Source: Candidatus Woesearchaeota archaeon | GTDB taxonomy: Archaea; Nanobdellota; Nanobdellia; Woesearchaeales; UBA11576 | DNA length: 64,000 nucleotides | Direction: 5' to 3' | Assembly: GCA_018675335.1 (NCBI GenBank) | Contig: JABGYH010000009.1 | Span: 62,001 to 126,000, forward strand | In this document: positions 1-64,000 of the stretch, one piece after another | How the letters are laid out: each line of letters begins with the position of its first letter | How positions within the stretch are numbered: the stretch's first letter is position 1 | Made by a program: the position numbers and the translations under genes | Notes under the pieces: model-generated | Seen by the model: the letters and a program-made list of their open reading frames with translations, nothing else | What the model was told of the DNA's origin: nothing | Database searches by the model: none

Positions 1-1
1 A

Positions 2-235
2 AAAAATGTTTCAACAGATGAAAGAATTGGATTCCATAAAGGTGCACTTTCAACACTAGTTAAAGAAAGAGAAGAAATGGCAAAAATCCTTGGAATTGTA
101 GAACAACTTATGCAAATGCATGTTAGTGCTTTAAAAGAACTTGGTGTAGATTTAGAAGCTATGGCAAAAGATGCTCAGCAAAGTCAACCTGCACAACCTA
201 AAGTAAATGCGGCACCATTAGAAGACGTTATTTAG
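2..235 (+). CDS. Hypothetical protein, 3' part only (cut by window edge)
   Basis: An open frame runs in from the left edge and stops with TAG at 233-235, so only the last 77 residues are visible. The visible part is mostly helical and charged, with a stretch rich in Glu, Met and Leu (residues about 20-55) that could form a coiled coil, then a Gln/Pro/Ala-rich tail ending in LEDVI. No family is recognised. Codon use resembles the following genes and the strand is the same, so it probably belongs with the 0-4.7 kb plus-strand group. The true start lies outside the window. Confidence 0.6.
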   Translation, partial: KNVSTDERIGFHKGALSTLVKEREEMAKILGIVEQLMQMHVSALKELGVDLEAMAKDAQQSQPAQPKVNAAPLEDVI

Positions 236-402
236 ATAACTAATTTTATTAAAATTTTTTATTTTATTATCATTATTTTTATTATTATCAAACATCAAAA
301 ATATTATTCAAATTTATATCAAAAAATTAAACAAATTAAAATTATTAAAAAGATAAGAATGTCGTGTTGAGATCATATATACATTCTAAAAAAAGGTGAA
401 AG

Positions 403-422
403 GACAGTTTTGTCACAGTATT
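403..422 (+). promoter_or_regulatory. Candidate operator GACA-N4-TGTC, copy 1
   Basis: The 20-base element is a GACA-N4-TGTC dyad followed by ACAGTATT. It matches the element at 2468-2487 in 17 of 20 positions. Both lie upstream of plus-strand hypothetical genes (starts 536 and 2578). The gene lying between them encodes a double helix-turn-helix protein, which makes that protein an obvious candidate binder, but this is inference. Confidence 0.4.
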
Positions 423-484
423 GATTATTGGACTAAAACAATGTTCATATGTTTGAAACCCATATATGTAATTAAGAAAAAAGT

Positions 485-503
485 TGCGACGCATCGTGTC
501 GCA
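485..503 (+). other. GC-rich hairpin TGCGAC/GTCGCA in the 5' leader
   Basis: TGCGAC (485-490) and GTCGCA (498-503) form a perfect six-base-pair stem around a seven-base loop. It stands out because surrounding sequence is nearly all A and T. It lies about 33 bases upstream of the start at 536, so it could be an mRNA leader hairpin or an operator. Nothing in the window shows which. Confidence 0.45.
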
Positions 504-535
504 CAAATTAATTAACATATACGAGGATGATAAAT

Positions 536-1174
536 ATGTGGGACTATAAACAAATTCCAGAAGTACTTCGCGACAAAATTCCTAAAAGAACAAATGACAT
601 ATCACTTGCTATGCTTCATGAAATGACCAATTTTATGTATAGTGATTCAGTCGAAAAAAATCCTGATGGAACAGTTAAAGATCATAGACTTAACAAAGAT
701 CAAGCAAAAGAGTTATCAGGAAAATTAATGCCTATTATTCAAACTGAAGTAATGGCGGCATTAACAAAAGGAAATTATGGTGGATCTGAAGGAGATTATG
801 ATTCAGCAATGGTCGAACAAGTTGCAGGAATGTTAACTGGACTTAATGAATCAGTTGTTTTAAAAAATCTTGAAAATCAAGAACTAACTCCTGACTTAAT
901 GACTGGTCTTGCAAAAGCTCCCGGTTCAAACTGGGGAAAAAACGATAAGCAAATGTATGAAACTGCATTAGATCACGCAATACAAGACGACGATCGAAAA
1001 ACAGAACTTGGAAGTTTTGTAAATGAACAATTAGGTCAATTCGGAGTTAAAGCAAATATGGACCGATACTTAAGTGGTTCAGAAGTTATGAGTGGACTTG
1101 AAGCCGCAGCAAAGGGTATTGGAGATCCAGAAAAATATGTTGCAGCAGCTCCTGAAGTTTACAGTTTAAATTAA
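536..1174 (+). CDS. Hypothetical protein, 212 aa
   Basis: No family recognised. The start is placed at ATG 536 (MWDYKQIPEV) because GAGGATGA at 523-530 looks like a ribosome binding site nine bases upstream; the alternative ATG at 527 lies inside that site and would add three residues. The product is soluble and mainly helical, with no signal peptide or membrane segment and no cysteine. It contains many Gly-Asn/Asp turns and several short helices rich in Leu, Ala and Glu. It is followed by a T-rich run that probably ends the transcript. The candidate operator (403-422) and the hairpin (485-503) lie upstream, so expression may be controlled. Confidence 0.65.
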   Translation: MWDYKQIPEVLRDKIPKRTNDISLAMLHEMTNFMYSDSVEKNPDGTVKDHRLNKDQAKELSGKLMPIIQTEVMAALTKGNYGGSEGDYDSAMVEQVAGMLTGLNESVVLKNLENQELTPDLMTGLAKAPGSNWGKNDKQMYETALDHAIQDDDRKTELGSFVNEQLGQFGVKANMDRYLSGSEVMSGLEAAAKGIGDPEKYVAAAPEVYSLN

Positions 1175-1297
1175 ACTAAAATTTTTTAAAATTTTTATTT
1201 TTTTTAAATTTTTTTATAATTAATTACTAACACAACTAAAAAAAACTAAAAAACATATCGCACAAAAAAATAACAAAACAAAAATAAGTGAAACACG

Positions 1298-2368
1298 ATG
1301 GGAAAATTATATCAATTAAGAACTGCAAAAGAAGATCCTGTTAAAGCGCTTTACAAAAAACCAGAATATGTTGCGCCAAAAGCAGAAGCAGATCAAACTT
1401 ATGAATCAGATGTAGGGTCAATTATTGAAACCGCAGTAAATAAAGTAATCCCATTTCCCTTTCAAGAACCAAAAGCAGTTTTAGCAAAAGGTTTAGAAGA
1501 TGTTGCTTATGAATCCGCTAAAGGAAAACCTTACACTCTAGACACTGCAAGACAAAGATTTGAAAACTATTTTTTTAAAGATCAACTAAGAGACAATTAC
1601 GGAAACATTTCTCAAGTTGCACGTCAAACCGGAGTTAATCGTAGAACAATTCACAGAAAAGTTAAAGAACATGGTTTAGAAGGTTTTGTTGATGCTTATC
1701 GTCCACAAAAAGATGATGAATTAAATTTAGAATCTCAAACAAAATCATTATTCGATGAACAAAAAGTTGCGTCAGCATTAAAACAAACTTTAGGAGATTA
1801 CAAAGGTAGTTTGCACCCTAATGTATATTCCCCAATAGAACAAAACGTATCAGGACTTGCAAAACAACTTACAACCGAATTAAATGGACAAAACTATGGA
1901 ATTACTCGTGATGAAAAAATTAGTTCAATATATTCAGGGATTCAAACTGCTGATTTTAAAGAAGCAAAAAATCAGTTTGAAAAAGAATTTATTTATGGCA
2001 CTCTTGCGGAAACTGGATTTGATAAACAAAAAACTGCAGAGTATTTAGATATTGATCTTAGATCTTTGAATAGAAAAATTAGTGATTTAGGAATTCCAAC
2101 TTCAGAGGAAGAAGCACACACTCAATTACAAGAAGTTAATCAAGCATTAGTAATGTATTACTCAAATAAAGATCAAACTTCAGAAGAAGAAGCAAGTACA
2201 AGAAATCCCAATAACAAACCAAGCATCACAAATTCAACTAAGGATACTGGCAACACTCAAGTAATTAATTTAGATAGTAAAAGATCAGATTTAAATTCCA
2301 AGCCTCAAAAACCAAAAACAGAAATTGAAAGGTTACAGGAATTAATTCTAAAACAAGAAGCAGCTTAA
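1298..2368 (+). CDS. DNA-binding regulator with two Fis-type helix-turn-helix units, 356 aa
   Basis: Two separate regions look like the Fis-type HTH found at the C-terminus of bacterial NtrC-class regulators. The first is around residues 90-127: after a FKDQL helix comes GNISQVARQTGVNRRTIHRK. The second, around residues 228-268, reads FDKQKTAEYLDIDLRSLNRK after a KEFIYGTLAETG helix. Both have the usual A-x3-(L/G)-x-(V/I)-x2-R-x-(I/L) recognition-helix pattern. The linker and the C-terminal tail (about 275-345) are polar and probably disordered. There is no receiver or sigma54-AAA domain, so it is not an NtrC protein. GTGA just upstream may be the ribosome binding site. Likely role: DNA-binding transcription factor or nucleoid protein; targets unknown. 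Confidence 0.7.
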   Translation: MGKLYQLRTAKEDPVKALYKKPEYVAPKAEADQTYESDVGSIIETAVNKVIPFPFQEPKAVLAKGLEDVAYESAKGKPYTLDTARQRFENYFFKDQLRDNYGNISQVARQTGVNRRTIHRKVKEHGLEGFVDAYRPQKDDELNLESQTKSLFDEQKVASALKQTLGDYKGSLHPNVYSPIEQNVSGLAKQLTTELNGQNYGITRDEKISSIYSGIQTADFKEAKNQFEKEFIYGTLAETGFDKQKTAEYLDIDLRSLNRKISDLGIPTSEEEAHTQLQEVNQALVMYYSNKDQTSEEEASTRNPNNKPSITNSTKDTGNTQVINLDSKRSDLNSKPQKPKTEIERLQELILKQEAA

Positions 2369-2467
2369 AATATATTTTAAGTTTATTTTTTTTATTTATA
2401 TTACTTTTTCTTTCACACCAATCATAAATTTCTAACCCGAGACAAATTTGACTTAATTTTTATTTCC

Positions 2468-2487
2468 GACAACTTTGTCACAATATT
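2468..2487 (+). promoter_or_regulatory. Candidate operator GACA-N4-TGTC, copy 2
   Basis: Second copy of the dyad seen at 403-422, again continuing into ACAATATT. It lies about 90 bases upstream of the start at 2578. The intergenic sequence around it (2369-2577) is otherwise AT-rich with T-runs after the preceding stop. Confidence 0.4.
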
Positions 2488-2577
2488 CTATATTCTCGTC
2501 GATAAATAACTATAAATTAGATTCACTTATTAGTATTTAGGCAGAAACAAACTGCACTAATGTCACAGGTGAATATA

Positions 2578-3393
2578 ATGAGATCGTATGGAACAAATCA
2601 AATGCCTGCAGTTCAACCAGCAGGTTCAAAAAATTATGCAACTCCTTCAGGATTATTTCCCGCATGGGGATATGATAAAAAATCAGAGAAAAAAAGTAAA
2701 GAAAAAAGAAAAAAGTCTAAATCAAAAACTGATCCTGAAGATGAATTAAACGAAGTTTTAGAAGCGTTAGGTTTAGGTGGATTCAATAGTCAATATGGAA
2801 ATCAACAAATTGCCAATGGCGCAGGAATGAACCCTGCAAATCCAACACAACAAAAATCTGCTCAAGATATGTATAGACATTTTTTTGAACCAGGGTTTGG
2901 TTTAGTTCCCAGAGGAAATAGTTATGGAATGCCTCAAAGAATGCAAGGCGGAAACTACGGACCATTAAACAGCGGTCAACCAGCAGGCCAATATCTTGGA
3001 GCCCAACAAGGGAATCCTTTTATGGGACAATCAATGCAGAGCCAATATCCAGGAATGCCTGCATTTGATGTTGAAAAAACAAAAAAAGGAGGATACAAAT
3101 TAACTCCAAAAACTCCTGTTGCAATTAATTTAACATATCAAGCAGCAGATGGAAGTACATACACTATGAGTGGAAGCTCCCCCACAGGAGATCATGAAGC
3201 AGTTGCAAGAAATATTGTGACTGGTTTGTATGGTCTAATGACTGACTTTAAAGGATATAGTCCAAGCGCAGGAAAAGCAGAAAAACAATATGGTGGAGGA
3301 ATGAAAGGAATATTTGGCAAATACGGAGGAGGATCTAAAAGTACCCCTTACAAAGGAGGTTCTGGAGGATATAAAGGAGCTAGCAAAAACTAA
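2578..3393 (+). CDS. Gly/Gln/Pro-rich hypothetical protein, 271 aa
   Basis: No family recognised. ATG 2578 is chosen because AGGTGA at 2567-2572 is a good ribosome binding site; an in-frame ATG at 2560 sits upstream of that site. The N-terminus (about 1-50) ends in a strongly basic Lys/Ser block. A short acidic helix (EDELNEVLEALGLGGF) follows, then about 100 residues rich in Gln, Asn, Gly, Pro and Met that look disordered. A compact segment with beta character (about 165-225) follows, then a glycine/lysine-rich tail. The composition suggests an RNA- or surface-associated, partly disordered protein, but no function can be assigned. It shares the GACA-N4-TGTC upstream element with the gene at 536. 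Confidence 0.65.
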   Translation: MRSYGTNQMPAVQPAGSKNYATPSGLFPAWGYDKKSEKKSKEKRKKSKSKTDPEDELNEVLEALGLGGFNSQYGNQQIANGAGMNPANPTQQKSAQDMYRHFFEPGFGLVPRGNSYGMPQRMQGGNYGPLNSGQPAGQYLGAQQGNPFMGQSMQSQYPGMPAFDVEKTKKGGYKLTPKTPVAINLTYQAADGSTYTMSGSSPTGDHEAVARNIVTGLYGLMTDFKGYSPSAGKAEKQYGGGMKGIFGKYGGGSKSTPYKGGSGGYKGASKN

Positions 3394-3521
3394 TGTTCAC
3401 ACCAAGAATCTAAAAGAGGTGACATTTTTTTAAAACTTTTATTTCATAACTCTTTTTTTATTTTTTCTTATATTCTATCCGGATTAAGTTTATATGCACC
3501 TTATGACTAAGAAAACTAATT

Positions 3522-3689
3522 ATGTGTGCCTGCGGAAATAAACATGAATATTCAGGAATGAATGCGATGATATCTGATTCTCAGTCTAGAATCCGAGCTT
3601 ATACTACTAGAGAAAGTCCTATGTATCAATCAAATTCAAACACACTTAGAGTAATGTATGCTCAAACAAATTCTAATCCACTGTATTGA
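3522..3689 (+). CDS. Possible small protein, 55 aa
   Basis: An open frame from ATG 3522 to TGA 3687-3689 begins MCACGNKHEY and continues with a Ser/Thr/Asn/Tyr-rich sequence. The start has C-x-C and a nearby His, which could bind a metal, but there are only two cysteines. No good ribosome binding site is seen. It fills an otherwise empty stretch between two plus-strand genes and has codon use like its neighbours. It could equally be a chance frame. Confidence 0.35.
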   Translation: MCACGNKHEYSGMNAMISDSQSRIRAYTTRESPMYQSNSNTLRVMYAQTNSNPLY

Positions 3690-3801
3690 TTAATTAAGAA
3701 TCAAATTAAACAATCCCAAATTAAATATGTTAAATTTAAATATACAATTAACTATTTTACCATAATATAATTGAATTTTAAATAAATCAGGAGGAATATA
3801 T

Positions 3802-4044
3802 ATGAAATCAGACGTTATTGAAAAAATTGCGGCATTAATGACTGCAGCATTTGGTTTAGTTGCAGCACTTGCGTGGAATGATGCGATCAAAGCTTTGTTC
3901 AAAGGTCCTTGCGGAACTGAAGGTTCAGGTGCATTATGTATGTTATCATCTGGAGGTCCATGGGCATATGCAGTTATTATTACTATAATCGCAGTACTTG
4001 CAACAATTTGGATTGCAAAATTTGCAGATAAACATAAAGAATAA
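3802..4044 (+). CDS. DUF5654-type small membrane protein, 80 aa
   Basis: The sequence has the features I associate with the archaeal DUF5654 family: a short amphipathic start, then IEKIAALMTAAFGLVAALAWNDAIK, a loop, and a second hydrophobic helix. Membrane segments are about residues 10-30 and 52-72, joined by a Gly/Cys-containing loop (two Cys) and followed by a charged tail. AGGAGG at 3790-3796 is a strong ribosome binding site. Family function is unknown. Family assignment is from memory of the motif LAWNDAI and size. Confidence 0.75.
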   Translation: MKSDVIEKIAALMTAAFGLVAALAWNDAIKALFKGPCGTEGSGALCMLSSGGPWAYAVIITIIAVLATIWIAKFADKHKE

Positions 4045-4123
4045 ATTTTGTTAAAAAATTTAATCTAAATTTTTTATTTTTTTCAATTTTACCAAAACAA
4101 ACAAAAATGATTATTTCAACACA

Positions 4124-4135
4124 AAAATATTTAAA
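4124..4135 (+). promoter_or_regulatory. TATA box for the gene at 4159
   Basis: AAAATATTTAAA centred about 29 bases before ATG 4159, with no ribosome binding site between. This is the spacing expected for a leaderless archaeal transcript. Confidence 0.5.
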
Positions 4136-4158
4136 CTCATTCTTCTTAAAATAATATT

Positions 4159-4665
4159 ATGAAACACACATTTAAACTAATTGACAAAATACGAAATTTC
4201 ATAGTTACATTACCATATCACTTAAATTCAGATCAGGATATAGCTGACGCAAAAAAAGGTTTAGAACAACTTCGAAGATTTGATCGAATGCTAAGAAAAA
4301 TTATTGATGCGCATAAAACTACTGAACATTTACAAAAATTACATGCGTGTCATGTTGATTCAATTCCTGATTGGGCAAAAAGAGTTAACGATCAGTTTAG
4401 AAGATTAGATGGATTTTTAGCAGTATTAGAAGACGACATTCCCAAATTACTTGCAATTCTTGATGGCGGATATAAACTTCAAATTGAGCCTAAAGGAAAT
4501 AACTGGAAAAATAAAATTGGCGACATGAATTATGGATTTGTGATGGCAGGGTTTACCCGTGCAGAACATGATATGAAAGAATTAAGAGAGGCTGAAATTC
4601 TTGAAAGACATCATTTAGAAGAAATTCTTGATGAATTAGAAGATGTTGAAGAGTTATTAAAATAA
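4159..4665 (+). CDS. Hypothetical helical protein, 168 aa
   Basis: No family recognised. It is soluble, highly charged and almost entirely helical: residues about 20-75 contain a long Lys/Arg/Leu-rich helix, about 80-110 another, and the C-terminus (about 140-168) is a Glu/Leu coiled coil. The middle has a short Trp-containing basic segment (GNNWKNKIGDMNYGF). A TATA box sits at the spacing for a leaderless start. Its last nine bases overlap the end of the convergent minus-strand gene, so both stop codons lie within the other gene. Confidence 0.6.
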   Translation: MKHTFKLIDKIRNFIVTLPYHLNSDQDIADAKKGLEQLRRFDRMLRKIIDAHKTTEHLQKLHACHVDSIPDWAKRVNDQFRRLDGFLAVLEDDIPKLLAILDGGYKLQIEPKGNNWKNKIGDMNYGFVMAGFTRAEHDMKELREAEILERHHLEEILDELEDVEELLK

Positions 4666-5379
4666 ATTTAACTCAAGTTCTTCAGGAACATATGCAAAAC
4701 GTTCTAATTTAGATAATTCTTCAGAAGATATTTGAAAAAATCCTGTTTCATCTCGTACATATTTTAATAAATCTGCCCTCACTCCTTGTTTTGAATCAAT
4801 TAATTTTGCAACTACCGAATTATCAGTTAATTGAAACTTATAATCTGCCTCAACAGACTCCAATAAATATTTTGCAAATGCGCGTTTCATAGGTTTTTGT
4901 CCTGTTTCTTGAACTAACAATAACTCAAGAGTCATACTATCTTGCGAACTTGCAATAACCATTAAAGGTTTTGAATCAATAGGAAAACAATTATTAAAGT
5001 CATAAGTAAAATCACGTACGTCTGCAAAATTAATAAAAGTTTGAAAAGTTGGAAAACAATAGTTAAATCTTGGAACTGATTTATAAAGTAAAATTGGAAA
5101 AACCCCCCTCCCATAATCACCTAATTCAAAGTTAGGTTCTCTACCAATAACTTTTCTTGTATGAATATCTGCAAAATAAGATTCAGGAGCCAATCCTTGC
5201 TCTGTAAAAACTGGAGATATAATTGTTGAACCTGCACTAACTGGTTTGACGACATTAAACGCATAAGTTTCTCGAAAATTATGTGCTCTAGTTAATGCAA
5301 GATCAATTTTAGTTCTAAACTTATTTGAACCAAATAATCTTATTAAAAAGTTTTTTGAAACTGGTTTTAATTTTACCAT
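4657..5379 (-). CDS. Hypothetical protein, 240 aa
   Basis: No family recognised. It appears globular, with mixed alpha/beta character, no signal peptide and no membrane segment. A TATA box at 5400-5410 implies a transcript start near 5379, so the second Met (5379) fits a leaderless start better than the first in-frame ATG at 5385. Features: basic N-terminus, central segment with GREPNFELGDYGRG, and a C-terminal region (about 195-240) that looks like a small helical bundle. It converges on and overlaps the preceding gene by nine bases. Transcribed alone. Confidence 0.55.
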   Translation of the reverse strand: MVKLKPVSKNFLIRLFGSNKFRTKIDLALTRAHNFRETYAFNVVKPVSAGSTIISPVFTEQGLAPESYFADIHTRKVIGREPNFELGDYGRGVFPILLYKSVPRFNYCFPTFQTFINFADVRDFTYDFNNCFPIDSKPLMVIASSQDSMTLELLLVQETGQKPMKRAFAKYLLESVEADYKFQLTDNSVVAKLIDSKQGVRADLLKYVRDETGFFQISSEELSKLERFAYVPEELELNLF

Positions 5380-5399
5380 AACCAAAAGAAAACAAGTTC

Positions 5400-5410
5400 T
5401 CTTTATAAGA
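5400..5410 (-). promoter_or_regulatory. TATA box for the 240-aa gene
   Basis: On the minus strand TCTTATAAAGA lies about 25 bases before the ATG at 5379, consistent with a leaderless transcript. Confidence 0.5.
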
Positions 5411-5514
5411 TTAAAAATAGAACAATAATAGAACTGAATATTAATTTATTTAAAAGAACCCTATTTTAAAACTCATCAAGTTAAATAAAAATCCTAAATT
5501 ATCAACCTCATTCT

Positions 5515-5880
5515 CTAATAAACAATAGCGCCAACTATAACAAATGAATACGCAAGTATCCAGGAAAAATGAGAAATAATTAAAACTTTATTTTTATTCA
5601 AAACTCCATAAAAAAACCAAGATATTGAAACAAATAAAAAAAATAACCAAGATGACAATAATATGGATGATGCATTTTTTTCAGCAAAAATTTTTACTAT
5701 TTGAGGAATCATCATCAGTGGCCCCATTAGCCCAATAGGATACATTACTTTCTCTAAACTTCGTTTCAAATCAATAGATCTAACTAAGTTTCTATACCTA
5801 ATAATGGGCTCAGCAGTACAACTTAATACAGCCAATCTATGTCGAGCTAACCCCATATCTCTTCGGTTATATTTTATCAT
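5515..5880 (-). CDS. SemiSWEET-like PQ-loop membrane protein, 121 aa
   Basis: Residues about 44-121 form three membrane helices. The first carries the PQ-loop signature (GPLMMIPQIVKIF), then a short polar segment and SSWLFFLFVSISWFFYGVL, then a third helix at the C-terminus. This is the size and layout of one SemiSWEET (MtN3-type) unit, a family that works as dimers moving sugars across the cytoplasmic membrane. The roughly 43-residue basic N-terminal extension is unusual; a TATA box at 5901-5914 supports the upstream leaderless start at 5880, but a later Met is possible. Substrate cannot be read from the sequence. Confidence 0.75.
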   Translation of the reverse strand: MIKYNRRDMGLARHRLAVLSCTAEPIIRYRNLVRSIDLKRSLEKVMYPIGLMGPLMMIPQIVKIFAEKNASSILLSSWLFFLFVSISWFFYGVLNKNKVLIISHFSWILAYSFVIVGAIVY

Positions 5881-5900
5881 AAACTCGCGCAGAATTCACA

Positions 5901-5914
5901 GGATATATATAAAG
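5901..5914 (-). promoter_or_regulatory. TATA box for the SemiSWEET-like gene
   Basis: CTTTATATATATCC on the minus strand is about 27 bases upstream of the ATG ending at 5880, the spacing for leaderless transcription. Confidence 0.5.
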
Positions 5915-5969
5915 TTAACTAAACAGAAATTGTGAGAATAAACAAATCACTCAAGAGAAAAAAACTAAA

Positions 5970-6542
5970 TTAACAATTTTTGTAAAGTCTAAAATTCATT
6001 CCTTTAACATTTAGAGTTTCAATTAATTTAAGATTTAAAGGCAAGAATAAGTCATTCATAACAATTAAGCGCGCAGTAGCGTTCATTTCAGCACGCAATT
6101 TTGTTTCTATTTCATAAAGTCGATTATCTGGATTAAGAAATATCAAATCAAATTCTTTCAAATCAACATCTAGAAAATTTTTATTCACCAATTTTGCATG
6201 TTTCAACCTCAATTTTTCTTTTTTGAGTTCAGTTAAAATATCTTTTTGAATCCTAATAGAATCATCAAATAGTTTTTTATCAAGCTCTACACCCACAGAA
6301 TCAATCCATAAAGATGCCAGCATGACAACCATTCCATCCCCACTTCCAAGATCAATAATTTTAGAAAACTTACCAATATCAATCTTCCCAAATAATTCTT
6401 TGATCATCTCAAAGTCAGTATAACTCCAAAATCCATCACCATCTAAAGTCACTCTACTTGGAACATGTCCTTTCGAAATATAAGTCCCATAATATTTTTT
6501 GTAATGTTTATGAATTATTTCAAATTTTTGTTTCAATTTCAA
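5970..6542 (-). CDS. Class I SAM-dependent methyltransferase, 190 aa
   Basis: A Rossmann-type methyltransferase. SAM-binding motif I is FSKIIDLGSGDGMVVMLAS (about residues 60-78), motif II is VGVELD (about 84-89), and strand 4 is FDLIFLNPDNRLYEIE, where NPD takes the place of the usual NPP. A final strand with LIVMNDLFL follows. About 45 residues precede the core, including a basic start and an SYTDFEMIKELF helix. Target not identifiable: protein, RNA and small-molecule methyltransferases all share this core. AAGGT upstream of ATG 6542 may be its ribosome binding site. Transcribed separately from the surface-protein gene that follows on the same strand. Confidence 0.75.
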   Translation of the reverse strand: MKLKQKFEIIHKHYKKYYGTYISKGHVPSRVTLDGDGFWSYTDFEMIKELFGKIDIGKFSKIIDLGSGDGMVVMLASLWIDSVGVELDKKLFDDSIRIQKDILTELKKEKLRLKHAKLVNKNFLDVDLKEFDLIFLNPDNRLYEIETKLRAEMNATARLIVMNDLFLPLNLKLIETLNVKGMNFRLYKNC

Positions 6543-6587
6543 ATACCTTAAGAATTAAAAATAAAGTAAAAAAAATATTTAAAAAAA

Positions 6588-8552
6588 TTATTCTTGTTTT
6601 CGAATCATAACAAATCCACCAACAGTTAATGCTAACAATAACATAATAGCATAATCTGAAAATTCAGGAACTGCTGCAGGAGGATCTCCCTCACCTTCAC
6701 CTTGACCACCATAGCCTTCTCCTTCACCACCACCTAAAACTGAAAAGTTTGAGAAGTGAGTAACATTAAAAGATATTGAATCAGCAGCAGAACTAATAAA
6801 TTCACAATGATCACAAAAATCATCATTTTCAAGTATTGGAGTGAATTCATCAGGCATAATATCTAAACTGTATAAAGTGATTATTGCAGTTCGATTTAAA
6901 TCGCCTAACAATCCAGATTCAGTATTAATCCCTGCTAAATTTTTGTCAATAATTAAATTATCTGAACCAACATAAAGTTCAGTCCATGAAGAAGCACTAG
7001 TTAAATCTTCCCAAACAATAGTTGAATTAACAGATCCCAGTTGCAATCTTGCCATACTATCTGAATCCACAGAAAATGTGGAATTAATAAAAACATTTTC
7101 AGTTAAATTAACTGAAGTTGCATTCAAAAGAACTAATCCATAATTAACAAAAGCACTTGAACTATACGAAAATCCAGGAGAATTATATCCGCCAGTAATT
7201 GTAACAATAGTTCCGTTAGTTGGATTTGAAAGTTCAGTTGAATTGTAAATGTAATTATTTGTAGTTCCATTCTCTAAAAGAATATCATTCACATAACCAA
7301 TACAAGTTGCATTCTCAGGTAAAAGTTCAGAATCTACACCTGTACAATTAGTACTTAACGAAGAATCAAGATAAATAGTTTCATTCAGAATTGTTCCTTC
7401 AACATCAATTTGAACACATATAACATCAACATCATCTGCACCTAATATTGTTGAAATATAAAAATTATCTTGCTCAATCGCAGAACCCATATAAGAAACA
7501 GCTGAATCACAATCAACTCCATCAACAGTTATTGGAGATCGCATTGCCATAAACCCACCAATTACTGCGCCGCTATGAACTATTCTATTTTCTAAAACAG
7601 TAGCATCATTTAAATTTTCTAATTTAAGTGCATCACTTTCATAACTAGTTATATTGTTATTATTAATATAATTATTATTAGAATCTGAAATTCTTAAAGC
7701 ACTAGTATATAAAAAAGAATTACTCATGCCCAATAAAACATTAATTACATTATTTGAGATCTGATTATTTTCCGATTCATTTGTTAAAACAATAGTATTT
7801 CCAGTATTAATAAATGTATTTCCTGAAATAATTGAATCATCAGTATTTTGAAATCGTATCATATCATAATTTCCAGGATAACCTGGTCCCTGAGTAAAAG
7901 TACCAGTATAATTAAAAATATTATTAGTAATTGATGATCCAGTATCGTTATACAAACAAATAGCACTATCAATATTATTATCATTTGACAATACAAAAGT
8001 ATTATTGGTAATATTCCAGGATTTAATTAATGGCCCACTCTCACCAGAATAGGTACTCATAAGAATTGGACAATTATTCATAGATTCAGCATAATGATAA
8101 AATATACTATTCTTAAAAGTTACATTGGGTCCCATGCTATAAATTCCACCATCCGCCCCAGTTCCAGATTGATAATTATAAACTTGAATCGTATCAATAA
8201 TGATATTATTATTAGTTTCATCACCTAAAAACATAATTTGACTAAAATTGGTAAGCGTCAAATTTCTAATAGTGATATTTTCAACATCCGGATAAATTGT
8301 TAATCCTGCATAAGTTAGATTATCCGTAACAACATACCCCCCACCATCAAATACCACATTACTTTCAGAAATTACAAAACAAGTATCATTAGTTGCAAGT
8401 CCACTTGAAGTACTATAATTATTAGTCAAATAATATGTTCCTGAAGCAGTCATATTATCACACCCAGAAATAGTATACGCAAAAACAAAACTTATTGAAA
8501 AAATAAATATAACACTAAAAATAAGAAGCTTAAATAAATTTAATTTACCCAT
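6588..8552 (-). CDS. Secreted beta-helix surface protein with PEF-CTERM-like sorting signal, 654 aa
   Basis: Residues 1-25 are a signal peptide (basic start, long hydrophobic core ending FVFA). The body (about 30-340) has repeated short N-x-(I/V)-x-x-N-x-(I/F) strands, the pattern of NosD-type right-handed beta helices. About 340-600 looks like a second beta-rich part with many N-x-S/T sites. The C-terminus is low-complexity Gly/Glu, then AAVPEFSDYA, a hydrophobic helix, and a basic RKQE end. This PEF-TM-basic tail matches the PEF-CTERM type of archaeosortase substrate described for other archaea. AGGTGA precedes ATG 8552. It is likely cell-surface exposed; the ligand is unknown. No sortase gene lies in the window. 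Confidence 0.75.
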   Translation of the reverse strand: MGKLNLFKLLIFSVIFIFSISFVFAYTISGCDNMTASGTYYLTNNYSTSSGLATNDTCFVISESNVVFDGGGYVVTDNLTYAGLTIYPDVENITIRNLTLTNFSQIMFLGDETNNNIIIDTIQVYNYQSGTGADGGIYSMGPNVTFKNSIFYHYAESMNNCPILMSTYSGESGPLIKSWNITNNTFVLSNDNNIDSAICLYNDTGSSITNNIFNYTGTFTQGPGYPGNYDMIRFQNTDDSIISGNTFINTGNTIVLTNESENNQISNNVINVLLGMSNSFLYTSALRISDSNNNYINNNNITSYESDALKLENLNDATVLENRIVHSGAVIGGFMAMRSPITVDGVDCDSAVSYMGSAIEQDNFYISTILGADDVDVICVQIDVEGTILNETIYLDSSLSTNCTGVDSELLPENATCIGYVNDILLENGTTNNYIYNSTELSNPTNGTIVTITGGYNSPGFSYSSSAFVNYGLVLLNATSVNLTENVFINSTFSVDSDSMARLQLGSVNSTIVWEDLTSASSWTELYVGSDNLIIDKNLAGINTESGLLGDLNRTAIITLYSLDIMPDEFTPILENDDFCDHCEFISSAADSISFNVTHFSNFSVLGGGEGEGYGGQGEGEGDPPAAVPEFSDYAIMLLLALTVGGFVMIRKQE

Positions 8553-8630
8553 ACATTACTCACCTTTTTTATTAATAACCTAATAAAACTTAATAATAAT
8601 AATAATAATTTAACATAAAATAAGATTAGA

Positions 8631-8643
8631 CATTATATAAATA
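8631..8643 (-). promoter_or_regulatory. TATA box for the 654-aa surface protein
   Basis: ATTTATATAATG on the minus strand lies about 85 bases before the start at 8552. Together with the AGGTGA ribosome binding site this suggests a leadered transcript of about 55 bases. A short TAA/ATT triplet run (about 8591-8611) lies in the leader. Confidence 0.4.
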
Positions 8644-8656
8644 TTATGAAAAAAAA

Positions 8657-10522
8657 CTATTTTTGAACTGATTTAATCTCAGCTTGAACCCAATCAGGAA
8701 AATCATTAAATTGTTTAATAAATCTAGTCCAACCAAATCTTGCATCATACTGTCCAGCCATTGAATCAACTTCTGACTTTTCAAGTCCATAAAATAATAT
8801 TGGCCCTGAATAATCTCCTTGATAAGTCTCCCCTTTATCTTCTTGAAAGTCAACCATGGCAAAATAACCAGTTTTATCTCCCAGAGGTAGCATATTGAAT
8901 GGAATCATTTGCCTGAGCAACCTACCAAAAACTCGAAAAGGATCATGCGCATTTGGAGCGGATTTACTTAACTCAGTCTTTAATTTTTCAACTTGGGCAG
9001 GATCATAAAAAATCACATTTTTATTTACAAATTCTTTTACAAAATCTGAATTTTTAACCTTGCCATATTCATCAGGAAAATTAAAATCTCCTTTTTTGAT
9101 TTGATCAGTTCCTTCAATAAATCCCGAAAGATTTGGCACCAGTGCAAAACTTGAAGTAAGATCACAAGTTGCACCAGGAGAATATGCTCTTCCTGCATGA
9201 AACTCTTTAGACCACAAATGAAGTTCTGGAACGCATCCTCCAGTTGAAGGTCTTAAAGCAAATTTTTTGTTTTCAACAACTTTAAGTGCATTGAAAATAA
9301 ATCCAATTTTACCATAATTAACATCAGGCCCTAGCCCAAATGCTAAAGACCAACTAGGTTTATGTCCCCAAACTCTAGCTCTCCCACTAGTTCCACTACC
9401 CGCAGAACCATTATCTTTTTGATATTTTGTACATGCAAGTTTACCAAGAAATAATATTCGAAAAAAACTTTTAGGCTTAGGTTTATCTTTATTGCCTCTA
9501 AAGTGAGTTGCTAAATGTGTAGAAAGCCATTTTTTTATGTCAAGATTAGCATTTTCGCTAAAATCAATTAATTGAATACATCTATAAATCAAACTTTCAG
9601 TACTTTTAATTAAATTATCAAAATTAGTATCTTGATAACCTTCAAATTGACTTTTTAAATTTTTTAATTTTACTAAATAAGTTTTTAAAAAATCTACTTT
9701 TGAACCGAGTAAAATTAAATTTTCATTTTGATCTGATTCTTTCCCAGGATAACCCCCTAATTGAGAATGTTCAAAAAAAGTCATCCCAAATTGTCTTAAA
9801 GAATAATGATTTTGCAATCTTGAAAACTCATCATGTAAATTATCCATTTTTTGTTTAAGTCTATTTGTCAAACTATAAATTTCACTATGCACATTACTTT
9901 CAAAATCTTTAATTTTATCTCTAGAATCTTTTAAATTTTTTTCTTTTTGTTCTAATTGTTCCAAATGTTCACTTATTGATCCAATTGCATTTTCTAACAC
10001 CTCAACAAAATAAAAACTATGATCTGCTCTTGTATCCAATACTTCTATTGATTCACAAACATGAGTTTCTATTTCTTTTAATAAATTTAATAACTGAGTT
10101 GTTGCTATTTCTTGCACATCAAACAAAAGATTATACTTTTTATTATTATTTAAAAATAAAGATCTCTTATGAGTTAATTCTTTACGCTCCTGTTTATATT
10201 CATGGATATATCTAAAACGACCTGATTCATGATCAAGTTCAGTAACATCAACAAGCAAAGTAATTAACTGTTTATTAAGATCAGTTAAATCATCATGAAA
10301 CATACTTATGCCCCTATCAAGATCAACTCGCTCCCATTTTTCTTTTACCATATGTAAATAGAACTTAACTTGACTAAAAGTGTGTTTTACATGACCAACA
10401 TAAAGACATGCCTCTTCAGGATTTTTTTTCCATTCATTTAAAGCACGAAGTTTAGCAGCATTTAGAATTTTTTGTTTTTGATGATGTTCCCACCAATTCG
10501 AAATATTTGTAAACGGCCACAT
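8657..10522 (-). CDS. Large hypothetical protein with coiled coil, 621 aa
   Basis: No family recognised. Residues about 1-350 are helical and charged; about 170-260 form a clear coiled coil rich in Glu, Lys and Leu. After a basic linker (about 345-370) a Gly/Ser-rich turn leads into a compact C-terminal domain (about 375-600) with aromatic and Gly-rich segments such as WGHKPSWSLAFGLGPDVNYG and STGGCVPELHLW, suggesting a beta-rich globular fold. No signal peptide or membrane helix is seen. It starts three bases after the stop of the TIM-barrel gene upstream, so the two are co-transcribed and likely act together. Confidence 0.7.
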   Translation of the reverse strand: MWPFTNISNWWEHHQKQKILNAAKLRALNEWKKNPEEACLYVGHVKHTFSQVKFYLHMVKEKWERVDLDRGISMFHDDLTDLNKQLITLLVDVTELDHESGRFRYIHEYKQERKELTHKRSLFLNNNKKYNLLFDVQEIATTQLLNLLKEIETHVCESIEVLDTRADHSFYFVEVLENAIGSISEHLEQLEQKEKNLKDSRDKIKDFESNVHSEIYSLTNRLKQKMDNLHDEFSRLQNHYSLRQFGMTFFEHSQLGGYPGKESDQNENLILLGSKVDFLKTYLVKLKNLKSQFEGYQDTNFDNLIKSTESLIYRCIQLIDFSENANLDIKKWLSTHLATHFRGNKDKPKPKSFFRILFLGKLACTKYQKDNGSAGSGTSGRARVWGHKPSWSLAFGLGPDVNYGKIGFIFNALKVVENKKFALRPSTGGCVPELHLWSKEFHAGRAYSPGATCDLTSSFALVPNLSGFIEGTDQIKKGDFNFPDEYGKVKNSDFVKEFVNKNVIFYDPAQVEKLKTELSKSAPNAHDPFRVFGRLLRQMIPFNMLPLGDKTGYFAMVDFQEDKGETYQGDYSGPILFYGLEKSEVDSMAGQYDARFGWTRFIKQFNDFPDWVQAEIKSVQK

Positions 10523-10525
10523 TTT

Positions 10526-12610
10526 CTACTCAAATGGCACTCCAGACCATAAACTCCAATCATCACTCGTCCTATATTCACCAACTACATAGTTAGGAGG
10601 ATTTGCCCGACCAAAATAACTATTTTGTACATCACCAAATGTAGTGCTTGCACCTCCGGGACGACCAAAACTATAAATTGGCGAACCAAATGATTCCCAA
10701 GTTCCAGTCATGATTTCTCGTAAATCTCCAGATGCCTCTGAACTAATAGAAGTTATTCCTTTTTCTTTTAAGTATTCTACTGCTTCAATTACTGGAAGCA
10801 TACCTTTTCCTGCAGCCAAGTGTGAATGTGATCTTCCAAAACCATCAACAACGTGAACATTTCCAATAATTCCAGCATCAGCCATTTCTTTTACTTGACC
10901 CATATACCATTTTTGAAATGCTTCAATTCTTTCTTTTTCATTCATTCCAGGTTTTGGTGACTTAAAATGTTTATACCAAAGTCCTAAATGTGATGTATCA
11001 AGTGTTGCACGAATGTGTTGTTTTGCTAAATCTTCTGCTTTTTCTTTACTCATTCCAGAAATATAATCGGGATTACTAACCATTGCAGGCCTACCATCTT
11101 CACCTAATTTTCCTGCCGGATCTGCAATTTGTCGTTCAGTTAAACGTTGAACCATTTTTTTTCGTCCACCTTTAACTATGTTAATTAATTCTTGAGGGTG
11201 CGCTCCATATCCCATTTCAGGTATCATGTTTTCAGGAGTTAAATAAACTGGATTTTTACAATCTTTTGATTGGGATTCGCGCCAGGCATAAACTCCTAAT
11301 TCTCCTAATGTATTAAAACTTTTTTTAAGCGCATAATCTCCTAAAAGTTCTGCATTTTCTACTAAGTCTTGTACTTGTCTTGCTCTTGTTCTTCCAGAGA
11401 CTGATGTTTCTCGACCATATGCAATTTGTCTTGTAACTTCATTAAGCATCTCTTTTAGTCTTTCAGTAGGTCTCATCGGATCTCCCGATGGAAGCATTTC
11501 TCCAAATTGTTTTCTAAATTTTAATTTTAAATCTTCAAGTGATTCAGGATCTGCTTTTTCTTCTATTTTTTGCCAAAAACTCATTGCTTGCAATATTTTT
11601 GTTCTTTGCTCAAGACCTTTATAGTAATGCTGTTCAAACTCTCTTGCACTTCCAAGTGCATTAGAAATTTCTGAATCATTAGTTTTTTTGAAAAATTCTT
11701 TTACGAGTTCTCTTTCAGTTTTTTTTGGATGTTTTACTAATTGTTCTTCTTTGTAAATTTTAAATGACATTTTTCTAGTTTCAATATTTTTTTCATTATC
11801 CATTTTCCATACTGGAACTAAAAATCGTTTTAAATCAGGATCATTATCATCAAGTGGCCTACCAGTTTTTGAATCAAATTTATGGGGGTATCTTGTTCTC
11901 CAAAATTCATCAATTACAAATTCTCCATTTTCATCTTTTAACCATTTTTTTCCTTCAGGTGCTCGCCCATTATCTTCTTTATTTGAGTCTGATTGTACTG
12001 GAACCCATACTTCATCATTTTCTTTTACAGTCATAATTTTTCCTGTTCGAGGATCAATTAAATGATGTACTGCTTCCTCTTCTTCGCCAGGATATCCCCA
12101 AAACTCTTTTTTAGTATGTTCTCCATGTGCAAGAGATCTTGGAAACTCTGCTGTATGAACTACAATTGATCCACCATTAGCAACATCTGCTGCAAAATCT
12201 ATATGTTTTTTTATCTCTTCCATCCCATTGTATCTTGCTTGTTCTGAAAATCCATCTCGAGTCATCCCACTCAGATTACTTACGGTTTGATGAGGTACAT
12301 GAACTGATGTAATTGAAATATCATTTATTTCTGCTAATTGTCTTATTTCTTTTCTTTCTTCAATACCATACTCTTCTACTTCTCCACCACCTGATTGTCC
12401 TCCAGGAATCGGTTGAAATTCTACTCGACAAACTCCATCTCGCATCGCAGCAGATAATGATTGAGTAAACCGTCCAGCATTTTGTCCATCAATAACAGTT
12501 TTACCAATATCTTTTATACCAACAATAGGGGTTCTTTCAGCAGGTTTAGAATTAGTAAAATCAGCCTGAGTATGATTCGAGTCATAATATCTTTGGTTAT
12601 TAAATATCAT
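10526..12610 (-). CDS. Endonuclease IV/xylose isomerase-like TIM-barrel protein with large insert, 694 aa
   Basis: The halves of an AP-endonuclease-2-type TIM barrel flank a long insert. Likely metal ligands are visible in order: SVHVPH (about 101-106), VVHTAEF (about 150), then, after a charged insert of about 300 residues, IPEMGYG (about 465), LDTSHLGLW (about 540), HVVDGFGRSHSHLAAGKG (about 590-607) and ISSEASG (about 630). This His/His/Glu/Asp-x2-His/Asp-x-His/Glu order is that of endonuclease IV and sugar isomerases. Those families are about 280 residues, so this is more than twice the normal length. Reaction unknown: DNA repair, sugar isomerisation and other activities all use the fold. 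First of a two-gene unit with the 621-aa gene; TATA box at 12631-12642 suits a leaderless start. Confidence 0.7.
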   Translation of the reverse strand: MIFNNQRYYDSNHTQADFTNSKPAERTPIVGIKDIGKTVIDGQNAGRFTQSLSAAMRDGVCRVEFQPIPGGQSGGGEVEEYGIEERKEIRQLAEINDISITSVHVPHQTVSNLSGMTRDGFSEQARYNGMEEIKKHIDFAADVANGGSIVVHTAEFPRSLAHGEHTKKEFWGYPGEEEEAVHHLIDPRTGKIMTVKENDEVWVPVQSDSNKEDNGRAPEGKKWLKDENGEFVIDEFWRTRYPHKFDSKTGRPLDDNDPDLKRFLVPVWKMDNEKNIETRKMSFKIYKEEQLVKHPKKTERELVKEFFKKTNDSEISNALGSAREFEQHYYKGLEQRTKILQAMSFWQKIEEKADPESLEDLKLKFRKQFGEMLPSGDPMRPTERLKEMLNEVTRQIAYGRETSVSGRTRARQVQDLVENAELLGDYALKKSFNTLGELGVYAWRESQSKDCKNPVYLTPENMIPEMGYGAHPQELINIVKGGRKKMVQRLTERQIADPAGKLGEDGRPAMVSNPDYISGMSKEKAEDLAKQHIRATLDTSHLGLWYKHFKSPKPGMNEKERIEAFQKWYMGQVKEMADAGIIGNVHVVDGFGRSHSHLAAGKGMLPVIEAVEYLKEKGITSISSEASGDLREIMTGTWESFGSPIYSFGRPGGASTTFGDVQNSYFGRANPPNYVVGEYRTSDDWSLWSGVPFE

Positions 12611-12630
12611 TTTTAATTCGATTAATTTAA

Positions 12631-12642
12631 TTATTATATATT
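12631..12642 (-). promoter_or_regulatory. TATA box for the TIM-barrel operon
   Basis: AATATATAATAA on the minus strand lies about 27 bases before the ATG ending at 12610, in the short gap after the 214-aa gene. The TIM-barrel pair may therefore have its own promoter. Confidence 0.4.
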
Positions 12643-12658
12643 ATTTTTAATTTATTAG

Positions 12659-13303
12659 TTATCCACGTCTGAACCAATTTGTTTTATAACCAATATCTTT
12701 TAACATTTTTCTTGTTGCAATTAATTTATCAAGCATTTCTTCATTTCTTTGATATAATGTTTCACCTTTATTGGTTTGATCAAGATGTTGTTTAACAGAT
12801 TCATATTCATTTGTTACTTTTTCATATAATTCTTTTATTGCATCCTCATATTCATCACTTAAATCACCAGAGTCAGCTAATTGATGCCAACGATCTAAAT
12901 TATTATACATCTTAGGAGATGTTAAATATTCTACAGAACCATATTCTCGTTCTTGTTCAATTTTAATTTTTATTTTTTCTTTATTAACTGCATCTTCTAA
13001 ATCGTTTTGATCTTGTTTTTTTTTCTTTTGTTGATCTTCCGCATCTCTCCCTACTTCTTCTTCCTCTTCTTTTTGGTCTTCTTGAACTTTTAATTCTGAA
13101 AAACTATCTTTTAGTGCTCGTTCTGCTTCTTCTTTTTCTTTTTTTAGTCGTGTTTCTTCTTTTTTTCGTCGTGCATCTAATTCTTTTAATTTTTGTATTC
13201 TTTCTTCAGGAGGAAGTTTTTTAATCTCATCAAGAGTTAATTCTTTTTCAAATTCTTTCTCTGATTCTTTCTCAGCTTCCTTTTGATTTGTTTTATCTAC
13301 CAT
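12659..13303 (-). CDS. Charged coiled-coil hypothetical protein, 214 aa
   Basis: No family recognised. Residues 1-125 are almost entirely Lys, Glu, Asp, Gln and Arg, with heptad-like Leu spacing, giving a long coiled coil or disordered polyampholyte. The C-terminal 85 residues (from about VEYLTSPKMYNNLDRWHQL) are more ordinary and probably helical, ending in NWFRRG. It follows the 504-aa gene by four bases, so it is translated from the same message. A structural or scaffolding role is plausible but unproven. Confidence 0.6.
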   Translation of the reverse strand: MVDKTNQKEAEKESEKEFEKELTLDEIKKLPPEERIQKLKELDARRKKEETRLKKEKEEAERALKDSFSELKVQEDQKEEEEEVGRDAEDQQKKKKQDQNDLEDAVNKEKIKIKIEQEREYGSVEYLTSPKMYNNLDRWHQLADSGDLSDEYEDAIKELYEKVTNEYESVKQHLDQTNKGETLYQRNEEMLDKLIATRKMLKDIGYKTNWFRRG

Positions 13304-13307
13304 GATT

Positions 13308-14822
13308 TTACCAAGTAACCATTTTATGTGCTTTCTTAAAATTTTTATAAGTATTCCAAATAGCTACATTACCCGGACCTTCAGCACCTTTAAGTTTTCC
13401 TTTTAATTCATAATCAGACGGTATTGCTTTTTTCTTTTTACGGGCATCCTTATCAGCATATTTCTCAAGTCCAGGTATAAGTGATGTAAATATTTCTCCA
13501 AATCCAGATAATAATGATTTAAATGGATCTGCCATTCCAGGCAACTGAGTTTCTTTCTCAGTTATTTTTTTAAGTTCTTCTGCTTTCAAATCTTCAGGTA
13601 ATTTTTCACCATGAGATTCTCTTAAATATTTTTTCAATTCATCTCCAAGCGCATCTAATGCATCTTTAATTCCTTGATCAATTGATCCGATAATCTCCAA
13701 ATCTTCTGCTTCTTTAAATTGCATAAACTTATGTAACTGGTCATTTGTCCAAGCATAACTTCTAAGAGTGATCTCAGTACGCCCTACATGAACTGGACCT
13801 TTATGTTGATATCCTTCTGCATGAAAATCCATACTAGGTCTTGTTCTAAAATAAATACTGACGAGAACTATTGAATTTACATCATATTTTGCATTTTCAG
13901 ATTTATAATCAGGATTCTTACCTGGTTTTCTAAGTAAAATTTCAATATCAGTAATACTTCCCTCAAATGCACCAATTAAATCTTCACTTTCACTTTTTTG
14001 TTGACTCATACTTAATTTTTTTACATTTCGAAGATATGGTTTAATCCAATCTAAATATAATTGAATAGAATTATAATGCTGTCTTAAATATTTTAATACA
14101 AATGTTTCTCTTGTTTTAAGTTCATGATAGGTTGCTTCTTTCCAAATTAAAAATTGTTTTAGTTTTCGTTTTAATACTTCTTTAACTTTGCGATTAAAAT
14201 CTAACCCGTTCACATATTTATCAACTTGAGTTGCTTTTAGAGGGGGTGCTGCAAAGAATAAATCAGGCAAAGTTGAAAAACCTAAATTTGCAGCCATTCC
14301 ATATACGGATGCAGGACTTTTTGCACCGCCATCTTTTAAATCTACCCAATAACCTCTTAATGCAATTTCTGCAGCAACATTTATTGGAGATTGTTTAAAA
14401 TCTTTATCATTAACAAGTTTATTACTTTCTTCATATAACACTAATCGTTCTTTTAAAATACGTATCTCACGCACAATCATAAATAAATCTTTTAACAACT
14501 TACCTATAGTTTGCAAATAATTTGAAACTTGCCCTTGTTGTATGCTAAGTCTACTTTGTGATTGTCCCCAAAACGCACTTTGTTCTGAAGCAGTAAAAAT
14601 ATCTTTAATTTTGATTGCATCATAAAGTCCAAAATCATCTCTTAAACTATTCAGTAACCAATAATATATTTCTTCTACTGATTGACTAAACATTTCTTGA
14701 ATTAGCTTAAACCTTCTTACAGGTTTAGGATATCCAAGAAGCGGTTTGAATACTTGAGATTTTCCACGTACTACTTCTTCTTTATCAACTGCCGAAAATC
14801 CATAGTCCGATAATTTTACCAT
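13308..14822 (-). CDS. Large hypothetical protein, 504 aa
   Basis: No family recognised. It has no signal peptide or membrane helix. The N-terminal 280 residues are helical with many aromatic residues (for example EEIYYWLLNSLRDDFGLYDA); about 300-370 look beta-rich; about 380-450 are helical and acidic; the tail is basic. It is sandwiched between a 51-residue leader frame that overlaps its start by 38 bases and the charged 214-aa protein four bases downstream. This spacing implies translational coupling and a shared role. GGGAG about 12 bases before ATG 14822 may act as ribosome binding site. Confidence 0.65.
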   Translation of the reverse strand: MVKLSDYGFSAVDKEEVVRGKSQVFKPLLGYPKPVRRFKLIQEMFSQSVEEIYYWLLNSLRDDFGLYDAIKIKDIFTASEQSAFWGQSQSRLSIQQGQVSNYLQTIGKLLKDLFMIVREIRILKERLVLYEESNKLVNDKDFKQSPINVAAEIALRGYWVDLKDGGAKSPASVYGMAANLGFSTLPDLFFAAPPLKATQVDKYVNGLDFNRKVKEVLKRKLKQFLIWKEATYHELKTRETFVLKYLRQHYNSIQLYLDWIKPYLRNVKKLSMSQQKSESEDLIGAFEGSITDIEILLRKPGKNPDYKSENAKYDVNSIVLVSIYFRTRPSMDFHAEGYQHKGPVHVGRTEITLRSYAWTNDQLHKFMQFKEAEDLEIIGSIDQGIKDALDALGDELKKYLRESHGEKLPEDLKAEELKKITEKETQLPGMADPFKSLLSGFGEIFTSLIPGLEKYADKDARKKKKAIPSDYELKGKLKGAEGPGNVAIWNTYKNFKKAHKMVTW

Positions 14823-14940
14823 TTTTTATTATTTCTCCCGCTTGTTCTAGCTCTTTTTGAGACTCCATATTATTTATATATTGTAATGAACCTTTTTGTT
14901 TATAAAGATTTATTTTTTCTCTCATGTTTTTATGCGACAT
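14785..14940 (-). CDS. Small protein overlapping the 504-aa gene start, 51 aa
   Basis: The minus strand has a strong GGAGGAAA ribosome binding site (14944-14951 on the plus strand) followed by ATG at 14940. The frame encodes 51 charged residues starting MSHKNMREKI and stops at 14785-14787, inside the next gene. Because the binding site is the best for several kilobases, the frame is probably translated. It could couple translation into the 504-aa gene, or be a small partner protein. An alternative is a programmed or sequencing frameshift joining it to the 504-aa protein. It is also the first gene of the 8.6-15 kb block. Confidence 0.5.
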   Translation of the reverse strand: MSHKNMREKINLYKQKGSLQYINNMESQKELEQAGEIIKNGKIIGLWIFGS

Positions 14941-15036
14941 TTATTTCCTCCACAAATTAAATATTCAATCTATGCACCCATATATGCGTTTGAATATGAA
15001 CTGTCAATCATTACACACAGTAATTTTTCAGATTAT

Positions 15037-15654
15037 TTACCAACCTTTTTTAGTAAGCATTTTTCGATTTTTTGATTTATTAGTGCCCCCACGTTTTGGC
15101 CGCTTAGGTTTAGGTGCAGGTTTTGATCCAAACTTAGGTTTAGATTTTGATCCTGGTTTAGATTTTGATCCTGCGCGAGTTCTTGGATTTGCAACAGTTC
15201 GTCCAACAGACGTAGATGATGCTTTTGCTGAAGCTTTACTTTTTGGTTTTGATACAATTCGCGGTTTAGCAGCAGATCTAGATGCAGGTTTAGCTCCTGA
15301 AGATTTTAACGTACCTTTTGCTCGAGCACTAGATCTAGAACTTGATCTGCGAGAAAGTGCTTTTCTCATATCAATTCGCTTATACAAAACAATAACATTA
15401 CCAATTAAATCAATTAATTCTGAATTTGTTTGAGTAGCTAACTTATTTGCAAATGCTTTTTTTTCAGCACGTGCATTATCTAATGAATCAACAAAAGACA
15501 TCAAAAGTTTTACTTTAATGAGGCCTCTATTTTTTAAATGAGTTATTAATTCATTAAGCAAATTTTCAGTTATGCCATTTTTTCCTATTCTAATTATTGC
15601 AGTTAAAGCCTTTGATTTTGTTTTGAATTCTTTTTTTTGTTCTTTTGATATCAT
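15037..15654 (-). CDS. YhbY/CRM-type RNA-binding protein with basic repetitive tail, 205 aa
   Basis: Residues about 1-97 match the CRM (YhbY) fold: an N-terminal helix with Lys, then IRIGKNGIT, which contains the GxxG RNA-contact loop, then helices with LLNELITHLKNRGLIKVKLL and a final strand VIVLYKR. Bacterial YhbY is about 97 residues and associates with pre-50S ribosomes; archaeal homologues have the same size. Here about 105 extra residues rich in Ser, Lys, Arg, Ala and Pro follow. The tail looks disordered and could bind RNA by charge. Within it an 18-base unit is perfectly duplicated (15137-15172). GAGGG just upstream may be the ribosome binding site. Confidence 0.8.
   Translation of the reverse strand: MISKEQKKEFKTKSKALTAIIRIGKNGITENLLNELITHLKNRGLIKVKLLMSFVDSLDNARAEKKAFANKLATQTNSELIDLIGNVIVLYKRIDMRKALSRRSSSRSSARAKGTLKSSGAKPASRSAAKPRIVSKPKSKASAKASSTSVGRTVANPRTRAGSKSKPGSKSKPKFGSKPAPKPKRPKRGGTNKSKNRKMLTKKGW
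15137..15172 (-). repeat. Perfect 18-base tandem duplication in the YhbY-like gene tail
   Basis: GGTTTAGATTTTGATCCT occurs twice without a gap on the plus strand (15137-15154 and 15155-15172). It encodes the repeated GSKSKP units of the basic tail. It is likely a slippage-type duplication that keeps frame. Confidence 0.8.
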
Positions 15655-15713
15655 TTTTCCCTCGAATTTATGTAAAATAAATATTAATTAAAAATACTCA
15701 TTAAAAATACATA

Positions 15714-17414
15714 TTAAAAATTTACAGGATAATTATGTCCTAAATTTTTTCTATTAGTTAATTCTTCTATATGTTTAAATCGTTCAGTGTGTATTGTTGA
15801 AAGATCTTTTTCCATTTCTCCAAGTATCATAGATACATAATTTCCACCTAAAAAGTGAGGTAATATTACATAGTCTGCACCATATTTATACAAATCTAAC
15901 GCTTCATCAATTCTACTTGCAGTAACAAAAACTTTAATATTTTTATTCATTCGTTTTATTGTTCTAAGCAAACATTCATTATCTTCATATTTATTTGCAG
16001 TACTCACAACTAATTGAATTCTATCTAAATTTAATCTCTCTATTACTTCATGATCACATATATCCCCATACATACAAGGAATTTTACTTTGAGCTAATGC
16101 TTTAATAACATCAGGATTATAATCAATCACTAAAACATTTCTTTCTTTCTCACGTAACGTTTTCAAAATACTATAGCCCACTCTATCATGCCCACATAAT
16201 ACAATTTCATAATCTTTAGAGGGTGTTGTTTTTTGTTGTTCTGAATGTGCATGAGACAATAATGGTTTTAATTTAGGTATGAGTCTTGAAAAAGAGGAAT
16301 AAATCAAATGTTCATACTTCACTAAATATGATGTTCCAACCATTGTAAGTATCGCAACAAAAATCGTTATGGTCAATAGATCGTGAGATATTTGTCCAAG
16401 AATAACTCCTTGTGCGACTAGTATTAATGAAAATTCACTAATTTGTGCAAGACTAAGTCCTGCTTCAAAAACAGTTTTTTTACTATAATCATAAATCGAA
16501 ATAATGAGCATAATGAGTAACGGTTTTAACACAACTGCAATAAGTGTTAACACAATAATAGGAACTATATTTGCAATCACTCCGTCAAGTTGTAATTGTA
16601 AACCAAGTGATGTAAAAAATAAAATAAGGAAAAAATCTCGCAAAGATTTTACTCTTCCAATTATTTCAATGTTATAAGGTAGATTAGCTAAAGTAACTCC
16701 TCCAATAAATGCGCCAATTGCAATACTATATCCCACCGCATGAAGAAGTAATGAAAACAAAAAACAAATACTCAAAGATATCAATAATAAAAGTTCTTGA
16801 TTTCTTGCTGCAAGTTCAAATACTTTTGGAAATAAATATTTACTACATAAAACTGCTATTAAAAATATGGCCAAGCCCTTAGCTAAGAAAATTAACACAT
16901 ATAATACAGTAATTTCTTGTGTTGAACTAAATGCAGTTAATGCGAAAATTGCAAAAAAATCTTGTAATAATAATATTCCAATTGCAAGTCTCCCATGTAA
17001 TGTTCCTAATTCTTTATTATCAGATAATAATTTAATTACTATGAGCGTTGACGAGAATACAACCATCGCACCCAAATAAACACTTTCAAGTTTACTAAAC
17101 CCAAGTGCACGAGTAATAAAATAGCCTAGAATAAATACTGTTACCACTTGCAATGTTCCCGTAACTGTGGCAACACCACCCATTTTTTTAATTTTCTTAA
17201 AACTAAGTTCTAATCCTACAATAAAAAGAAGAAAAGCAATTCCAATTTCACTTAAAGTATAAATTAAATCAGTATTAATTTCACCAAATAAGTATCCCAC
17301 AATAAGACCTGCCAAAACATATCCTGGCAAGAGTGGTTGCTTAATTAAGCTTGCAAAGTATGCAAATATTGCCGCAAGTATTATTATTACTCCGATCTCA
17401 ACAAATAAATTCAT
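15714..17414 (-). CDS. KefB-type cation:proton antiporter with TrkA-N domain (CPA2), 566 aa
   Basis: Residues 1-380 contain about twelve hydrophobic helices in the arrangement of the CPA2 monovalent cation:proton antiporters. These include PLLPGYVLAGLIVGY near the start, FLLFIVGLELS and LLLQDFFAI, typical CPA2 landmarks with the membrane Asp. Residues about 405-535 are a TrkA-N (RCK) regulatory domain: VLCGHDRVGYSILK matches the GxGxxG-like nucleotide-binding loop, VIDYNP gives the second-strand acidic residue, and GDICDHEVIERL and VVSTANKYEDN follow. Likely role: K+ or Na+/H+ exchange across the cell membrane, gated by nucleotides. Its start overlaps the nnrD stop by four bases (ATGA), so the two are translationally coupled. 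Confidence 0.85.
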   Translation of the reverse strand: MNLFVEIGVIIILAAIFAYFASLIKQPLLPGYVLAGLIVGYLFGEINTDLIYTLSEIGIAFLLFIVGLELSFKKIKKMGGVATVTGTLQVVTVFILGYFITRALGFSKLESVYLGAMVVFSSTLIVIKLLSDNKELGTLHGRLAIGILLLQDFFAIFALTAFSSTQEITVLYVLIFLAKGLAIFLIAVLCSKYLFPKVFELAARNQELLLLISLSICFLFSLLLHAVGYSIAIGAFIGGVTLANLPYNIEIIGRVKSLRDFFLILFFTSLGLQLQLDGVIANIVPIIVLTLIAVVLKPLLIMLIISIYDYSKKTVFEAGLSLAQISEFSLILVAQGVILGQISHDLLTITIFVAILTMVGTSYLVKYEHLIYSSFSRLIPKLKPLLSHAHSEQQKTTPSKDYEIVLCGHDRVGYSILKTLREKERNVLVIDYNPDVIKALAQSKIPCMYGDICDHEVIERLNLDRIQLVVSTANKYEDNECLLRTIKRMNKNIKVFVTASRIDEALDLYKYGADYVILPHFLGGNYVSMILGEMEKDLSTIHTERFKHIEELTNRKNLGHNYPVNF

Positions 17415-18502
17415 TTCTTCACTCTCCTTTTAGTGGATTTAACCAATTTGGGTTTAACTAATTTAGATTTAACTGATTTAGGTTTAATTAATTTAGATTT
17501 AACTAATTTAGATTTAACTAATTTAGATTTAACTAATTTAGACTTAACTAATTTAGACTTAACTAAATTAGATTTAATATATGATTTAGCCTGAATTTTT
17601 TTAGATTTAACAGATCTTAATTTTAACTGTTTAATTTCGTTAATAAAATCACTAGCAACAAATCCTAGCCCATAACCTGTTTTTTTAAATAGCAAATCTC
17701 CAATTTTTTTACATTCATAACTTGCAAGTCCAGCACTCATAAATAAGTCTTCTGTTTGTGAAATAAAGCCAGCACAAATGCCAGCCAGAATATCTCCAGA
17801 ACCACCAACAGTCATTCCAGGATTTCCACCTTTATTAACTAAAATCTGGTTTTTAGAGATGATCAAATCTATTTGTCCTTTTAGTAAAATAACATTTCCT
17901 AAACCAAAAAAATCTCTTAGTCTTACTTGAATAAGTTTTGCCAATTTTAATGAATTTTTACGATCTTTAATTTCTTCTAATAAAACTGTTTTACCTGAAT
18001 TTTTGAGCAATATTTCAAATTCAGTTCTATGAGGCGTAATTACACAATCACAAATTAAATCTAACTTAACTAATTTAATTGCATCAGCATCAATTACTCC
18101 AAGACAGGATTTATTTTTAAGCAAATTCTTTACAAGCGTCTTCCCTACACTCTTGCCAGATCGCAAACCCAAACCAGGTCCGATTAAAACAACATCGCAA
18201 TTTTGAATCAAAGTTAATATTTTTTTTGTATGACTTACATTCAAATAATCTCCTTTAAATTTATGAGTTATGAGATCTAAACTAAATTTATTAAGTGCCC
18301 AAGAAACATTTGATGGAGCAGCAATAGATACTAGATCTGATCCAGTTCTGAGTGCTGCAATTCCTGCTAAACCTACTGCTCCAACAAACTCTTTACTCCC
18401 GCCTACAACCAGGACACGTCCATTTTGTCCTTTATGTGAATCTAATTTCCTCACAAGCTTACGCTTTGTTTTCATAAAATCTGATTTTTTTATTACAACC
18501 AT
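17411..18502 (-). CDS. nnrD: ADP-dependent NAD(P)H-hydrate dehydratase
   Basis: Ribokinase-like NnrD repairs hydrated NAD(P)H using ADP (ATP in some species). Visible landmarks: KGQNGRVLVVGGSKEFVGA near residues 23-41, then ALRTGSDLVSIA, DVVLIGPGLG, LGVIDADAIK, VITPHRTEF, and the catalytic MTVGGSGDILAGICAGF (about 228-244), where GSGD is the family signature. The ordinary protein ends near residue 300. Here a tail of about 60 residues repeats K-L-V-K-S, ending in a Lys/Arg cluster, and is encoded by 15-base tandem repeats. The epimerase partner NnrE is a separate gene at 27.8 kb, unlike the fused Nnr of many bacteria. It precedes the antiporter gene with a four-base overlap. Confidence 0.85.
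   Translation of the reverse strand: MVVIKKSDFMKTKRKLVRKLDSHKGQNGRVLVVGGSKEFVGAVGLAGIAALRTGSDLVSIAAPSNVSWALNKFSLDLITHKFKGDYLNVSHTKKILTLIQNCDVVLIGPGLGLRSGKSVGKTLVKNLLKNKSCLGVIDADAIKLVKLDLICDCVITPHRTEFEILLKNSGKTVLLEEIKDRKNSLKLAKLIQVRLRDFFGLGNVILLKGQIDLIISKNQILVNKGGNPGMTVGGSGDILAGICAGFISQTEDLFMSAGLASYECKKIGDLLFKKTGYGLGFVASDFINEIKQLKLRSVKSKKIQAKSYIKSNLVKSKLVKSKLVKSKLVKSKLVKSKLIKPKSVKSKLVKPKLVKSTKRRVKK
17435..17577 (-). repeat. 15-base tandem repeats encoding a KLVKS tail
   Basis: About nine to ten imperfect copies of a 15-base unit (ATTTAGATTTAACTA and variants) lie at the 3' end of nnrD. Each unit encodes five residues (KSKLV register), so copy-number change keeps the frame. The tail is strongly basic. 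Variation in length between related strains would be expected. Confidence 0.85.
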
Positions 18503-18594
18503 TTTTTAGTTTTCACAACTTTAATTTTTAAGATTTATTTTTTTAAAATTATTTTCCAAAATAAAATCAAAAAAACACACAATCCAAATATAAC

Positions 18595-19680
18595 TCATAA
18601 ATTTCGGAGTGCTTTTTCGTTTTTATCAACCCATTTTAATTGTTCTATTGCTTCAATTGCCATACTCATCATTGTTGGATCAGACTGTTCTTTGTATATT
18701 TTATTTAAACAAAACATGTATGTATCCATGAGGTCCAATCTAAGAAAAAATGGTATGTCTTTACTTTCTAATTTAAATCCTCGACCATATTTTCTAGCAT
18801 TTTTAAAATATAATTTTAAAAAGAATTTTGCTTGATCAAAATTAAATTCTTGATCTTTATTTATCGTTGCAAAATAATACATGCTTTTAATCAAATCATA
18901 TTGTCTTAAATCAGTATGACTATTGTCAAAATCAATAACTGCTTTTACTTGATCTTGATCATAAATTATATTTCCTTCATGAAAATCAGCATGTATAGTA
19001 ATAACATCTTTTCGACGATAATTTAATGATTTACTATGTTTTTTTAATTTTTTATAATTCTTTTTTAAATATCTGCTATTCTTTTTAACAAACTGATCAA
19101 ATCCACTTTGCTCTTCATTTTGTTCAATTAATGATAAAAATGATTCTCCACATTCACAATCTTGCCATATTGTTTGCAACATATCAAACGATAAACAACT
19201 CACATCCATATTTTTAGGTTTATCTTTAATTTTCTTTTTACTAATAACTTCATGATATTTTACTAAGTGTTTTACTGATTCAATTATTCTGGTATGAACT
19301 CTTTGATTGATTTCATCTTTAGTTCCCTTAAATAAATCTTCATAAAATCCCCTGCCATCTATAAATGAAAATAAAGTAAAGAAGTGATCCCCCTTCATAG
19401 TAAATGTCCCACCTAATTCATTTTTCACAGGCACCGGAACTGAAAAATTATTTTGGTAAAGATATTTTAAAATATCATGTTCATATCTTATTGATTCGGC
19501 TTTTGTATTAGGATTCTCAAATTGTTTTATTGCATGTTTTCGCAAAACAAATCTGCCTTTAGTTGTTCTAACTTCCGCATTAAGATTCATCAAACCATCT
19601 TTTATCGTTTTGTATCTTTCTAATTCTCCCAAATTATATCTACTTAGAACTTGCGTTATTTCTTGCCTACTTGTTCTCAT
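18595..19680 (-). CDS. APH/homoserine kinase II-family phosphotransferase, 361 aa
   Basis: A kinase of the aminoglycoside phosphotransferase fold. The N-lobe has GRFVLRKHA (about 42-50, conserved Lys/Arg region) and YEHDILKYL. The C-lobe has the Brenner motif ITIHADFHEGNIIYD (catalytic Asp in H-x-D-x4-N) and VIDFDNSH, the metal-binding DF(D/G) equivalent, around residues 225-260. Length and layout resemble ThrB2/HSK2-like kinases acting on small alcohol groups (homoserine, choline, aminosugars). Substrate cannot be decided. The ATG overlaps the AbrB-like gene by four bases, so the two are coupled. Confidence 0.8.
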   Translation of the reverse strand: MRTSRQEITQVLSRYNLGELERYKTIKDGLMNLNAEVRTTKGRFVLRKHAIKQFENPNTKAESIRYEHDILKYLYQNNFSVPVPVKNELGGTFTMKGDHFFTLFSFIDGRGFYEDLFKGTKDEINQRVHTRIIESVKHLVKYHEVISKKKIKDKPKNMDVSCLSFDMLQTIWQDCECGESFLSLIEQNEEQSGFDQFVKKNSRYLKKNYKKLKKHSKSLNYRRKDVITIHADFHEGNIIYDQDQVKAVIDFDNSHTDLRQYDLIKSMYYFATINKDQEFNFDQAKFFLKLYFKNARKYGRGFKLESKDIPFFLRLDLMDTYMFCLNKIYKEQSDPTMMSMAIEAIEQLKWVDKNEKALRNL

Positions 19681-19886
19681 TCACTAGCACCTCTTTTCCC
19701 TGCATTTTGCGTTTTTTTCTGGCTTTTTTTAGGAGTTACAATTACATCTTTTTTGAGTATAATATTTCCTTCAGAATCTAGCATTACCTTGATTTTATCG
19801 CCCTTTTCCCAGCCCTTTGCTTCAACTATAGCCTTGGGCAAGGTCAGTTTATACTGTTTATTCAAATCAAACTGTAATTTTACCAC
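19677..19886 (-). CDS. AbrB/SpoVT-family DNA-binding protein, 69 aa
   Basis: The first 46 residues fit a single swapped-hairpin AbrB (SpoVT/MazE) domain: LNKQYKLTLPKAIVEAKGWEKGDKIKVML then a final strand GNIILKK. The tail (about 47-69) is Lys/Gln-rich and basic. The start is GTG at 19884-19886. Such small proteins act as dimeric DNA binders, often autoregulating their operon or serving as antitoxins. Here the coupled partner is an APH-type kinase, not an obvious toxin. Confidence 0.8.
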   Translation of the reverse strand: MVKLQFDLNKQYKLTLPKAIVEAKGWEKGDKIKVMLDSEGNIILKKDVIVTPKKSQKKTQNAGKRGASE

Positions 19887-20211
19887 TTTTCACGCTCTTT
19901 TTTCTTAAAACGGCTTTATTTTAACTAAAATTAAATCAAAACCAACCACAAAAATAAATTATACATAATCCCAGGCATAATTTAATACCTCAAATAATGC
20001 TTCATACAATACCTTAAATTATACATATTGTATATAAATCTTTTGGTTTCTATAAATAAAAACACATCCCAAACAAAAAACACAAAAAAAATCATAACAA
20101 AAAAAAGTAGGATAAAATACTACCAAGTTAAAGAATATAAATAAGTCTTAAAATACAATAAATAAAAAAACATAACAACAAAAATAAATTAATTAAAACG
20201 AGAGACGATAA
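19887..20211. other. Divergent intergenic region, AbrB-like gene (-) / HIT gene (+)
   Basis: About 325 bases with no gene. It holds a palindrome ATACA-TAT-TGTAT (20021-20033), followed at once by TATAAATC, and two near-identical 12-base direct repeats AATACCT(C/T)AAAT at 19984-19995 and 20008-20019. A TATA-like AATATAAATA at 20134-20143 could serve the plus-strand HIT gene. A GTAG/CTAC inverted repeat lies near 20107-20122. The palindrome and direct repeats are candidate operator sites for the AbrB-like protein; this is inference. Confidence 0.4.
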
Positions 20212-20955
20212 ATGAATTACAAAAATCACGCACCAAATCAAATTAAAAAAAAATCAAATTGTATTTTTTGTGATCGAGAAAAAGTAAATAGTGAACTCCT
20301 TTTTGAAACATCAAATTTTTATGTTAAACACGGACTTTGTCTAATCTCCCCCGGACATGTTATGATTATCCCAAAAAAACATTTTAAATGTTTTGGCGAA
20401 CTTCCAGATTACCTCGATGAAGAATTTTTAGAATTAAAACAAAAATTAATCAAATTTATAACCAAACATTTCTCAGAACCATTCCTAATAGAACAAGGAA
20501 ATTGGGCTCAAAGTGTTTTTCACGCACACATCCATTTAATTCCGCACAAAACTAAAAACCATGACATAAATATCATACAAGAAATGGTCATCCCAAGTAA
20601 AATACCATTCAAAAAAACTACTTGGAAAGAAATAAAAGAAATTTATGAAAAAGAGAATGGATATGTAATGTATGAACAAAACAACCAATTAATCATTTGC
20701 GACATTAAAGGAATTGATGAAAATTCAACAAAACATCACAAATATCTAAGTTATAGAGGATTCCTAACTAAAATTGTCGGATTAAAACACATTTTAGACT
20801 GGAGAATCATGACAGAAGAAGATAAAATAATTGATCAAGAAAAAATTAAATTAACAAAAAAAATATTCAACAAATTAAATACCCAATCAAAACTAAATTT
20901 AAAATCAGAATCAAATATACTGTTTACCGCAGAACAATCTCAAATTCCACAATAA
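20212..20955 (+). CDS. HIT-family protein with intact HxHxH motif, 247 aa
   Basis: Residues about 18-130 form a HIT domain: CIFC zinc-type pair near the start, LISPGHVMIIPKKHF in the middle, and FHAHIHLIPH (about 103-112) with all three His of the H-x-H-x-H signature. HIT enzymes hydrolyse or transfer nucleoside phosphates, with the central His as nucleophile. The remaining about 115 residues are extra, starting with a helical segment after the HIT motif and then a segment with YVMYEQNNQLIICDI. HIT proteins of other subfamilies reach this size, but the specific type is not clear. The ribosome binding site is weak (GAGAGA). Confidence 0.75.
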   Translation: MNYKNHAPNQIKKKSNCIFCDREKVNSELLFETSNFYVKHGLCLISPGHVMIIPKKHFKCFGELPDYLDEEFLELKQKLIKFITKHFSEPFLIEQGNWAQSVFHAHIHLIPHKTKNHDINIIQEMVIPSKIPFKKTTWKEIKEIYEKENGYVMYEQNNQLIICDIKGIDENSTKHHKYLSYRGFLTKIVGLKHILDWRIMTEEDKIIDQEKIKLTKKIFNKLNTQSKLNLKSESNILFTAEQSQIPQ

Positions 20956-21043
20956 ATCACAATTTAATATTACCATAAAATAAACACAAAATAGAACTAA
21001 AATAAAAAATCTAAAATTAGAATATCCTCAAGTACCAAAATAT

Positions 21044-23161
21044 TTATTTATCAACTAATTCTGCTTTTTCAACAATTAAATCACCGCAATTTTTTGCTTC
21101 CATTTCTTTGCGAGATTTAATAATTTTTATAGATTTTTCAAAAATAGGTCCATCAAGCATCAAACTTTCAAATTCTCCTCCTTCGCCCGCAACATTAAAC
21201 CCAAATTTAGAATCAAATTCTGCTAATTTATCAACATCAGAATAATAAATTTCCCTACCCAACCAACTTTCGTCTAAACCTTCTGCTGCAACTCGAGTCA
21301 TCATAAATTTAAATCCGGAATCTAGTATTTGTTTCATTTCAACTTCTTGATTAATATGCCATAACGGCGAAAATATTTTTAATCCAAGGCAATCACAAAT
21401 TGTTTCTATTCTTTTTCGTTGATAATTCGAAAACAAAGCTCCACTTACGACCCCTTGAATCCCATATTTTTCTTTAGCAAGAATTAATGCAGTTTTCAAA
21501 TCATCCAACTCTTTTTCTTTTTCGCCTTTTGTTTCTTGAATAATTAAAGGAACGTTCATCGACTCTGCTTGTAATTTTACCAAATCAATTGCAGGATAAT
21601 GAAACATAAATGATTCGGAATTTTCACTTTTTATTGTAATAAAACATCCAAGTTTATAATTTTGACGAAGCATAGTCCACGCAGCATAAATCCCATCTTT
21701 TCCAGAACTAATAAGCGCACCTAAATTAACATTATGTTCAGGATAAAATTGACGCAGATATTCAGATTTTAATTTAAACCCATTTTTTTTAGTTAATTTA
21801 ATTAATGCTTTATGTAAATTAGATCCATATTGTGCTGCTTTTTTCCGTCGATAAACAAACTCTTCAGAAAGTCCTAATTTTAAAGCAACTGAACGCAACA
21901 CAAATTTTTCATGACCTTCACAAATTTTGTATTTAGCAGGAATTTTAAGTGCATATTCTGCCAAATTACAATCAAGTAAAGGCAATCTTAACTCAAGATG
22001 ATTAAACATAGTTATCACATCATCACGATAAAGATCACGCTCATAAATTTTTATGAGTCCAGAAAGACATTCATTATTCACATTTTGACTTTGTTTATGT
22101 CGATTATATCCTGCAAATATTTCTTCACTACCAAGCCCCGAAAATATTACTTTATTTCCATCTTTACTTGCTTGTTCACATGCTGCAAAAAAAGTTAATG
22201 CAACACCCACTTTTACAACATTAGAATCTTCAATTAATGGAACTATTTTCTTTAAATATTTTTCAACATCACCTATTTTAATTTTAATTATTTTTAGGTT
22301 AAGTCCAATTTGTGCTGCAATTTTTTTAGCATAAAATAAATCTTCAGGTTCTTTTAATGCAGGATCCTCAAAAACTGTTGTATAACAATCAAATTCATAT
22401 CCTTTTTGTTTTAGAATCCAAGCAATTATTGTAGAATCAATCCCTCCTGAAAAAAGTAATGCAAATTTTTTATTAGGAACTCTTTTAAGAATTGCTTTAT
22501 GCAATAAATCATCTACCTTTTTTTGAATTTCTTCAAAACTAGATTGTAATTCAGGTTCTATTTTAAAATATTCGCGTTCTTTAAAACTAATTTTTTGCGT
22601 ACTTAAATCATAAATTAAAATTTTTCTAGGATTAAGTTCGAGTACATTAACATATCCAATTTTTTCTAATGCTTTTTTTTCTGAGCTAAAAGAAAACTTT
22701 TTTACTGGACTATACCATAAAGGTTTTATTCCAATTAAATCTCGAGCTAAATAAATTTTTTTATCAGAAAAATATACAAACGCATAAACTCCATCAAGTT
22801 CTTTTAAAATTGAATCCAAATTATCAATTCCTTTTTGTTGAATTAATTTAAAAATTAATTCTGCATCATTTTTTGCTTTAATTTTATATTTCAAACAAAG
22901 TTCTTGCCAATTATATATTTCACAATTAGCCGCAAATACTACTTTTTCATCACCACTACCAAATTCAAATGGCTGCAATACTGGCTCATTTTTACAATCA
23001 ACAACCGAATGAAGAACATGACCAATACAAACCGAATCAACATATTTAATATCAGATCCATCCCTGCCCCTATATTGAATTAATTTTAATCCGTTTTTTA
23101 CAGTTAAAACTAACTTGTCTTTAACAGTTTCTGAATCCACAACACCTAAAATTCCACACAT
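21044..23161 (-). CDS. dph6: Asparagine synthase-like protein fused to Dph6 (diphthine-ammonia ligase) domain, 705 aa
   Basis: Three domains in order. (1) Class II glutamine amidotransferase, about 1-185: MCGILG gives the N-terminal nucleophile Cys2, with AANCEIYNW, DGVYAF and ARDLIGIKPLWY. (2) AsnB-type PP-loop domain, about 200-455: FALLFSGGIDSTIIAW and SGLGSEEIFAGYNRH. (3) A second PP-loop, about 475-705, of the Dph6/MJ0570 type: GALISSGKDGIYAAW, GALFSNYQRKRIE, SPLW, and GEGGEFESLMLD. Dph6 amidates diphthine on elongation factor 2, the last step of diphthamide synthesis, using ammonia and ATP. A fused glutaminase could supply that ammonia. Both synthetase cores keep their ATP-binding loops. 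Transcribed alone. Confidence 0.85.
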   Translation of the reverse strand: MCGILGVVDSETVKDKLVLTVKNGLKLIQYRGRDGSDIKYVDSVCIGHVLHSVVDCKNEPVLQPFEFGSGDEKVVFAANCEIYNWQELCLKYKIKAKNDAELIFKLIQQKGIDNLDSILKELDGVYAFVYFSDKKIYLARDLIGIKPLWYSPVKKFSFSSEKKALEKIGYVNVLELNPRKILIYDLSTQKISFKEREYFKIEPELQSSFEEIQKKVDDLLHKAILKRVPNKKFALLFSGGIDSTIIAWILKQKGYEFDCYTTVFEDPALKEPEDLFYAKKIAAQIGLNLKIIKIKIGDVEKYLKKIVPLIEDSNVVKVGVALTFFAACEQASKDGNKVIFSGLGSEEIFAGYNRHKQSQNVNNECLSGLIKIYERDLYRDDVITMFNHLELRLPLLDCNLAEYALKIPAKYKICEGHEKFVLRSVALKLGLSEEFVYRRKKAAQYGSNLHKALIKLTKKNGFKLKSEYLRQFYPEHNVNLGALISSGKDGIYAAWTMLRQNYKLGCFITIKSENSESFMFHYPAIDLVKLQAESMNVPLIIQETKGEKEKELDDLKTALILAKEKYGIQGVVSGALFSNYQRKRIETICDCLGLKIFSPLWHINQEVEMKQILDSGFKFMMTRVAAEGLDESWLGREIYYSDVDKLAEFDSKFGFNVAGEGGEFESLMLDGPIFEKSIKIIKSRKEMEAKNCGDLIVEKAELVDK

Positions 23162-23219
23162 AAAATAAAAAAATAGAATGACTATTTTTAAATCTTACTG
23201 AGTAATTCAATTTAAAACT

Positions 23220-23882
23220 TCAAAAACTATACGCACCAATTGCTGCTTGTCTTTGAGTTGTTGGAGGTTTTGCTATTGCTTCTAATTCGGAAAATTCCAT
23301 AACAGAAGGATTACAATGATTTTCAGTTAATCGTTCAGCTAACTTCGGTTTTGAACTCATCAATGTAGCATAAGCACTAGATATGTCCCCACCAACTAAT
23401 TCAGACGATTTCACCATAACAGTATGTGTTTTTCCTGCAATTTTAACAGTGCAAACCCCATACACAGAATCACCCGCCACCCGACAATTTATTTTAGTTC
23501 CTGGAAGAAGTTCAGTTTTATATCGTTGCACACAATTTTGAACATATCTTGCAACTTCATCAACAACTGGCACACCAGATACAGGACATTTACCCTCACA
23601 ACCCTCATTTGGACTAGTTACAGGATTAAGTTCTGCCTCAGTCATCAAATATTGAGAAAGATCAATTCGCAGACTAGGTTTAACTCTAACATCAGGTCTA
23701 CTAAAAACAACTTCCGCCTCAACAGTTTTTGGAGCTTCAACCAATTGAGTTGCAATTATTTCTTCTTGTAATAATTCATCCAACATCGCTCGCTCTCTTT
23801 GTTGCGCACTCATTCCAGTAGCACAAGCATTCAACGTCAATGCCGCAACAACCATACTTGCAATATATCCTAAAGATCTCAT
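23220..23882 (-). CDS. Putative secreted lipoprotein, 220 aa
   Basis: The N-terminus has a short basic start, a hydrophobic run and TLNAC at about 16-20, matching a lipobox (cleavage before Cys20). The mature part has no recognised family. It has a central Cys-containing segment (EGCEGKCPVSG), a segment with paired Cys (QNCVQ, INCRVAG, GVCTVKI) and a C-terminal Cys (NHCNPS), so disulfides are likely. It sits divergent from the Lrp-type regulator with about 130 bases between, and may share its control region. Confidence 0.6.
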   Translation of the reverse strand: MRSLGYIASMVVAALTLNACATGMSAQQRERAMLDELLQEEIIATQLVEAPKTVEAEVVFSRPDVRVKPSLRIDLSQYLMTEAELNPVTSPNEGCEGKCPVSGVPVVDEVARYVQNCVQRYKTELLPGTKINCRVAGDSVYGVCTVKIAGKTHTVMVKSSELVGGDISSAYATLMSSKPKLAERLTENHCNPSVMEFSELEAIAKPPTTQRQAAIGAYSF

Positions 23883-23978
23883 TTATTTCACCCTTGTAAA
23901 CTTGTTTATTCTGATTAAACTACATAAACCAACATAACTAGATTAAATTAACCTAACAAAAATTGGCCATAATTAGAA

Positions 23979-23990
23979 ATATTTATATAA
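23979..23990 (+). promoter_or_regulatory. TATA box for the double Lrp regulator
   Basis: ATATTTATATAA lies about 28 bases before ATG 24013, the spacing of a leaderless archaeal promoter. An imperfect AATTGGCCATAATT dyad just upstream (about 23960-23973) is a possible autoregulatory site. Confidence 0.45.
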
Positions 23991-24012
23991 TAATGAAACT
24001 TTAAACAATTTT

Positions 24013-24972
24013 ATGGAAAAAATGAATTCAAAACAAGAGAAAATCCTATCCATACTAGACAAAGATGCTCGTTTAAGCCACTCTAAGATAAGTCAATTAT
24101 GCGGAGTACCTAAAAGCGTAGTTACCTATAACATAAATCAACTGATACAAACTCAAATCATCAAAGGATTTACCACTTTAATTGATCATTCAGCATTAGG
24201 TTTTGTTGAATTAAGAGGATACATAACAACTTATGATACTAATATAGACAAAGAAAAAAAATTTATCGATTATTTAAAAAAATTAAAAAATACAGGAGTA
24301 GTTGTTAAAAGCGCAGGAGATTATAGCATAGTGGTTAGTTTCTACACAAACAATCTTTCTAATTTCTGGGTTGAATGGTTCGATATTCTTAAATTACACA
24401 AAGAAGTTATTAACAAATATTTTTTTAATATAATTATTGAAAAGCAAATGTTTCCGTTTTTTGCAGATATCCAAAAAAGAACTAGTTCTCAATTTATTAT
24501 TGGAAATAAAAAAGCTCAAGAAATTGATGATACTGATAAAAAATTAATTGATTTTTTAACAAAAAATTGCAGGCAACCAATTCATGAAATGGCAAACGCA
24601 TTAAATCTTAAAAGTAGTTCAATTATTTATCGCATTAAAAGATTAGAATCAAAAAATATCATTTTAGGATATTATACCATATTTGATTTATCAAAATTAA
24701 ATAAAGAATATTGCAGAGTTCACTTCCAATTTGATAATCTGTTAAAATTTGATAATTTAATATTAAACTTAAAATCAACATCACAAGTTTTAAGTTTTGC
24801 AAAAACAATTGGTGCAGGAAATGAACTCGAAGTTGATTTTGTAGTTGATAATCTAGATGAGCTAATTAAAACAATAAATAATTTTAGAGAAAAATTTCCT
24901 GGCTTAATTAGAGGATATAAATATTTTAGAATAATTGATATTTACAAATGGAACCACAAACCTAATTTTTAA
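24013..24972 (+). CDS. Lrp/AsnC-type regulator with two HTH units, 319 aa
   Basis: Tandem Lrp-like architecture. First HTH about residues 4-50 (KQEKILSILDKDARLSHSKI, then CGVPKSVVTYNINQL), followed by an effector-like RAM region. A second HTH is about 170-220 (DTDKKLIDFLTKNCRQPIHEMANALNLKSS begins it, then IIYRIKRLESK), with a second RAM-like half to the end. Ordinary archaeal Lrp proteins are about 150 residues with one of each. The double form would carry both subunits of a dimer in one chain. DNA targets and effector are unknown. It is divergent from the lipoprotein gene. Confidence 0.8.
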   Translation: MEKMNSKQEKILSILDKDARLSHSKISQLCGVPKSVVTYNINQLIQTQIIKGFTTLIDHSALGFVELRGYITTYDTNIDKEKKFIDYLKKLKNTGVVVKSAGDYSIVVSFYTNNLSNFWVEWFDILKLHKEVINKYFFNIIIEKQMFPFFADIQKRTSSQFIIGNKKAQEIDDTDKKLIDFLTKNCRQPIHEMANALNLKSSSIIYRIKRLESKNIILGYYTIFDLSKLNKEYCRVHFQFDNLLKFDNLILNLKSTSQVLSFAKTIGAGNELEVDFVVDNLDELIKTINNFREKFPGLIRGYKYFRIIDIYKWNHKPNF

Positions 24973-25045
24973 GAGGAAAGCATCAATAGTGTTACCTTGA
25001 CAACTAACCCTAATAAAATTATTAAAATATAACAAATGATCCCAT

Positions 25046-25057
25046 AAAATTTATAAA
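25046..25057 (+). promoter_or_regulatory. TATA box for the histidine phosphatase gene
   Basis: AAAATTTATAAA centred 29 bases before ATG 25081, with no ribosome binding site, as for a leaderless transcript. Confidence 0.5.
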
Positions 25058-25080
25058 CCACCCATCCCAAATTAAATATT

Positions 25081-25641
25081 ATGAATAACACAATTATTTT
25101 TTGGAGACACGCAAAAACATTGAAAGATAGTTCAATTCCAGTTAGTCAATGGATTCTTACAGAAGACGGAGTAAAAAATGCTCAAGAAGTGGCAGAAACT
25201 AAAGTTTTTGATGATGTTGATATTATAATTACTTCTACAGAACCTAAAGCGTATGAAACCGCACTTCCAGTTGCAACTAGACTTAAAAAAGAGATTATTA
25301 GAATTCCAGAACTTAGTGAAATCAATAGAGATAAAGGCAAAATGATGTCTAAAGATGAATATGATTTCATGAAAAAAAAGATTTTTGAGGATTTAGATTA
25401 CACAGATCATGGCTGGGAAACTTGCAATAGTGCTTTAAATCGATTTTCTACTGCAGTAAAAAAAATAGATGAACAATATGAAAATAAAAGAATTCTTATT
25501 GTGGCTCACGGAACTGTCATGAGTTTATTTTTTGCATCTCTTCAAGGCAAACTTGATAACTTAATGAGTCGTTGGAAAGGTCTTGGTTTTTGTGACTTTG
25601 GAATTGTTAAAGATAACAAAGTGTTAAAAGATGTTATATAA
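25081..25641 (+). CDS. Histidine phosphatase-family protein, 186 aa
   Basis: The phosphoglycerate mutase-like fold is indicated by IIFWRHAKTLKD (RHA in place of RHG, with the phosphate-accepting His) at about residues 4-15, TSTEPKAYETALPVA (the R/S-x2-R region, here TSTEPKAYETA), an acidic ELSEINRDKG motif, and RILIVAHGTVMS with the second catalytic His near 142. It may act on phosphosugars or nucleotides; no substrate can be assigned. The length is normal for small members. It stands alone and is preceded by a leaderless-type TATA box. Confidence 0.75.
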   Translation: MNNTIIFWRHAKTLKDSSIPVSQWILTEDGVKNAQEVAETKVFDDVDIIITSTEPKAYETALPVATRLKKEIIRIPELSEINRDKGKMMSKDEYDFMKKKIFEDLDYTDHGWETCNSALNRFSTAVKKIDEQYENKRILIVAHGTVMSLFFASLQGKLDNLMSRWKGLGFCDFGIVKDNKVLKDVI

Positions 25642-25723
25642 ATAAACATACTGCATACGCATACAAACAAATCTAACAAAAAAAATTCAAGAAAAAAATA
25701 AAAATTAAATTATTTTTTCAAAT

Positions 25724-27280
25724 TTATTCTTTAATCCCATAAATTGGATAATATTTCTCTTTAAAATAATTAATTAAATCAACATGAGTTAATTCACGAC
25801 CAGTTGCTTTTTTAATTATTTCAGGCGTGCTCATCGTGCGCCCATGTTTATGAATTTTTTCTCGCAACCAATTTCTAAATCCATCAAATTTTCCTTTAGA
25901 AAATTGTTTTTCAATATCAGGAATTTCTTTTTTGATTTGATTAAATAACATGGCAGAATACATCGTTCCAATTAAATAAGTTGGAAAATATCCTAAAAAT
26001 CCACTACTCCAATGAACATCTTGCAATACTCCTTCTGAATCATTACGAGGAGTAATTCCTAAATATTGTTTATATCTTTTATTCCACTCTTTTGGTAAAT
26101 ATTTTACTTTAATTTTTCCAGCAAATAAGTCTTTTTCAATCTCATATCTTATAATAATATGGATTGCATAAGTTACTTCATCTGCTTCAATTCTAATAAA
26201 TGAAGGTTCAACTTTATTTACTTGAAACAAAAATTCTTCAAATCCTAATTTTTTTAACTCAGGAAATTTAGCCGCAAATTTTTTCCAATAAAATTTCCAA
26301 AAAGGTTTTCCCCTCATTACTTGATTTTCCCAAATTCTTGATTGAGATTCATGAATACCAAATGATGGTGCATCACATAATGAGCCTCCGGAAAGATTTG
26401 CACCCATTCCGAGTTCATACAAAGCATGTCCCGATTCATGTGCAGTTGACGTAAATGAAAACAAAGGATCACTTTTTCTATACGCAGTTGTTTGACGCAC
26501 ATCATTATAAGACATCCTAGTAGTAAATGGGTGTACAGATTTATAATCAAAAAATCTATCAGGACAATCAACAATGTAGCTAATAACATCCGCAACTGCT
26601 TCTTTTTGTTTGTCTACTGAAAATTTAAGTTTTGCAAATTTATTTTTTTGTTGTTTATACTTTTTAGATGATTTAATTTTATTGATTATTTCAATTAATT
26701 CTTTCTTAAACTGATCAAATACAGGATCTATTTGAGCAATTGTTGTTCCCTCTTCATAATCTTGCAACAATACATCATACGCATTTCTTTTTGAATCAAT
26801 TAGTTTTGCTTCTTTTTTCTTCATAGCAACAACTTTTTCTAAATATGGCTTAAACAAACCATAATTCTTTTTTTCTCGTGCAACTTCCCAATAATGTTCT
26901 GATTCCGCAGATAATCTTGCAAAATCTTCAACATGTTTTTGAGGAATTTTACGTTGTTTTGATAAATCAATTTTAAATCTTTCAACTAAGGAACAATCAA
27001 TTTTAGAGAGTTGATTCTTATATTTAAACAAAAAATTAACAAGCGAATATAACTTTGAATCCGTAGCTTTTGAATGTGCAAGCACACCTAAATAAGCTAA
27101 TTGATCTCCTCGTTCTTCAACTGCAGAAACTGGCATTTGTGTTGCGCGATCCCAATGAAGTAATGCAGAAACACCAAGCAAAAGTTTTAACTCTTTATCT
27201 TTTTCTTTGAGTTCTTTAATTTTCGTAACAAGAATTTGTTTAGAAACTAATTTAGTTTTTGTTTTAGCTTTTAATTTCAT
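25724..27280 (-). CDS. M32 metallocarboxypeptidase (carboxypeptidase Taq type), 518 aa
   Basis: A soluble M32 peptidase: TSTAHESGHALYELGMG contains the HExxH zinc motif (about residue 265), and a downstream HESQSRIWEN supplies the third ligand region. ITPRNDSEGVLQDVHWSSG, also typical, lies near residue 400. Family members are about 500 residues and remove C-terminal residues broadly. The start is placed at the Met at 27278-27280 because AGAGGT is just upstream; 12 hydrophobic residues in frame before it lack support. The N-terminus is a basic Lys-rich segment. Likely role: intracellular peptide turnover. Confidence 0.85.
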   Translation of the reverse strand: MKLKAKTKTKLVSKQILVTKIKELKEKDKELKLLLGVSALLHWDRATQMPVSAVEERGDQLAYLGVLAHSKATDSKLYSLVNFLFKYKNQLSKIDCSLVERFKIDLSKQRKIPQKHVEDFARLSAESEHYWEVAREKKNYGLFKPYLEKVVAMKKKEAKLIDSKRNAYDVLLQDYEEGTTIAQIDPVFDQFKKELIEIINKIKSSKKYKQQKNKFAKLKFSVDKQKEAVADVISYIVDCPDRFFDYKSVHPFTTRMSYNDVRQTTAYRKSDPLFSFTSTAHESGHALYELGMGANLSGGSLCDAPSFGIHESQSRIWENQVMRGKPFWKFYWKKFAAKFPELKKLGFEEFLFQVNKVEPSFIRIEADEVTYAIHIIIRYEIEKDLFAGKIKVKYLPKEWNKRYKQYLGITPRNDSEGVLQDVHWSSGFLGYFPTYLIGTMYSAMLFNQIKKEIPDIEKQFSKGKFDGFRNWLREKIHKHGRTMSTPEIIKKATGRELTHVDLINYFKEKYYPIYGIKE

Positions 27281-27504
27281 TTTTACCTCTTTTATAATGA
27301 TGAATAAAATAATCAACCAACATTAATTAATATAATCAACCAAAATTATATTCATAATAATAAATTAGTATTTTAACCATTTATAATATTTTCTAATTTA
27401 AAAAATAAATTTATCACTCAACCAGTATTTAAAAAATAAACAAGCTAAACTTAATTGTAAAAAAACAAGAAGATCGCATAAACTAAATAATTACACTAAG
27501 CATA

Positions 27505-27819
27505 TCAATTTTTCTTTTGATATTTTTTCTTTTTCACAAACTTTTCATATTCTCCCAACATAAATTTATTATTTGGGCATTTTAACAGTTTACAAAAAGG
27601 TTTATGATGGCCCATTCGCCATTTTGCATTATGAAAATGACAAGGTTCATCAACTATTTTTTCACCTACAGGCAATTTATGAGGAAAATAATGAGGAGGA
27701 CAAAATCTAGTTTTACTAATTATTGTTTTATCAAGTATATTCATAAACCACGGTTCACCTTTTTTCTTAGGTTTTTTAAAACTTGATTTTTTATTAATTT
27801 TTTTTTCTTTTTTATTCAA
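27505..27819 (-). CDS. Cys/His-rich basic protein, 104 aa
   Basis: No family recognised. The N- and C-termini are Lys-rich. The central region carries FCPPHYFPHKL, a second cluster CHFHNAKWRMGHHKPFC and a final CP, in all four Cys and several His, as in small zinc-binding proteins. It sits 11 bases after nnrE on the same strand and could be co-transcribed. It may bind RNA or DNA given its charge; that is inference. Confidence 0.55.
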   Translation of the reverse strand: MNKKEKKINKKSSFKKPKKKGEPWFMNILDKTIISKTRFCPPHYFPHKLPVGEKIVDEPCHFHNAKWRMGHHKPFCKLLKCPNNKFMLGEYEKFVKKKKYQKKN

Positions 27820-27830
27820 ACTGCAATCAC

Positions 27831-28442
27831 CTAAAACACGCCAAGTCCAATATCTGCAACCACAACTTTTTTTCCAAACTGTTCTAGCCCAGGTTTTGTA
27901 TCATGAATAGCAATTATTAAATCTGCATTAATACTTTGTTCAGAATATTCTCCAGTATCAGGATTAACTCCTGTTGGAACATCAATTGAAATCTTTTCTA
28001 CTTTTCTTGAATTAATCCATTGAACTGCAGTGGTAATTGGTTCTCTTAATTCACCTTCAACACCAATGCCAAGTAATGCATCAACAACAACGTCACACTT
28101 CAAATCAGCAACCGATTTTACAAAAATTTCTTTGTTTTCTTCTTTTTGAATTTCATACAATCTTTTAAGATTAGTTTCTGCTTCAAATTTTAAACTACTT
28201 GCATCACCTATAAAACTTAATTTAACCTTATATCCACAGTCAGCCAAGTATCTTGCCGCAACAAAACCATCTCCACCATTATTGCCATGAAAACACATAA
28301 ATAAAATTCTTTGATCTTTATCATAACGTTTTTGAATTTCCTCAGAAATAGCCTCGCCTGCTTTTTCCATCAAGTCAAGTTTAGACATCCCATTTAATTC
28401 TGCTTGATTTTCTAATTCAATCATCTCAGCGGTTGTTATCAT
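27831..28442 (-). CDS. nnrE: NAD(P)H-hydrate epimerase
   Basis: The YjeF N-terminal (epimerase) family: start MITTAEMIELENQ, FHGNNGGDGFVAARYL (about 53-68), DVVVDALLGIGVEGE (about 114-128), and KISIDVPTGVNPDTGE (about 152-167). NnrE converts R- to S-NAD(P)HX so that NnrD (at 17.4 kb) can repair it. At 203 residues it is the stand-alone epimerase, not the fused Nnr. Probable leaderless start, with a TATA box at 28463-28475. Confidence 0.85.
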   Translation of the reverse strand: MITTAEMIELENQAELNGMSKLDLMEKAGEAISEEIQKRYDKDQRILFMCFHGNNGGDGFVAARYLADCGYKVKLSFIGDASSLKFEAETNLKRLYEIQKEENKEIFVKSVADLKCDVVVDALLGIGVEGELREPITTAVQWINSRKVEKISIDVPTGVNPDTGEYSEQSINADLIIAIHDTKPGLEQFGKKVVVADIGLGVF

Positions 28443-28462
28443 AATTTAAGAAAAAGTTTCAT

Positions 28463-28475
28463 TATTTATATATTT
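28463..28475 (-). promoter_or_regulatory. TATA box for nnrE
   Basis: AAATATATAAATA on the minus strand is about 27 bases upstream of ATG 28442. Confidence 0.45.
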
Positions 28476-28483
28476 TTAGAAAA

Positions 28484-30208
28484 CTACCTTGCTCGAGGTG
28501 CAAAATTTCTTAATTGCATTTGTACAAGTTTAGGTTTTTTTGCAGGACCTTTAACTCCCACATAATTTTGAGTTAAGGTGGGACTTGCATATAATCCAGA
28601 ATTAAATTGTCCTGCCTTACCCGCATATGCACTTGATGCTTCATAATACCCATCAGGTTTAATTTTCCCATTCATAGCAAGTTTATGTGCTTTACTAATT
28701 CCTCTACTGTATGCAAGTTTTATCCATAATTCTTTCATTTCAGGAGGTTGTAATTTAGAATATGCTTTTTTGAATTTCAATCCCAATTTAGAATCATCTC
28801 CTTCAGAATAGTCTTCAAATCTATAATCTAAATAATTCAAAAATGCTCCAGCAGATGCCGCATTAAATGAATTTCTATACGCAACATTTTGCCAAACATC
28901 TTCAACTGCAGTTGCAACTGTTTTTGAATCATACTGTTTTAATACAGAACCAGGATTTAACAAATCAAATAAATCCTCAGGATTATCTGAATTTCTCGCA
29001 AGTACTATTTTTAATGTTTGACTGAATTCTTCATTATCGTATTTTGCAAGTTGTTGATAAAAATGAGATACTTGTTTTTGACTTCTGCCATGAGTTAAAT
29101 TAATTACCCGTTCAACATATCCTTTAAGTGAAGATAAGTATCTATTAACTTGTCGATCTTGTTTTCCTTCAAGTCTTAACTGCGCATAAATTTCACTTCC
29201 TGCAGGCCAAACTTTTTTACTTTTAATTGTAGCAGTATTAGTTTCCATTTCAAGATTCACTAAATCTTTTAAATCAAACACTGCTTGATTAATATCTCTT
29301 AAATCTAAAAGTAGAGTTGAATCACCAAATAATAAATCAAAGTGAGGCGCAACACAAGCACCATACATTTCACGAAATCCCCTTGATTTACTACTTTGAG
29401 AAATTAATGTTTTGGTAAGTTCTACAGGTGCTTCTTTTTTTAATTGCCAAGGCCCACAAGCACCAACTGAATTACACCCATCATGTTTTCCCACATAAGT
29501 TCCACCTTTAGTTTCTTGCCAAAGTATTCCTTCCAAAAATAATGGATCAATAGTGCTGTTACAAGCTTGCGCATATTCGATGTTAGTATAAAATTTAGGA
29601 TAGATTAAATCTCTAAGTTTATTATTCATAATATAATGTTTAACTTCTTTAGGAGTCCACTGAGTTCCTTTTGCAATTCTTTTAAGTTCAGCATCAGATA
29701 AAACAAAAAAGTCTCCTTCAACTTCCATTTGTAGCCCGTATTTCAAAAAAAATTCATGCAAATTCATATCTTCAAGATCTTTTGCTACTTGCACAGGTTT
29801 GAACTGTTGCATATTATCAGAAATTGATTTTGCACTCAAATCAAAGTCATCTATTTTTGGTTCAGGTAATTCAAGATTGGGTTCTAAAAAAGTAGTACTA
29901 TCTGAACCGGCAGACCCGAGTAATTTATTAAATTCAAAACTAGCACTGCTTTCTAATTGAGTAGTATCAACGGTTCGAACTTGAGCTTGATTTGATTTTA
30001 AATCAGGAACTTGAATTTGATCATCCACACCAGATCCACCACCAAATAAAGAACTAAAAGCAATTTTTGCTGCTAAACCTACTATAGCATAAGGATACAC
30101 CTTTCGCGGATTAAGAAGTCTTTCTCTCACCACTTTTTGATATATTGTTCTTACTAGCCCCATAATATCAAAACGCTTGAATTTTTCATCATATTTAAAT
30201 GTTTCCAT
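28484..30208 (-). CDS. Membrane-anchored lysozyme-like (SLT-type) protein, 574 aa
   Basis: A basic N-terminal segment precedes a hydrophobic stretch (YAIVGLAAKIAFSSLF, about 41-56), a probable membrane anchor. Residues about 215-255 carry LFLEGILWQETKGG followed by NSVGACGPWQL, the Glu and G-x2-G-x2-Q pattern of lytic transglycosylases and goose-type lysozymes, with Cys in place of some residues (two Cys may form a disulfide). Downstream (about 440-470) the YRNSFNAASAGAFLNYL segment resembles the YN-x-G end of that fold. Archaea lack murein, so the target is unclear: pseudomurein, cell-surface glycans or other bacteria are options. TATA box at 30244-30254. Confidence 0.65.
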   Translation of the reverse strand: METFKYDEKFKRFDIMGLVRTIYQKVVRERLLNPRKVYPYAIVGLAAKIAFSSLFGGGSGVDDQIQVPDLKSNQAQVRTVDTTQLESSASFEFNKLLGSAGSDSTTFLEPNLELPEPKIDDFDLSAKSISDNMQQFKPVQVAKDLEDMNLHEFFLKYGLQMEVEGDFFVLSDAELKRIAKGTQWTPKEVKHYIMNNKLRDLIYPKFYTNIEYAQACNSTIDPLFLEGILWQETKGGTYVGKHDGCNSVGACGPWQLKKEAPVELTKTLISQSSKSRGFREMYGACVAPHFDLLFGDSTLLLDLRDINQAVFDLKDLVNLEMETNTATIKSKKVWPAGSEIYAQLRLEGKQDRQVNRYLSSLKGYVERVINLTHGRSQKQVSHFYQQLAKYDNEEFSQTLKIVLARNSDNPEDLFDLLNPGSVLKQYDSKTVATAVEDVWQNVAYRNSFNAASAGAFLNYLDYRFEDYSEGDDSKLGLKFKKAYSKLQPPEMKELWIKLAYSRGISKAHKLAMNGKIKPDGYYEASSAYAGKAGQFNSGLYASPTLTQNYVGVKGPAKKPKLVQMQLRNFAPRAR

Positions 30209-30243
30209 TAATTACCACTGCAAAGTGACTAAATAACCAAAAA

Positions 30244-30254
30244 GCTTATAAATA
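30244..30254 (-). promoter_or_regulatory. TATA box for the lysozyme-like gene
   Basis: TATTTATAAGC on the minus strand is about 40 bases before ATG 30208, implying a short leader. Confidence 0.4.
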
Positions 30255-30313
30255 GGTAAAACCATCAGAATAACCAACGCCACAAATATAAAAAAAATAT
30301 AAAAAAAACAATT

Positions 30314-31234
30314 TCATTTTCTTAACACAAATTTAATTCGATCACCCTCAAAAAGTTCATGGTCAAGACCCACTTGTTGATGATCAAATTTGACACTACC
30401 CCCAACAACAACAGCACAAATAAAATTTTCTAAAAAATCTTTATGCACTTTTGTTGCAAGGTCTTTAATCATAGCACCAGATTCAATTGCCAAAGGAAGT
30501 TCATTATTTTCAGTATAAACCCTCATAAGTCCAGTCAAGTCCCACAACTTTTCTTTCAATACATCTAAATTTTTATTAAGCTTAACCGATACGGGTAGTA
30601 CTTTATAGCCTTCACGAACTAATTTTTCATAATTTTTCTTCGATCCTGGCAAATCTGCTTTATTCCCTACAATCAACAATGGTTTATCAATATTAGATTT
30701 AGTTAATTCAAACAAAATCTCAGTTAATTCTCTAACAGATCTTGACAAATCACACATTAGCACAAGTCCATCTGCTTCACGTATCACTCCAAGGAGTCTC
30801 TTCCCTCCTCCGCGATCTTCACTCGCACCTTTAATCAAACCAGGTATTTCAACTAATTGAATCTCTATTCCATCGTAAATTAATGTCGAAGGTATCGGTT
30901 TTAATGTTGTGAATGCATAATTTGCTATTTTGATTTGTTTGTCAGTCAAGTGTTTAATCAATGAACTTTTCCCAATATTGGGAGGTCCAACAAGCATTAT
31001 TTGCGCTTCACCTTCTCGCTTAATACCTAACCAATCTCGATGTCTCACCTTACTTCGAATCTTTGTTCCTTCAATTAACTGCTTAACCCAATTTCTTAGA
31101 TCTGCATAAGGTCCACTCGAATAATTAGGGAGTTCAGATAATGCTTTTTTCAATTCTTTTGTTCTTTGATTTCCAAATTTATCTTTTATTCTTTCTTGAA
31201 TTAATTTTTTTTGAACATGATGCGGCATCGGCAT
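30314..31234 (-). CDS. OBG/DRG-type GTPase with TGS domain, 306 aa
   Basis: The G motifs are clear: G1 VGPPNIGKSSLI (about 82-93), G3 VEIPGLIKGASEDRGGGKRLLG, G4 VGNKAD and G5 PVSVK. A TGS-like domain (about 250-306) ends with DHELFEGDRIKFVLRK, which is typical of DRG. DRG/Rbg GTPases bind ribosomes and are found in all archaea. The start at 31232-31234 is chosen because AAGGTGATA lies immediately upstream; 37 hydrophobic residues in frame before it are unsupported. The normal DRG length is about 360 residues; this one is short at the N-terminus. Confidence 0.85.
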   Translation of the reverse strand: MPMPHHVQKKLIQERIKDKFGNQRTKELKKALSELPNYSSGPYADLRNWVKQLIEGTKIRSKVRHRDWLGIKREGEAQIMLVGPPNIGKSSLIKHLTDKQIKIANYAFTTLKPIPSTLIYDGIEIQLVEIPGLIKGASEDRGGGKRLLGVIREADGLVLMCDLSRSVRELTEILFELTKSNIDKPLLIVGNKADLPGSKKNYEKLVREGYKVLPVSVKLNKNLDVLKEKLWDLTGLMRVYTENNELPLAIESGAMIKDLATKVHKDFLENFICAVVVGGSVKFDHQQVGLDHELFEGDRIKFVLRK

Positions 31235-31603
31235 ACTTATCACCTTTTCTAGTTGTTTATCCTCCAAAATACAACAAAAAAAGAAAGATTTTGACATAAG
31301 TCTTAGAAAAAACTGCACAATAGCAATCAATCTAAAAATAATCATTCGCGTAGCCTTAGTAAAAAAATACCAAACAACAAAATTGAAGTTAACGAAAATA
31401 AAACTGCAAATTTTAGTTTCATCTCAAAAGTTTAAGAACAAAATAAACAAAAATCAAATCAACAAAAACTAAAGAGCTAAAGCTACGCAGAAATTATACC
31501 TGCAGCAGCATTTGCTTTAAAAGAAATAAATACGAAAAACAATTTAACAAAATCAATAATTCTAGTTTTTGATTGATTTGTTAAACTCATAAAAATAAAA
31601 AAA

Positions 31604-31643
31604 GTCGAAATAGTATTTAAGAGTTTTGATCCCTATTCTCGAC
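31604..31643 (-). terminator. Hairpin followed by T-run (minus strand)
   Basis: On the minus strand GTCG..AATAG and CTATT..CGAC pair around a 19-base loop and are followed by TTTTTTTATTTTT. This is a Rho-independent-like terminator shape, unusual here because archaeal genes in this window end in bare T-runs. It could end a short RNA transcribed leftward from the A/T-rich stretch. Confidence 0.4.
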
Positions 31644-31812
31644 GACAGAATAAAAAATAAAACAATCAAATATACAATAAAATAATTTATATTATAAAAA
31701 AATAAATAAAATATTATAAAAAAAATATAATATAATAATAAAACATTATAATAATATAATATAAGGAAAGAAAATGTTTCTACCAAATAAAAATAACAAG
31801 TTACAAAAAAGA

Positions 31813-31826
31813 AATATTTATAAATA
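31813..31826 (+). promoter_or_regulatory. Orphan TATA box before candidate RNA
   Basis: AATATTTATAAATA with no protein start at the expected distance. A transcript would begin near 31842, at the left end of the GC-richer stretch. Confidence 0.4.
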
Positions 31827-31841
31827 ATGAAAACTTCGGTT

Positions 31842-31975
31842 TATTTTGTGATTGCTATGGTATATGGAATGATTAATCAATGATACAGCCCATTCGCCTA
31901 GCTTTATTTGTTTTCTACCGCGGCCAAGTTTTGAAAGACACGACGACGCTCTAACAAAACTTAAAATTCATTTTT
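31842..31975 (+). ncRNA. Candidate structured non-coding RNA
   Basis: The stretch is visibly richer in G and C than its surroundings and has no long open frame. It begins about 25 bases after an orphan TATA box, contains the palindrome TGATTAATCA, a CCGCGG core, and the pair AAGTTTTG / CAAAACTT enclosing a GC-rich loop, and runs into ATTTTTTTGGG. Orientation is not certain: the minus strand has its own TATA-like site near 31990. It does not match SRP RNA, RNase P RNA, tRNA or box C/D RNA in any motif I know. Could also be a regulatory region of the ABC operon. Confidence 0.35.
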
Positions 31976-32117
31976 TTGGGTTGTTTCAAATTTATACGAC
32001 TATTAGAGTGATTAATGTCTCACAAATTAATTTTAAAGCAGATGAATGCTTTTAAATTTTCAAAAAATATGATTAAAAAGATTAAAAATTAAACAAAAAT
32101 TATCACAGGTGATTATT

Positions 32118-33167
32118 ATGAAATCATACAAACCCCAAACAAACAAAGGAAAAAAAACAAAGACAGTTGTCATTGCAGTTGATGACTTAAAAAAAACCTA
32201 CAAAACTCACAAAAGAGATGAAGGTTTATGGAATGCAGTTAAAAGTATTTTTAATCGCGTCTATGAATACAAACAAGCTTTGAAAAGTGTAAGTTTTGAA
32301 ATTAAAAAAGGCGAAATTGTAGGACTTATAGGACCCAATGGTGCAGGTAAGTCAACCACAATTAAAACTCTTTCAGGAGTTCTTTTCCCAACTGAAGGAA
32401 AAGTTACAGTATTAGGTTATACTCCTTGGAAAAATCGAGTTAAATATGTTGAAAATATAGGTGTTGTTTTCGGTCAAAAACCTCAACTCATGTGGGATTT
32501 ACCACCAGTAGACTCTTTTGCGTTAAGTAAAGAACTGTTTGACATCCCAAAAAAGGAATTCGAAAATAGACTCAAAAAAATGACAAAATTATTAGGAGTA
32601 ACTTCAATTACAAATACGCCAGTAAGAGATCTTTCATTAGGAGAAAGAATGAAGTGCAAAATAATTAATGCATTACTTCACAACCCTAAACTTGTTTTCC
32701 TTGACGAGCCAAGCATCGGACTAGATGTAATTGCTAAAGATTTGCTAAGAGATTTCATACTTGACATAAACAAACGAGAAAAAACAACTTTTGTAGTAAC
32801 AACTCACGACATGCAGGATATTGAACGACTTTGTAAACGAATAATTATTATTAATCATGGAATAATTGTTTATGACGGATTATTAGATACAATTAAGAAA
32901 AAATATCTTAATTCGAAAATAATTCATGTAAAGTCTGAAAGTCCAGTTAAAGGATTTAAGATGAAAGGTTGTAAAATAATCAGTCAAGAAAAATATGAAT
33001 TAAAGATCGAAGTAAATACAAAGACAACTCATATCAAAAATGCAATTGATAAGTTATTAAAACTGTTTGAATGCGCAGATTTGATTATTGAGGATCCCCC
33101 TATTGAAGAAATTATTCAAAAGATCTTTAGTGAAAAAAATCAAGGAAAGATTACAGTAGATAATTAA
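32118..33167 (+). CDS. ABC-2 exporter ATP-binding subunit (COG4586-type), 349 aa
   Basis: The ATPase of a three-gene exporter. Walker A is IGPNGAGKSTTIK (about 75-87), signature LSLGERMK (about 178-185), Walker B KLVFLDEPSIGLD (about 195-207) with the D-loop, and H-loop THDMQD. An N-terminal extension with LWNAVKSIF before the first ATPase strand fits the COG4586 subfamily, which pairs with two ABC-2 permeases. ATG 32118 is preceded by AGGTGAT at 32107-32113; a GTG inside that site in the same frame was not used. About 100 residues follow the ATPase core. Substrate unknown. Confidence 0.9.
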   Translation: MKSYKPQTNKGKKTKTVVIAVDDLKKTYKTHKRDEGLWNAVKSIFNRVYEYKQALKSVSFEIKKGEIVGLIGPNGAGKSTTIKTLSGVLFPTEGKVTVLGYTPWKNRVKYVENIGVVFGQKPQLMWDLPPVDSFALSKELFDIPKKEFENRLKKMTKLLGVTSITNTPVRDLSLGERMKCKIINALLHNPKLVFLDEPSIGLDVIAKDLLRDFILDINKREKTTFVVTTHDMQDIERLCKRIIIINHGIIVYDGLLDTIKKKYLNSKIIHVKSESPVKGFKMKGCKIISQEKYELKIEVNTKTTHIKNAIDKLLKLFECADLIIEDPPIEEIIQKIFSEKNQGKITVDN

Positions 33168-33179
33168 CACACCGCAAAG

Positions 33180-33248
33180 GATAAATCAATTTAATTGCAG
33201 TTTTCAAAAAACAAAAAAAACAATTGATTACTGCAAAACTGATTTATC
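33180..33248 (+). other. Long intercistronic hairpin in the ABC operon
   Basis: GATAAATCA (33180-33188) pairs with TGATTTATC (33240-33248), and inside it TTGCAGT (33195-33201) with ACTGCAA (33230-33236). The two stems are co-axial, with a 28-base A-rich loop. It lies between the ATPase stop and the first permease. A role in mRNA processing, stability or lowered downstream expression is possible. Confidence 0.5.
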
Positions 33249-33271
33249 TATTTAATTATTAAAAAAGAAAA

Positions 33272-34120
33272 ATGACATTTAAACAAACGAAAGAAAAACT
33301 AAGAAGAGAATGGCAAAAAAGCACAGGAACTGTTTTTGCAGGAATAAAAATTGCACTTGCGTATAAGTTTGAGTTTTTTATTGCATTAGTTACAACTCCA
33401 ATCTCTTTGTTTATCTTTTACTTTTTATGGAAATCAATTTATGCATTTTCAGAAGTTTCAATAATAAGAGGATACACATTTGAAGAACTAGTAACTTATT
33501 TTGTGCTGAGCATGATTGTTAGTTTCTTTGTATGGAGTGATGTTGATGCATGGTTAGAACATGAAATTGTAAAAGGTAATATGGTTGGTTGGTTACTTAG
33601 ACCTATTAGCTATCTTCGTAATGAGTTTTGTTTTGAAACTGGTTTGAAGATGTTAAGTTTTGCAATTCAAGCAGTGCCAATCGCAATAGGTGCACATTTT
33701 ATCCTGGATTTAAATTTCACATCCTGGATTTATTTAGGAATTAGCGCATTTACAGTACTAGTTGCATCATTAATTATTTTCCTAATTAGTTTTTTAATTG
33801 GTACTTGTGCTTTTTGGTTACAGCGTATTCGCGGTGTTCGAAGACTTAAGCGAGGATTTATTTTATTGTTAAGCGGAGGTTTACTTCCTTTAACATTTTT
33901 CCCAAGTTGGTGGGAAAACATATCACATTTCCTTCCATTTGAATATATGCGATTTGTCCCAATTAACATTTATTTAGGCAAATATACATTTACTGGAGCA
34001 GGATTTGAAAATATCCTAATAGTTGTAGGAGTTCAAGTGGCATGGGCCTTATTTTTATACATTTGTGCTAAGATTTTATGGAAGTCTGCAATTAAAAAGT
34101 TTTCAGGATCAGGTGCTTAA
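33272..34120 (+). CDS. ABC-2 exporter permease 1, 282 aa
   Basis: Six membrane helices (about 35-55, 70-90, 118-140, 148-170, 185-210, 245-268) with short loops and a charged start. The arrangement and segments such as LFIFYFLWKSIYAFS and GWLLRPISYL fit the ABC-2 permeases that accompany COG4586 ATPases (COG4587/COG3694 pair). The second permease starts one base after its stop, so they are coupled. A 12-base sequence ATCCTGGATTTA occurs twice, 20 bases apart, in different frames; probably chance. Confidence 0.8.
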   Translation: MTFKQTKEKLRREWQKSTGTVFAGIKIALAYKFEFFIALVTTPISLFIFYFLWKSIYAFSEVSIIRGYTFEELVTYFVLSMIVSFFVWSDVDAWLEHEIVKGNMVGWLLRPISYLRNEFCFETGLKMLSFAIQAVPIAIGAHFILDLNFTSWIYLGISAFTVLVASLIIFLISFLIGTCAFWLQRIRGVRRLKRGFILLLSGGLLPLTFFPSWWENISHFLPFEYMRFVPINIYLGKYTFTGAGFENILIVVGVQVAWALFLYICAKILWKSAIKKFSGSGA

Positions 34121-34121
34121 A

Positions 34122-34916
34122 ATGAGATTTAGACGATACTTAAAAATTTGGAAAAAAAGTTTAGCACTTGAACTTAGTTCAGATATGGCTTACAAGTGGA
34201 ACTTTATCATAAAATGTATAGCTATGGCTCTTGTTGACTTATTAGGTCCTTTAATTGCAATTTTAATCTATAATACTTCAAGTGGTATTCCTGGTTGGAC
34301 TTTTGAGGAGTTCATTTTTTTTACTGGAACATTCACATTAGTATTTGGTTTAAATCATGCATTTTTTGTAAAGTTTCCAATCAGAGTTATCGAAAATGTT
34401 CGTAATGGAGAATTCGATCAATTTTTGATAAAGCCATTTAACCCATTATTATTTTTAACATTTAGTGCATGGGATCTTGATGGGTTTGCAGAAGTTGCAG
34501 TAGGATTATTTTTAATAATTTGGTCAGGACTTAAGTTAAGTGCAGTAATGACTGCGACAGGTATTTTTTGGTATATTGTATTAATACTATTTGGAGTATT
34601 ATTCCATTATTCAATAATGATTTTGATTTCAGCTATTTCGTTTTTAGTAGTAAATAGTTGGGGTTTATTTGATTTATTTTGGGGTGCTTCAAAATTTGCA
34701 AGATATCCATTAAACATTTTTGGCGCTACAACTCAATTTACGATGACATTTATTTTTCCAATGGCAATATCAGCACATTATCCTGCAACCGCAATACTTC
34801 ATGGAGTAACAGCGTTAGGTTTAATTAAAGTTATTTTACCAGTTATTGGATTTTTTAGTTTTTCATTATTGCTTTGGAATTGGGCTATGAAAAATTATAC
34901 TAGTGCAGGCGGATAA
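34122..34916 (+). CDS. ABC-2 exporter permease 2, 264 aa
   Basis: Second permease with six hydrophobic segments and a basic start (MRFRRYLKIWKKSL). The motif IRVIENVRNGEFDQFLIKPFNPL is typical of this permease family (compare GWLLRPI in permease 1). ATG 34122 is one base after the previous stop, with AGGTG ahead; longer in-frame starts inside the first permease were not used. The two permeases form a heterodimer with two copies of the ATPase. Substrate unknown. Confidence 0.8.
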   Translation: MRFRRYLKIWKKSLALELSSDMAYKWNFIIKCIAMALVDLLGPLIAILIYNTSSGIPGWTFEEFIFFTGTFTLVFGLNHAFFVKFPIRVIENVRNGEFDQFLIKPFNPLLFLTFSAWDLDGFAEVAVGLFLIIWSGLKLSAVMTATGIFWYIVLILFGVLFHYSIMILISAISFLVVNSWGLFDLFWGASKFARYPLNIFGATTQFTMTFIFPMAISAHYPATAILHGVTALGLIKVILPVIGFFSFSLLLWNWAMKNYTSAGG

Positions 34917-35017
34917 ATTAAACAAAGCAATTAACAAGACCAAACTAAACTCTAGAAAATCTTTTTTATTTTTTTTGAATTTTTTATTTCTAAAAATAAT
35001 CACTTCACACATTTAAC

Positions 35018-35039
35018 TTATGATTTAGTTAAATCATAA
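35018..35039. terminator. Perfect 10-bp inverted repeat between convergent genes
   Basis: TTATGATTTA-GT-TAAATCATAA (35018-35039) is a perfect stem with a two-base loop in the gap between the ABC permease (+) and NFACT-R gene (-). Poly-T/poly-A sequence lies on both sides, so it could serve as a bidirectional terminator or be an operator. Confidence 0.45.
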
Positions 35040-35071
35040 TTAAGTTAAATTATAATTAATTTTAATTAAAA

Positions 35072-35890
35072 TTATTTTTTTATTTTCACTCCAGATCCAG
35101 GTAGTGCTCGAATAATATCATCTAAGTCTCCACCAATTATTTTCTGAATTTTTTTTGAAATCGCACCTGGTTTTTCATCACCACCATTAGTTAAAAAAAC
35201 ATGTTTTTCACAATGTACCTTTATCGCAGGTTCTGGCCCACACATTATTTGTCCTTCTTTTGTCATTCCAATTGCAAGACTTAATTTTGGTTGAAGATAA
35301 TTAGTCTTACCTCGAATCATAAAAGCTCCTTTTGGTAAATGTTCACCTGGATTTGCATCTTTTGTTACTTGATCAGGGTTCACATAAAATGTTTCAGTTG
35401 AGCTAAAACCCATTTTCCAAGCACGACTAAAACAAAGAGTTGCATCTGCAGTTTCTTGTATTGTTTGCACGGCATCTTTTTTTAGATCAACATCCGTACC
35501 ACCTGATTTAATAACAAAAAATGGACTTCCCGCCATATCTGTATGAAACACTAAATCAGTTTTATCGGTTCGTTTCTTAATTACGATTTCATTTGTAGTA
35601 GAATCACGCCCACCAACAACCAAATATCCTTCACTACTTTTGAACCATCTTAAACTCTCATACCACTCTTTTTTTCGTTGATTATCAAATTTTTCTTTTT
35701 CTTCTTTTTCACGAGTTTCTAAATCACTTATTTTTTCTTCTGCTTTTTTCTCTGCATCTAATAATTTCTTTTTACTTTTTTCAATCGCTTCTAACGCTCC
35801 TTTTAACTTTTTTCGAGCTTTTTTAGCTTTTTCAAAGTATTCTTGAGCATTTTGATCCACAGTTTTCTTAACATTGAGAATAATTTCCAT
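35072..35890 (-). CDS. NFACT-R (DUF814) domain protein with coiled coil, 272 aa
   Basis: Residues about 15-80 form a Lys/Glu-rich coiled coil. Residues about 80-180 are the NFACT-R domain: WYESLRWFKSSEGYLVVGGRDSTTNE, then DLVFHTDMAGSPFFVIK and SRAWKMGF. Full-length NFACT proteins (RqcH/Rqc2/Tae2) carry an N-terminal NFACT-N domain and helix-hairpin-helix before these, and act in ribosome-associated quality control. This protein has only the C-terminal part, so it resembles the isolated NFACT-R proteins. The start at ATG 35890 fits a TATA box at 35911-35926; a TTG three codons upstream was not used. Confidence 0.85.
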   Translation of the reverse strand: MEIILNVKKTVDQNAQEYFEKAKKARKKLKGALEAIEKSKKKLLDAEKKAEEKISDLETREKEEKEKFDNQRKKEWYESLRWFKSSEGYLVVGGRDSTTNEIVIKKRTDKTDLVFHTDMAGSPFFVIKSGGTDVDLKKDAVQTIQETADATLCFSRAWKMGFSSTETFYVNPDQVTKDANPGEHLPKGAFMIRGKTNYLQPKLSLAIGMTKEGQIMCGPEPAIKVHCEKHVFLTNGGDEKPGAISKKIQKIIGGDLDDIIRALPGSGVKIKK

Positions 35891-35910
35891 AAAATCCAAT
35901 AAACTCTACT

Positions 35911-35926
35911 CATTTTTAAATGTTTT
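35911..35926 (-). promoter_or_regulatory. TATA box for the NFACT-R gene
   Basis: AAAACATTTAAAAATG on the minus strand is centred about 27 bases before ATG 35890, a leaderless arrangement. Confidence 0.45.
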
Positions 35927-36082
35927 TAGATAGGTCACTTCAAAAACACAAACTAAAACAAAAAAGTTCATTCAAGACAAAACCAAACCTATAATCAAAC
36001 TCAAAACAAAATCAAAATAAATCCAAAATACACCCAAAACAAACCCAAAACAAAGTCAAAAACTAACAAAATGCACAGTAAT

Positions 36083-36091
36083 CTTTATAAG
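36083..36091 (+). promoter_or_regulatory. TATA box for the nucleotidyl cyclase gene
   Basis: CTTTATAAG lies about 28 bases before ATG 36115; no ribosome binding site is seen, so the transcript is probably leaderless. The 215 bases from 35900 hold an unusual run of C-A-A-A-A-like repeats (about 35940-36065). Confidence 0.5.
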
Positions 36092-36114
36092 CAACCACCT
36101 CTAAAATCAAGAAT

Positions 36115-36783
36115 ATGACTCCTGACTCAGAAATCTTAACTATAATGTTCATAGATATAGCAGGATATACTAAAAAAACAACTCAATTAAGTAGAACTCA
36201 GTTTAAACTCATGCATGATTATTTTGATTCTATTTCAATTCCCACATTTCAAAAATATTTTGGAAGAGTTATAAAAAAAATAGGGGATGCGTATTTAGTT
36301 ACATTCAAATCAGCTACAGATGCAGTTATTTGCGGTATTGAATTAATTCATTCATTTAAAGAATTTAATAAATTAAAAAAAATTCCTCAACCATTACACA
36401 TCAAAGTTGCACTTCACGCAGGCGAAGTAATAATTAGAAATCAAGACATTTATGGTGATGCAGTTAATACTGCTGCTCGAATTGAAGGTGCTGCAAAAGC
36501 AGGTCAAATAGTTTTTAGTGAAAGTGTTTTTTCTATGATGAATAAAAATGAAGTTAATCACATATTTTTAGGAGCACATAAATTTAAAGGCGTTAAATAT
36601 CCCGTAAAACTTTTTCGTGTAAAAACTAAATATGATCAATACTTACAAAAAAAACGAAGAGAAAAAATATTAAGAAAAAAGAAAAAAAGAAAAATCACTG
36701 AATTTTTCAAAAGATTATTTGCAATACTAATTATTTTTGGTTTAATTAGTTTACTTATGTGGTTTCTTTACAATTATGTTTGA
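36115..36783 (+). CDS. Class III adenylate/guanylate cyclase-type protein, membrane-tethered, 222 aa
   Basis: Residues about 5-165 form a class III nucleotidyl cyclase domain. Visible: IMFIDIAGYTKK (first metal Asp), RVIKKIGDAYLVTF (Lys and second metal Asp), HAGEVIIRNQDIYGDAVNTAARIE with the Asp of DIYG that pairs with Lys to select adenine, plus the Asn and Arg of the transition-state pair. All canonical catalytic positions are present, so an adenylate cyclase is expected. A Lys/Arg-rich linker leads to a C-terminal membrane helix (about 196-218), so the domain faces the cytoplasm. No cNMP-binding protein is in the window. Confidence 0.85.
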   Translation: MTPDSEILTIMFIDIAGYTKKTTQLSRTQFKLMHDYFDSISIPTFQKYFGRVIKKIGDAYLVTFKSATDAVICGIELIHSFKEFNKLKKIPQPLHIKVALHAGEVIIRNQDIYGDAVNTAARIEGAAKAGQIVFSESVFSMMNKNEVNHIFLGAHKFKGVKYPVKLFRVKTKYDQYLQKKRREKILRKKKKRKITEFFKRLFAILIIFGLISLLMWFLYNYV

Positions 36784-36815
36784 TTTAATCCAAATCTAAA
36801 AATCAAAATTTATTT

Positions 36816-37322
36816 TTAAGGTTTAATTTGTTTATGAAAACGGCCTTTATATTTTGCTTTACCTTCACATCTTTGAAAAATTAATTGACATACTTTAGTT
36901 CCAACACATAATTTTAAAGGAATTGGTCCAGCATTAAAAATTTCTAATACTTGTTTATTATTAATTCCTGGTTGCATAAAACTAGCAGTAATGTGAACTG
37001 TAAGACCAACTCTCGCAAATCTACTTCTTCCTTGAAGCCAACCACACATATCTTCAGGTATTGATATTTTTTCTCGAGTGATTCCAAGTATCATCTCACC
37101 TGGCATTAACATATAGTTTTTTGCAGTTATTTTTTTTGTTACTCTATGAAAATCTGCTTCATTGGTTACTTCAAAAAAATCTACATTTTTTTTAAAAACT
37201 CTAAATTCATCTGCCAAAGTTAAATCATATGATGCAGGACCTAAATTTAAATTTTTAAATGGAGTTATTTTTATTCGCTTTGATTTTATTTCTTTTAGAA
37301 TTTCAGTTTTTGTTAATATCAT
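36816..37322 (-). CDS. dcd: dCTP deaminase
   Basis: The start MILTKTEILKEI and NLGPASYDLTLADEF, then MLMPGEMILGITREKISIPEDM, and WLQGRSRFARVGLTVHITASFMQPGIN match dCTP deaminase (trimeric; dCTP to dUTP, or directly to dUMP in the bifunctional archaeal forms). The catalytic Glu in KQVLEIFN and GRSRFAR signature are present. At 168 residues it is normal. AAGGTGA precedes ATG 37322. Stands alone after the pilus genes on the same strand. dUMP supply for thymidylate synthesis is the likely pathway. Confidence 0.9.
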   Translation of the reverse strand: MILTKTEILKEIKSKRIKITPFKNLNLGPASYDLTLADEFRVFKKNVDFFEVTNEADFHRVTKKITAKNYMLMPGEMILGITREKISIPEDMCGWLQGRSRFARVGLTVHITASFMQPGINNKQVLEIFNAGPIPLKLCVGTKVCQLIFQRCEGKAKYKGRFHKQIKP

Positions 37323-37395
37323 TTATCTCACCTTAAAAAAAAATAGCAATTCAGTCTGCTAAAATTCAAAAAACTAATTCCCTGCATTAATTAAA

Positions 37396-38340
37396 CTAAT
37401 AAGTCAATGCTCCTTGTGCAAGACTAATTACAAAAAATGCAGTAGTCATCATAATCAAACTATGTTTTAATCCGGCTTTTACTTCTCCTTCAGATAATTT
37501 ACCCAAAACCATCCCTGCGAATAATCCTTGAATCAATGATAACATCAGAAAAACACCACGTATACTTACAAACCAGCGAGCCATTGTTCCAAAAAATGTA
37601 CCGACATCACTAAATTTAATATCAACTTTTTCAGTAACAGCAGAAAGTTCCGATCCGCCCATAGCGCCGCCTCCCTCAATCTCACTACTACCCATTCCTT
37701 CTATATCATTCACATCAGCAGATGACATATTTACGATATAAGGAATTAATAAGTTTTGAATTACAACTAGTACTGCGACAAACACAACAAAAATAATATA
37801 ACTTTGAACTATTTGTCCATGAATGGATGCTTTTCTTTTTTCTTTAATTTTTTTAATTGCAATTACTGAATCTGTTACTTGAGTTAATACATCTTCAATA
37901 TTTCCACCACTAGTTTCCGCTTCAATAACTGTGGATATTGCACGACGTATAATATTATTTTTTGTTTCTCTAGAAAAATTATTCAATGCTTTATGAACAG
38001 GTATTGCCCATTCTACTTGATTTGCTAACTTAACAACATAAGGAGTTAATGATCCATAATCCATTTTTGAAACATAAATTATTGCTTTGGAAATTGGCAT
38101 TCCACTCTTTACACTTCCAACCAAATTTCGTACAAATTCAGGAAACTGTGCTTCTATTTCTTTTTGTTCTTTTCTAAATGCAAAAAAATCTACCCAAAAC
38201 TGACTCCAAGCAATTGATGCTGAAACAATTATTAAAGGAATAAACCAAAGTGTTGACTTAAATTGTATAAAATCTACAACTAACACAGCTACACCTAATA
38301 AAATTGCCAAAATATGTCTTAGTTCGAATCGTAAATGCAT
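37396..38340 (-). CDS. T2SSF/TadC-type pilus membrane protein, 314 aa
   Basis: Residues about 65-215 form a T2SSF domain: EFVRNLVGSVKSGMPISKAI (the gap between conserved helices), SGGNIEDVLTQV, then membrane helices near 185-205, 255-275 and 290-310, plus two at the start (about 8-50). T2SSF proteins are the membrane platforms of type II secretion, type IV pili and archaella. It is the second and shorter of two such proteins in this locus. A Gly/Ser/Glu-rich loop (about 220-240) is unusual. Last gene of the pilus locus. Confidence 0.8.
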   Translation of the reverse strand: MHLRFELRHILAILLGVAVLVVDFIQFKSTLWFIPLIIVSASIAWSQFWVDFFAFRKEQKEIEAQFPEFVRNLVGSVKSGMPISKAIIYVSKMDYGSLTPYVVKLANQVEWAIPVHKALNNFSRETKNNIIRRAISTVIEAETSGGNIEDVLTQVTDSVIAIKKIKEKRKASIHGQIVQSYIIFVVFVAVLVVIQNLLIPYIVNMSSADVNDIEGMGSSEIEGGGAMGGSELSAVTEKVDIKFSDVGTFFGTMARWFVSIRGVFLMLSLIQGLFAGMVLGKLSEGEVKAGLKHSLIMMTTAFFVISLAQGALTY

Positions 38341-38550
38341 TTTAACCTTTTATATTTATTAGTTTAAATTATATTAATAATTATTTTCTTTAATTATGTT
38401 TATATTTATTTTCTTAAATCATATTATTATTTATTTTCTTTAATTATGATAACAATTCATATTGATATTTATAATCATATTGGAAAAAATTAATCAATTC
38501 GCAAATATAATTAAATAAATAATTTCTAAATTTAATTAGCTAATTGCAAT

Positions 38551-40608
38551 TTAACTATCTGGTTGCGACATGGATAAAAACATTATAAATAAAACATTCA
38601 AAATAGGTATGACAATATATGTTCCGACTACAATTACAACTTCTACATCAACACCGCCTACTTGCCCACCAAGCATTCCAACTAAAGATAATGCAGCTAC
38701 AAAAAATAGCGGTGCAGCAATTAGTAGTCCAGTGTAAATATCGGAAAATGTAGCTATTGTTTCAGTATATTTTTCACGTTCTAATTTATATTTATCCATT
38801 AACTCATTACTTTTTTGAGTTAAAAAATCTTTAATATCTCCTCCACTTTGAATAGTAGATACAATTCCATCAAAAAATTCTCTAAAATCATCAGACGGGG
38901 TTGTCGCGGAAACTGTTCTTAATGCAGTAATAAAATCATACCCAAATACTTCTACATAATTTACAATTTTTTCAATTTCAACACTTATCTCACCATATTC
39001 TTTACTTTTTGCTATAAGTTTAAACATTTTTGTTGGTGGAACTCCTGATGAAGCAACTGAAGACATATGATTTACTGCAAACGGTAAATTTGAATTAATG
39101 CTTGCTCGACGCGTTGAAATAATACTTGGAGGATATTGCCAAAAACCAACTGCTGTAACTACCATAGCAATTAATGTAAAAGCAAATGTTCTTGCAGCAA
39201 CCATTTTAAATGGCAAACCTGATACTCCAAAAAATACTGAAAAAAATCCTAAACCTAAAATTCCTGAAAAGATTACAAAAAATACCATTAAATTTACATA
39301 CGTATTAGATAAAATTTTCAAATTAGCCAATCGAATATTGTTATATAGTGTTTTAAAAAGATCAGGGAATGTTTCAAGTAACCACAAACTCAATCGTTTA
39401 ATAGTTACATTTGCTAATTGACCCCAAATAGATGGCTTATATATGGCATAGGATTTTCTTGATTCAAGTATTGCTCTTATTCGTTTTGCTTCTTTTTGAA
39501 GCATTGTAGCAGTAATATGTTCTACTTGATCACTCACTTTCACATGAGTTTTACGCCGTACTCGTTCAAGTTCCAACGTTGATAGAGGAACATTTTTTTT
39601 AATTTTTGAAATATATTCATCTTTTTTTGATTTAAACAATTTCTCTTTAATAAATGCCCATCCGAAAAAAGTTCCCAATACATCGTTAAATGATTCTTCT
39701 TCTTTTTTAATCAAAGAGGTTTTTTTATCAGCAGATTTATCTTTTTTAGAATCAAGTTTAACTCCTTCAATCGCAGATTTTCCTCTAAAAATTCCTAAAA
39801 TTTTATCCCACAATGTTTGTTTGTGAGTTTTTGAAACATCTTTTTTACGAGATTTAACTCCTTCCTTTTTAGAGATGGAGTCTAATTTTCTTCGTTTAAA
39901 ACCCAATAAATTCAATAATTGCCTAAATATAGAAAACTGCTCAACATTCAATTGATGTTTTGCAGAACTTACTTGTTTATTTTCTTTAACGCCTGCTTCT
40001 TTTTCTTTAATCGAAATTATCGGACTTGATTTTTTCTTAGACGATGACTTGACAGCAGATCCAGGTACAAATATTTTTTTCAAAAACAAAATTAGTTTTT
40101 TAAATAATGTTGGTTTTACTTCAACAACTGCAGAAATATCATTTTGAGACATAGATTCATCACTATCTTGCATTGATACTCCATGAATTTTTCTTTTAAC
40201 TAATGGTTTTTGTAACGGTGGAACTGGTGCAAGTACAGAATCTAATTTTTTTGATTTTATTTTAGGAATGACTTCAACAGAATCAGGTTCAACTTTCATT
40301 CCAAATTTAATTTTTGAATAATTATGATCATTATATGTTTCATAAAATACTTGAGTGTTTAATGCTTCTATTTTGTTTAATAAATCATAAATATAACTAT
40401 TGTAATATTTTATCCAGTCTTTTTTCGTTTTTCCTTTTAATAATTTCTCACTTAATTTTTCATATTCAAAGTACTTTAAATGTCCTTTTTGATATTTAGA
40501 AAATAGTTTTTCAAGTTCTAATAAAAAATTATTTTTTTGATACTCGTAAGTATTTATTTCATCTACAAAATCACTTATTTTCTTCAAAAGTATTTTAATA
40601 TTATTCAT
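38551..40608 (-). CDS. T2SSF/FlaJ-type pilus membrane protein with long cytoplasmic N-terminus, 685 aa
   Basis: Residues 1-400 are soluble, helical and very rich in Lys and Ser (including many SKK clusters). Membrane helices follow near 435-455 and 468-490. The T2SSF core (about 505-610) holds NSNLPFAVNHMSSVASSGVPPTKMF and STIQSGGDIKDFL, with final helices near 625-650 and 660-680. FlaJ-type platforms in archaea have two T2SSF modules; here one module is in this protein and a second in the 314-aa protein, so the two may form a split platform. It follows a small coiled-coil gene by 16 bases and shares the secretion ATPase. Confidence 0.8.
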   Translation of the reverse strand: MNNIKILLKKISDFVDEINTYEYQKNNFLLELEKLFSKYQKGHLKYFEYEKLSEKLLKGKTKKDWIKYYNSYIYDLLNKIEALNTQVFYETYNDHNYSKIKFGMKVEPDSVEVIPKIKSKKLDSVLAPVPPLQKPLVKRKIHGVSMQDSDESMSQNDISAVVEVKPTLFKKLILFLKKIFVPGSAVKSSSKKKSSPIISIKEKEAGVKENKQVSSAKHQLNVEQFSIFRQLLNLLGFKRRKLDSISKKEGVKSRKKDVSKTHKQTLWDKILGIFRGKSAIEGVKLDSKKDKSADKKTSLIKKEEESFNDVLGTFFGWAFIKEKLFKSKKDEYISKIKKNVPLSTLELERVRRKTHVKVSDQVEHITATMLQKEAKRIRAILESRKSYAIYKPSIWGQLANVTIKRLSLWLLETFPDLFKTLYNNIRLANLKILSNTYVNLMVFFVIFSGILGLGFFSVFFGVSGLPFKMVAARTFAFTLIAMVVTAVGFWQYPPSIISTRRASINSNLPFAVNHMSSVASSGVPPTKMFKLIAKSKEYGEISVEIEKIVNYVEVFGYDFITALRTVSATTPSDDFREFFDGIVSTIQSGGDIKDFLTQKSNELMDKYKLEREKYTETIATFSDIYTGLLIAAPLFFVAALSLVGMLGGQVGGVDVEVVIVVGTYIVIPILNVLFIMFLSMSQPDS

Positions 40609-40624
40609 TTTAAATCAAAAAAAA

Positions 40625-40861
40625 CTAAATTTTTTCTTTTTTTTCTAATCCCGATAAAATTTCTTTATTAGCGAGGGATATTTTAAGTATTCTATCCCTA
40701 ATATATTTAGCTTCTTCTCGCTTTGCTTTTGCTTCAGTTTCACTTCTAGGTTTTGAGTAAACATCTTCTGAATATAATTCAAATAAAGTATTTATCTCTT
40801 CAATATTCTTTTTCACGATTTGTAATTGTTGAGAAATTTTCATTTTACGTATTTTCCCCAT
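40625..40861 (-). CDS. Small charged coiled-coil protein in the pilus locus, 78 aa
   Basis: No family recognised. It is Lys/Glu-rich with a helical start (MKISQQLQIVKKNIEEINTL) and an internal SKPRSE... segment. It lies between the secretion ATPase and the 685-aa platform, with only 16 bases to the next gene, so it is likely co-transcribed. A role as linker of ATPase and platform is possible but unproven. Confidence 0.6.
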   Translation of the reverse strand: MGKIRKMKISQQLQIVKKNIEEINTLFELYSEDVYSKPRSETEAKAKREEAKYIRDRILKISLANKEILSGLEKKEKI

Positions 40862-40947
40862 AAAACATAATCAAACAAAAAATTATATTCATTAAAAACA
40901 GATAATCTTGCTCGAAAATAATGATGTTAGTTCATACTAATTATTAT

Positions 40948-43002
40948 TTATTTAATTATTCCAAATTGTTTTAATACCATTTTAGGATTTTTGTAGTAAT
41001 TATTGATAACTTTACTAAATGAATGAAAGTTTGATAAATTTCTATCAGCCATTGTTTTCAAAAGTAATGATCGTTTCTTTAATTCCATTTCAAGTTCTTT
41101 ATCAGTAAGTCCAGTAACTTGAGTTATTTTTTTAAAAACTACTGAGTTATGATTATAATTTATTACATCTTTTACAGAATCCCAAACAAAAAGAGGATTA
41201 TATTTTGCAGCACCTAAATTTCCTTCTACTGTTTCTATTTCATCAAGTTCTTTCATTCGTCTAAAATTTCTTGTAGGTGTTTTAACATGAGCACACACAA
41301 TAACTAGATCTAAACTTTCAACAAGAGACGGAGATAAATTAATAGGAGGAGTTTCAAGTCTCTTAACTAAAGTTGGTACTGACGCTGCGTGGAAAGTTGC
41401 AAAACTTGGATGTCCAGAGGCCATTCCTTGAAATAAAACATATGTTTCTTCACCACGAACTTCTCCTACAATTACATAATCAGGAGCTTGCCTAAATGTT
41501 TCTCTTAACAAATCAAAAAGAGTTATTTCCCCTACTTGTTGACCTAAAACATTAGGTATCCCAAACCCACTCCTTGTTACTGCAGGTAACCAATTTATAT
41601 GAGGTAAATTCAATTCTCGAGTATCTTCAATAGAACATATTCTTGCTTCAGGAGGAATAAATGTAGCAATTGCATTTAAAAAAGTAGTTTTTCCTGATGC
41701 TGTTTCTCCAATAGTCATTACATTAAATTTGTTTTCAATTGCCATCCATGTAAACGCTAATGCTTCAGGGCTCGTTGTTTTAAATTGAATTAAATGAACT
41801 GGCGTCCACGGCTCTTTAGTAAATTTCCTAATAGTAAATGTCGGTCCTCTAGTTGTTATATCTTCAGTATAAGTTGCATTTACCCTTGATCCATCAGGTA
41901 ATGTCCCATCAAGCAAAGGTTTTGCATAAGAAATATAACGACCACTTCGTTGAGCAAGTTTTTCTACAAAATCAGTTAAATAACTTGATGAATTAAATAT
42001 AACTGTGGTTTTTAAATTTTGATATTTTCTATGAACAATGTACAGTGGAAAATGAAGGCCATTACATTCAATATCTTCAACATAATAATCATTTAGTAAA
42101 GGTTCCATTTCATTAAAACCAACGCTATTTCTATAAACATAATACATTATTTTTTTATATGTATCAATAGAAATTTTAGCACCTAACTCAATTAGAATAC
42201 TTTGAACATTTTGTTCTAAATATTTAACAAGTAAATTTGTCTTTGCAGCTTTAACATAACTAATATTAATAATTTCTTCAAGTCCAAGAATAATTAATTC
42301 TAGTAATTCCTTTTCTGCTTTATCAAGTACTGGTTCTTCTACTTCATAAATTAATTCATTTTCTTTTTTATCCCAATAAATATGAATAAATGCAAATGGA
42401 GGTAAAACTGGATATCTCACATTAATTGCTGCAGGATTATCAAAAGGAGGTAATTTAATTAATCTGGGTCGAAGATCAATATAGAATGTATCTGTTTTAA
42501 TTTCAGTTAAATCAGTTTCAATTTCAGCATCATCTGCGGAATCATCTGAAGAGTTACTTTCAGCTTTTTTAATTGGTTTAACAATTTCATATGCTTTTTT
42601 TGTTTGTGCAGCAAGTTCTGTTGAAGAAAGATTCTTATTATCATCAGATCCTTGTTCTATTTTAACATCTTCAGGCTCCTTACTTAAACTTTCTTGCATC
42701 ATTTCAGATTCAGAATTTTCTTGAGTTGATTCTTGAGTTAAATTAGCAGGATTAACATCGGCAGTACTACCAAGATTCCCTATGGGCTTATTAAGTGAAG
42801 CTTCAGTTTGTTTTAAAGTAGGTTTTGGAATTTGTTCGGGAGCGCCATTCACTGCTTCAGAATTTACATTTTCTTGATTAGCAGGCAAAACATTTTCTTG
42901 ACTGCCTGAAACTACAGGTCCTTGCTCAGTTGGAACTACCTTTCCTTGACTAGCTTGATCAACAACTTTTTCTTTTTGTTTTTTCCATAAATGAAAGTCC
43001 AT
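40948..43002 (-). CDS. Type II/IV secretion (FlaI/TadA/PilT-type) ATPase with disordered N-terminus, 684 aa
   Basis: Residues 1-150 are low-complexity (Gln, Asn, Glu, Ser, Pro), likely disordered. The core (about 180-640) is a VirB11-family ATPase: Walker A GETASGKTTFLNAI, Asp box SIEDTRELNLP, Walker B DYVIVGEVRGEE, and the His box GHPSFATFHA. These power pilus or archaellum assembly and are hexameric. The N-terminal extension is not in usual FlaI proteins. It is upstream of both T2SSF proteins on the same strand, and of a row of pilin-like genes, so it is the locus motor. Confidence 0.9.
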   Translation of the reverse strand: MDFHLWKKQKEKVVDQASQGKVVPTEQGPVVSGSQENVLPANQENVNSEAVNGAPEQIPKPTLKQTEASLNKPIGNLGSTADVNPANLTQESTQENSESEMMQESLSKEPEDVKIEQGSDDNKNLSSTELAAQTKKAYEIVKPIKKAESNSSDDSADDAEIETDLTEIKTDTFYIDLRPRLIKLPPFDNPAAINVRYPVLPPFAFIHIYWDKKENELIYEVEEPVLDKAEKELLELIILGLEEIINISYVKAAKTNLLVKYLEQNVQSILIELGAKISIDTYKKIMYYVYRNSVGFNEMEPLLNDYYVEDIECNGLHFPLYIVHRKYQNLKTTVIFNSSSYLTDFVEKLAQRSGRYISYAKPLLDGTLPDGSRVNATYTEDITTRGPTFTIRKFTKEPWTPVHLIQFKTTSPEALAFTWMAIENKFNVMTIGETASGKTTFLNAIATFIPPEARICSIEDTRELNLPHINWLPAVTRSGFGIPNVLGQQVGEITLFDLLRETFRQAPDYVIVGEVRGEETYVLFQGMASGHPSFATFHAASVPTLVKRLETPPINLSPSLVESLDLVIVCAHVKTPTRNFRRMKELDEIETVEGNLGAAKYNPLFVWDSVKDVINYNHNSVVFKKITQVTGLTDKELEMELKKRSLLLKTMADRNLSNFHSFSKVINNYYKNPKMVLKQFGIIK

Positions 43003-43090
43003 ATTTATCGTCTCAATATAATTTTAAAAAAATTATTTTTAAACTTTTAATGTTAATAATTTTCAATAATAATAATAATGCATATCATAA

Positions 43091-43810
43091 TTATCTAATT
43101 TTTGCTTGAATAAAATCACGATTACTTTCTAAATTAAACTCAATTATGGTATATGCAACTTCATCAGTATTATTAATAAAATATAATACGGTTGCACTCC
43201 CCATATTTACGCCAGAATCTTCAAGTTTTGAAAAACCAGTATAATTCCAGCTTCCTTCTGAAAGACCAATATCAAAACCACCAATTTCGGTAAATTCAGT
43301 ATTGGAATCAACATTTGTGAACGTAATATTTTTAATAAGATCTGTAGAATTTAATATACAAGTTCCACGATCTTCACATTTAATTAAATAAATTGTTAAA
43401 AATTTATTTTGCAATAAATATGAATCAGTTAATTCTACTGCAGTAACATCTGAGTTTGCAGTAATTTTTAAATCACCCAAATCAACTTCAGACCCTGTTT
43501 CTACAATTCGCGCTTCAGTTAACATATCCCAAGTAAGAGCTCCTTCTTCAACTCGCAAATTTCCTTTTTCAATTTCTAAAGGAACTACTCGTTGTGACCC
43601 GGCACCTTCTTGACTTACATCTTTAATATGTTCGTTTACTGCTAAAAAAAGATTTTTTGTTCGAGTAAATGAGGTTTTATCTTGTAATTTTTCAATTACA
43701 GGAGTTCCAGCTCTTATAACAATGGTCATCACAACTGTGATTATCAAAATATACAAAATTGCAGAAATCCATATCTGTCCTCTTTTCCTCCTATTTTTGA
43801 AAAATTTCAT
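43091..43810 (-). CDS. Pilin-like protein with class III signal peptide, 239 aa
   Basis: The N-terminus is short and basic (MKFFKNRRKRG), followed by QIWISAILYILIITVVMTIVIRAG: a hydrophobic stretch beginning right after Gly, as in archaeal prepilins cut after a basic-Gly pair. The remaining about 200 residues are beta-rich and polar, with two cysteines (ECDRG-like CEDRGTC). It sits just before the secretion ATPase. Its sequence differs from the other pilins here, so it may be a minor pilin. Confidence 0.7.
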   Translation of the reverse strand: MKFFKNRRKRGQIWISAILYILIITVVMTIVIRAGTPVIEKLQDKTSFTRTKNLFLAVNEHIKDVSQEGAGSQRVVPLEIEKGNLRVEEGALTWDMLTEARIVETGSEVDLGDLKITANSDVTAVELTDSYLLQNKFLTIYLIKCEDRGTCILNSTDLIKNITFTNVDSNTEFTEIGGFDIGLSEGSWNYTGFSKLEDSGVNMGSATVLYFINNTDEVAYTIIEFNLESNRDFIQAKIR

Positions 43811-43852
43811 CGTATGATTAAAAAATAATTATAATAATTTAATTTTAAATAA

Positions 43853-44269
43853 TTAAGATATTTTGAATTTTTTTGAATTATGTTTTTTACAACCTTCAGG
43901 ATAAAATTCAACTACTCCACTTACGGACACATTAGTTAATTCAAGTTCTCTTTTTTCCCCATGTCCAATCCCTGCAATAAATTCTTTATGATAATAATCT
44001 CCAGATTCAATTATCAAATATTCAATACTATCACCTGCTGAATTTTCTAATACAAAAAATAATTTATCTTCATCCAAATCCAACTCGGAAATTTTATATG
44101 AATAACTTCCACAATTCATAACTGATTCAGTTCCTTCTGTTGAAAATGCAATTGATGAACTATATGTTTTATAAATATATGAACCTAAAAAAATTGCGAG
44201 TACTATGAACAAAGTTATTAAAAACATCATTAAACTATATTTTTTACTTCTAGACTCTGCCATTATCAT
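43853..44269 (-). CDS. Single-pass membrane protein in the pilus locus, 138 aa
   Basis: The N-terminus has a basic stretch, then a membrane helix (MMFLITLFIVLAIFLGSYIY, about 14-33), then about 100 polar beta-rich residues with two Cys (MNCGS and EGCKK). The basic-Gly pilin signal is not present, so it is not clearly a pilin. The start may be the first or third Met; GTGA lies just ahead. It is likely an accessory factor of the locus. Confidence 0.65.
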   Translation of the reverse strand: MIMAESRSKKYSLMMFLITLFIVLAIFLGSYIYKTYSSSIAFSTEGTESVMNCGSYSYKISELDLDEDKLFFVLENSAGDSIEYLIIESGDYYHKEFIAGIGHGEKRELELTNVSVSGVVEFYPEGCKKHNSKKFKIS

Positions 44270-44326
44270 GTCACTTCTATATTATCAAAATTAAAAAAAG
44301 ATGAAAAAAAATTTAAAATTATAGCT

Positions 44327-44869
44327 TTACCAAATTTCACTACAATTAACAAGAGATTTATATTTTTCAACATTTCCAGAACAAGGAACTACTGTATCTC
44401 CAATTCGAACATAAGGAGTATACACAACTTGTGCTGGAACTCCCATAGCTGCGTATTCATAACTAAAATTTCCTAAGTCAGCACCATTAGCAGTTAACTC
44501 GATACCTAAAAAACCGGTTTGAGGAACTTTACTATTTTCACCAATAACTCTTATGGAAACGTTTTCAATTGTTCTTGATCGCCTATTTTCTAAAATTGAC
44601 CAAATAGTATAATTACCTGAAACTGTTTTATTATAACAAATTTGACTTACTCCATCAATAGATACAATATCCAAATCAATTTCTGATGAACACATTATTT
44701 CTCGATCACTTCGATCTTTTGCAGCATCTGCAGTATCTTCAACATATCCTCTTCCCCAGTTCATTACTACTGCACCTAGTGCTACTGCGAATGCTATGAG
44801 CAGGACTGTTGCGATTAATGGAGATACTCCTTTTTTTGTCGCAAAGAATTGTACGGTTTTCTTTTCCAT
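44327..44869 (-). CDS. Archaeal type IV pilin (Pilin_N type), 180 aa
   Basis: The N-terminus reads FFATKKG then VSPLIATVLLIAFAVALGAVVM, the Pilin_N (formerly DUF1628) prepilin pattern with cleavage after KKG. The mature part has two Cys segments, then beta-rich sequence with N-x-S/T sites. GAGGTGA precedes the Met at 44867-44869; a GTG inside that site is in frame but was not used. The 44880-45182 gene ends 10 bases upstream. This is the best pilin candidate in the window. Confidence 0.8.
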   Translation of the reverse strand: MEKKTVQFFATKKGVSPLIATVLLIAFAVALGAVVMNWGRGYVEDTADAAKDRSDREIMCSSEIDLDIVSIDGVSQICYNKTVSGNYTIWSILENRRSRTIENVSIRVIGENSKVPQTGFLGIELTANGADLGNFSYEYAAMGVPAQVVYTPYVRIGDTVVPCSGNVEKYKSLVNCSEIW

Positions 44870-44879
44870 TTCTGTCACC

Positions 44880-45182
44880 TCATTGCCTCATCATGATGTC
44901 AATTAACTTATTTAATCTTGACTCTTCTGAATGCATTGTTTTGATATATGGAACTGCACCAACGATCAGTACTGCTAATCCCATTACAATAAGAACATTT
45001 AATAATGTTCTAGAAATATAGCCGTTGATAAAACCTAATACTGCAACAAACATAAAACAAAAATAAAGTATTAAACTTTTGTTCATTACAAGCATTGACT
45101 TTTCTCTATTTAAACGGCTTTTTTCTACTTCCAACTCCACAACTTCTCGCGGAATTTTCTTACCTCTTTTTTTAGTTGCCAT
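44880..45182 (-). CDS. Small two-TM protein of the pilus locus, 100 aa
   Basis: The first 30 residues are basic and helical (charged KK/RE stretches), then two membrane helices (about 37-57 and 60-80), then a short charged tail. GGAGGT precedes ATG 45182, one of the strongest ribosome binding sites in the locus. No family is recognised. A membrane partner of the pilins is likely. Confidence 0.65.
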   Translation of the reverse strand: MATKKRGKKIPREVVELEVEKSRLNREKSMLVMNKSLILYFCFMFVAVLGFINGYISRTLLNVLIVMGLAVLIVGAVPYIKTMHSEESRLNKLIDIMMRQ

Positions 45183-45204
45183 TTGTTTACCTCCTTTTCA
45201 GGGT

Positions 45205-45774
45205 TTAAGTATTGCAATCTTCAATAATTGTTGAGCTTGCTTTTCTATCAGCGCAAATTATTGTAAAATCTTCACGCTTAACTATTGGAATCACTTCAAC
45301 CATTCCCAATTCTTGTGTTATTCCTGTTACTTCTATTTGTTTGGTCCGATCAGGATTCAAACTTATTTCCGTGCTGTTTGTGCTTAATGGTTTCTTGTCA
45401 GCGTCATAAATTCTATAATCTATCAAATCTATCCTTCTATAGTTCCTATTTTGAATCTGTATATTTAAAACTTGCGTTGTTAGGTTCTGACAAACGCTTT
45501 CGACGCTTAAACTTACTTGTCTGCACTCGTCAGTATTAAAAACTGTTTTTTTTATTTCATTTGTAGATTCAGTTGTATGATCGACCATAAAACTATACAT
45601 AAATGCACTTAATGCAACTGCAAACGCCATGACAAGTACCCACGAAATAAATGGTCCTGCTGCTTTTTTATTTATCAAAAAACTAAATCCAAAACTATTT
45701 TTACCATAAACTTTAGATCTGTTTAAACTTTTTTTCAAAACCATTTTTTCATTTTTATTATTATTAAATTTCAT
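45205..45774 (-). CDS. Pilin-like protein, 189 aa
   Basis: An unusually long Lys/Asn-rich N-terminus (about 1-36) precedes NKKAAGPFISWVLVMAFAVALSAFMYSFMV, where cleavage after AAG would give the typical pilin N-terminus (PFISWVLV). The mature domain is polar, with three to four Cys. A downstream start (the Met at about residue 11) is possible. Its start overlaps the end of the previous gene by 11 bases, indicating coupling. Confidence 0.7.
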   Translation of the reverse strand: MKFNNNKNEKMVLKKSLNRSKVYGKNSFGFSFLINKKAAGPFISWVLVMAFAVALSAFMYSFMVDHTTESTNEIKKTVFNTDECRQVSLSVESVCQNLTTQVLNIQIQNRNYRRIDLIDYRIYDADKKPLSTNSTEISLNPDRTKQIEVTGITQELGMVEVIPIVKREDFTIICADRKASSTIIEDCNT

Positions 45775-46315
45775 TTTTAAAAATTCGAATGTTATCTCCT
45801 CGTTTGGATTTCATTAAATAAGCTAATTGATGTGGTTCATCAGTTATATCAAAAACATACTGAACAGGATTATTTTCATCATCATAAAATAACACACTGA
45901 CTTTTTCTTCAACAGCATTATTTGTAGTTAACAATTCTTCACTACGATTTAAGGTTTGATTTAATTCAACAATTACAATTTGATTAAACATCTCATTCAC
46001 TATAAATCGTTCATCCCCATTAACAAGAACATAAAACAATTCAATTTGCAAACCATTCAATCTCGAAAAATCACGAAAACTAGTTTCAAAAGATTTAAAT
46101 TCAGAAGTTAAATTTTCGCCACTCACCAAAGCATGATTAATTACAACAGGCGTTTCTATTTCAAAATTTGATTTTAATTTTGTGAATGTTTCTCGAGTTT
46201 GTTTTATTCCTGAATTTGGTTTAAGTATAAGCATTGCTAACACTATTAATAGCACTGCAGTAAAAAGATAATATTGTGCTTTTTTATTTTTTAAAAAGTG
46301 TTTTATACATACCAT
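45764..46315 (-). CDS. Pilin-like or single-pass protein, 183 aa
   Basis: Basic start (MVCIKHFLKNKKA) then QYYLFTAVLLIVLAMLIL, fitting a pilin cleavage after KKA. The rest is polar and helical with one N-glycosylation-like site. The start is placed at ATG 46315 because GATGTGA just ahead is the likely ribosome binding site; the GTG inside it was not used. It follows the giant protein gene by 31 bases. The pilin family is not certain. Confidence 0.65.
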   Translation of the reverse strand: MVCIKHFLKNKKAQYYLFTAVLLIVLAMLILKPNSGIKQTRETFTKLKSNFEIETPVVINHALVSGENLTSEFKSFETSFRDFSRLNGLQIELFYVLVNGDERFIVNEMFNQIVIVELNQTLNRSEELLTTNNAVEEKVSVLFYDDENNPVQYVFDITDEPHQLAYLMKSKRGDNIRIFKNEI

Positions 46316-46346
46316 AAATAAATTCACATCATTTTCAATAAATAAA

Positions 46347-49300
46347 TTATGTTATTTGAATAGTCACATTAGGTCTTCCATCGGAAGTTAAACCATTATT
46401 TCTTATTACTAGTTTATATGATCCCGTGCCAACTTTTTTGTCTCCACTCAAAACTAAATCAATATATCTTAAGTCAGTTCGAAGTAAATATTCTCCTGGT
46501 TCTCGTCTAAATCCAAAAGCAGGACTAACAACATCTAAAAATTCATCATCATCAAGTTGATCTTCTACTGAACCCGCATCAAAATCAGGTTTTGTCATAA
46601 ATATTTTTATTGAATGTTCTGACGTATCTGCAACAATTCGATTAAGACTTATACTCGAATCTTCTTCAGATGCAACTCCAAGTTTATAGGTTGAAGGACC
46701 ACAATAATTCAAATGAGTATCACTTCCAGAAATACCAGTACAAGGGAAAGTTATATTCAAAGTTTTATTTGTAACAACGCCTGTTAAACTTTCACTAACA
46801 ACAAAAATTCGAACAGATGTAGCCGAAACATTATTTTCATCATAAGATATTGCATACAACTCATTAGTTCCTTCACTTAATAAAATATTTTCAAATGTTG
46901 CAGTGGAGGTTACTGATTGATTTGCGCTAACATACACTGAACCATTCTCCATTTCTGAAATTATGCTAACATTAGAACTTGAATCTACTTCAACTACCAC
47001 ATCAATTAAGTCAGATAAAAATGATTGTCCGCTAGTAGGGGAAATAATTGATACAGGAATTCCAATAGTATCAACATTAAATTGATAGTGACTCACATTA
47101 CCCCAATTTCCTGCATTGTCTTGAGTTTTGACATGGAAATAATATGTTCCATCAGCTAAATTTTCATAACTTACTTCCCACTCATTACCCATATCAACTT
47201 TTTTAATTTCAATCGCAAGTTCATAATCTTGAGTTAAATCAACTAATGAATCATCTGTTTGATTAACATAGAAAAGTTTTGTATTTTGATTTATGTCACT
47301 AGGTTTTGTTGTAGTTCCAATCGAAATATTATTTGTATTTTCGTCACCAACAACACCTGAAATAACCAAAAAAATATCATAAGTTTCATTACTTACTGTT
47401 TCATTAAACATCAAATCAACAGAATAAATATCCGCATCATCTGATGAGTCTGAATAAGCAATATCTCGTTCAAGTAATACAACATTTGAAATAATAGTAT
47501 AATCAGAATCATTAAATTCATCTAAATCCGCGTCGTAATCATCAAATCTTACAACATATGCCTGAACTAAAACATCTTCTCTTAAATCTTCTACTTCTTC
47601 AAATAATTTGATTTTAATTTTTAATGATTGATTTTGCGTAAAATTATCTAGTAATTGTGAATAAAATTGAGTAGTTTCTACATCCGAATCTTCTTTAAGC
47701 ATAAATGAATTTCCATTTGAATTCATTTCTTGTAATTCTTCTTCATATCTTTGTTCTAAAAAATCATCAGGCGCAGTTCCTGGTTTTTGATCAAGGACAT
47801 AACTGTAGCCTAAAATTCCACTTTGAATCGATGGAACTCCACTATTATTAATATCAACTGCAGTAAAATTAAAAATAGGATTATTATTATTGTAACTAGT
47901 TTCATTATCTGGATGAGTCATACTTTCAATTATTGTTGAATTTGGATTTGTTATATCTACTACTTGCCCATCAGATATTGCAGCCAAAGCGCTTAGGTTA
48001 TATGGGTTGTATGCTTCTACTTCAAACTTGTATTCAAACCCTTCAGTTAAATTAAGTCCAGTCACAGTAACAGAAGTATTTATTCCAACAGAAGTATAAT
48101 TTCCATTATTAAATTCTAACCACAAAGAACCATTTTCATATAGCCTATATCTATAATAAGTTTCAGAAATTTCATCAAATGAATTAGTCCAATGAGCACT
48201 TAAAGTAGTATTGCTATTTACCCAATCAATATCTTCTCCACTTAACCCATCATAAACAGTCGGAACACTCGTCGGAGGAGTATAATCTTGAATTAATCTA
48301 TACTCAATTGTTGCATTATAAGTTTCAATATTTCCTGCATTATCTTTTACTTGATAAAATACTGTTTTTTCAGTATCAAAACCAGAACTTAATGTCCATG
48401 CTTTCTCAGAAACACATTCCTGCCATTCAGATCCAGCAATTAAATTGTGTGCCCACCAAGCAATATCATCATCTCTCATCGCAGCACTTAAAATATCAAC
48501 ATATCCGTTTTCATCTAAATCAACTAATGCTAAAGCAAAAGAACCATTAAAACTACTATTAATAACATGTTTTGTAAAATTCTGATTTCCATCATTTTCC
48601 CACCAAGCAACACCATCATCAATTGCTACCGCAAAAAAGTCTAAATCTCCATCACTATCTAAATCAATAGATTCAATATCTTTAGCTCCATTAAAATTAG
48701 TGTCAATATCATGTTGGGTAAAACTTTCACTCCCATCATTTTCCCACCAAACAACATCATCACTCATCCCTGCAGTACCTAAAATATCAAGATCCCCATC
48801 AAAATCAAGATCAACAGCATTAACTGCAGAAGCACTTATGAATGAATCATTAATTGTGTGCGAGACAAAATTTTCATCACCATCATTTTCCCACCAAACA
48901 ACTAAATCTTCTGAAGCTACTGCTCCAATAATATCATAATCAGTATCATCATCTAAATCGACAAGTTCAAATTCAAAAATTTGAAATAATTCAAAACTAT
49001 TATTTATAATGTGTTGAACAAAATTTTCATCACCATCATTCTCCCACCAAACAATATCATCCCCATTAACCGCATTACCTATAATATCAATATCCCCATC
49101 ACCATCTAAATCTACAGAATCCACAATTCCTGCAGCCGAACTAAAACTATCATTAATCATATGCTGAACAAAATTCCCAACACCATCATTTTTCCACCAA
49201 ACAATATCATTAACACCTGCTGCAGAACCCAAAACATCAATGTCTCCATCACCATCTAAATCTACAATTTCTATGTATTCTGCACCATCAAAACTTTCGT

Positions 49301-52300
49301 TGATGCCTTGTTGAGTAAAACTTTCAGTTCCATCATTCTCCCACCAAACAACCGAATCATTTTGATAAGCAACGCCCAAAACATCAATATCCCCATCACC
49401 ATCTAAGTCTCCAAAATTAACATCTCTTGCGTAATCAAATGACCCATTTATTATAAATTGCGTAAAATTAATAGCACCTTGTAATGCTTCAAAATTATCA
49501 TTTGCAAATCTACATTGATTGATCCCATTACTATCCGAATAATCAAGTTGCAGCATTACATTTGGAGATCCAGTTATTGTACTGCTCCCATTTTCTCCAG
49601 TAATAGATATGCTTCCAGTTGGATTTGTATTATCAAGAGTAACAGTTACAGGATTTGATTGGAAGGTATTTCCTTTATTATCATTAACATTTGCTCTAAA
49701 TGTTTGTTCTAAATTATTTGCATTCATAACTAATATTTCTTTTTCATATATTCCATCATGATCAAAATCATTTAATGTATAAGTATAATTTCTTAATGGG
49801 TTTCCATCAAAAGTTACAGTATAACCAACTGCTCCTGCATCATAACTAAATGTAATCAAATCTCCTGTTTTTACAATTGATTTATCAACACTAAAATCTC
49901 CAACAGGAACTGGCGCTACAACTCCACAAATATTTGCAAATGAATAAGGTGAATAGTATGTGTTTCCACCATATTCTATTCGTCCAGAAATTAATACACT
50001 ATCTTCGGAAACTCCTGCATATAGACTAAATCCATCACAAAAAATACTATTTCTAATAAATGAATATTCTAAATATGAATTTGTTACATTTGAATTTTCA
50101 ACTCGACTATCAATTATAGTTGTTGGATCAATAAAACTATTGTTAATTACAGAATTATAAATAATTGAATCTTCAATTATTGAATCTTCAATCACACAAG
50201 GAGTATCATAATCACCAACATATTTTAAGGTCGAATTCGTTATATTACTATTTGTTACAGTGCAATTGATAATTGTTGAATCTTGAATATTTGAACTTAA
50301 ACCAATCAATGCAGTCACATTAGAATTATTTAAAATTGAATTGGTTAAATTAACAAATAATAAATTTGATAAAACAATTGTCGAATCAACAATTAACGCA
50401 TCATTTTCAATCAAAGAATATTGAATTAAACTATCCTTAATAATGGAAACATCCCTAATAACAGAATTATTAACATCTGAATTATTAATTATGGATCCAA
50501 TATTTTCAATTGTTGAATTCCACCAAGAAGTATTTTGAATGTAATGATTCCAAACAACATTTATTTGTTCAGACAAAGTAGGAATTTCTCTATTACCCGC
50601 ATAATCTTCAGAATAATAATTTATCGCCCATTGACGAGTACTATTCACAACACCAAAAACAGTAACTTCAGTTGTTAGATTTGTTTGTTCGATCAAATTA
50701 GTATTATTATCTCCAAATTCAGTATCACAAGCAGAATCATAAATACTGTAATTACAGTAATAAGTATAATGAACCCCGCTCAATGTATCTGTTGCATTCA
50801 ATAAAATTTCAGGATCATCATCCATATACCAATATCTTGAAGGAACATATGGACTAGTATCAGATATGTTATCAGTAGTTGTTGGTCCTTGAGTATCAAT
50901 TATAAATTGAAAATCATGAATATCATGAGTTCCATTAATTGTTGCAAATAAATCCAAAGGAACAATTTTCAAATCATAACTCCCCTCATCAAAACTAGAA
51001 GTATCCATAGTATAATTTAAATCAGCAGTAGTTCCATCTAAATTCCAAACATCAGTAACATTACTCCAATAAACATAATAATTTATTGAATAAATACCTG
51101 ATTGTTTTGTCCAATTCAAGTCAACACTACTTGAATGATATTGTGTAGCCCCAGGAATAGTAATATTTAATGGACCACAATCACTCGCAGACAAACCTGT
51201 CGAAGAATTAAAATCTTCATAATAAAAATTTCCTTCATTTTCTCCAGTTCCCGAATCTAATACACAAAACTCATTTGCGGCAGTCGTTCCATTTTCTTTA
51301 ACCGCATACAATCCAGAATAGAAATGGTTCAACCAAACATTAGAGTTATTAAAACTATCAAATATGATACTTTGATTTGATGCATAAATTTTATTTCTAG
51401 AAATATTAAAATTTTCTCCATTAAATAAATATAATCCATCAGTAATATTTTGAAATGAATTATTACTTATTTGATTAAAATCTGAAATATTATAACTGTA
51501 TACTCCAAACAAAAAATCAGAAAAATCATTACTCAAAAATGAATTATTTTCAAAAGATTCATTCATATCCATCAAAAATAAACCATAAAGCGAAGGATTA
51601 CGTCCTGAAATATTATTATATTCAAAACTATTATTACTAGAACAACCCGCAAGAAAAATACCATATCGAGTTATATTATACAAATGATTACCATAAATTG
51701 AATTATTTCTAGCACCCATAAAACCAATACCTGCTTGAACAAAACTAATATTATTATCATAAATAACTAAATTAGAAACCAACTCCCCAAATTCACTACA
51801 ATTAGTAACTATATTAATAATTCCAGTACTTCCAGTACCCGTTCCTTCTAAATTATTATTAGATATGTTTCCGCCATCAATTGAATATAATAAAATAGCT
51901 TGATCTGAAAAATTTGAAAGATTATTTCCATAAATAATCGGATTAATTGCATTTGAAATACTTATTGATGAATCAACATCAAACAAATTATTAGAAATAT
52001 TAACATTAAGTGCATCCTCAAATATTATAGGATCAGAACTCCAATGATCACCTTGAATAGTAACTGACGAACTATTATTAAAAACATTATTTGTTATGAT
52101 CTGATCCGACCCTTCTGCATAAATTGCCCAAGAACTTGCATTCATAATCACATTATTTTCAATTCTTAAATCAGTTATGTTATCAAAATTCAAAGGAGAA
52201 TCATAATTTTGAAATGTGCAAGACTTAACATGAATTCCTTCTATATCATCTTGATCAATCACGGAATCTGTTGATCCATTAGTATCAAAAATAGTATTGT

Positions 52301-55300
52301 TACAATAAAGACTGGTGTTTCCAGTTGTTAAATTTAAAACCCCTCCAAAAAGATAGTTATTAAAATTATATGTTCCAGGACAAAAAATCAAACTATAATT
52401 AATTGATAAATTCTCAACAGGAGTAGTACAAGAATCTATATAATAATTATTAGGATAATTATCTAAAGAACTACCAAATGATAAACTAGAATCACAAACT
52501 AAATTATTATTAGTATCTAAGCATCCTTCTCGAGGACTATCATAATCTGAATAAAAATTACCTTGATTTGACAAATTAAAATTATTATTTACACCCAAAT
52601 TTCTTATTGTTTCAGAATTATTTACAAAATTATTATTCCAAACTAAATTATTATCTGACCCGACTGCCATCATTAATGCATAATTATCAAAATCTGAAAA
52701 TAAACTATCTGAAACATTATTATAGTCTGAACTAACAACAAAATTAACTCCTGCATTAAGATTATCTAAAAAAGTTAAATTAAATAATTTATTATTATCA
52801 GAAGAGGCAATATAAACTGAACCATCATTTGAGACATCTTGATTTAATCGAAATGTAAGATTACTAAAAATAGAATTATCAGTTCCACTTAAATAAATCG
52901 CATCATCCGAATTAAACTCAAATATTGAATCATATATTTCTAAATAATGTGAACTAGATGTAGTAACACCATAAAGAGCGGAATCATTTATCCATAATTG
53001 TTCTAATTTAGAAAATGGAGTATTTATCAAATAAACCCCCTTTTGATAATTAGTTAAATTACAATTTTTTATATGAATTCCTTCTAAATTATTTAAATAA
53101 AATCCGTTTCCAACACCCGCACCAGTAAAAACAGTATCATTACAATAAACACTCAGATTGCTTTGTAAAAAATCAACAACACCTGAAGATGAGTCAGTGG
53201 TTATAGGATAAGTATCATTACATAAAATAACACTGTATTCTATATTGGGACTAGTATCTGGATTTTTACAATCTCCAACATAATAATTAGAAGGTAAATA
53301 ATCAGTTAAGCTACCAAAAACTCTAACAGAATCACAAACTAAGTTATTATTGTTGTCAATACATCCTTCTCTTAGACTATCATAATCTGAATAAAAATTA
53401 CCTTGATTTGAATCATTAAGTACAACATTACTCCCCAATATAGGTGTGGAAATATTAATAAAATTATTTCCTAATACAACTGAATCCGCAGAATCATCAA
53501 AAACAATTCCAAAAACCCCATTTTTAACTAAATTATGAGAAAATAAAGTATTAGGTGATTGGTGTAATCTAATCATCTGAGAATCTGCAGCGCCCAAAAT
53601 AATTGAATTAATAATTGAATTATTAAAAGAATTTAGGGAAGAATAATATGCATTTCCATAAGTAGTATTAACAATAGTAATTGAATCAAAAACATTAAAT
53701 GAAGCCGAACTTAACTCAATTCCCGTTCCATAATTTTGCATAGTCAAATTTTTTATTTGAATTCCTTCCAAACCAGAATTTAAAAAAATTGCAGAATCAT
53801 CCTCAACTTCTCCATCACCATTCAAAATAGAATTATTACCATAAACACTTACGTTGCCAACTTTAAAATCAAATATACCCCAAACAGTACTATCAATATT
53901 ATAAGTATTAGCACACAATATAACACTATAATAAATATCTAAACTATCAACAACAGGAGTACAATCACCAATATAATATTTAGATGGAGTTGGATCATCT
54001 CCATAAGAATAGCCATCATACTCATCATCACAAATTAAATCATCATCTAAATCATCACACCCTTCTCGAATACTATCATAATCACTATAAAAATTACCCA
54101 AGTCAGACAAATTATAATTATTGCTTCCTGAAAGTTTTTGGCCAATTTGATAAGAGCCAGGATTGTTATCAATAAAGTTATTCGCCCAGATAGAGTTACC
54201 ACTTGAACCATCCCAAATTATGAAACCATAACTGCCGTGATTAACAATTAAATTTTGGGACAAATTATTATTTTCAGAATCTCCTGTAAAAAAAATACCA
54301 TATACTTCCCCATCTCTCACTTCATTACTTAAAATTTGAGAGTTGGAAGTATTTTCGAAATAAATAGGATAACTGCTAGAATTAATTATGAAATTATCCA
54401 CCATATTAAGATAATTGGAATTAGTTGAATAAAATGCAGAATAATAATTATCAAAAGAACACCCCTTAATTTGCACCCCAGTTAACTCATAAAAACGAAT
54501 TCCTCTAGAATTAGGTGTGTCATCACTAATAAACCGAGTATCATTACAATACACACTCACATTACTAACTTGAAAATCAACAACTCCTGTTGAACTAGTT
54601 GTATTTATGTTATAGGTATCATTACACAAAATAACACTATACTCAATTGCTAAATCTTCAACCGGCACAGTACAATCACCAATATAATAATTAGAAGGCA
54701 AATAATCTACCGACCCAGAAAAGGTTATTTCAGAATCACAAATTAAATTATTATCTGAATCATAACATCCTTCTCGAGGACTATCATAAAAAGAATAAAA
54801 ATTACCTTGATTCGATGAGTTAAACGATAATGCTTCATCTAAAGAACCAAAAATAGAGCTAGAATTACTAATAAAATTATTTCCATAAATTAAACTATTA
54901 GTACTAGTACCCCCAAAAGATATTGCTTTCTCATAAAATGTGTTATTAATAACATTTAAGTTATTTACTCCCCCCACTATACTCAAACTATAAATCCCTA
55001 AATCACCAACTAAAGTGTTATTTGTTATAATAACATTATCCGAACCTAAACTTATCCCGCCATTTGAATTATTAAAAATAAAATTATTTTCTACTAAAGC
55101 AAACGGTCCAACACCATCTACCCCATAAACAGAATTATTCCAAATAGTATTATTTATCAAATGAAAATAATAATCATAAATTGACGTTCGCACACCTCTT
55201 GAAAATCCAGAAATATTACAATTAGCTAAGGTAGTATAATTATAATCCCCCATAAGAGTAATATACAAATTAACACCCAGATATGATCCTGATAAACCTT

Positions 55301-57302
55301 TAATCGAATAACCACCACAGTCAATAGTTGCTTCATTTGCCCCAAAATTTAGTCCATTATCAGAACAATAAGTCCCACCAGTATAATTAACTAAATCTTG
55401 ATCTAATGTTAAATTACCAATTACATCCACAGCACACACAGGATATATTGTTTCTGCACTATATTGTCTTGTTAAATTAGCACAATTACTCGAATAACCA
55501 CTAACACCAAGACCATAATAATTACCATAAAATTCATTTGAAGTATTAAACCTATAGTTAGAATGTTTAGAAATCATCGGCCCACAATAGTCTTGAGTAT
55601 TTGCACCATTAACTATTCCTCCTGAACTTAAAATATTATTTAAATAAATATCAGTTATAGCACCATTAGGAGTTACCAAAATATCTTTATTGTTATTGTT
55701 TAAATTATTCCCATTAATAGTTGCATTAGTATTTCCTGAGTGTAATTTAATACCTGATGATTCAAGTTCACCAGCACAATAAGTGATTGTATTATCATAA
55801 ATATCTACAATTGCAGGATCATTAAAAAAAATCCCATAATTAGAATTATTAATAAAATTGTAATAAATTTTTGTTCCCGCAATATCACCACTCGGCCAAT
55901 TAAATGCGATTGCTTGATTAAAATTCTTTAAAGTACAACCCAATATTGAAACATCATCTGCAGATGAATTATCAACTTGAATTCCAGTATCGGATTTAAT
56001 TCCAATAATAACAGTACCATCACAAATTAAATCAACATTTGCAGCACTAATTGAAATATAAGGATTAGACCCCCCACTCAAATTGTACTCTCCAGGACAT
56101 AATAAAGTATCTTCAGTTATTACCATTCCCGCATATGGTATAGTACAACCACCCCTAGTCCAACCAAATGTTCTTGAAAATAAGTTCAAACCATCACTAT
56201 TAAGATCATCTAATTCAGACATACCAAAAAAAGAATATCTAACATTAACTGTTTCATTAGTTCTAACTGCCAATACTGAACTTGAAGGCGAACCATATTT
56301 ATCAATTAAACTTTGAGCACCAATTAAAAAATCAGATTTGTACAAATAATTAAGATGAGTGGTAACATCTGCAATTTGAGTATTTACTTCTGCATATTCA
56401 GAAGTAATAATATGAGAATTATTATAAATATCTACATCATCTTTATTAAGAAATTGTTCTGTTGATGTACTATCAACCAATCCTTTAAATCCCGCTTCAA
56501 CTAAAAGTACCGGAATTAAATCTGTTCTTAATTTACTACCTGGATCAGATCCCAAACTACCAACACTTTCAGAAACAATTGCAACATCATAATTTAAATA
56601 ATCAGTAGTTGATATGTTTGAATCATCAATATAAATTACGTCATATCCCCATCCAGTCAATTTATCATAAAATGGAACATCATAACTAGCATCAGGACTT
56701 GAGGGATTACCAACAACCAGCCCAACTCTTAAAGCTTCATTTAATTTTCTCGTTACAATATGTTGATTAACAACTTCTCCACCAACTATTGGATTTGATG
56801 GTAAAAAATCTGCCTCAGTCATAGAATCAATTTGTCGACCAAAAGAAGTCCTTCCAGTATAACTTGAAACAGAACTTATTAAACCTGGCGAGGCAGTATC
56901 AAAATAAACCATAAATGCGTATTGATTTCCGTTAAACAAAGGAACATTTAATTTACCGCTTGAAACTTCATTAGATGCACCAATTGAAACACCAAATAAT
57001 TCTCTTTCAAATATATTTGTCCAAGTTCCACTATCATTTTTCCAAATAACAAATTTTAAATCAACATCACCATCAAGATCTAATCCTTCTTGTACAAAAT
57101 ATGATAAAATAACTGTTTCATCCATATCGTAAATATTACCTATTCCTTCTTGTGCGAAAGTATCAACTTCATCCAAAAACCCTGGCCCAACTAAATCTTC
57201 ATAATAACCAAAAACATTAGAACTCATAACTACTAAAACTATTAAAACGAGTAAACTTAAAATTCCTCTTTTCAATTTCATTGCACTTGTTGTTTTAGCC
57301 AT
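46347..57302 (-). CDS. Giant secreted multidomain surface protein (adhesin-like), 3651 aa
   Basis: Signal peptide about 1-33 (KRGILSLLVLIVLVVM core). Domains: a glutamine-amidotransferase-like part (about 175-370; RVGLVVGNPSSPDASYDVP); NosD-type right-handed beta-helix array (about 385-2050) with four repeats of a module marked NFYSDYDS-x-REGC and a Ca-binding-like D-x-N-N-N-x-V-C-D loop (about 835, 1070, 1304, 1580); an Asn/Ser/Ile strand-turn array (about 2255-2435); an Ig-like domain (about 2560-3000) that contains a seven-unit FG-GAP/VCBS block (about 2610-2955); an Fn3-like domain (about 3005-3118); beta-rich C-terminus. No sorting signal or C-terminal helix. The start overlaps the ATPase gene by 25 bases. 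Probable pilus-linked adhesin or contact protein. Confidence 0.85.
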   Translation of the reverse strand: MAKTTSAMKLKRGILSLLVLIVLVVMSSNVFGYYEDLVGPGFLDEVDTFAQEGIGNIYDMDETVILSYFVQEGLDLDGDVDLKFVIWKNDSGTWTNIFERELFGVSIGASNEVSSGKLNVPLFNGNQYAFMVYFDTASPGLISSVSSYTGRTSFGRQIDSMTEADFLPSNPIVGGEVVNQHIVTRKLNEALRVGLVVGNPSSPDASYDVPFYDKLTGWGYDVIYIDDSNISTTDYLNYDVAIVSESVGSLGSDPGSKLRTDLIPVLLVEAGFKGLVDSTSTEQFLNKDDVDIYNNSHIITSEYAEVNTQIADVTTHLNYLYKSDFLIGAQSLIDKYGSPSSSVLAVRTNETVNVRYSFFGMSELDDLNSDGLNLFSRTFGWTRGGCTIPYAGMVITEDTLLCPGEYNLSGGSNPYISISAANVDLICDGTVIIGIKSDTGIQVDNSSADDVSILGCTLKNFNQAIAFNWPSGDIAGTKIYYNFINNSNYGIFFNDPAIVDIYDNTITYCAGELESSGIKLHSGNTNATINGNNLNNNNKDILVTPNGAITDIYLNNILSSGGIVNGANTQDYCGPMISKHSNYRFNTSNEFYGNYYGLGVSGYSSNCANLTRQYSAETIYPVCAVDVIGNLTLDQDLVNYTGGTYCSDNGLNFGANEATIDCGGYSIKGLSGSYLGVNLYITLMGDYNYTTLANCNISGFSRGVRTSIYDYYFHLINNTIWNNSVYGVDGVGPFALVENNFIFNNSNGGISLGSDNVIITNNTLVGDLGIYSLSIVGGVNNLNVINNTFYEKAISFGGTSTNSLIYGNNFISNSSSIFGSLDEALSFNSSNQGNFYSFYDSPREGCYDSDNNLICDSEITFSGSVDYLPSNYYIGDCTVPVEDLAIEYSVILCNDTYNINTTSSTGVVDFQVSNVSVYCNDTRFISDDTPNSRGIRFYELTGVQIKGCSFDNYYSAFYSTNSNYLNMVDNFIINSSSYPIYFENTSNSQILSNEVRDGEVYGIFFTGDSENNNLSQNLIVNHGSYGFIIWDGSSGNSIWANNFIDNNPGSYQIGQKLSGSNNYNLSDLGNFYSDYDSIREGCDDLDDDLICDDEYDGYSYGDDPTPSKYYIGDCTPVVDSLDIYYSVILCANTYNIDSTVWGIFDFKVGNVSVYGNNSILNGDGEVEDDSAIFLNSGLEGIQIKNLTMQNYGTGIELSSASFNVFDSITIVNTTYGNAYYSSLNSFNNSIINSIILGAADSQMIRLHQSPNTLFSHNLVKNGVFGIVFDDSADSVVLGNNFINISTPILGSNVVLNDSNQGNFYSDYDSLREGCIDNNNNLVCDSVRVFGSLTDYLPSNYYVGDCKNPDTSPNIEYSVILCNDTYPITTDSSSGVVDFLQSNLSVYCNDTVFTGAGVGNGFYLNNLEGIHIKNCNLTNYQKGVYLINTPFSKLEQLWINDSALYGVTTSSSHYLEIYDSIFEFNSDDAIYLSGTDNSIFSNLTFRLNQDVSNDGSVYIASSDNNKLFNLTFLDNLNAGVNFVVSSDYNNVSDSLFSDFDNYALMMAVGSDNNLVWNNNFVNNSETIRNLGVNNNFNLSNQGNFYSDYDSPREGCLDTNNNLVCDSSLSFGSSLDNYPNNYYIDSCTTPVENLSINYSLIFCPGTYNFNNYLFGGVLNLTTGNTSLYCNNTIFDTNGSTDSVIDQDDIEGIHVKSCTFQNYDSPLNFDNITDLRIENNVIMNASSWAIYAEGSDQIITNNVFNNSSSVTIQGDHWSSDPIIFEDALNVNISNNLFDVDSSISISNAINPIIYGNNLSNFSDQAILLYSIDGGNISNNNLEGTGTGSTGIINIVTNCSEFGELVSNLVIYDNNISFVQAGIGFMGARNNSIYGNHLYNITRYGIFLAGCSSNNSFEYNNISGRNPSLYGLFLMDMNESFENNSFLSNDFSDFLFGVYSYNISDFNQISNNSFQNITDGLYLFNGENFNISRNKIYASNQSIIFDSFNNSNVWLNHFYSGLYAVKENGTTAANEFCVLDSGTGENEGNFYYEDFNSSTGLSASDCGPLNITIPGATQYHSSSVDLNWTKQSGIYSINYYVYWSNVTDVWNLDGTTADLNYTMDTSSFDEGSYDLKIVPLDLFATINGTHDIHDFQFIIDTQGPTTTDNISDTSPYVPSRYWYMDDDPEILLNATDTLSGVHYTYYCNYSIYDSACDTEFGDNNTNLIEQTNLTTEVTVFGVVNSTRQWAINYYSEDYAGNREIPTLSEQINVVWNHYIQNTSWWNSTIENIGSIINNSDVNNSVIRDVSIIKDSLIQYSLIENDALIVDSTIVLSNLLFVNLTNSILNNSNVTALIGLSSNIQDSTIINCTVTNSNITNSTLKYVGDYDTPCVIEDSIIEDSIIYNSVINNSFIDPTTIIDSRVENSNVTNSYLEYSFIRNSIFCDGFSLYAGVSEDSVLISGRIEYGGNTYYSPYSFANICGVVAPVPVGDFSVDKSIVKTGDLITFSYDAGAVGYTVTFDGNPLRNYTYTLNDFDHDGIYEKEILVMNANNLEQTFRANVNDNKGNTFQSNPVTVTLDNTNPTGSISITGENGSSTITGSPNVMLQLDYSDSNGINQCRFANDNFEALQGAINFTQFIINGSFDYARDVNFGDLDGDGDIDVLGVAYQNDSVVWWENDGTESFTQQGINESFDGAEYIEIVDLDGDGDIDVLGSAAGVNDIVWWKNDGVGNFVQHMINDSFSSAAGIVDSVDLDGDGDIDIIGNAVNGDDIVWWENDGDENFVQHIINNSFELFQIFEFELVDLDDDTDYDIIGAVASEDLVVWWENDGDENFVSHTINDSFISASAVNAVDLDFDGDLDILGTAGMSDDVVWWENDGSESFTQHDIDTNFNGAKDIESIDLDSDGDLDFFAVAIDDGVAWWENDGNQNFTKHVINSSFNGSFALALVDLDENGYVDILSAAMRDDDIAWWAHNLIAGSEWQECVSEKAWTLSSGFDTEKTVFYQVKDNAGNIETYNATIEYRLIQDYTPPTSVPTVYDGLSGEDIDWVNSNTTLSAHWTNSFDEISETYYRYRLYENGSLWLEFNNGNYTSVGINTSVTVTGLNLTEGFEYKFEVEAYNPYNLSALAAISDGQVVDITNPNSTIIESMTHPDNETSYNNNNPIFNFTAVDINNSGVPSIQSGILGYSYVLDQKPGTAPDDFLEQRYEEELQEMNSNGNSFMLKEDSDVETTQFYSQLLDNFTQNQSLKIKIKLFEEVEDLREDVLVQAYVVRFDDYDADLDEFNDSDYTIISNVVLLERDIAYSDSSDDADIYSVDLMFNETVSNETYDIFLVISGVVGDENTNNISIGTTTKPSDINQNTKLFYVNQTDDSLVDLTQDYELAIEIKKVDMGNEWEVSYENLADGTYYFHVKTQDNAGNWGNVSHYQFNVDTIGIPVSIISPTSGQSFLSDLIDVVVEVDSSSNVSIISEMENGSVYVSANQSVTSTATFENILLSEGTNELYAISYDENNVSATSVRIFVVSESLTGVVTNKTLNITFPCTGISGSDTHLNYCGPSTYKLGVASEEDSSISLNRIVADTSEHSIKIFMTKPDFDAGSVEDQLDDDEFLDVVSPAFGFRREPGEYLLRTDLRYIDLVLSGDKKVGTGSYKLVIRNNGLTSDGRPNVTIQIT
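48430..49480 (-). repeat. Seven FG-GAP/VCBS repeats (predicted propeller) in the giant gene
   Basis: Seven units of about 48-50 residues each carry the pattern VDLDGDGDIDVLG (Ca-binding D-x-D-x-D) then VVWWENDG and F(T/V)(Q/K)H-x-I-(N/D)-x-(S/N)-F. Seven units would close one beta propeller. The flanking sequence is one Ig-like domain: QCRFANDN on one side and SEWQECVSEKAW on the other. Confidence 0.8.
52400..54840 (-). repeat. Four repeats of an NFYSDYDS-REGC beta-helix module in the giant gene
   Basis: Near-identical segments start at about 54830, 54110, 53430 and 52590 on the minus strand. Each carries NFYS(D/F)YDS, REGC, a D-x-(D/N)-N-(N/D)-L-(I/V)-CD loop, then S(N/K)YY(I/V)GDC (a variant NNYYIDSC in the last), (I/D)EYSVILC, and a later VSVYCND(T/N). 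Spacing is 700-850 bases, so each module is one beta-helix block plus a linker. Confidence 0.8.
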
Positions 57303-58435
57303 TGTTTAAATATGTTATCTTCTATTTCAAATTTGCCACGTTCTTCATTCACAATTATTTCTTTCTCCTCAAGGATTGATAAAAAACGTCGAACATTAGT
57401 TTGTGAATAATTTAGTTCTTTACTTATAGCAGAGGGAGTGTTAAGATCATGTTTTACCATGCAAACTAAAATCATTCTTTCTTTATTGCTTAACCGATTT
57501 AATTTCTCTCTAAATATAATAGTGCATTCTTCTTCTAAAAATTCATCAAACACTAAATTAAACTTATCTAAGTTTAAATCACCAACGCAATTTAATTTAC
57601 GACCTAAAAATTGAAGATAAAACGGAACTCCCTGAGTTACTAAATGAATTTTTTGATATACCTCATCACTCAACTTCATCCCAAGATTTTTCTCAACAAG
57701 TTTTTGTCCAGTTTCTAAATCAAATGGTTTTACACTCATAACAAAAAAAACATCAGAAAATAGCGAAGAATCATCAATAATTAATTTTTGTGCAATAACT
57801 AAATTAGATAAAGTAATATTTAATAAAGTATTTTCATATCCTGCATGACTTTCTTTTAATATTTTTAAAATATCTTCAGAATCAAAACCATTTTTTAATT
57901 TTAATATATCCCCAAACTCATCAAAAAATAATAAACAGCTAGTATCCGTTTCTTTTGCTAATTGATCCGGCAAATCAAATAACGATTTAAACAAAGAATT
58001 CATATCCACTTCTTTTTCTCTTTCAAAAGTTAATAATAATTTTACAGAATCAAGAAGTTCTCCATCAAGATTCATTCCCCTAAGTAATGTATCAAGTATT
58101 CCTAATGGTGCTTGATATAATTCATCAATGTTAATAGTAAGTCCTAATATTTGTTTATATGATTCAAGAATTGTTTTTGATAATTTTCTAATAAAATTAT
58201 GTTGTGAATTATCTGTTAAGCAATCAAGTGAAAAATATATTTTTACAATTTCTTTTTCTGGGGTTAACTTATGTATTGCTTGTTTTACTAATGAGGTTTT
58301 TCCAAGGTTTTTACTCCCAATTATTGCAAAGCCTTTTTGAGAACTAGGATTTTTTAGTGTAGCAACTAATTCTAATACTTGTTTATCTCTACCCACAAAC
58401 TGTGTACCACTTACTGGACGCAGTGTAAAACCCAC
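57278..58435 (-). CDS. AAA/STAND-type ATPase with C-terminal winged helix, 385 aa
   Basis: An archaeal AAA-like ATPase: Walker A AIIGSKNLGKTSLVK (about 37-51), Walker B CLLFFDEFGDIL (about 166-177), then a helical lid, and a C-terminal winged helix (about 305-385) including LNRLSNKERMILVCMVKHDLNT. Such proteins act as regulators or signal-dependent switches. GTG 58433-58435 is the start, with AGAGGT ahead. Its stop lies inside the giant gene's signal peptide (25-base overlap), so they are co-translated. It may regulate or assemble the locus. Confidence 0.75.
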   Translation of the reverse strand: MGFTLRPVSGTQFVGRDKQVLELVATLKNPSSQKGFAIIGSKNLGKTSLVKQAIHKLTPEKEIVKIYFSLDCLTDNSQHNFIRKLSKTILESYKQILGLTINIDELYQAPLGILDTLLRGMNLDGELLDSVKLLLTFEREKEVDMNSLFKSLFDLPDQLAKETDTSCLLFFDEFGDILKLKNGFDSEDILKILKESHAGYENTLLNITLSNLVIAQKLIIDDSSLFSDVFFVMSVKPFDLETGQKLVEKNLGMKLSDEVYQKIHLVTQGVPFYLQFLGRKLNCVGDLNLDKFNLVFDEFLEEECTIIFREKLNRLSNKERMILVCMVKHDLNTPSAISKELNYSQTNVRRFLSILEEKEIIVNEERGKFEIEDNIFKQWLKQQVQ

Positions 58436-58672
58436 TTTTTTAGTACCTCTTTGTAATAAAATTTCTTAAGTTTTTTTCTTATAACACGAATTATAATAAT
58501 TATTTTTATTAAAAAACAAATTGACTATTTAAATGTTTCCAAAAAAAGACCAAATAATAAAAAAAACAAACAAAAAAACAAGAAAAATAATTATTAAAAA
58601 AACAATAAATTTAATTAATTAATAAAAAAAGTGTAAATAATTTTTTTTATTATAATTTTTTTTAACAACAAG

Positions 58673-58681
58673 GTTATAAAC
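58673..58681 (+). promoter_or_regulatory. TATA box for the tandem HIT genes
   Basis: GTTATAAAC lies about 38 bases before ATG 58715; AGAGGT at 58705-58710 is a ribosome binding site. The divergent gap (58436-58714) is otherwise A/T-rich and shows nothing else. Confidence 0.45.
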
Positions 58682-58714
58682 ATATAATCCTAAAACACTT
58701 TAAAAGAGGTCATA

Positions 58715-59161
58715 ATGGATAATCAATCATCAATACCTGAATGCATTTTCTGCGAAATTTGTAAAAACACAATAGATTCACATAAATTATATGAAGATGA
58801 AATTTGTTGCGCAATCCTCGATATTAATCCTGCAGTTCCAGGACAAACACTCATAATACCTAAACAGCACATACCAATTATCCCATTAGCAAAAGAAGAA
58901 GTTTCTTCTCATTTATTTATCGTAGCAAAAAAAATATCCAAAGTTCTCCTTCAAACACTAAACGCGTCAGGAACTAACATTTTTATTCAAAATGGTGTGG
59001 CCGCAGGTCAAACTTCATCTCATTCTTTAATTAATATAATTCCCAGAATCAATGAAGATAAGTTAACTGCATTTAATTTAGAAAAAAATGAAGTTAGTGA
59101 AAAAATTCAAAAACAAATTTTTGAAATGATTCATCCCAAAATTCAAGAGGTGCTTAAATGA
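58715..59161 (+). CDS. HIT-family protein with degenerate His motif, 148 aa
   Basis: HIT fold: CIFCEIC zinc-type start (residues about 10-16), AILDINPAVPGQTLIIPKQHI and GTNIFIQNGVAAGQTSSHSLINIIPR. The H-x-H-x-H motif is SHSLIN here: only the first His remains; the central nucleophile is Leu and the third is Asn. It is likely not a nucleotidyl hydrolase. It may bind nucleotides as a sensor or partner. It overlaps the next HIT gene by four bases (ATGA). Confidence 0.8.
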   Translation: MDNQSSIPECIFCEICKNTIDSHKLYEDEICCAILDINPAVPGQTLIIPKQHIPIIPLAKEEVSSHLFIVAKKISKVLLQTLNASGTNIFIQNGVAAGQTSSHSLINIIPRINEDKLTAFNLEKNEVSEKIQKQIFEMIHPKIQEVLK

Positions 59162-59691
59162 ATTGCCCTTATTGTAATTTAATTAAAACCTCGAACTTCC
59201 CATTATTATTTGAAGACGATCAAGTTGTTGCATTTCTAACTCCAGTCCCACATATTGCAGGACATATTTTAGTTATGCCAAAAGAACATATCCCAATCTT
59301 AGAAAAAATCTCGGATGATCTAGCAAAACATTTATTCAACATCACAAATAAAATTAGTTCTGCTTTATTTGAATCATTCAATGCACAAGGAACAAATATT
59401 TTAATTCAAAACGGTCAAGGTGCAGGACAAGAAGTTCCTCACTTTTCAATAAACATTTTTCCCAGAAGAGATAATGATGGATATTCGTTTGAATGGGATG
59501 CAAAAGAAATTAACGAAAAAGAATTAGAATCTTTAAAAAAAGAGATTACCCAAAATTTAGATAAGAACCAACAAAATAATGAAAAAATAAATTCCCCTGC
59601 ACCAACTAATCCAATAATTCAAAAAGAAATTGATGAAGAAAAAGAAGAAGACAAAAACTATCTTATAAAACAACTAAAAAGAACTCCATAA
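59158..59691 (+). CDS. HIT-family protein with degenerate His motif and C-terminal tail, 177 aa
   Basis: HIT fold with CPYC start, VPHIAGHILVMPKEHIPIL and GTNILIQNGQGAGQEVPHFSINIFPR. The motif is VPHFSIN: first His kept, nucleophile His replaced by Ser, third by Asn. A charged disordered tail (about 130-177, Lys/Glu/Asn-rich) ends in KRTP. It shares the four-base overlap with the first gene. The two probably work as a pair, for example as a heterodimer. Confidence 0.8.
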   Translation: MNCPYCNLIKTSNFPLLFEDDQVVAFLTPVPHIAGHILVMPKEHIPILEKISDDLAKHLFNITNKISSALFESFNAQGTNILIQNGQGAGQEVPHFSINIFPRRDNDGYSFEWDAKEINEKELESLKKEITQNLDKNQQNNEKINSPAPTNPIIQKEIDEEKEEDKNYLIKQLKRTP

Positions 59692-59750
59692 AAAACTATT
59701 TCAATAATTTAACAAACCACATCTCAATTTAATTCTAAACAAACACCTAA

Positions 59751-59800
59751 TTCACACACACTCCCTCAGTCTCACTGGACACTGGACTTTCCCGTGTGAA
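59751..59800 (+). promoter_or_regulatory. Inverted repeat and 7-base tandem repeat upstream of the radical SAM gene
   Basis: TTCACAC (59751-59757) and GTGTGAA (59794-59800) form a seven-base inverted repeat around a GC-richer loop. Inside lies ACTGGAC twice in tandem (59774-59787). The right arm touches the TATA box GTATTTAAA (59801-59809), so binding could block transcription of the gene at 59833. Confidence 0.4.
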
Positions 59801-59809
59801 GTATTTAAA
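59801..59809 (+). promoter_or_regulatory. TATA box for the radical SAM gene
   Basis: GTATTTAAA lies about 28 bases before ATG 59833, with no ribosome binding site; leaderless transcript expected. Confidence 0.5.
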
Positions 59810-59832
59810 GCAAAACAAACTAAAACTCATAA

Positions 59833-60972
59833 ATGGAAATTGGTGAGAAAATTAAAATTTTAGGAGACGCAGGAAAATGGGATACTTGCGCTAGCACGTC
59901 TTCAAATAGAACAACCAACACAGATGATAGAATTGGCAATGTTGCAAAAGGAGGAATTTGTCATTCATTCACAGAAGATGGAAGATGCGTCGCACTATTC
60001 AAAACTTTAATGACTAATCAATGCAAATTTGATTGCAAATATTGTCAAAATGCAAATAATTGTACAAAAAATGCAACAATGTACAAACCAGATGAACTTG
60101 CAAAAGTTTTCATGCATCTGTACACCAGAAATTATGTTGAAGGTTTATTTCTCAGTTCAGGCGTTTGCAAAGATGCAAATTATACAACTGAAAAAATGTT
60201 AGAAGCAATTCAATTAATCAGAACAAAATACAAATTTCAAGGTTATATTCATTTTAAAGTTTTACCTGGAACAAGCAGATTTTTAGTTAATGAATCAAGT
60301 AAAATTGCAGATCGTTTATCAATTAACTTAGAAGCACCAAACACTTCAAGAATGGCAAATATTAGCAGCATCAAAGACTTCAAAACAGATATTATAAGAC
60401 GACAATCTTGGATAAAACATTCAATTAAAAATAATAAGCAAACTTCAGGGCAAACAACTCAATTAGTAATTGGAAGTAGTGATGAAACTGATTTAGAAAT
60501 TTTAAAAACAATTGATTGGGAATATAAAAATATGGATTTAAAACGTGCATACTATAGTGCTTTTGTTCCAGTACACGGAACTGATTTAGAATTTAAAGAT
60601 AAAACTCCTTATGTTCGAGAAAATAGATTATATAATGTTGATTTTATGATGAGACAATATGATATAAAATTAAATGAGTTTAAAGAAGTCATGAATAACG
60701 ATAATCTCCCAAAAGGAGATCCAAAAATTCATTTAGCAAGAAATTACTTTGATGGCCCAATTGATGTAAACGAAGCATCAAAAGAAGAGTTGTTACGAAT
60801 TCCAGGAATTGGTCCCACTTGCACTCAACGAATTATGAGTATGCAAGACAAAGGCGCAAAGATTCAAAAAAAGAGTCAATTAAAATCAATCGGAGTTGTT
60901 CTAAAAAGAGCAGAACCATTCTTAAGAATTAATGGAATCAGTCAAAGAACATTAGCAGCATTCGCAGTTTAA
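59833..60972 (+). CDS. Putative DNA modification/repair radical SAM protein (TIGR03916 type), 379 aa
   Basis: Radical SAM core with TNQCKFDCKYCQN (C-x3-C-x2-C, about 57-68), LFLSSGVCKD (glycine-poor motif), and a later YYSAFVPVHGTDLE segment. The C-terminal part (about 310-379) has helix-hairpin-helix DNA-binding features: VNEASKEELLRIPGIGPTCTQRI. This arrangement fits the family called putative DNA modification/repair radical SAM protein, which in many genomes neighbours a DUF4130 protein. That partner is the next gene. The reaction is not known. Upstream TATA box fits a leaderless start. Confidence 0.8.
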   Translation: MEIGEKIKILGDAGKWDTCASTSSNRTTNTDDRIGNVAKGGICHSFTEDGRCVALFKTLMTNQCKFDCKYCQNANNCTKNATMYKPDELAKVFMHLYTRNYVEGLFLSSGVCKDANYTTEKMLEAIQLIRTKYKFQGYIHFKVLPGTSRFLVNESSKIADRLSINLEAPNTSRMANISSIKDFKTDIIRRQSWIKHSIKNNKQTSGQTTQLVIGSSDETDLEILKTIDWEYKNMDLKRAYYSAFVPVHGTDLEFKDKTPYVRENRLYNVDFMMRQYDIKLNEFKEVMNNDNLPKGDPKIHLARNYFDGPIDVNEASKEELLRIPGIGPTCTQRIMSMQDKGAKIQKKSQLKSIGVVLKRAEPFLRINGISQRTLAAFAV

Positions 60973-61018
60973 CAAAAAAATAACACAAAATAAATTAACA
61001 AAAAAGAGAATATAAAAA

Positions 61019-61609
61019 ATGAATCCACTAGAAGACATGTTTAATTTAGCCAGCCGTCATAAAAATTTTAAACAACCATTATTAAACAAAGTAAAAGCTC
61101 AAGACATTCGTTTAGTTCAAAATCTAGCAACACCTGAAGCCCGACAACTTTACAAATTGCACCGCCAAGTAGGAAGAGAAACACATTTGAAAACTGGTTT
61201 TATGCGTTTTGAATCCTCCCCTAATGGAATTCTTTTTGGCAAAACTAGATTGGAACATAATACTCTTGATTTAATTCTTAATCATTTTACTCAACGATTT
61301 CCAATATTCCACATAGCAATTCAATTAAATGGAAAAACTTTTGTTCAAGGTCCAAAAATTAAAAAAACATTTAATTTTGAACTTGGAGCTACAATAAAAC
61401 ATTTAGAACTAATGCTTCCAGTAAATCCAATTTTAAGCGAATTAAATTTTGAAGAAAATAATATTTGGGAAAAATTTTATGATTCTCAATATATTGGCCA
61501 AAGAAGAAATCTTAGACTGCAAAGACAAATGATGCCATTTAAATACAGAGATTCTATTTTTGAAACCGCTAAAAGCAAAAGATCAAATGATCTAAGAAGT
61601 TATTTTTAG
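61019..61609 (+). CDS. DUF4130 (TIGR03915) protein, 196 aa
   Basis: Residues about 45-165 fit DUF4130: LHRQVGRETHLKTGFMRFES, then TLDLILNHFTQRFPIFHIAIQLNGKTFVQG (HF-x2-RF motif with the usual order). These proteins are predicted uracil-DNA-glycosylase-like or DNA-repair partners of the neighbouring radical SAM protein. It begins 46 bases after that gene, on the same strand. The C-terminus is Arg-rich and basic. Family recognised from the motif order and neighbour; no single invariant residue can be checked. Confidence 0.75.
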   Translation: MNPLEDMFNLASRHKNFKQPLLNKVKAQDIRLVQNLATPEARQLYKLHRQVGRETHLKTGFMRFESSPNGILFGKTRLEHNTLDLILNHFTQRFPIFHIAIQLNGKTFVQGPKIKKTFNFELGATIKHLELMLPVNPILSELNFEENNIWEKFYDSQYIGQRRNLRLQRQMMPFKYRDSIFETAKSKRSNDLRSYF

Positions 61610-61636
61610 AGTAAAAAAACAAAACATTTTTATATA

Positions 61637-61677
61637 GGTGGTCATTTATATAACCAGCTGGTAAAAAATTTAACCAC
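61637..61677 (+). promoter_or_regulatory. Palindromic operator at the TATA box of the HTH-MNT gene
   Basis: A TATA box TTTATATAA (61645-61653) is followed immediately by the perfect ten-base palindrome ACCAGCTGGT (61653-61662). GGTGGT (61637-61642) lies on its left and AACCAC (61672-61677) on its right, giving four TGGT/ACCA-type half sites within 41 bases. This is the layout of a repressor site blocking TBP, consistent with autoregulation by the winged-helix domain of the next gene. Confidence 0.55.
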
Positions 61678-61686
61678 ATAAGAAAA

Positions 61687-62238
61687 ATGAATCAAATATT
61701 TAAAAACAACCAATATAAAATTCTTGAAAAATTTATAGAATTACCAACTAAAGAATTTTCAATCAGAGGCATTGCAAGAGAACTTAAAATAAGTCATGCC
61801 ACAGTACTCAACCACATCAAAAAACTACAAAAATTAAATTTCATAATAAAAAAAGAAGAAACACTCTACCCCACATTCTATGCAAATACCGAAAATTCAC
61901 AATTCAAATTTTATAAAAAAAATTATTTAGTTTTCAAGTTAATTAAATCTGGTTTAATTGAATTTATTCAAAAAGAAACTCTAGCATTTTCAATAGTTTT
62001 ATTTGGGAGTGGAGCAAAAGGAACATTTAACTCAAAAAGTGACATAGATGTTTTTGTGGAATCAAAACAAAAAAACCTCAATTTATCAAAATACGAAAAA
62101 AAATTAAAACATAAAATTAACATGTTATTTGAAACAAACATAAACCAACTATCTAAAGAATTGCGCAACAACATAATAAATGGAGTTATTCTTTCAGGCT
62201 TTATAAAAATCGAGGCAAAACAAAAATGTCAGAAATGA
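61687..62238 (+). CDS. wHTH fused to MNT-type nucleotidyltransferase, 183 aa
   Basis: Residues about 1-65 are a winged HTH (NQYKILEKFIELPTKEFSIR, then ISHATVLNHIKKLQKLNFI). Residues about 90-130 carry LFGSGAKGTFNSKSDIDVFV, an exact GSx10DxD motif of minimal nucleotidyltransferases (MNT). MNT proteins are antitoxins of HEPN toxins (type VII), acting by nucleotidylating the HEPN; here the fused wHTH could add autoregulation. The next gene encodes a HEPN-like protein. The operator is directly upstream. Confidence 0.8.
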   Translation: MNQIFKNNQYKILEKFIELPTKEFSIRGIARELKISHATVLNHIKKLQKLNFIIKKEETLYPTFYANTENSQFKFYKKNYLVFKLIKSGLIEFIQKETLAFSIVLFGSGAKGTFNSKSDIDVFVESKQKNLNLSKYEKKLKHKINMLFETNINQLSKELRNNIINGVILSGFIKIEAKQKCQK

Positions 62239-62306
62239 GCTGAAAAGAATGCATTAATAAAAACATAATCACAAAAACAATCCCTGATAAAGAAAGATCG
62301 AATCAA

Positions 62307-62645
62307 ATGATCAACATAGCAAACACCTGTTTAAGCTTTTGGGACAAAAAAATCGAAGATAAATATACTGCCCTTAAAGTCGAAGCATATTATGACATAA
62401 TTAAAGAATTAATTTTCGCACACATTTACAAAAATGGGTTTAACTGCATAAATCATCTATGTTTAATTGCCTACTTAAAAGAAAAAATTCCAAATTTTGA
62501 TTTTGAAATTCAAAAAATTGATGAACTAAGAAGGATTAGAAATGAAATAAATTACAGGGAAACAACAATACCTAATGAATTTTTAAATAGAAACGAACTA
62601 GAATATAAAAATATAATTAAAAAATTAAAAAAAGAACTAATATAA
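62307..62645 (+). CDS. HEPN-like protein, 112 aa
   Basis: Helical protein of HEPN size and charge; the pattern RRIRNEINYRE near residues 89-99 corresponds to the HEPN R-x4-H site, with Tyr in place of His. Together with the upstream MNT gene (68 bases away, same strand) this looks like a HEPN/MNT toxin-antitoxin-type pair. The lost His suggests an altered or lost RNase site. The assignment rests mainly on motif position and neighbour. Confidence 0.65.
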   Translation: MINIANTCLSFWDKKIEDKYTALKVEAYYDIIKELIFAHIYKNGFNCINHLCLIAYLKEKIPNFDFEIQKIDELRRIRNEINYRETTIPNEFLNRNELEYKNIIKKLKKELI

Positions 62646-62675
62646 ACACAATTAATTTTAAAATAAATCAAAACC

Positions 62676-64000
62676 TCACTTATGTGTGAACCAAAACTTA
62701 AAGACTTTCTTTCCGTCTACTTCGTCAATCGAATCTAACCTACAAAACCCAAATCTTTCGAATTGAACTACATCTCCAATCTTAACATCTAAAACTGCAG
62801 GTTCTGCAAGTCCAGTTAATTTGGTCGCATCATTCATGAAAATTTCCACATCAATATTATTATCATCAGCACCTAAAAAATGAAAAATTCCATTTCCATT
62901 ATTTTTTTTGTAGCTTTCAAAATCTTCAGAATCAAAAACATATTCGTTTTCTTTTTTTCTAAAATTAATGCAGTCCATCAATCTATAAATCCCTTCTGAA
63001 TTCATTTTAGCTAAATCTTTTGTAGGAATAATAAAATTATTTGTGATTTTTAATTTTCGCTTTCCAAGTTCTGGTTTTTCGGGATGAGACTCAAGTTCTA
63101 AAATTTTTTCAGGAGTGTCTTTAACACAAACTTTGTTAAAATCAGATATGAAAAAATATCTTTTAGCAGTTTTATCAAGAATTCTTCGATTATGAAGTAT
63201 TAAATCATCCCAAGTAAGAGTACTTTCACTTTTAGTCATTCCAGTTGAAACTACAAAGTTTTTAATCGCTTCAGGTAAAAATCCTCGTCTACGTAACGCA
63301 ACAATTGTTGTAAGTCTTGGATCATCCCAACCAGTTAGATTTCCTGAATCTACTTGTTCTCGAATAACTCTTCCAGAACTTAACACTCCCTCCATATTAA
63401 ATCGTGCAAATTCATAAGTTGTAGTATTAGGTAAACCCAACAAATTTTGAATGTAAGTTTGTAATTCAGATCTCATTTCAAATTCTTTACTGCGAACTCT
63501 GTGAGTTACTCCAAATTTTCCATCCATTATTGCATTTTGAAAATCATAATTTGGCCAAACAGTATATTTGTTTGCATGCCTTGCATGTTCTATTCTAAGT
63601 ACTCTAAATATTGTAGGATCTTTCATAGTACTATTTTTATGATTAAGATCAATTTTTAATCTAAGTATTGCTTTTCCTTCTTCGTATTGAGGGAGTTCTT
63701 TCCACAATTTCATATTTTCTTCAACACTTCGAGCTCTGCATTCACAAGCAACTCCAGTCATTCTAGATTCTTTGATGGCATCGCCATTACAAAAACACAT
63801 ATATGCATCATTACTTTTAATTACTTTTTCTGCAAGTTCATAAAAAAGATCCATATGATCTGATGCGTAGAATAATTCATCCCATTTTACTCCCAACCAT
63901 GCAAGGTTATCAAGTAAAACTTCATAAAAAACTGATTTTACAAGTTTTGGATTAGTATCTTCAAATCTTAACACAAATTTTCCTTTGTATTGTTGAGCGA
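62676..64000 (-). CDS. gltX: Glutamyl-tRNA synthetase (GlxRS archaeal type), N-terminus cut by window edge
   Basis: The frame is open to the right edge (AQQYKGKF precedes LRFEDTNP), so the gene continues beyond 64000 and the HIGH region is not seen. Visible: LRFEDTNP (after the missing N-terminus), WPNYDFQNAIMDGKFGVTHRVRS (a GlxRS core motif), WDDPRLTTIVALRRRGFLPEAI, and a beta-barrel C-terminus (from about residue 300) as in archaeal GluRS. An archaeal GluRS charges tRNA-Glu and often also tRNA-Gln, for later amidation. It ends the window and converges on the HEPN gene. Confidence 0.9.
   Translation of the reverse strand, partial: AQQYKGKFVLRFEDTNPKLVKSVFYEVLLDNLAWLGVKWDELFYASDHMDLFYELAEKVIKSNDAYMCFCNGDAIKESRMTGVACECRARSVEENMKLWKELPQYEEGKAILRLKIDLNHKNSTMKDPTIFRVLRIEHARHANKYTVWPNYDFQNAIMDGKFGVTHRVRSKEFEMRSELQTYIQNLLGLPNTTTYEFARFNMEGVLSSGRVIREQVDSGNLTGWDDPRLTTIVALRRRGFLPEAIKNFVVSTGMTKSESTLTWDDLILHNRRILDKTAKRYFFISDFNKVCVKDTPEKILELESHPEKPELGKRKLKITNNFIIPTKDLAKMNSEGIYRLMDCINFRKKENEYVFDSEDFESYKKNNGNGIFHFLGADDNNIDVEIFMNDATKLTGLAEPAVLDVKIGDVVQFERFGFCRLDSIDEVDGKKVFKFWFTHK

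Follow-up and report, generated by a model that had tools for sequence, protein, structure and literature searches.

Twelve open reading frames (ORFs) on the minus strand occupy positions 37396 to 58435 of the window, by which we mean the whole 64,000-nucleotide stretch of DNA that was analyzed. The host assembly is that of a Woesearchaeota-type DPANN archaeon (1.7 Mb, 97% complete). The first-pass annotation claimed a pilus/giant-adhesin locus in one strand, and the ATPase, platform, pilins, and 3651-amino-acid secreted protein were all confirmed among the twelve ORFs, which run in the order ATPreg, GIANT, A, B, c, P, d, D, E, s, F1, F2. They encode the ATPase of a type IV filament, a platform divided between two genes, four pilin-like proteins of class III, the giant protein, and accessory proteins:

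57278..58435, minus strand: ATPreg, 385 aa, ATPase_2/AAA plus winged-helix domains (Pfam); genus-specific, not core
46347..57302, minus strand: GIANT, 3651 aa, Sec-type secreted multidomain protein with syntenic homologues in relatives
52539..54608, minus strand: beta-helix part of the giant (aa 899-1588), its best right-handed NosD/Beta_helix stretches
48438..49415, minus strand: FG-GAP part of the giant (aa ~2630-2955), DLDGDGDID motifs, probable beta-propeller
46770..48437, minus strand: fn3/Big_13 Ig-like part of the giant (aa ~2956-3511), partly conserved in relatives
46350..46769, minus strand: conserved tail domain (CTD) of the giant, ~140 aa, ending GxYxLxIxNxG; candidate pilus-docking domain
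45764..46327, minus strand: A (g187), pilin-like, with a class III-like N-terminus (KKAQYY), helices, and a beta domain
45205..45774, minus strand: B (g189), pilin-like, class III-like N-terminus (KKA...FISWVL); conserved
44880..45182, minus strand: c (g100), small protein with two membrane helices
44327..44878, minus strand: P (g183), major-pilin candidate, KKGVSPLIATVLLIAFAVALGAVVMNW; TIGR02537
43853..44269, minus strand: d (g138), single-TM protein without a canonical class III site
43091..43810, minus strand: D (g239), minor-pilin candidate, N-terminus KRGQIWISAILY
40948..43002, minus strand: E, assembly ATPase of the type IV filament (T2SSE family)
40625..40861, minus strand: s (g78), small soluble protein in the E-F1 interval
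38551..40608, minus strand: F1, platform protein, N-half of ArlJ plus a ~430-aa Lys-rich N-terminal extension
37396..38340, minus strand: F2, platform protein, C-half of ArlJ

From ATPreg to P, successive intergenic gaps are -25, 19, -11, 22, and 1 nt; beyond P they measure 57, 42, 88, 86, and 16 nt as far as F1, and F1 and F2 are 210 nt apart. A single message for the twelve-gene run is possible. Divergent HIT-domain genes lie upstream and an NFACT RNA-binding gene lies downstream (58715-59691 and 35072-35899 of the window, respectively), and such genes flank the pilus system in several other families too. Adjoining the locus, at 36115-36783, is a gene for an adenylate/guanylate cyclase domain (PF00211, 63 bits) whose product has a hydrophobic C-terminal segment, which is unexpected for a DPANN archaeon.

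The motor protein E matches PF00437 (T2SSE) at 102 bits (cut-off, 24.9). Its closest relative in the PDB is the type II secretion ATPase 2OAP (358 bits, versus 264 bits for FlaI), which we take to be Archaeoglobus GspE. Both F1 and F2 pass PF00482 (67.7 and 59.9 bits; cut-off, 25.2), F1 aligning with the first half of ArlJ/FlaJ and F2 with the second half. Because they match two halves of one ArlJ, F1 and F2 are considered a split TadB/TadC-like platform. The earlier designation of two T2SSF platform proteins is corrected accordingly, and the idea of two independent platform proteins was rejected. The Lys-rich N-terminal extension of F1 (~430 aa), with conserved ends and a variable middle, is unusual in platform proteins.

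The genome has no T2SSF genes besides F1 and F2, and E is the sole T4P-like ATPase with adjoining platform genes. Of the two other ATPase matches in the genome, one is of the PRK13764/PINA type, and the genes neighboring the other (771 aa) include no platform or pilin homologue. Accordingly, no pilus machine other than this locus was detected in the genome. In several family f38 genomes (L052, 10589-13558; L102, L103, and L104) the pilus ATPase has an intein-like insert in its catalytic region that ends VYDLSVP...ENFLS..GIILHN, before SGHPS.

P passes the archaellin/pilin N-terminal model TIGR02537 (28.2; cut-off, 20), and A, B, and D have KK(G/A)-type class III-like N-termini that are conserved in relatives. 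The four proteins with such N-termini are g183, g187, g189, and g239; g138 is without the canonical site. Two A24 prepilin peptidases, over the PF01478 cut-off, are encoded away from the locus. The genome thus contains the components by which a type IV filament (archaeal T4P) is recognized: a T2SSE/VirB11-family ATPase, a T2SSF platform, a class III pilin, and a prepilin peptidase.

The giant has a single N-terminal hydrophobic signal (aa 6-35), and a search of its 3651 residues for a C-terminal membrane anchor found none. Its Pfam matches are to NosD/Beta_helix (122 and 86 bits) and FG-GAP_3 (83 bits), and the same search found no PilY1 and no DUF2341 domain. The beta-helix region contains repeated GNFYSDYDS...REGC units. 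When the giant was compared by BLAST with the large upstream ORFs of relatives, the N-terminal parts diverged and the extreme C-terminus was common. N-terminal architectures include beta-helix plus FG-GAP (the window and G001), a Kelch propeller (G106), laminin-G (G013 and G024), and beta-helix plus DUF7402 (G019). Between two members of the genus (G000 and G001), identity is 83% for the ATPase, 48% over half its length for the giant, and 48% for A. The beta-helix is one among several interchangeable architectures at the N-terminus. Fast-changing display modules on a conserved C-terminal module are the pattern expected of a tethered adhesin.

An orthologue of the ATPase (E <= 1e-120) was found in 65 of the 353 genomes of the order, and the pilus system is therefore patchy in its distribution. 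One gene order recurs across the order; a reading of about 60 loci yielded large secreted gene(s)-A-B-(c)-P-(d)-D-E-(s)-F1-F2, the large upstream gene(s) encoding CTD giant(s). ATPreg was found in only two genomes, both of the genus (G000 and G001), and most of its ATPase_2/AAA and winged-helix scores are below curated cut-offs. A role for the winged-helix ATPase as a core regulator was rejected because the gene is confined to the genus. In the ATPase tree, the Woesearchaeal clade falls within a larger DPANN clade that also includes sequences from Pacearchaeota, Nanohaloarchaea, Aenigmatarchaeota, and Nanobdella.

We designated the last ~140 residues of the giant as the CTD. An alignment of this domain from 24 proteins has four invariant residues (G, F, G, and G). 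Searches of the CTD against Pfam, NCBIfam, and PDB profiles gave no convincing match, nor any PilY1 match; three weak Pfam matches, none of them shared by a second member, resemble noise. Its predicted model is weak (mean pLDDT, 67). In the open-license literature we came across neither a CTD-like domain nor a giant-pilin pairing, and the candidate docking domain is apparently previously unreported.

The CTD and the pilus ATPase tend to occur together. The host genome has exactly one, and among 59 relatives 14 have both CTD and ATPase, 7 the ATPase only, 2 the CTD only, and 36 neither (Fisher P = 8e-7, a value that overstates independence because the genomes are related; the spread of the CTD-A pair over 20 families, described below, is the sturdier measure). 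In the ATPase-positive genomes without a CTD, contigs mostly stop at or before the giant. In a sample of the phylum, all strong CTD matches fell within the order (34 genomes); five weak ones came from other parts of the class. CTD proteins range from about 500 to 6000 aa and number one to three at each locus; in some cases they are encoded away from it, and at some loci two or three are in tandem. G013 (L040/L054) has a 2246-aa second CTD protein between A and B, besides a 4168-aa one upstream of A. G024 has an orphan CTD protein that is not followed by A. A Nanohaloarchaea pilus locus (L158, 15022-15555) encodes, beside three pilins, a 177-aa protein that comprises a CTD-like domain and its own signal peptide (43 bits, E = 2e-15 in a one-sequence search). 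This stand-alone protein suggests that the CTD is a pilus component beyond this order.

In nearly all loci, A adjoins the gene for the CTD protein. In A an invariant Q and Y follow the KK(G/A) motif, as is typical of a class III site. The predicted model is confident (pLDDT, 90) and shows a membrane helix at the N-terminus, a stalk of helices, and a beta domain. A fold search of the PDB with this model returned nothing significant (best E, 0.12), and comparison of A with the PDB and family profiles gave no convincing match. Because there is no significant structural match, the designation of A as a putative pilin rests on its sequence and context.

A CTD protein is encoded directly 5' of A, or within two ORFs of it, on the same strand in 41 of the 43 genomes that have A and readable upstream sequence, and these represent 20 families. 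In 15 genomes the CTD gene overlaps A by exactly 4 nt, which suggests translational coupling. The CTD-A-pilin cassette remains intact in G054, G107, and G288, whose motor genes are elsewhere, and G002 keeps the CTD-A pair with no ATPase orthologue found. The two exceptions are G248, in which A is present and the CTD is not nearby, and G291 (L235, 1523-19624), in which the CTD protein, of 6033 aa, is encoded 19 kb upstream of A. The 19-kb interval in G291 contains many fragmentary ORFs and ATPase-like genes and is perhaps a degraded insertion. The CTD and A are thus genetically coupled. It had been proposed that the single-system reading would fail if relatives carried the pilus and giant genes apart; this refutation does not hold, the pair staying together even where the motor was elsewhere. 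The giant and pilin genes are one unit, and the single-system reading largely stands, but the genus-only winged-helix ATPase is not part of it.

In several loci (L047, L079, L084, L090, L097, and others; f36 and f59), a divergent CTD lies beside A, and A is often ~12 residues shorter at its end. The short end of A could reflect co-evolution, but it tracks family lines, so it was not counted as evidence.

In type IV pili, the ATPase and platform extrude the major pilin, and minor pilins prime assembly. The probable explanation for the locus is a type IV pilus that displays a PilY1-like giant adhesin, docked via the CTD to the minor pilin A. The ATPase E and split platform F1/F2 would polymerize pilin P, the pilin-like proteins A, B, and D would prime P assembly, and a prepilin peptidase from elsewhere in the genome would process the pilins. 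The giant would leave via Sec to become a pilus-displayed adhesin. We infer that it docks physically, its CTD on A, probably at the tip, and that it is adhesive, with its variable N-terminal modules pointing outward to bind a surface or partner cell as its target. For the more general proposal, we see about an even chance that the CTD is a dedicated docking domain that loads interchangeable giants on one conserved pilus via its cognate pilin A, a modular device for host or surface recognition that would be analogous to PilY1 and unrelated to it in sequence. The host-contact role previously suggested for the locus is plausible as a putative function.

The CTD-A pair bears on how DPANN archaea contact hosts or surfaces because it offers a concrete handle: it predicts which protein bears the adhesin, by which domain this adhesin is retained, and what part selects the target. 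These predictions are open to tests with recombinant domains, without culture of the archaeon. In uncultured genomes, a CTD profile could pick out the adhesin candidate for each pilus.

Other explanations for the giant were considered. It could be a cell-surface or S-layer-associated protein that shares its regulation with the pilus without ever belonging to it, with the CTD anchoring it in the envelope. A Sec-type signal, the lack of a membrane anchor, and a beta-rich multidomain structure like that of archaeal surface proteins would fit, as would the orphan CTD protein in G024, and S-layer-like proteins have been listed in T4P loci (Makarova et al. 2016, PMC4858521). This possibility is considered unlikely: the CTD is nearly limited to pilus-ATPase genomes, where it adjoins A, rather than occurring in surface proteins at large, and the host genome has just the one. 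Somewhat less likely still is that the system is a T2SS-like secretion piston in which an A-tipped pseudopilus pushes the giant out and the CTD is a secretion signal. The kinship of T2SS and T4P is known, the giant has a Sec-type signal, and contact between a tip minor pilin and substrate would follow GspK-like logic (PMC7541494). However, g183 bears an archaellin/major-pilin N-terminus. Furthermore, archaea of this type are taken to have no outer membrane, and Sec export should therefore suffice for the giant.

NosD/Beta_helix folds occur in polysaccharide-active enzymes, and laminin-G-like domains can bind sugars. The giant might be a surface-displayed enzyme akin to beta-helix polysaccharide lyases, serving to break down polymers rather than to adhere. 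This is very unlikely because no catalytic family was matched, and the N-terminal folds vary by genome with no common enzyme domain. Finally, a divergent archaellum for swimming, which has a homologous ATPase and platform, was rejected as very improbable, because although E reaches 397 bits on the FlaI model and the platform halves match ArlJ, that score is below the 550-bit cut-off, E is nearer 2OAP, the platform is split, and the search for ArlH gave two weak KaiC-family matches elsewhere in the genome (30.5 and 27.8 bits), neither of them convincing.

The favored interpretation, a pilus displaying a giant adhesin held through the CTD and A, can be compared with three known systems. Hamm et al. 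2024 (PMC11291902) describe a pair of T4P loci, encoding coiled-coil proteins, whose conservation extends over cluster-2 DPANN and takes in Woesearchaeota. As in the system described here, these are pilus ATPase/TadC loci of cluster-2 DPANN with extra candidate attachment proteins. The Woesearchaeal ATPase clade nests with those of Nanohaloarchaea, Pacearchaeota, and Aenigmatarchaeota, and the Nanohaloarchaea locus L158 has a CTD-like protein; the nested DPANN ATPases presumably belong to the published loci. The proteins in that report are coiled-coil and sigma-1-like, in contrast to the giant beta-rich protein with a CTD coupled to A, of which its main text makes no mention.

The euryarchaeal clade 1 (Epd-type) pili of Makarova et al. 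2016 (PMC4858521) have DUF2341 PilY-like tip-adhesin candidates and two TadC genes. They share with the present locus two TadC-like platform genes (F1 and F2 here), large secreted PilY-like candidates, and five or more minor pilins (PMC4858521). They differ in that the giant is without DUF2341 and has a different C-terminal domain, its relatives reach ~6000 aa, and the ATPase is probably of another lineage, a placement made without direct comparison with clade 1. These DUF2341 candidates (PMC4858521), together with the coiled-coil proteins of the DPANN report cited above (PMC11291902), indicate that the first-pass statement that pilus loci do not usually include such a giant was too strong.

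The third system is the tip complex that PilY1 forms with minor pilins in bacterial T4aP. In Myxococcus PilY1, the N-terminus varies and the C-terminal domain, at the pilus-proximal end, is conserved (PMC7541494). The giant likewise has a Sec-type signal, a variable N-terminus, a conserved C-terminus, and a minor-pilin linkage, but it belongs to an archaeal machine, is far larger, and has no PilY1 beta-propeller or vWA domain that we could find. Earlier work had thus already reported that archaeal pilus loci can encode large adhesins and that DPANN pilus loci are conserved, and the tie of the CTD to one pilin-like partner is the addition made here.
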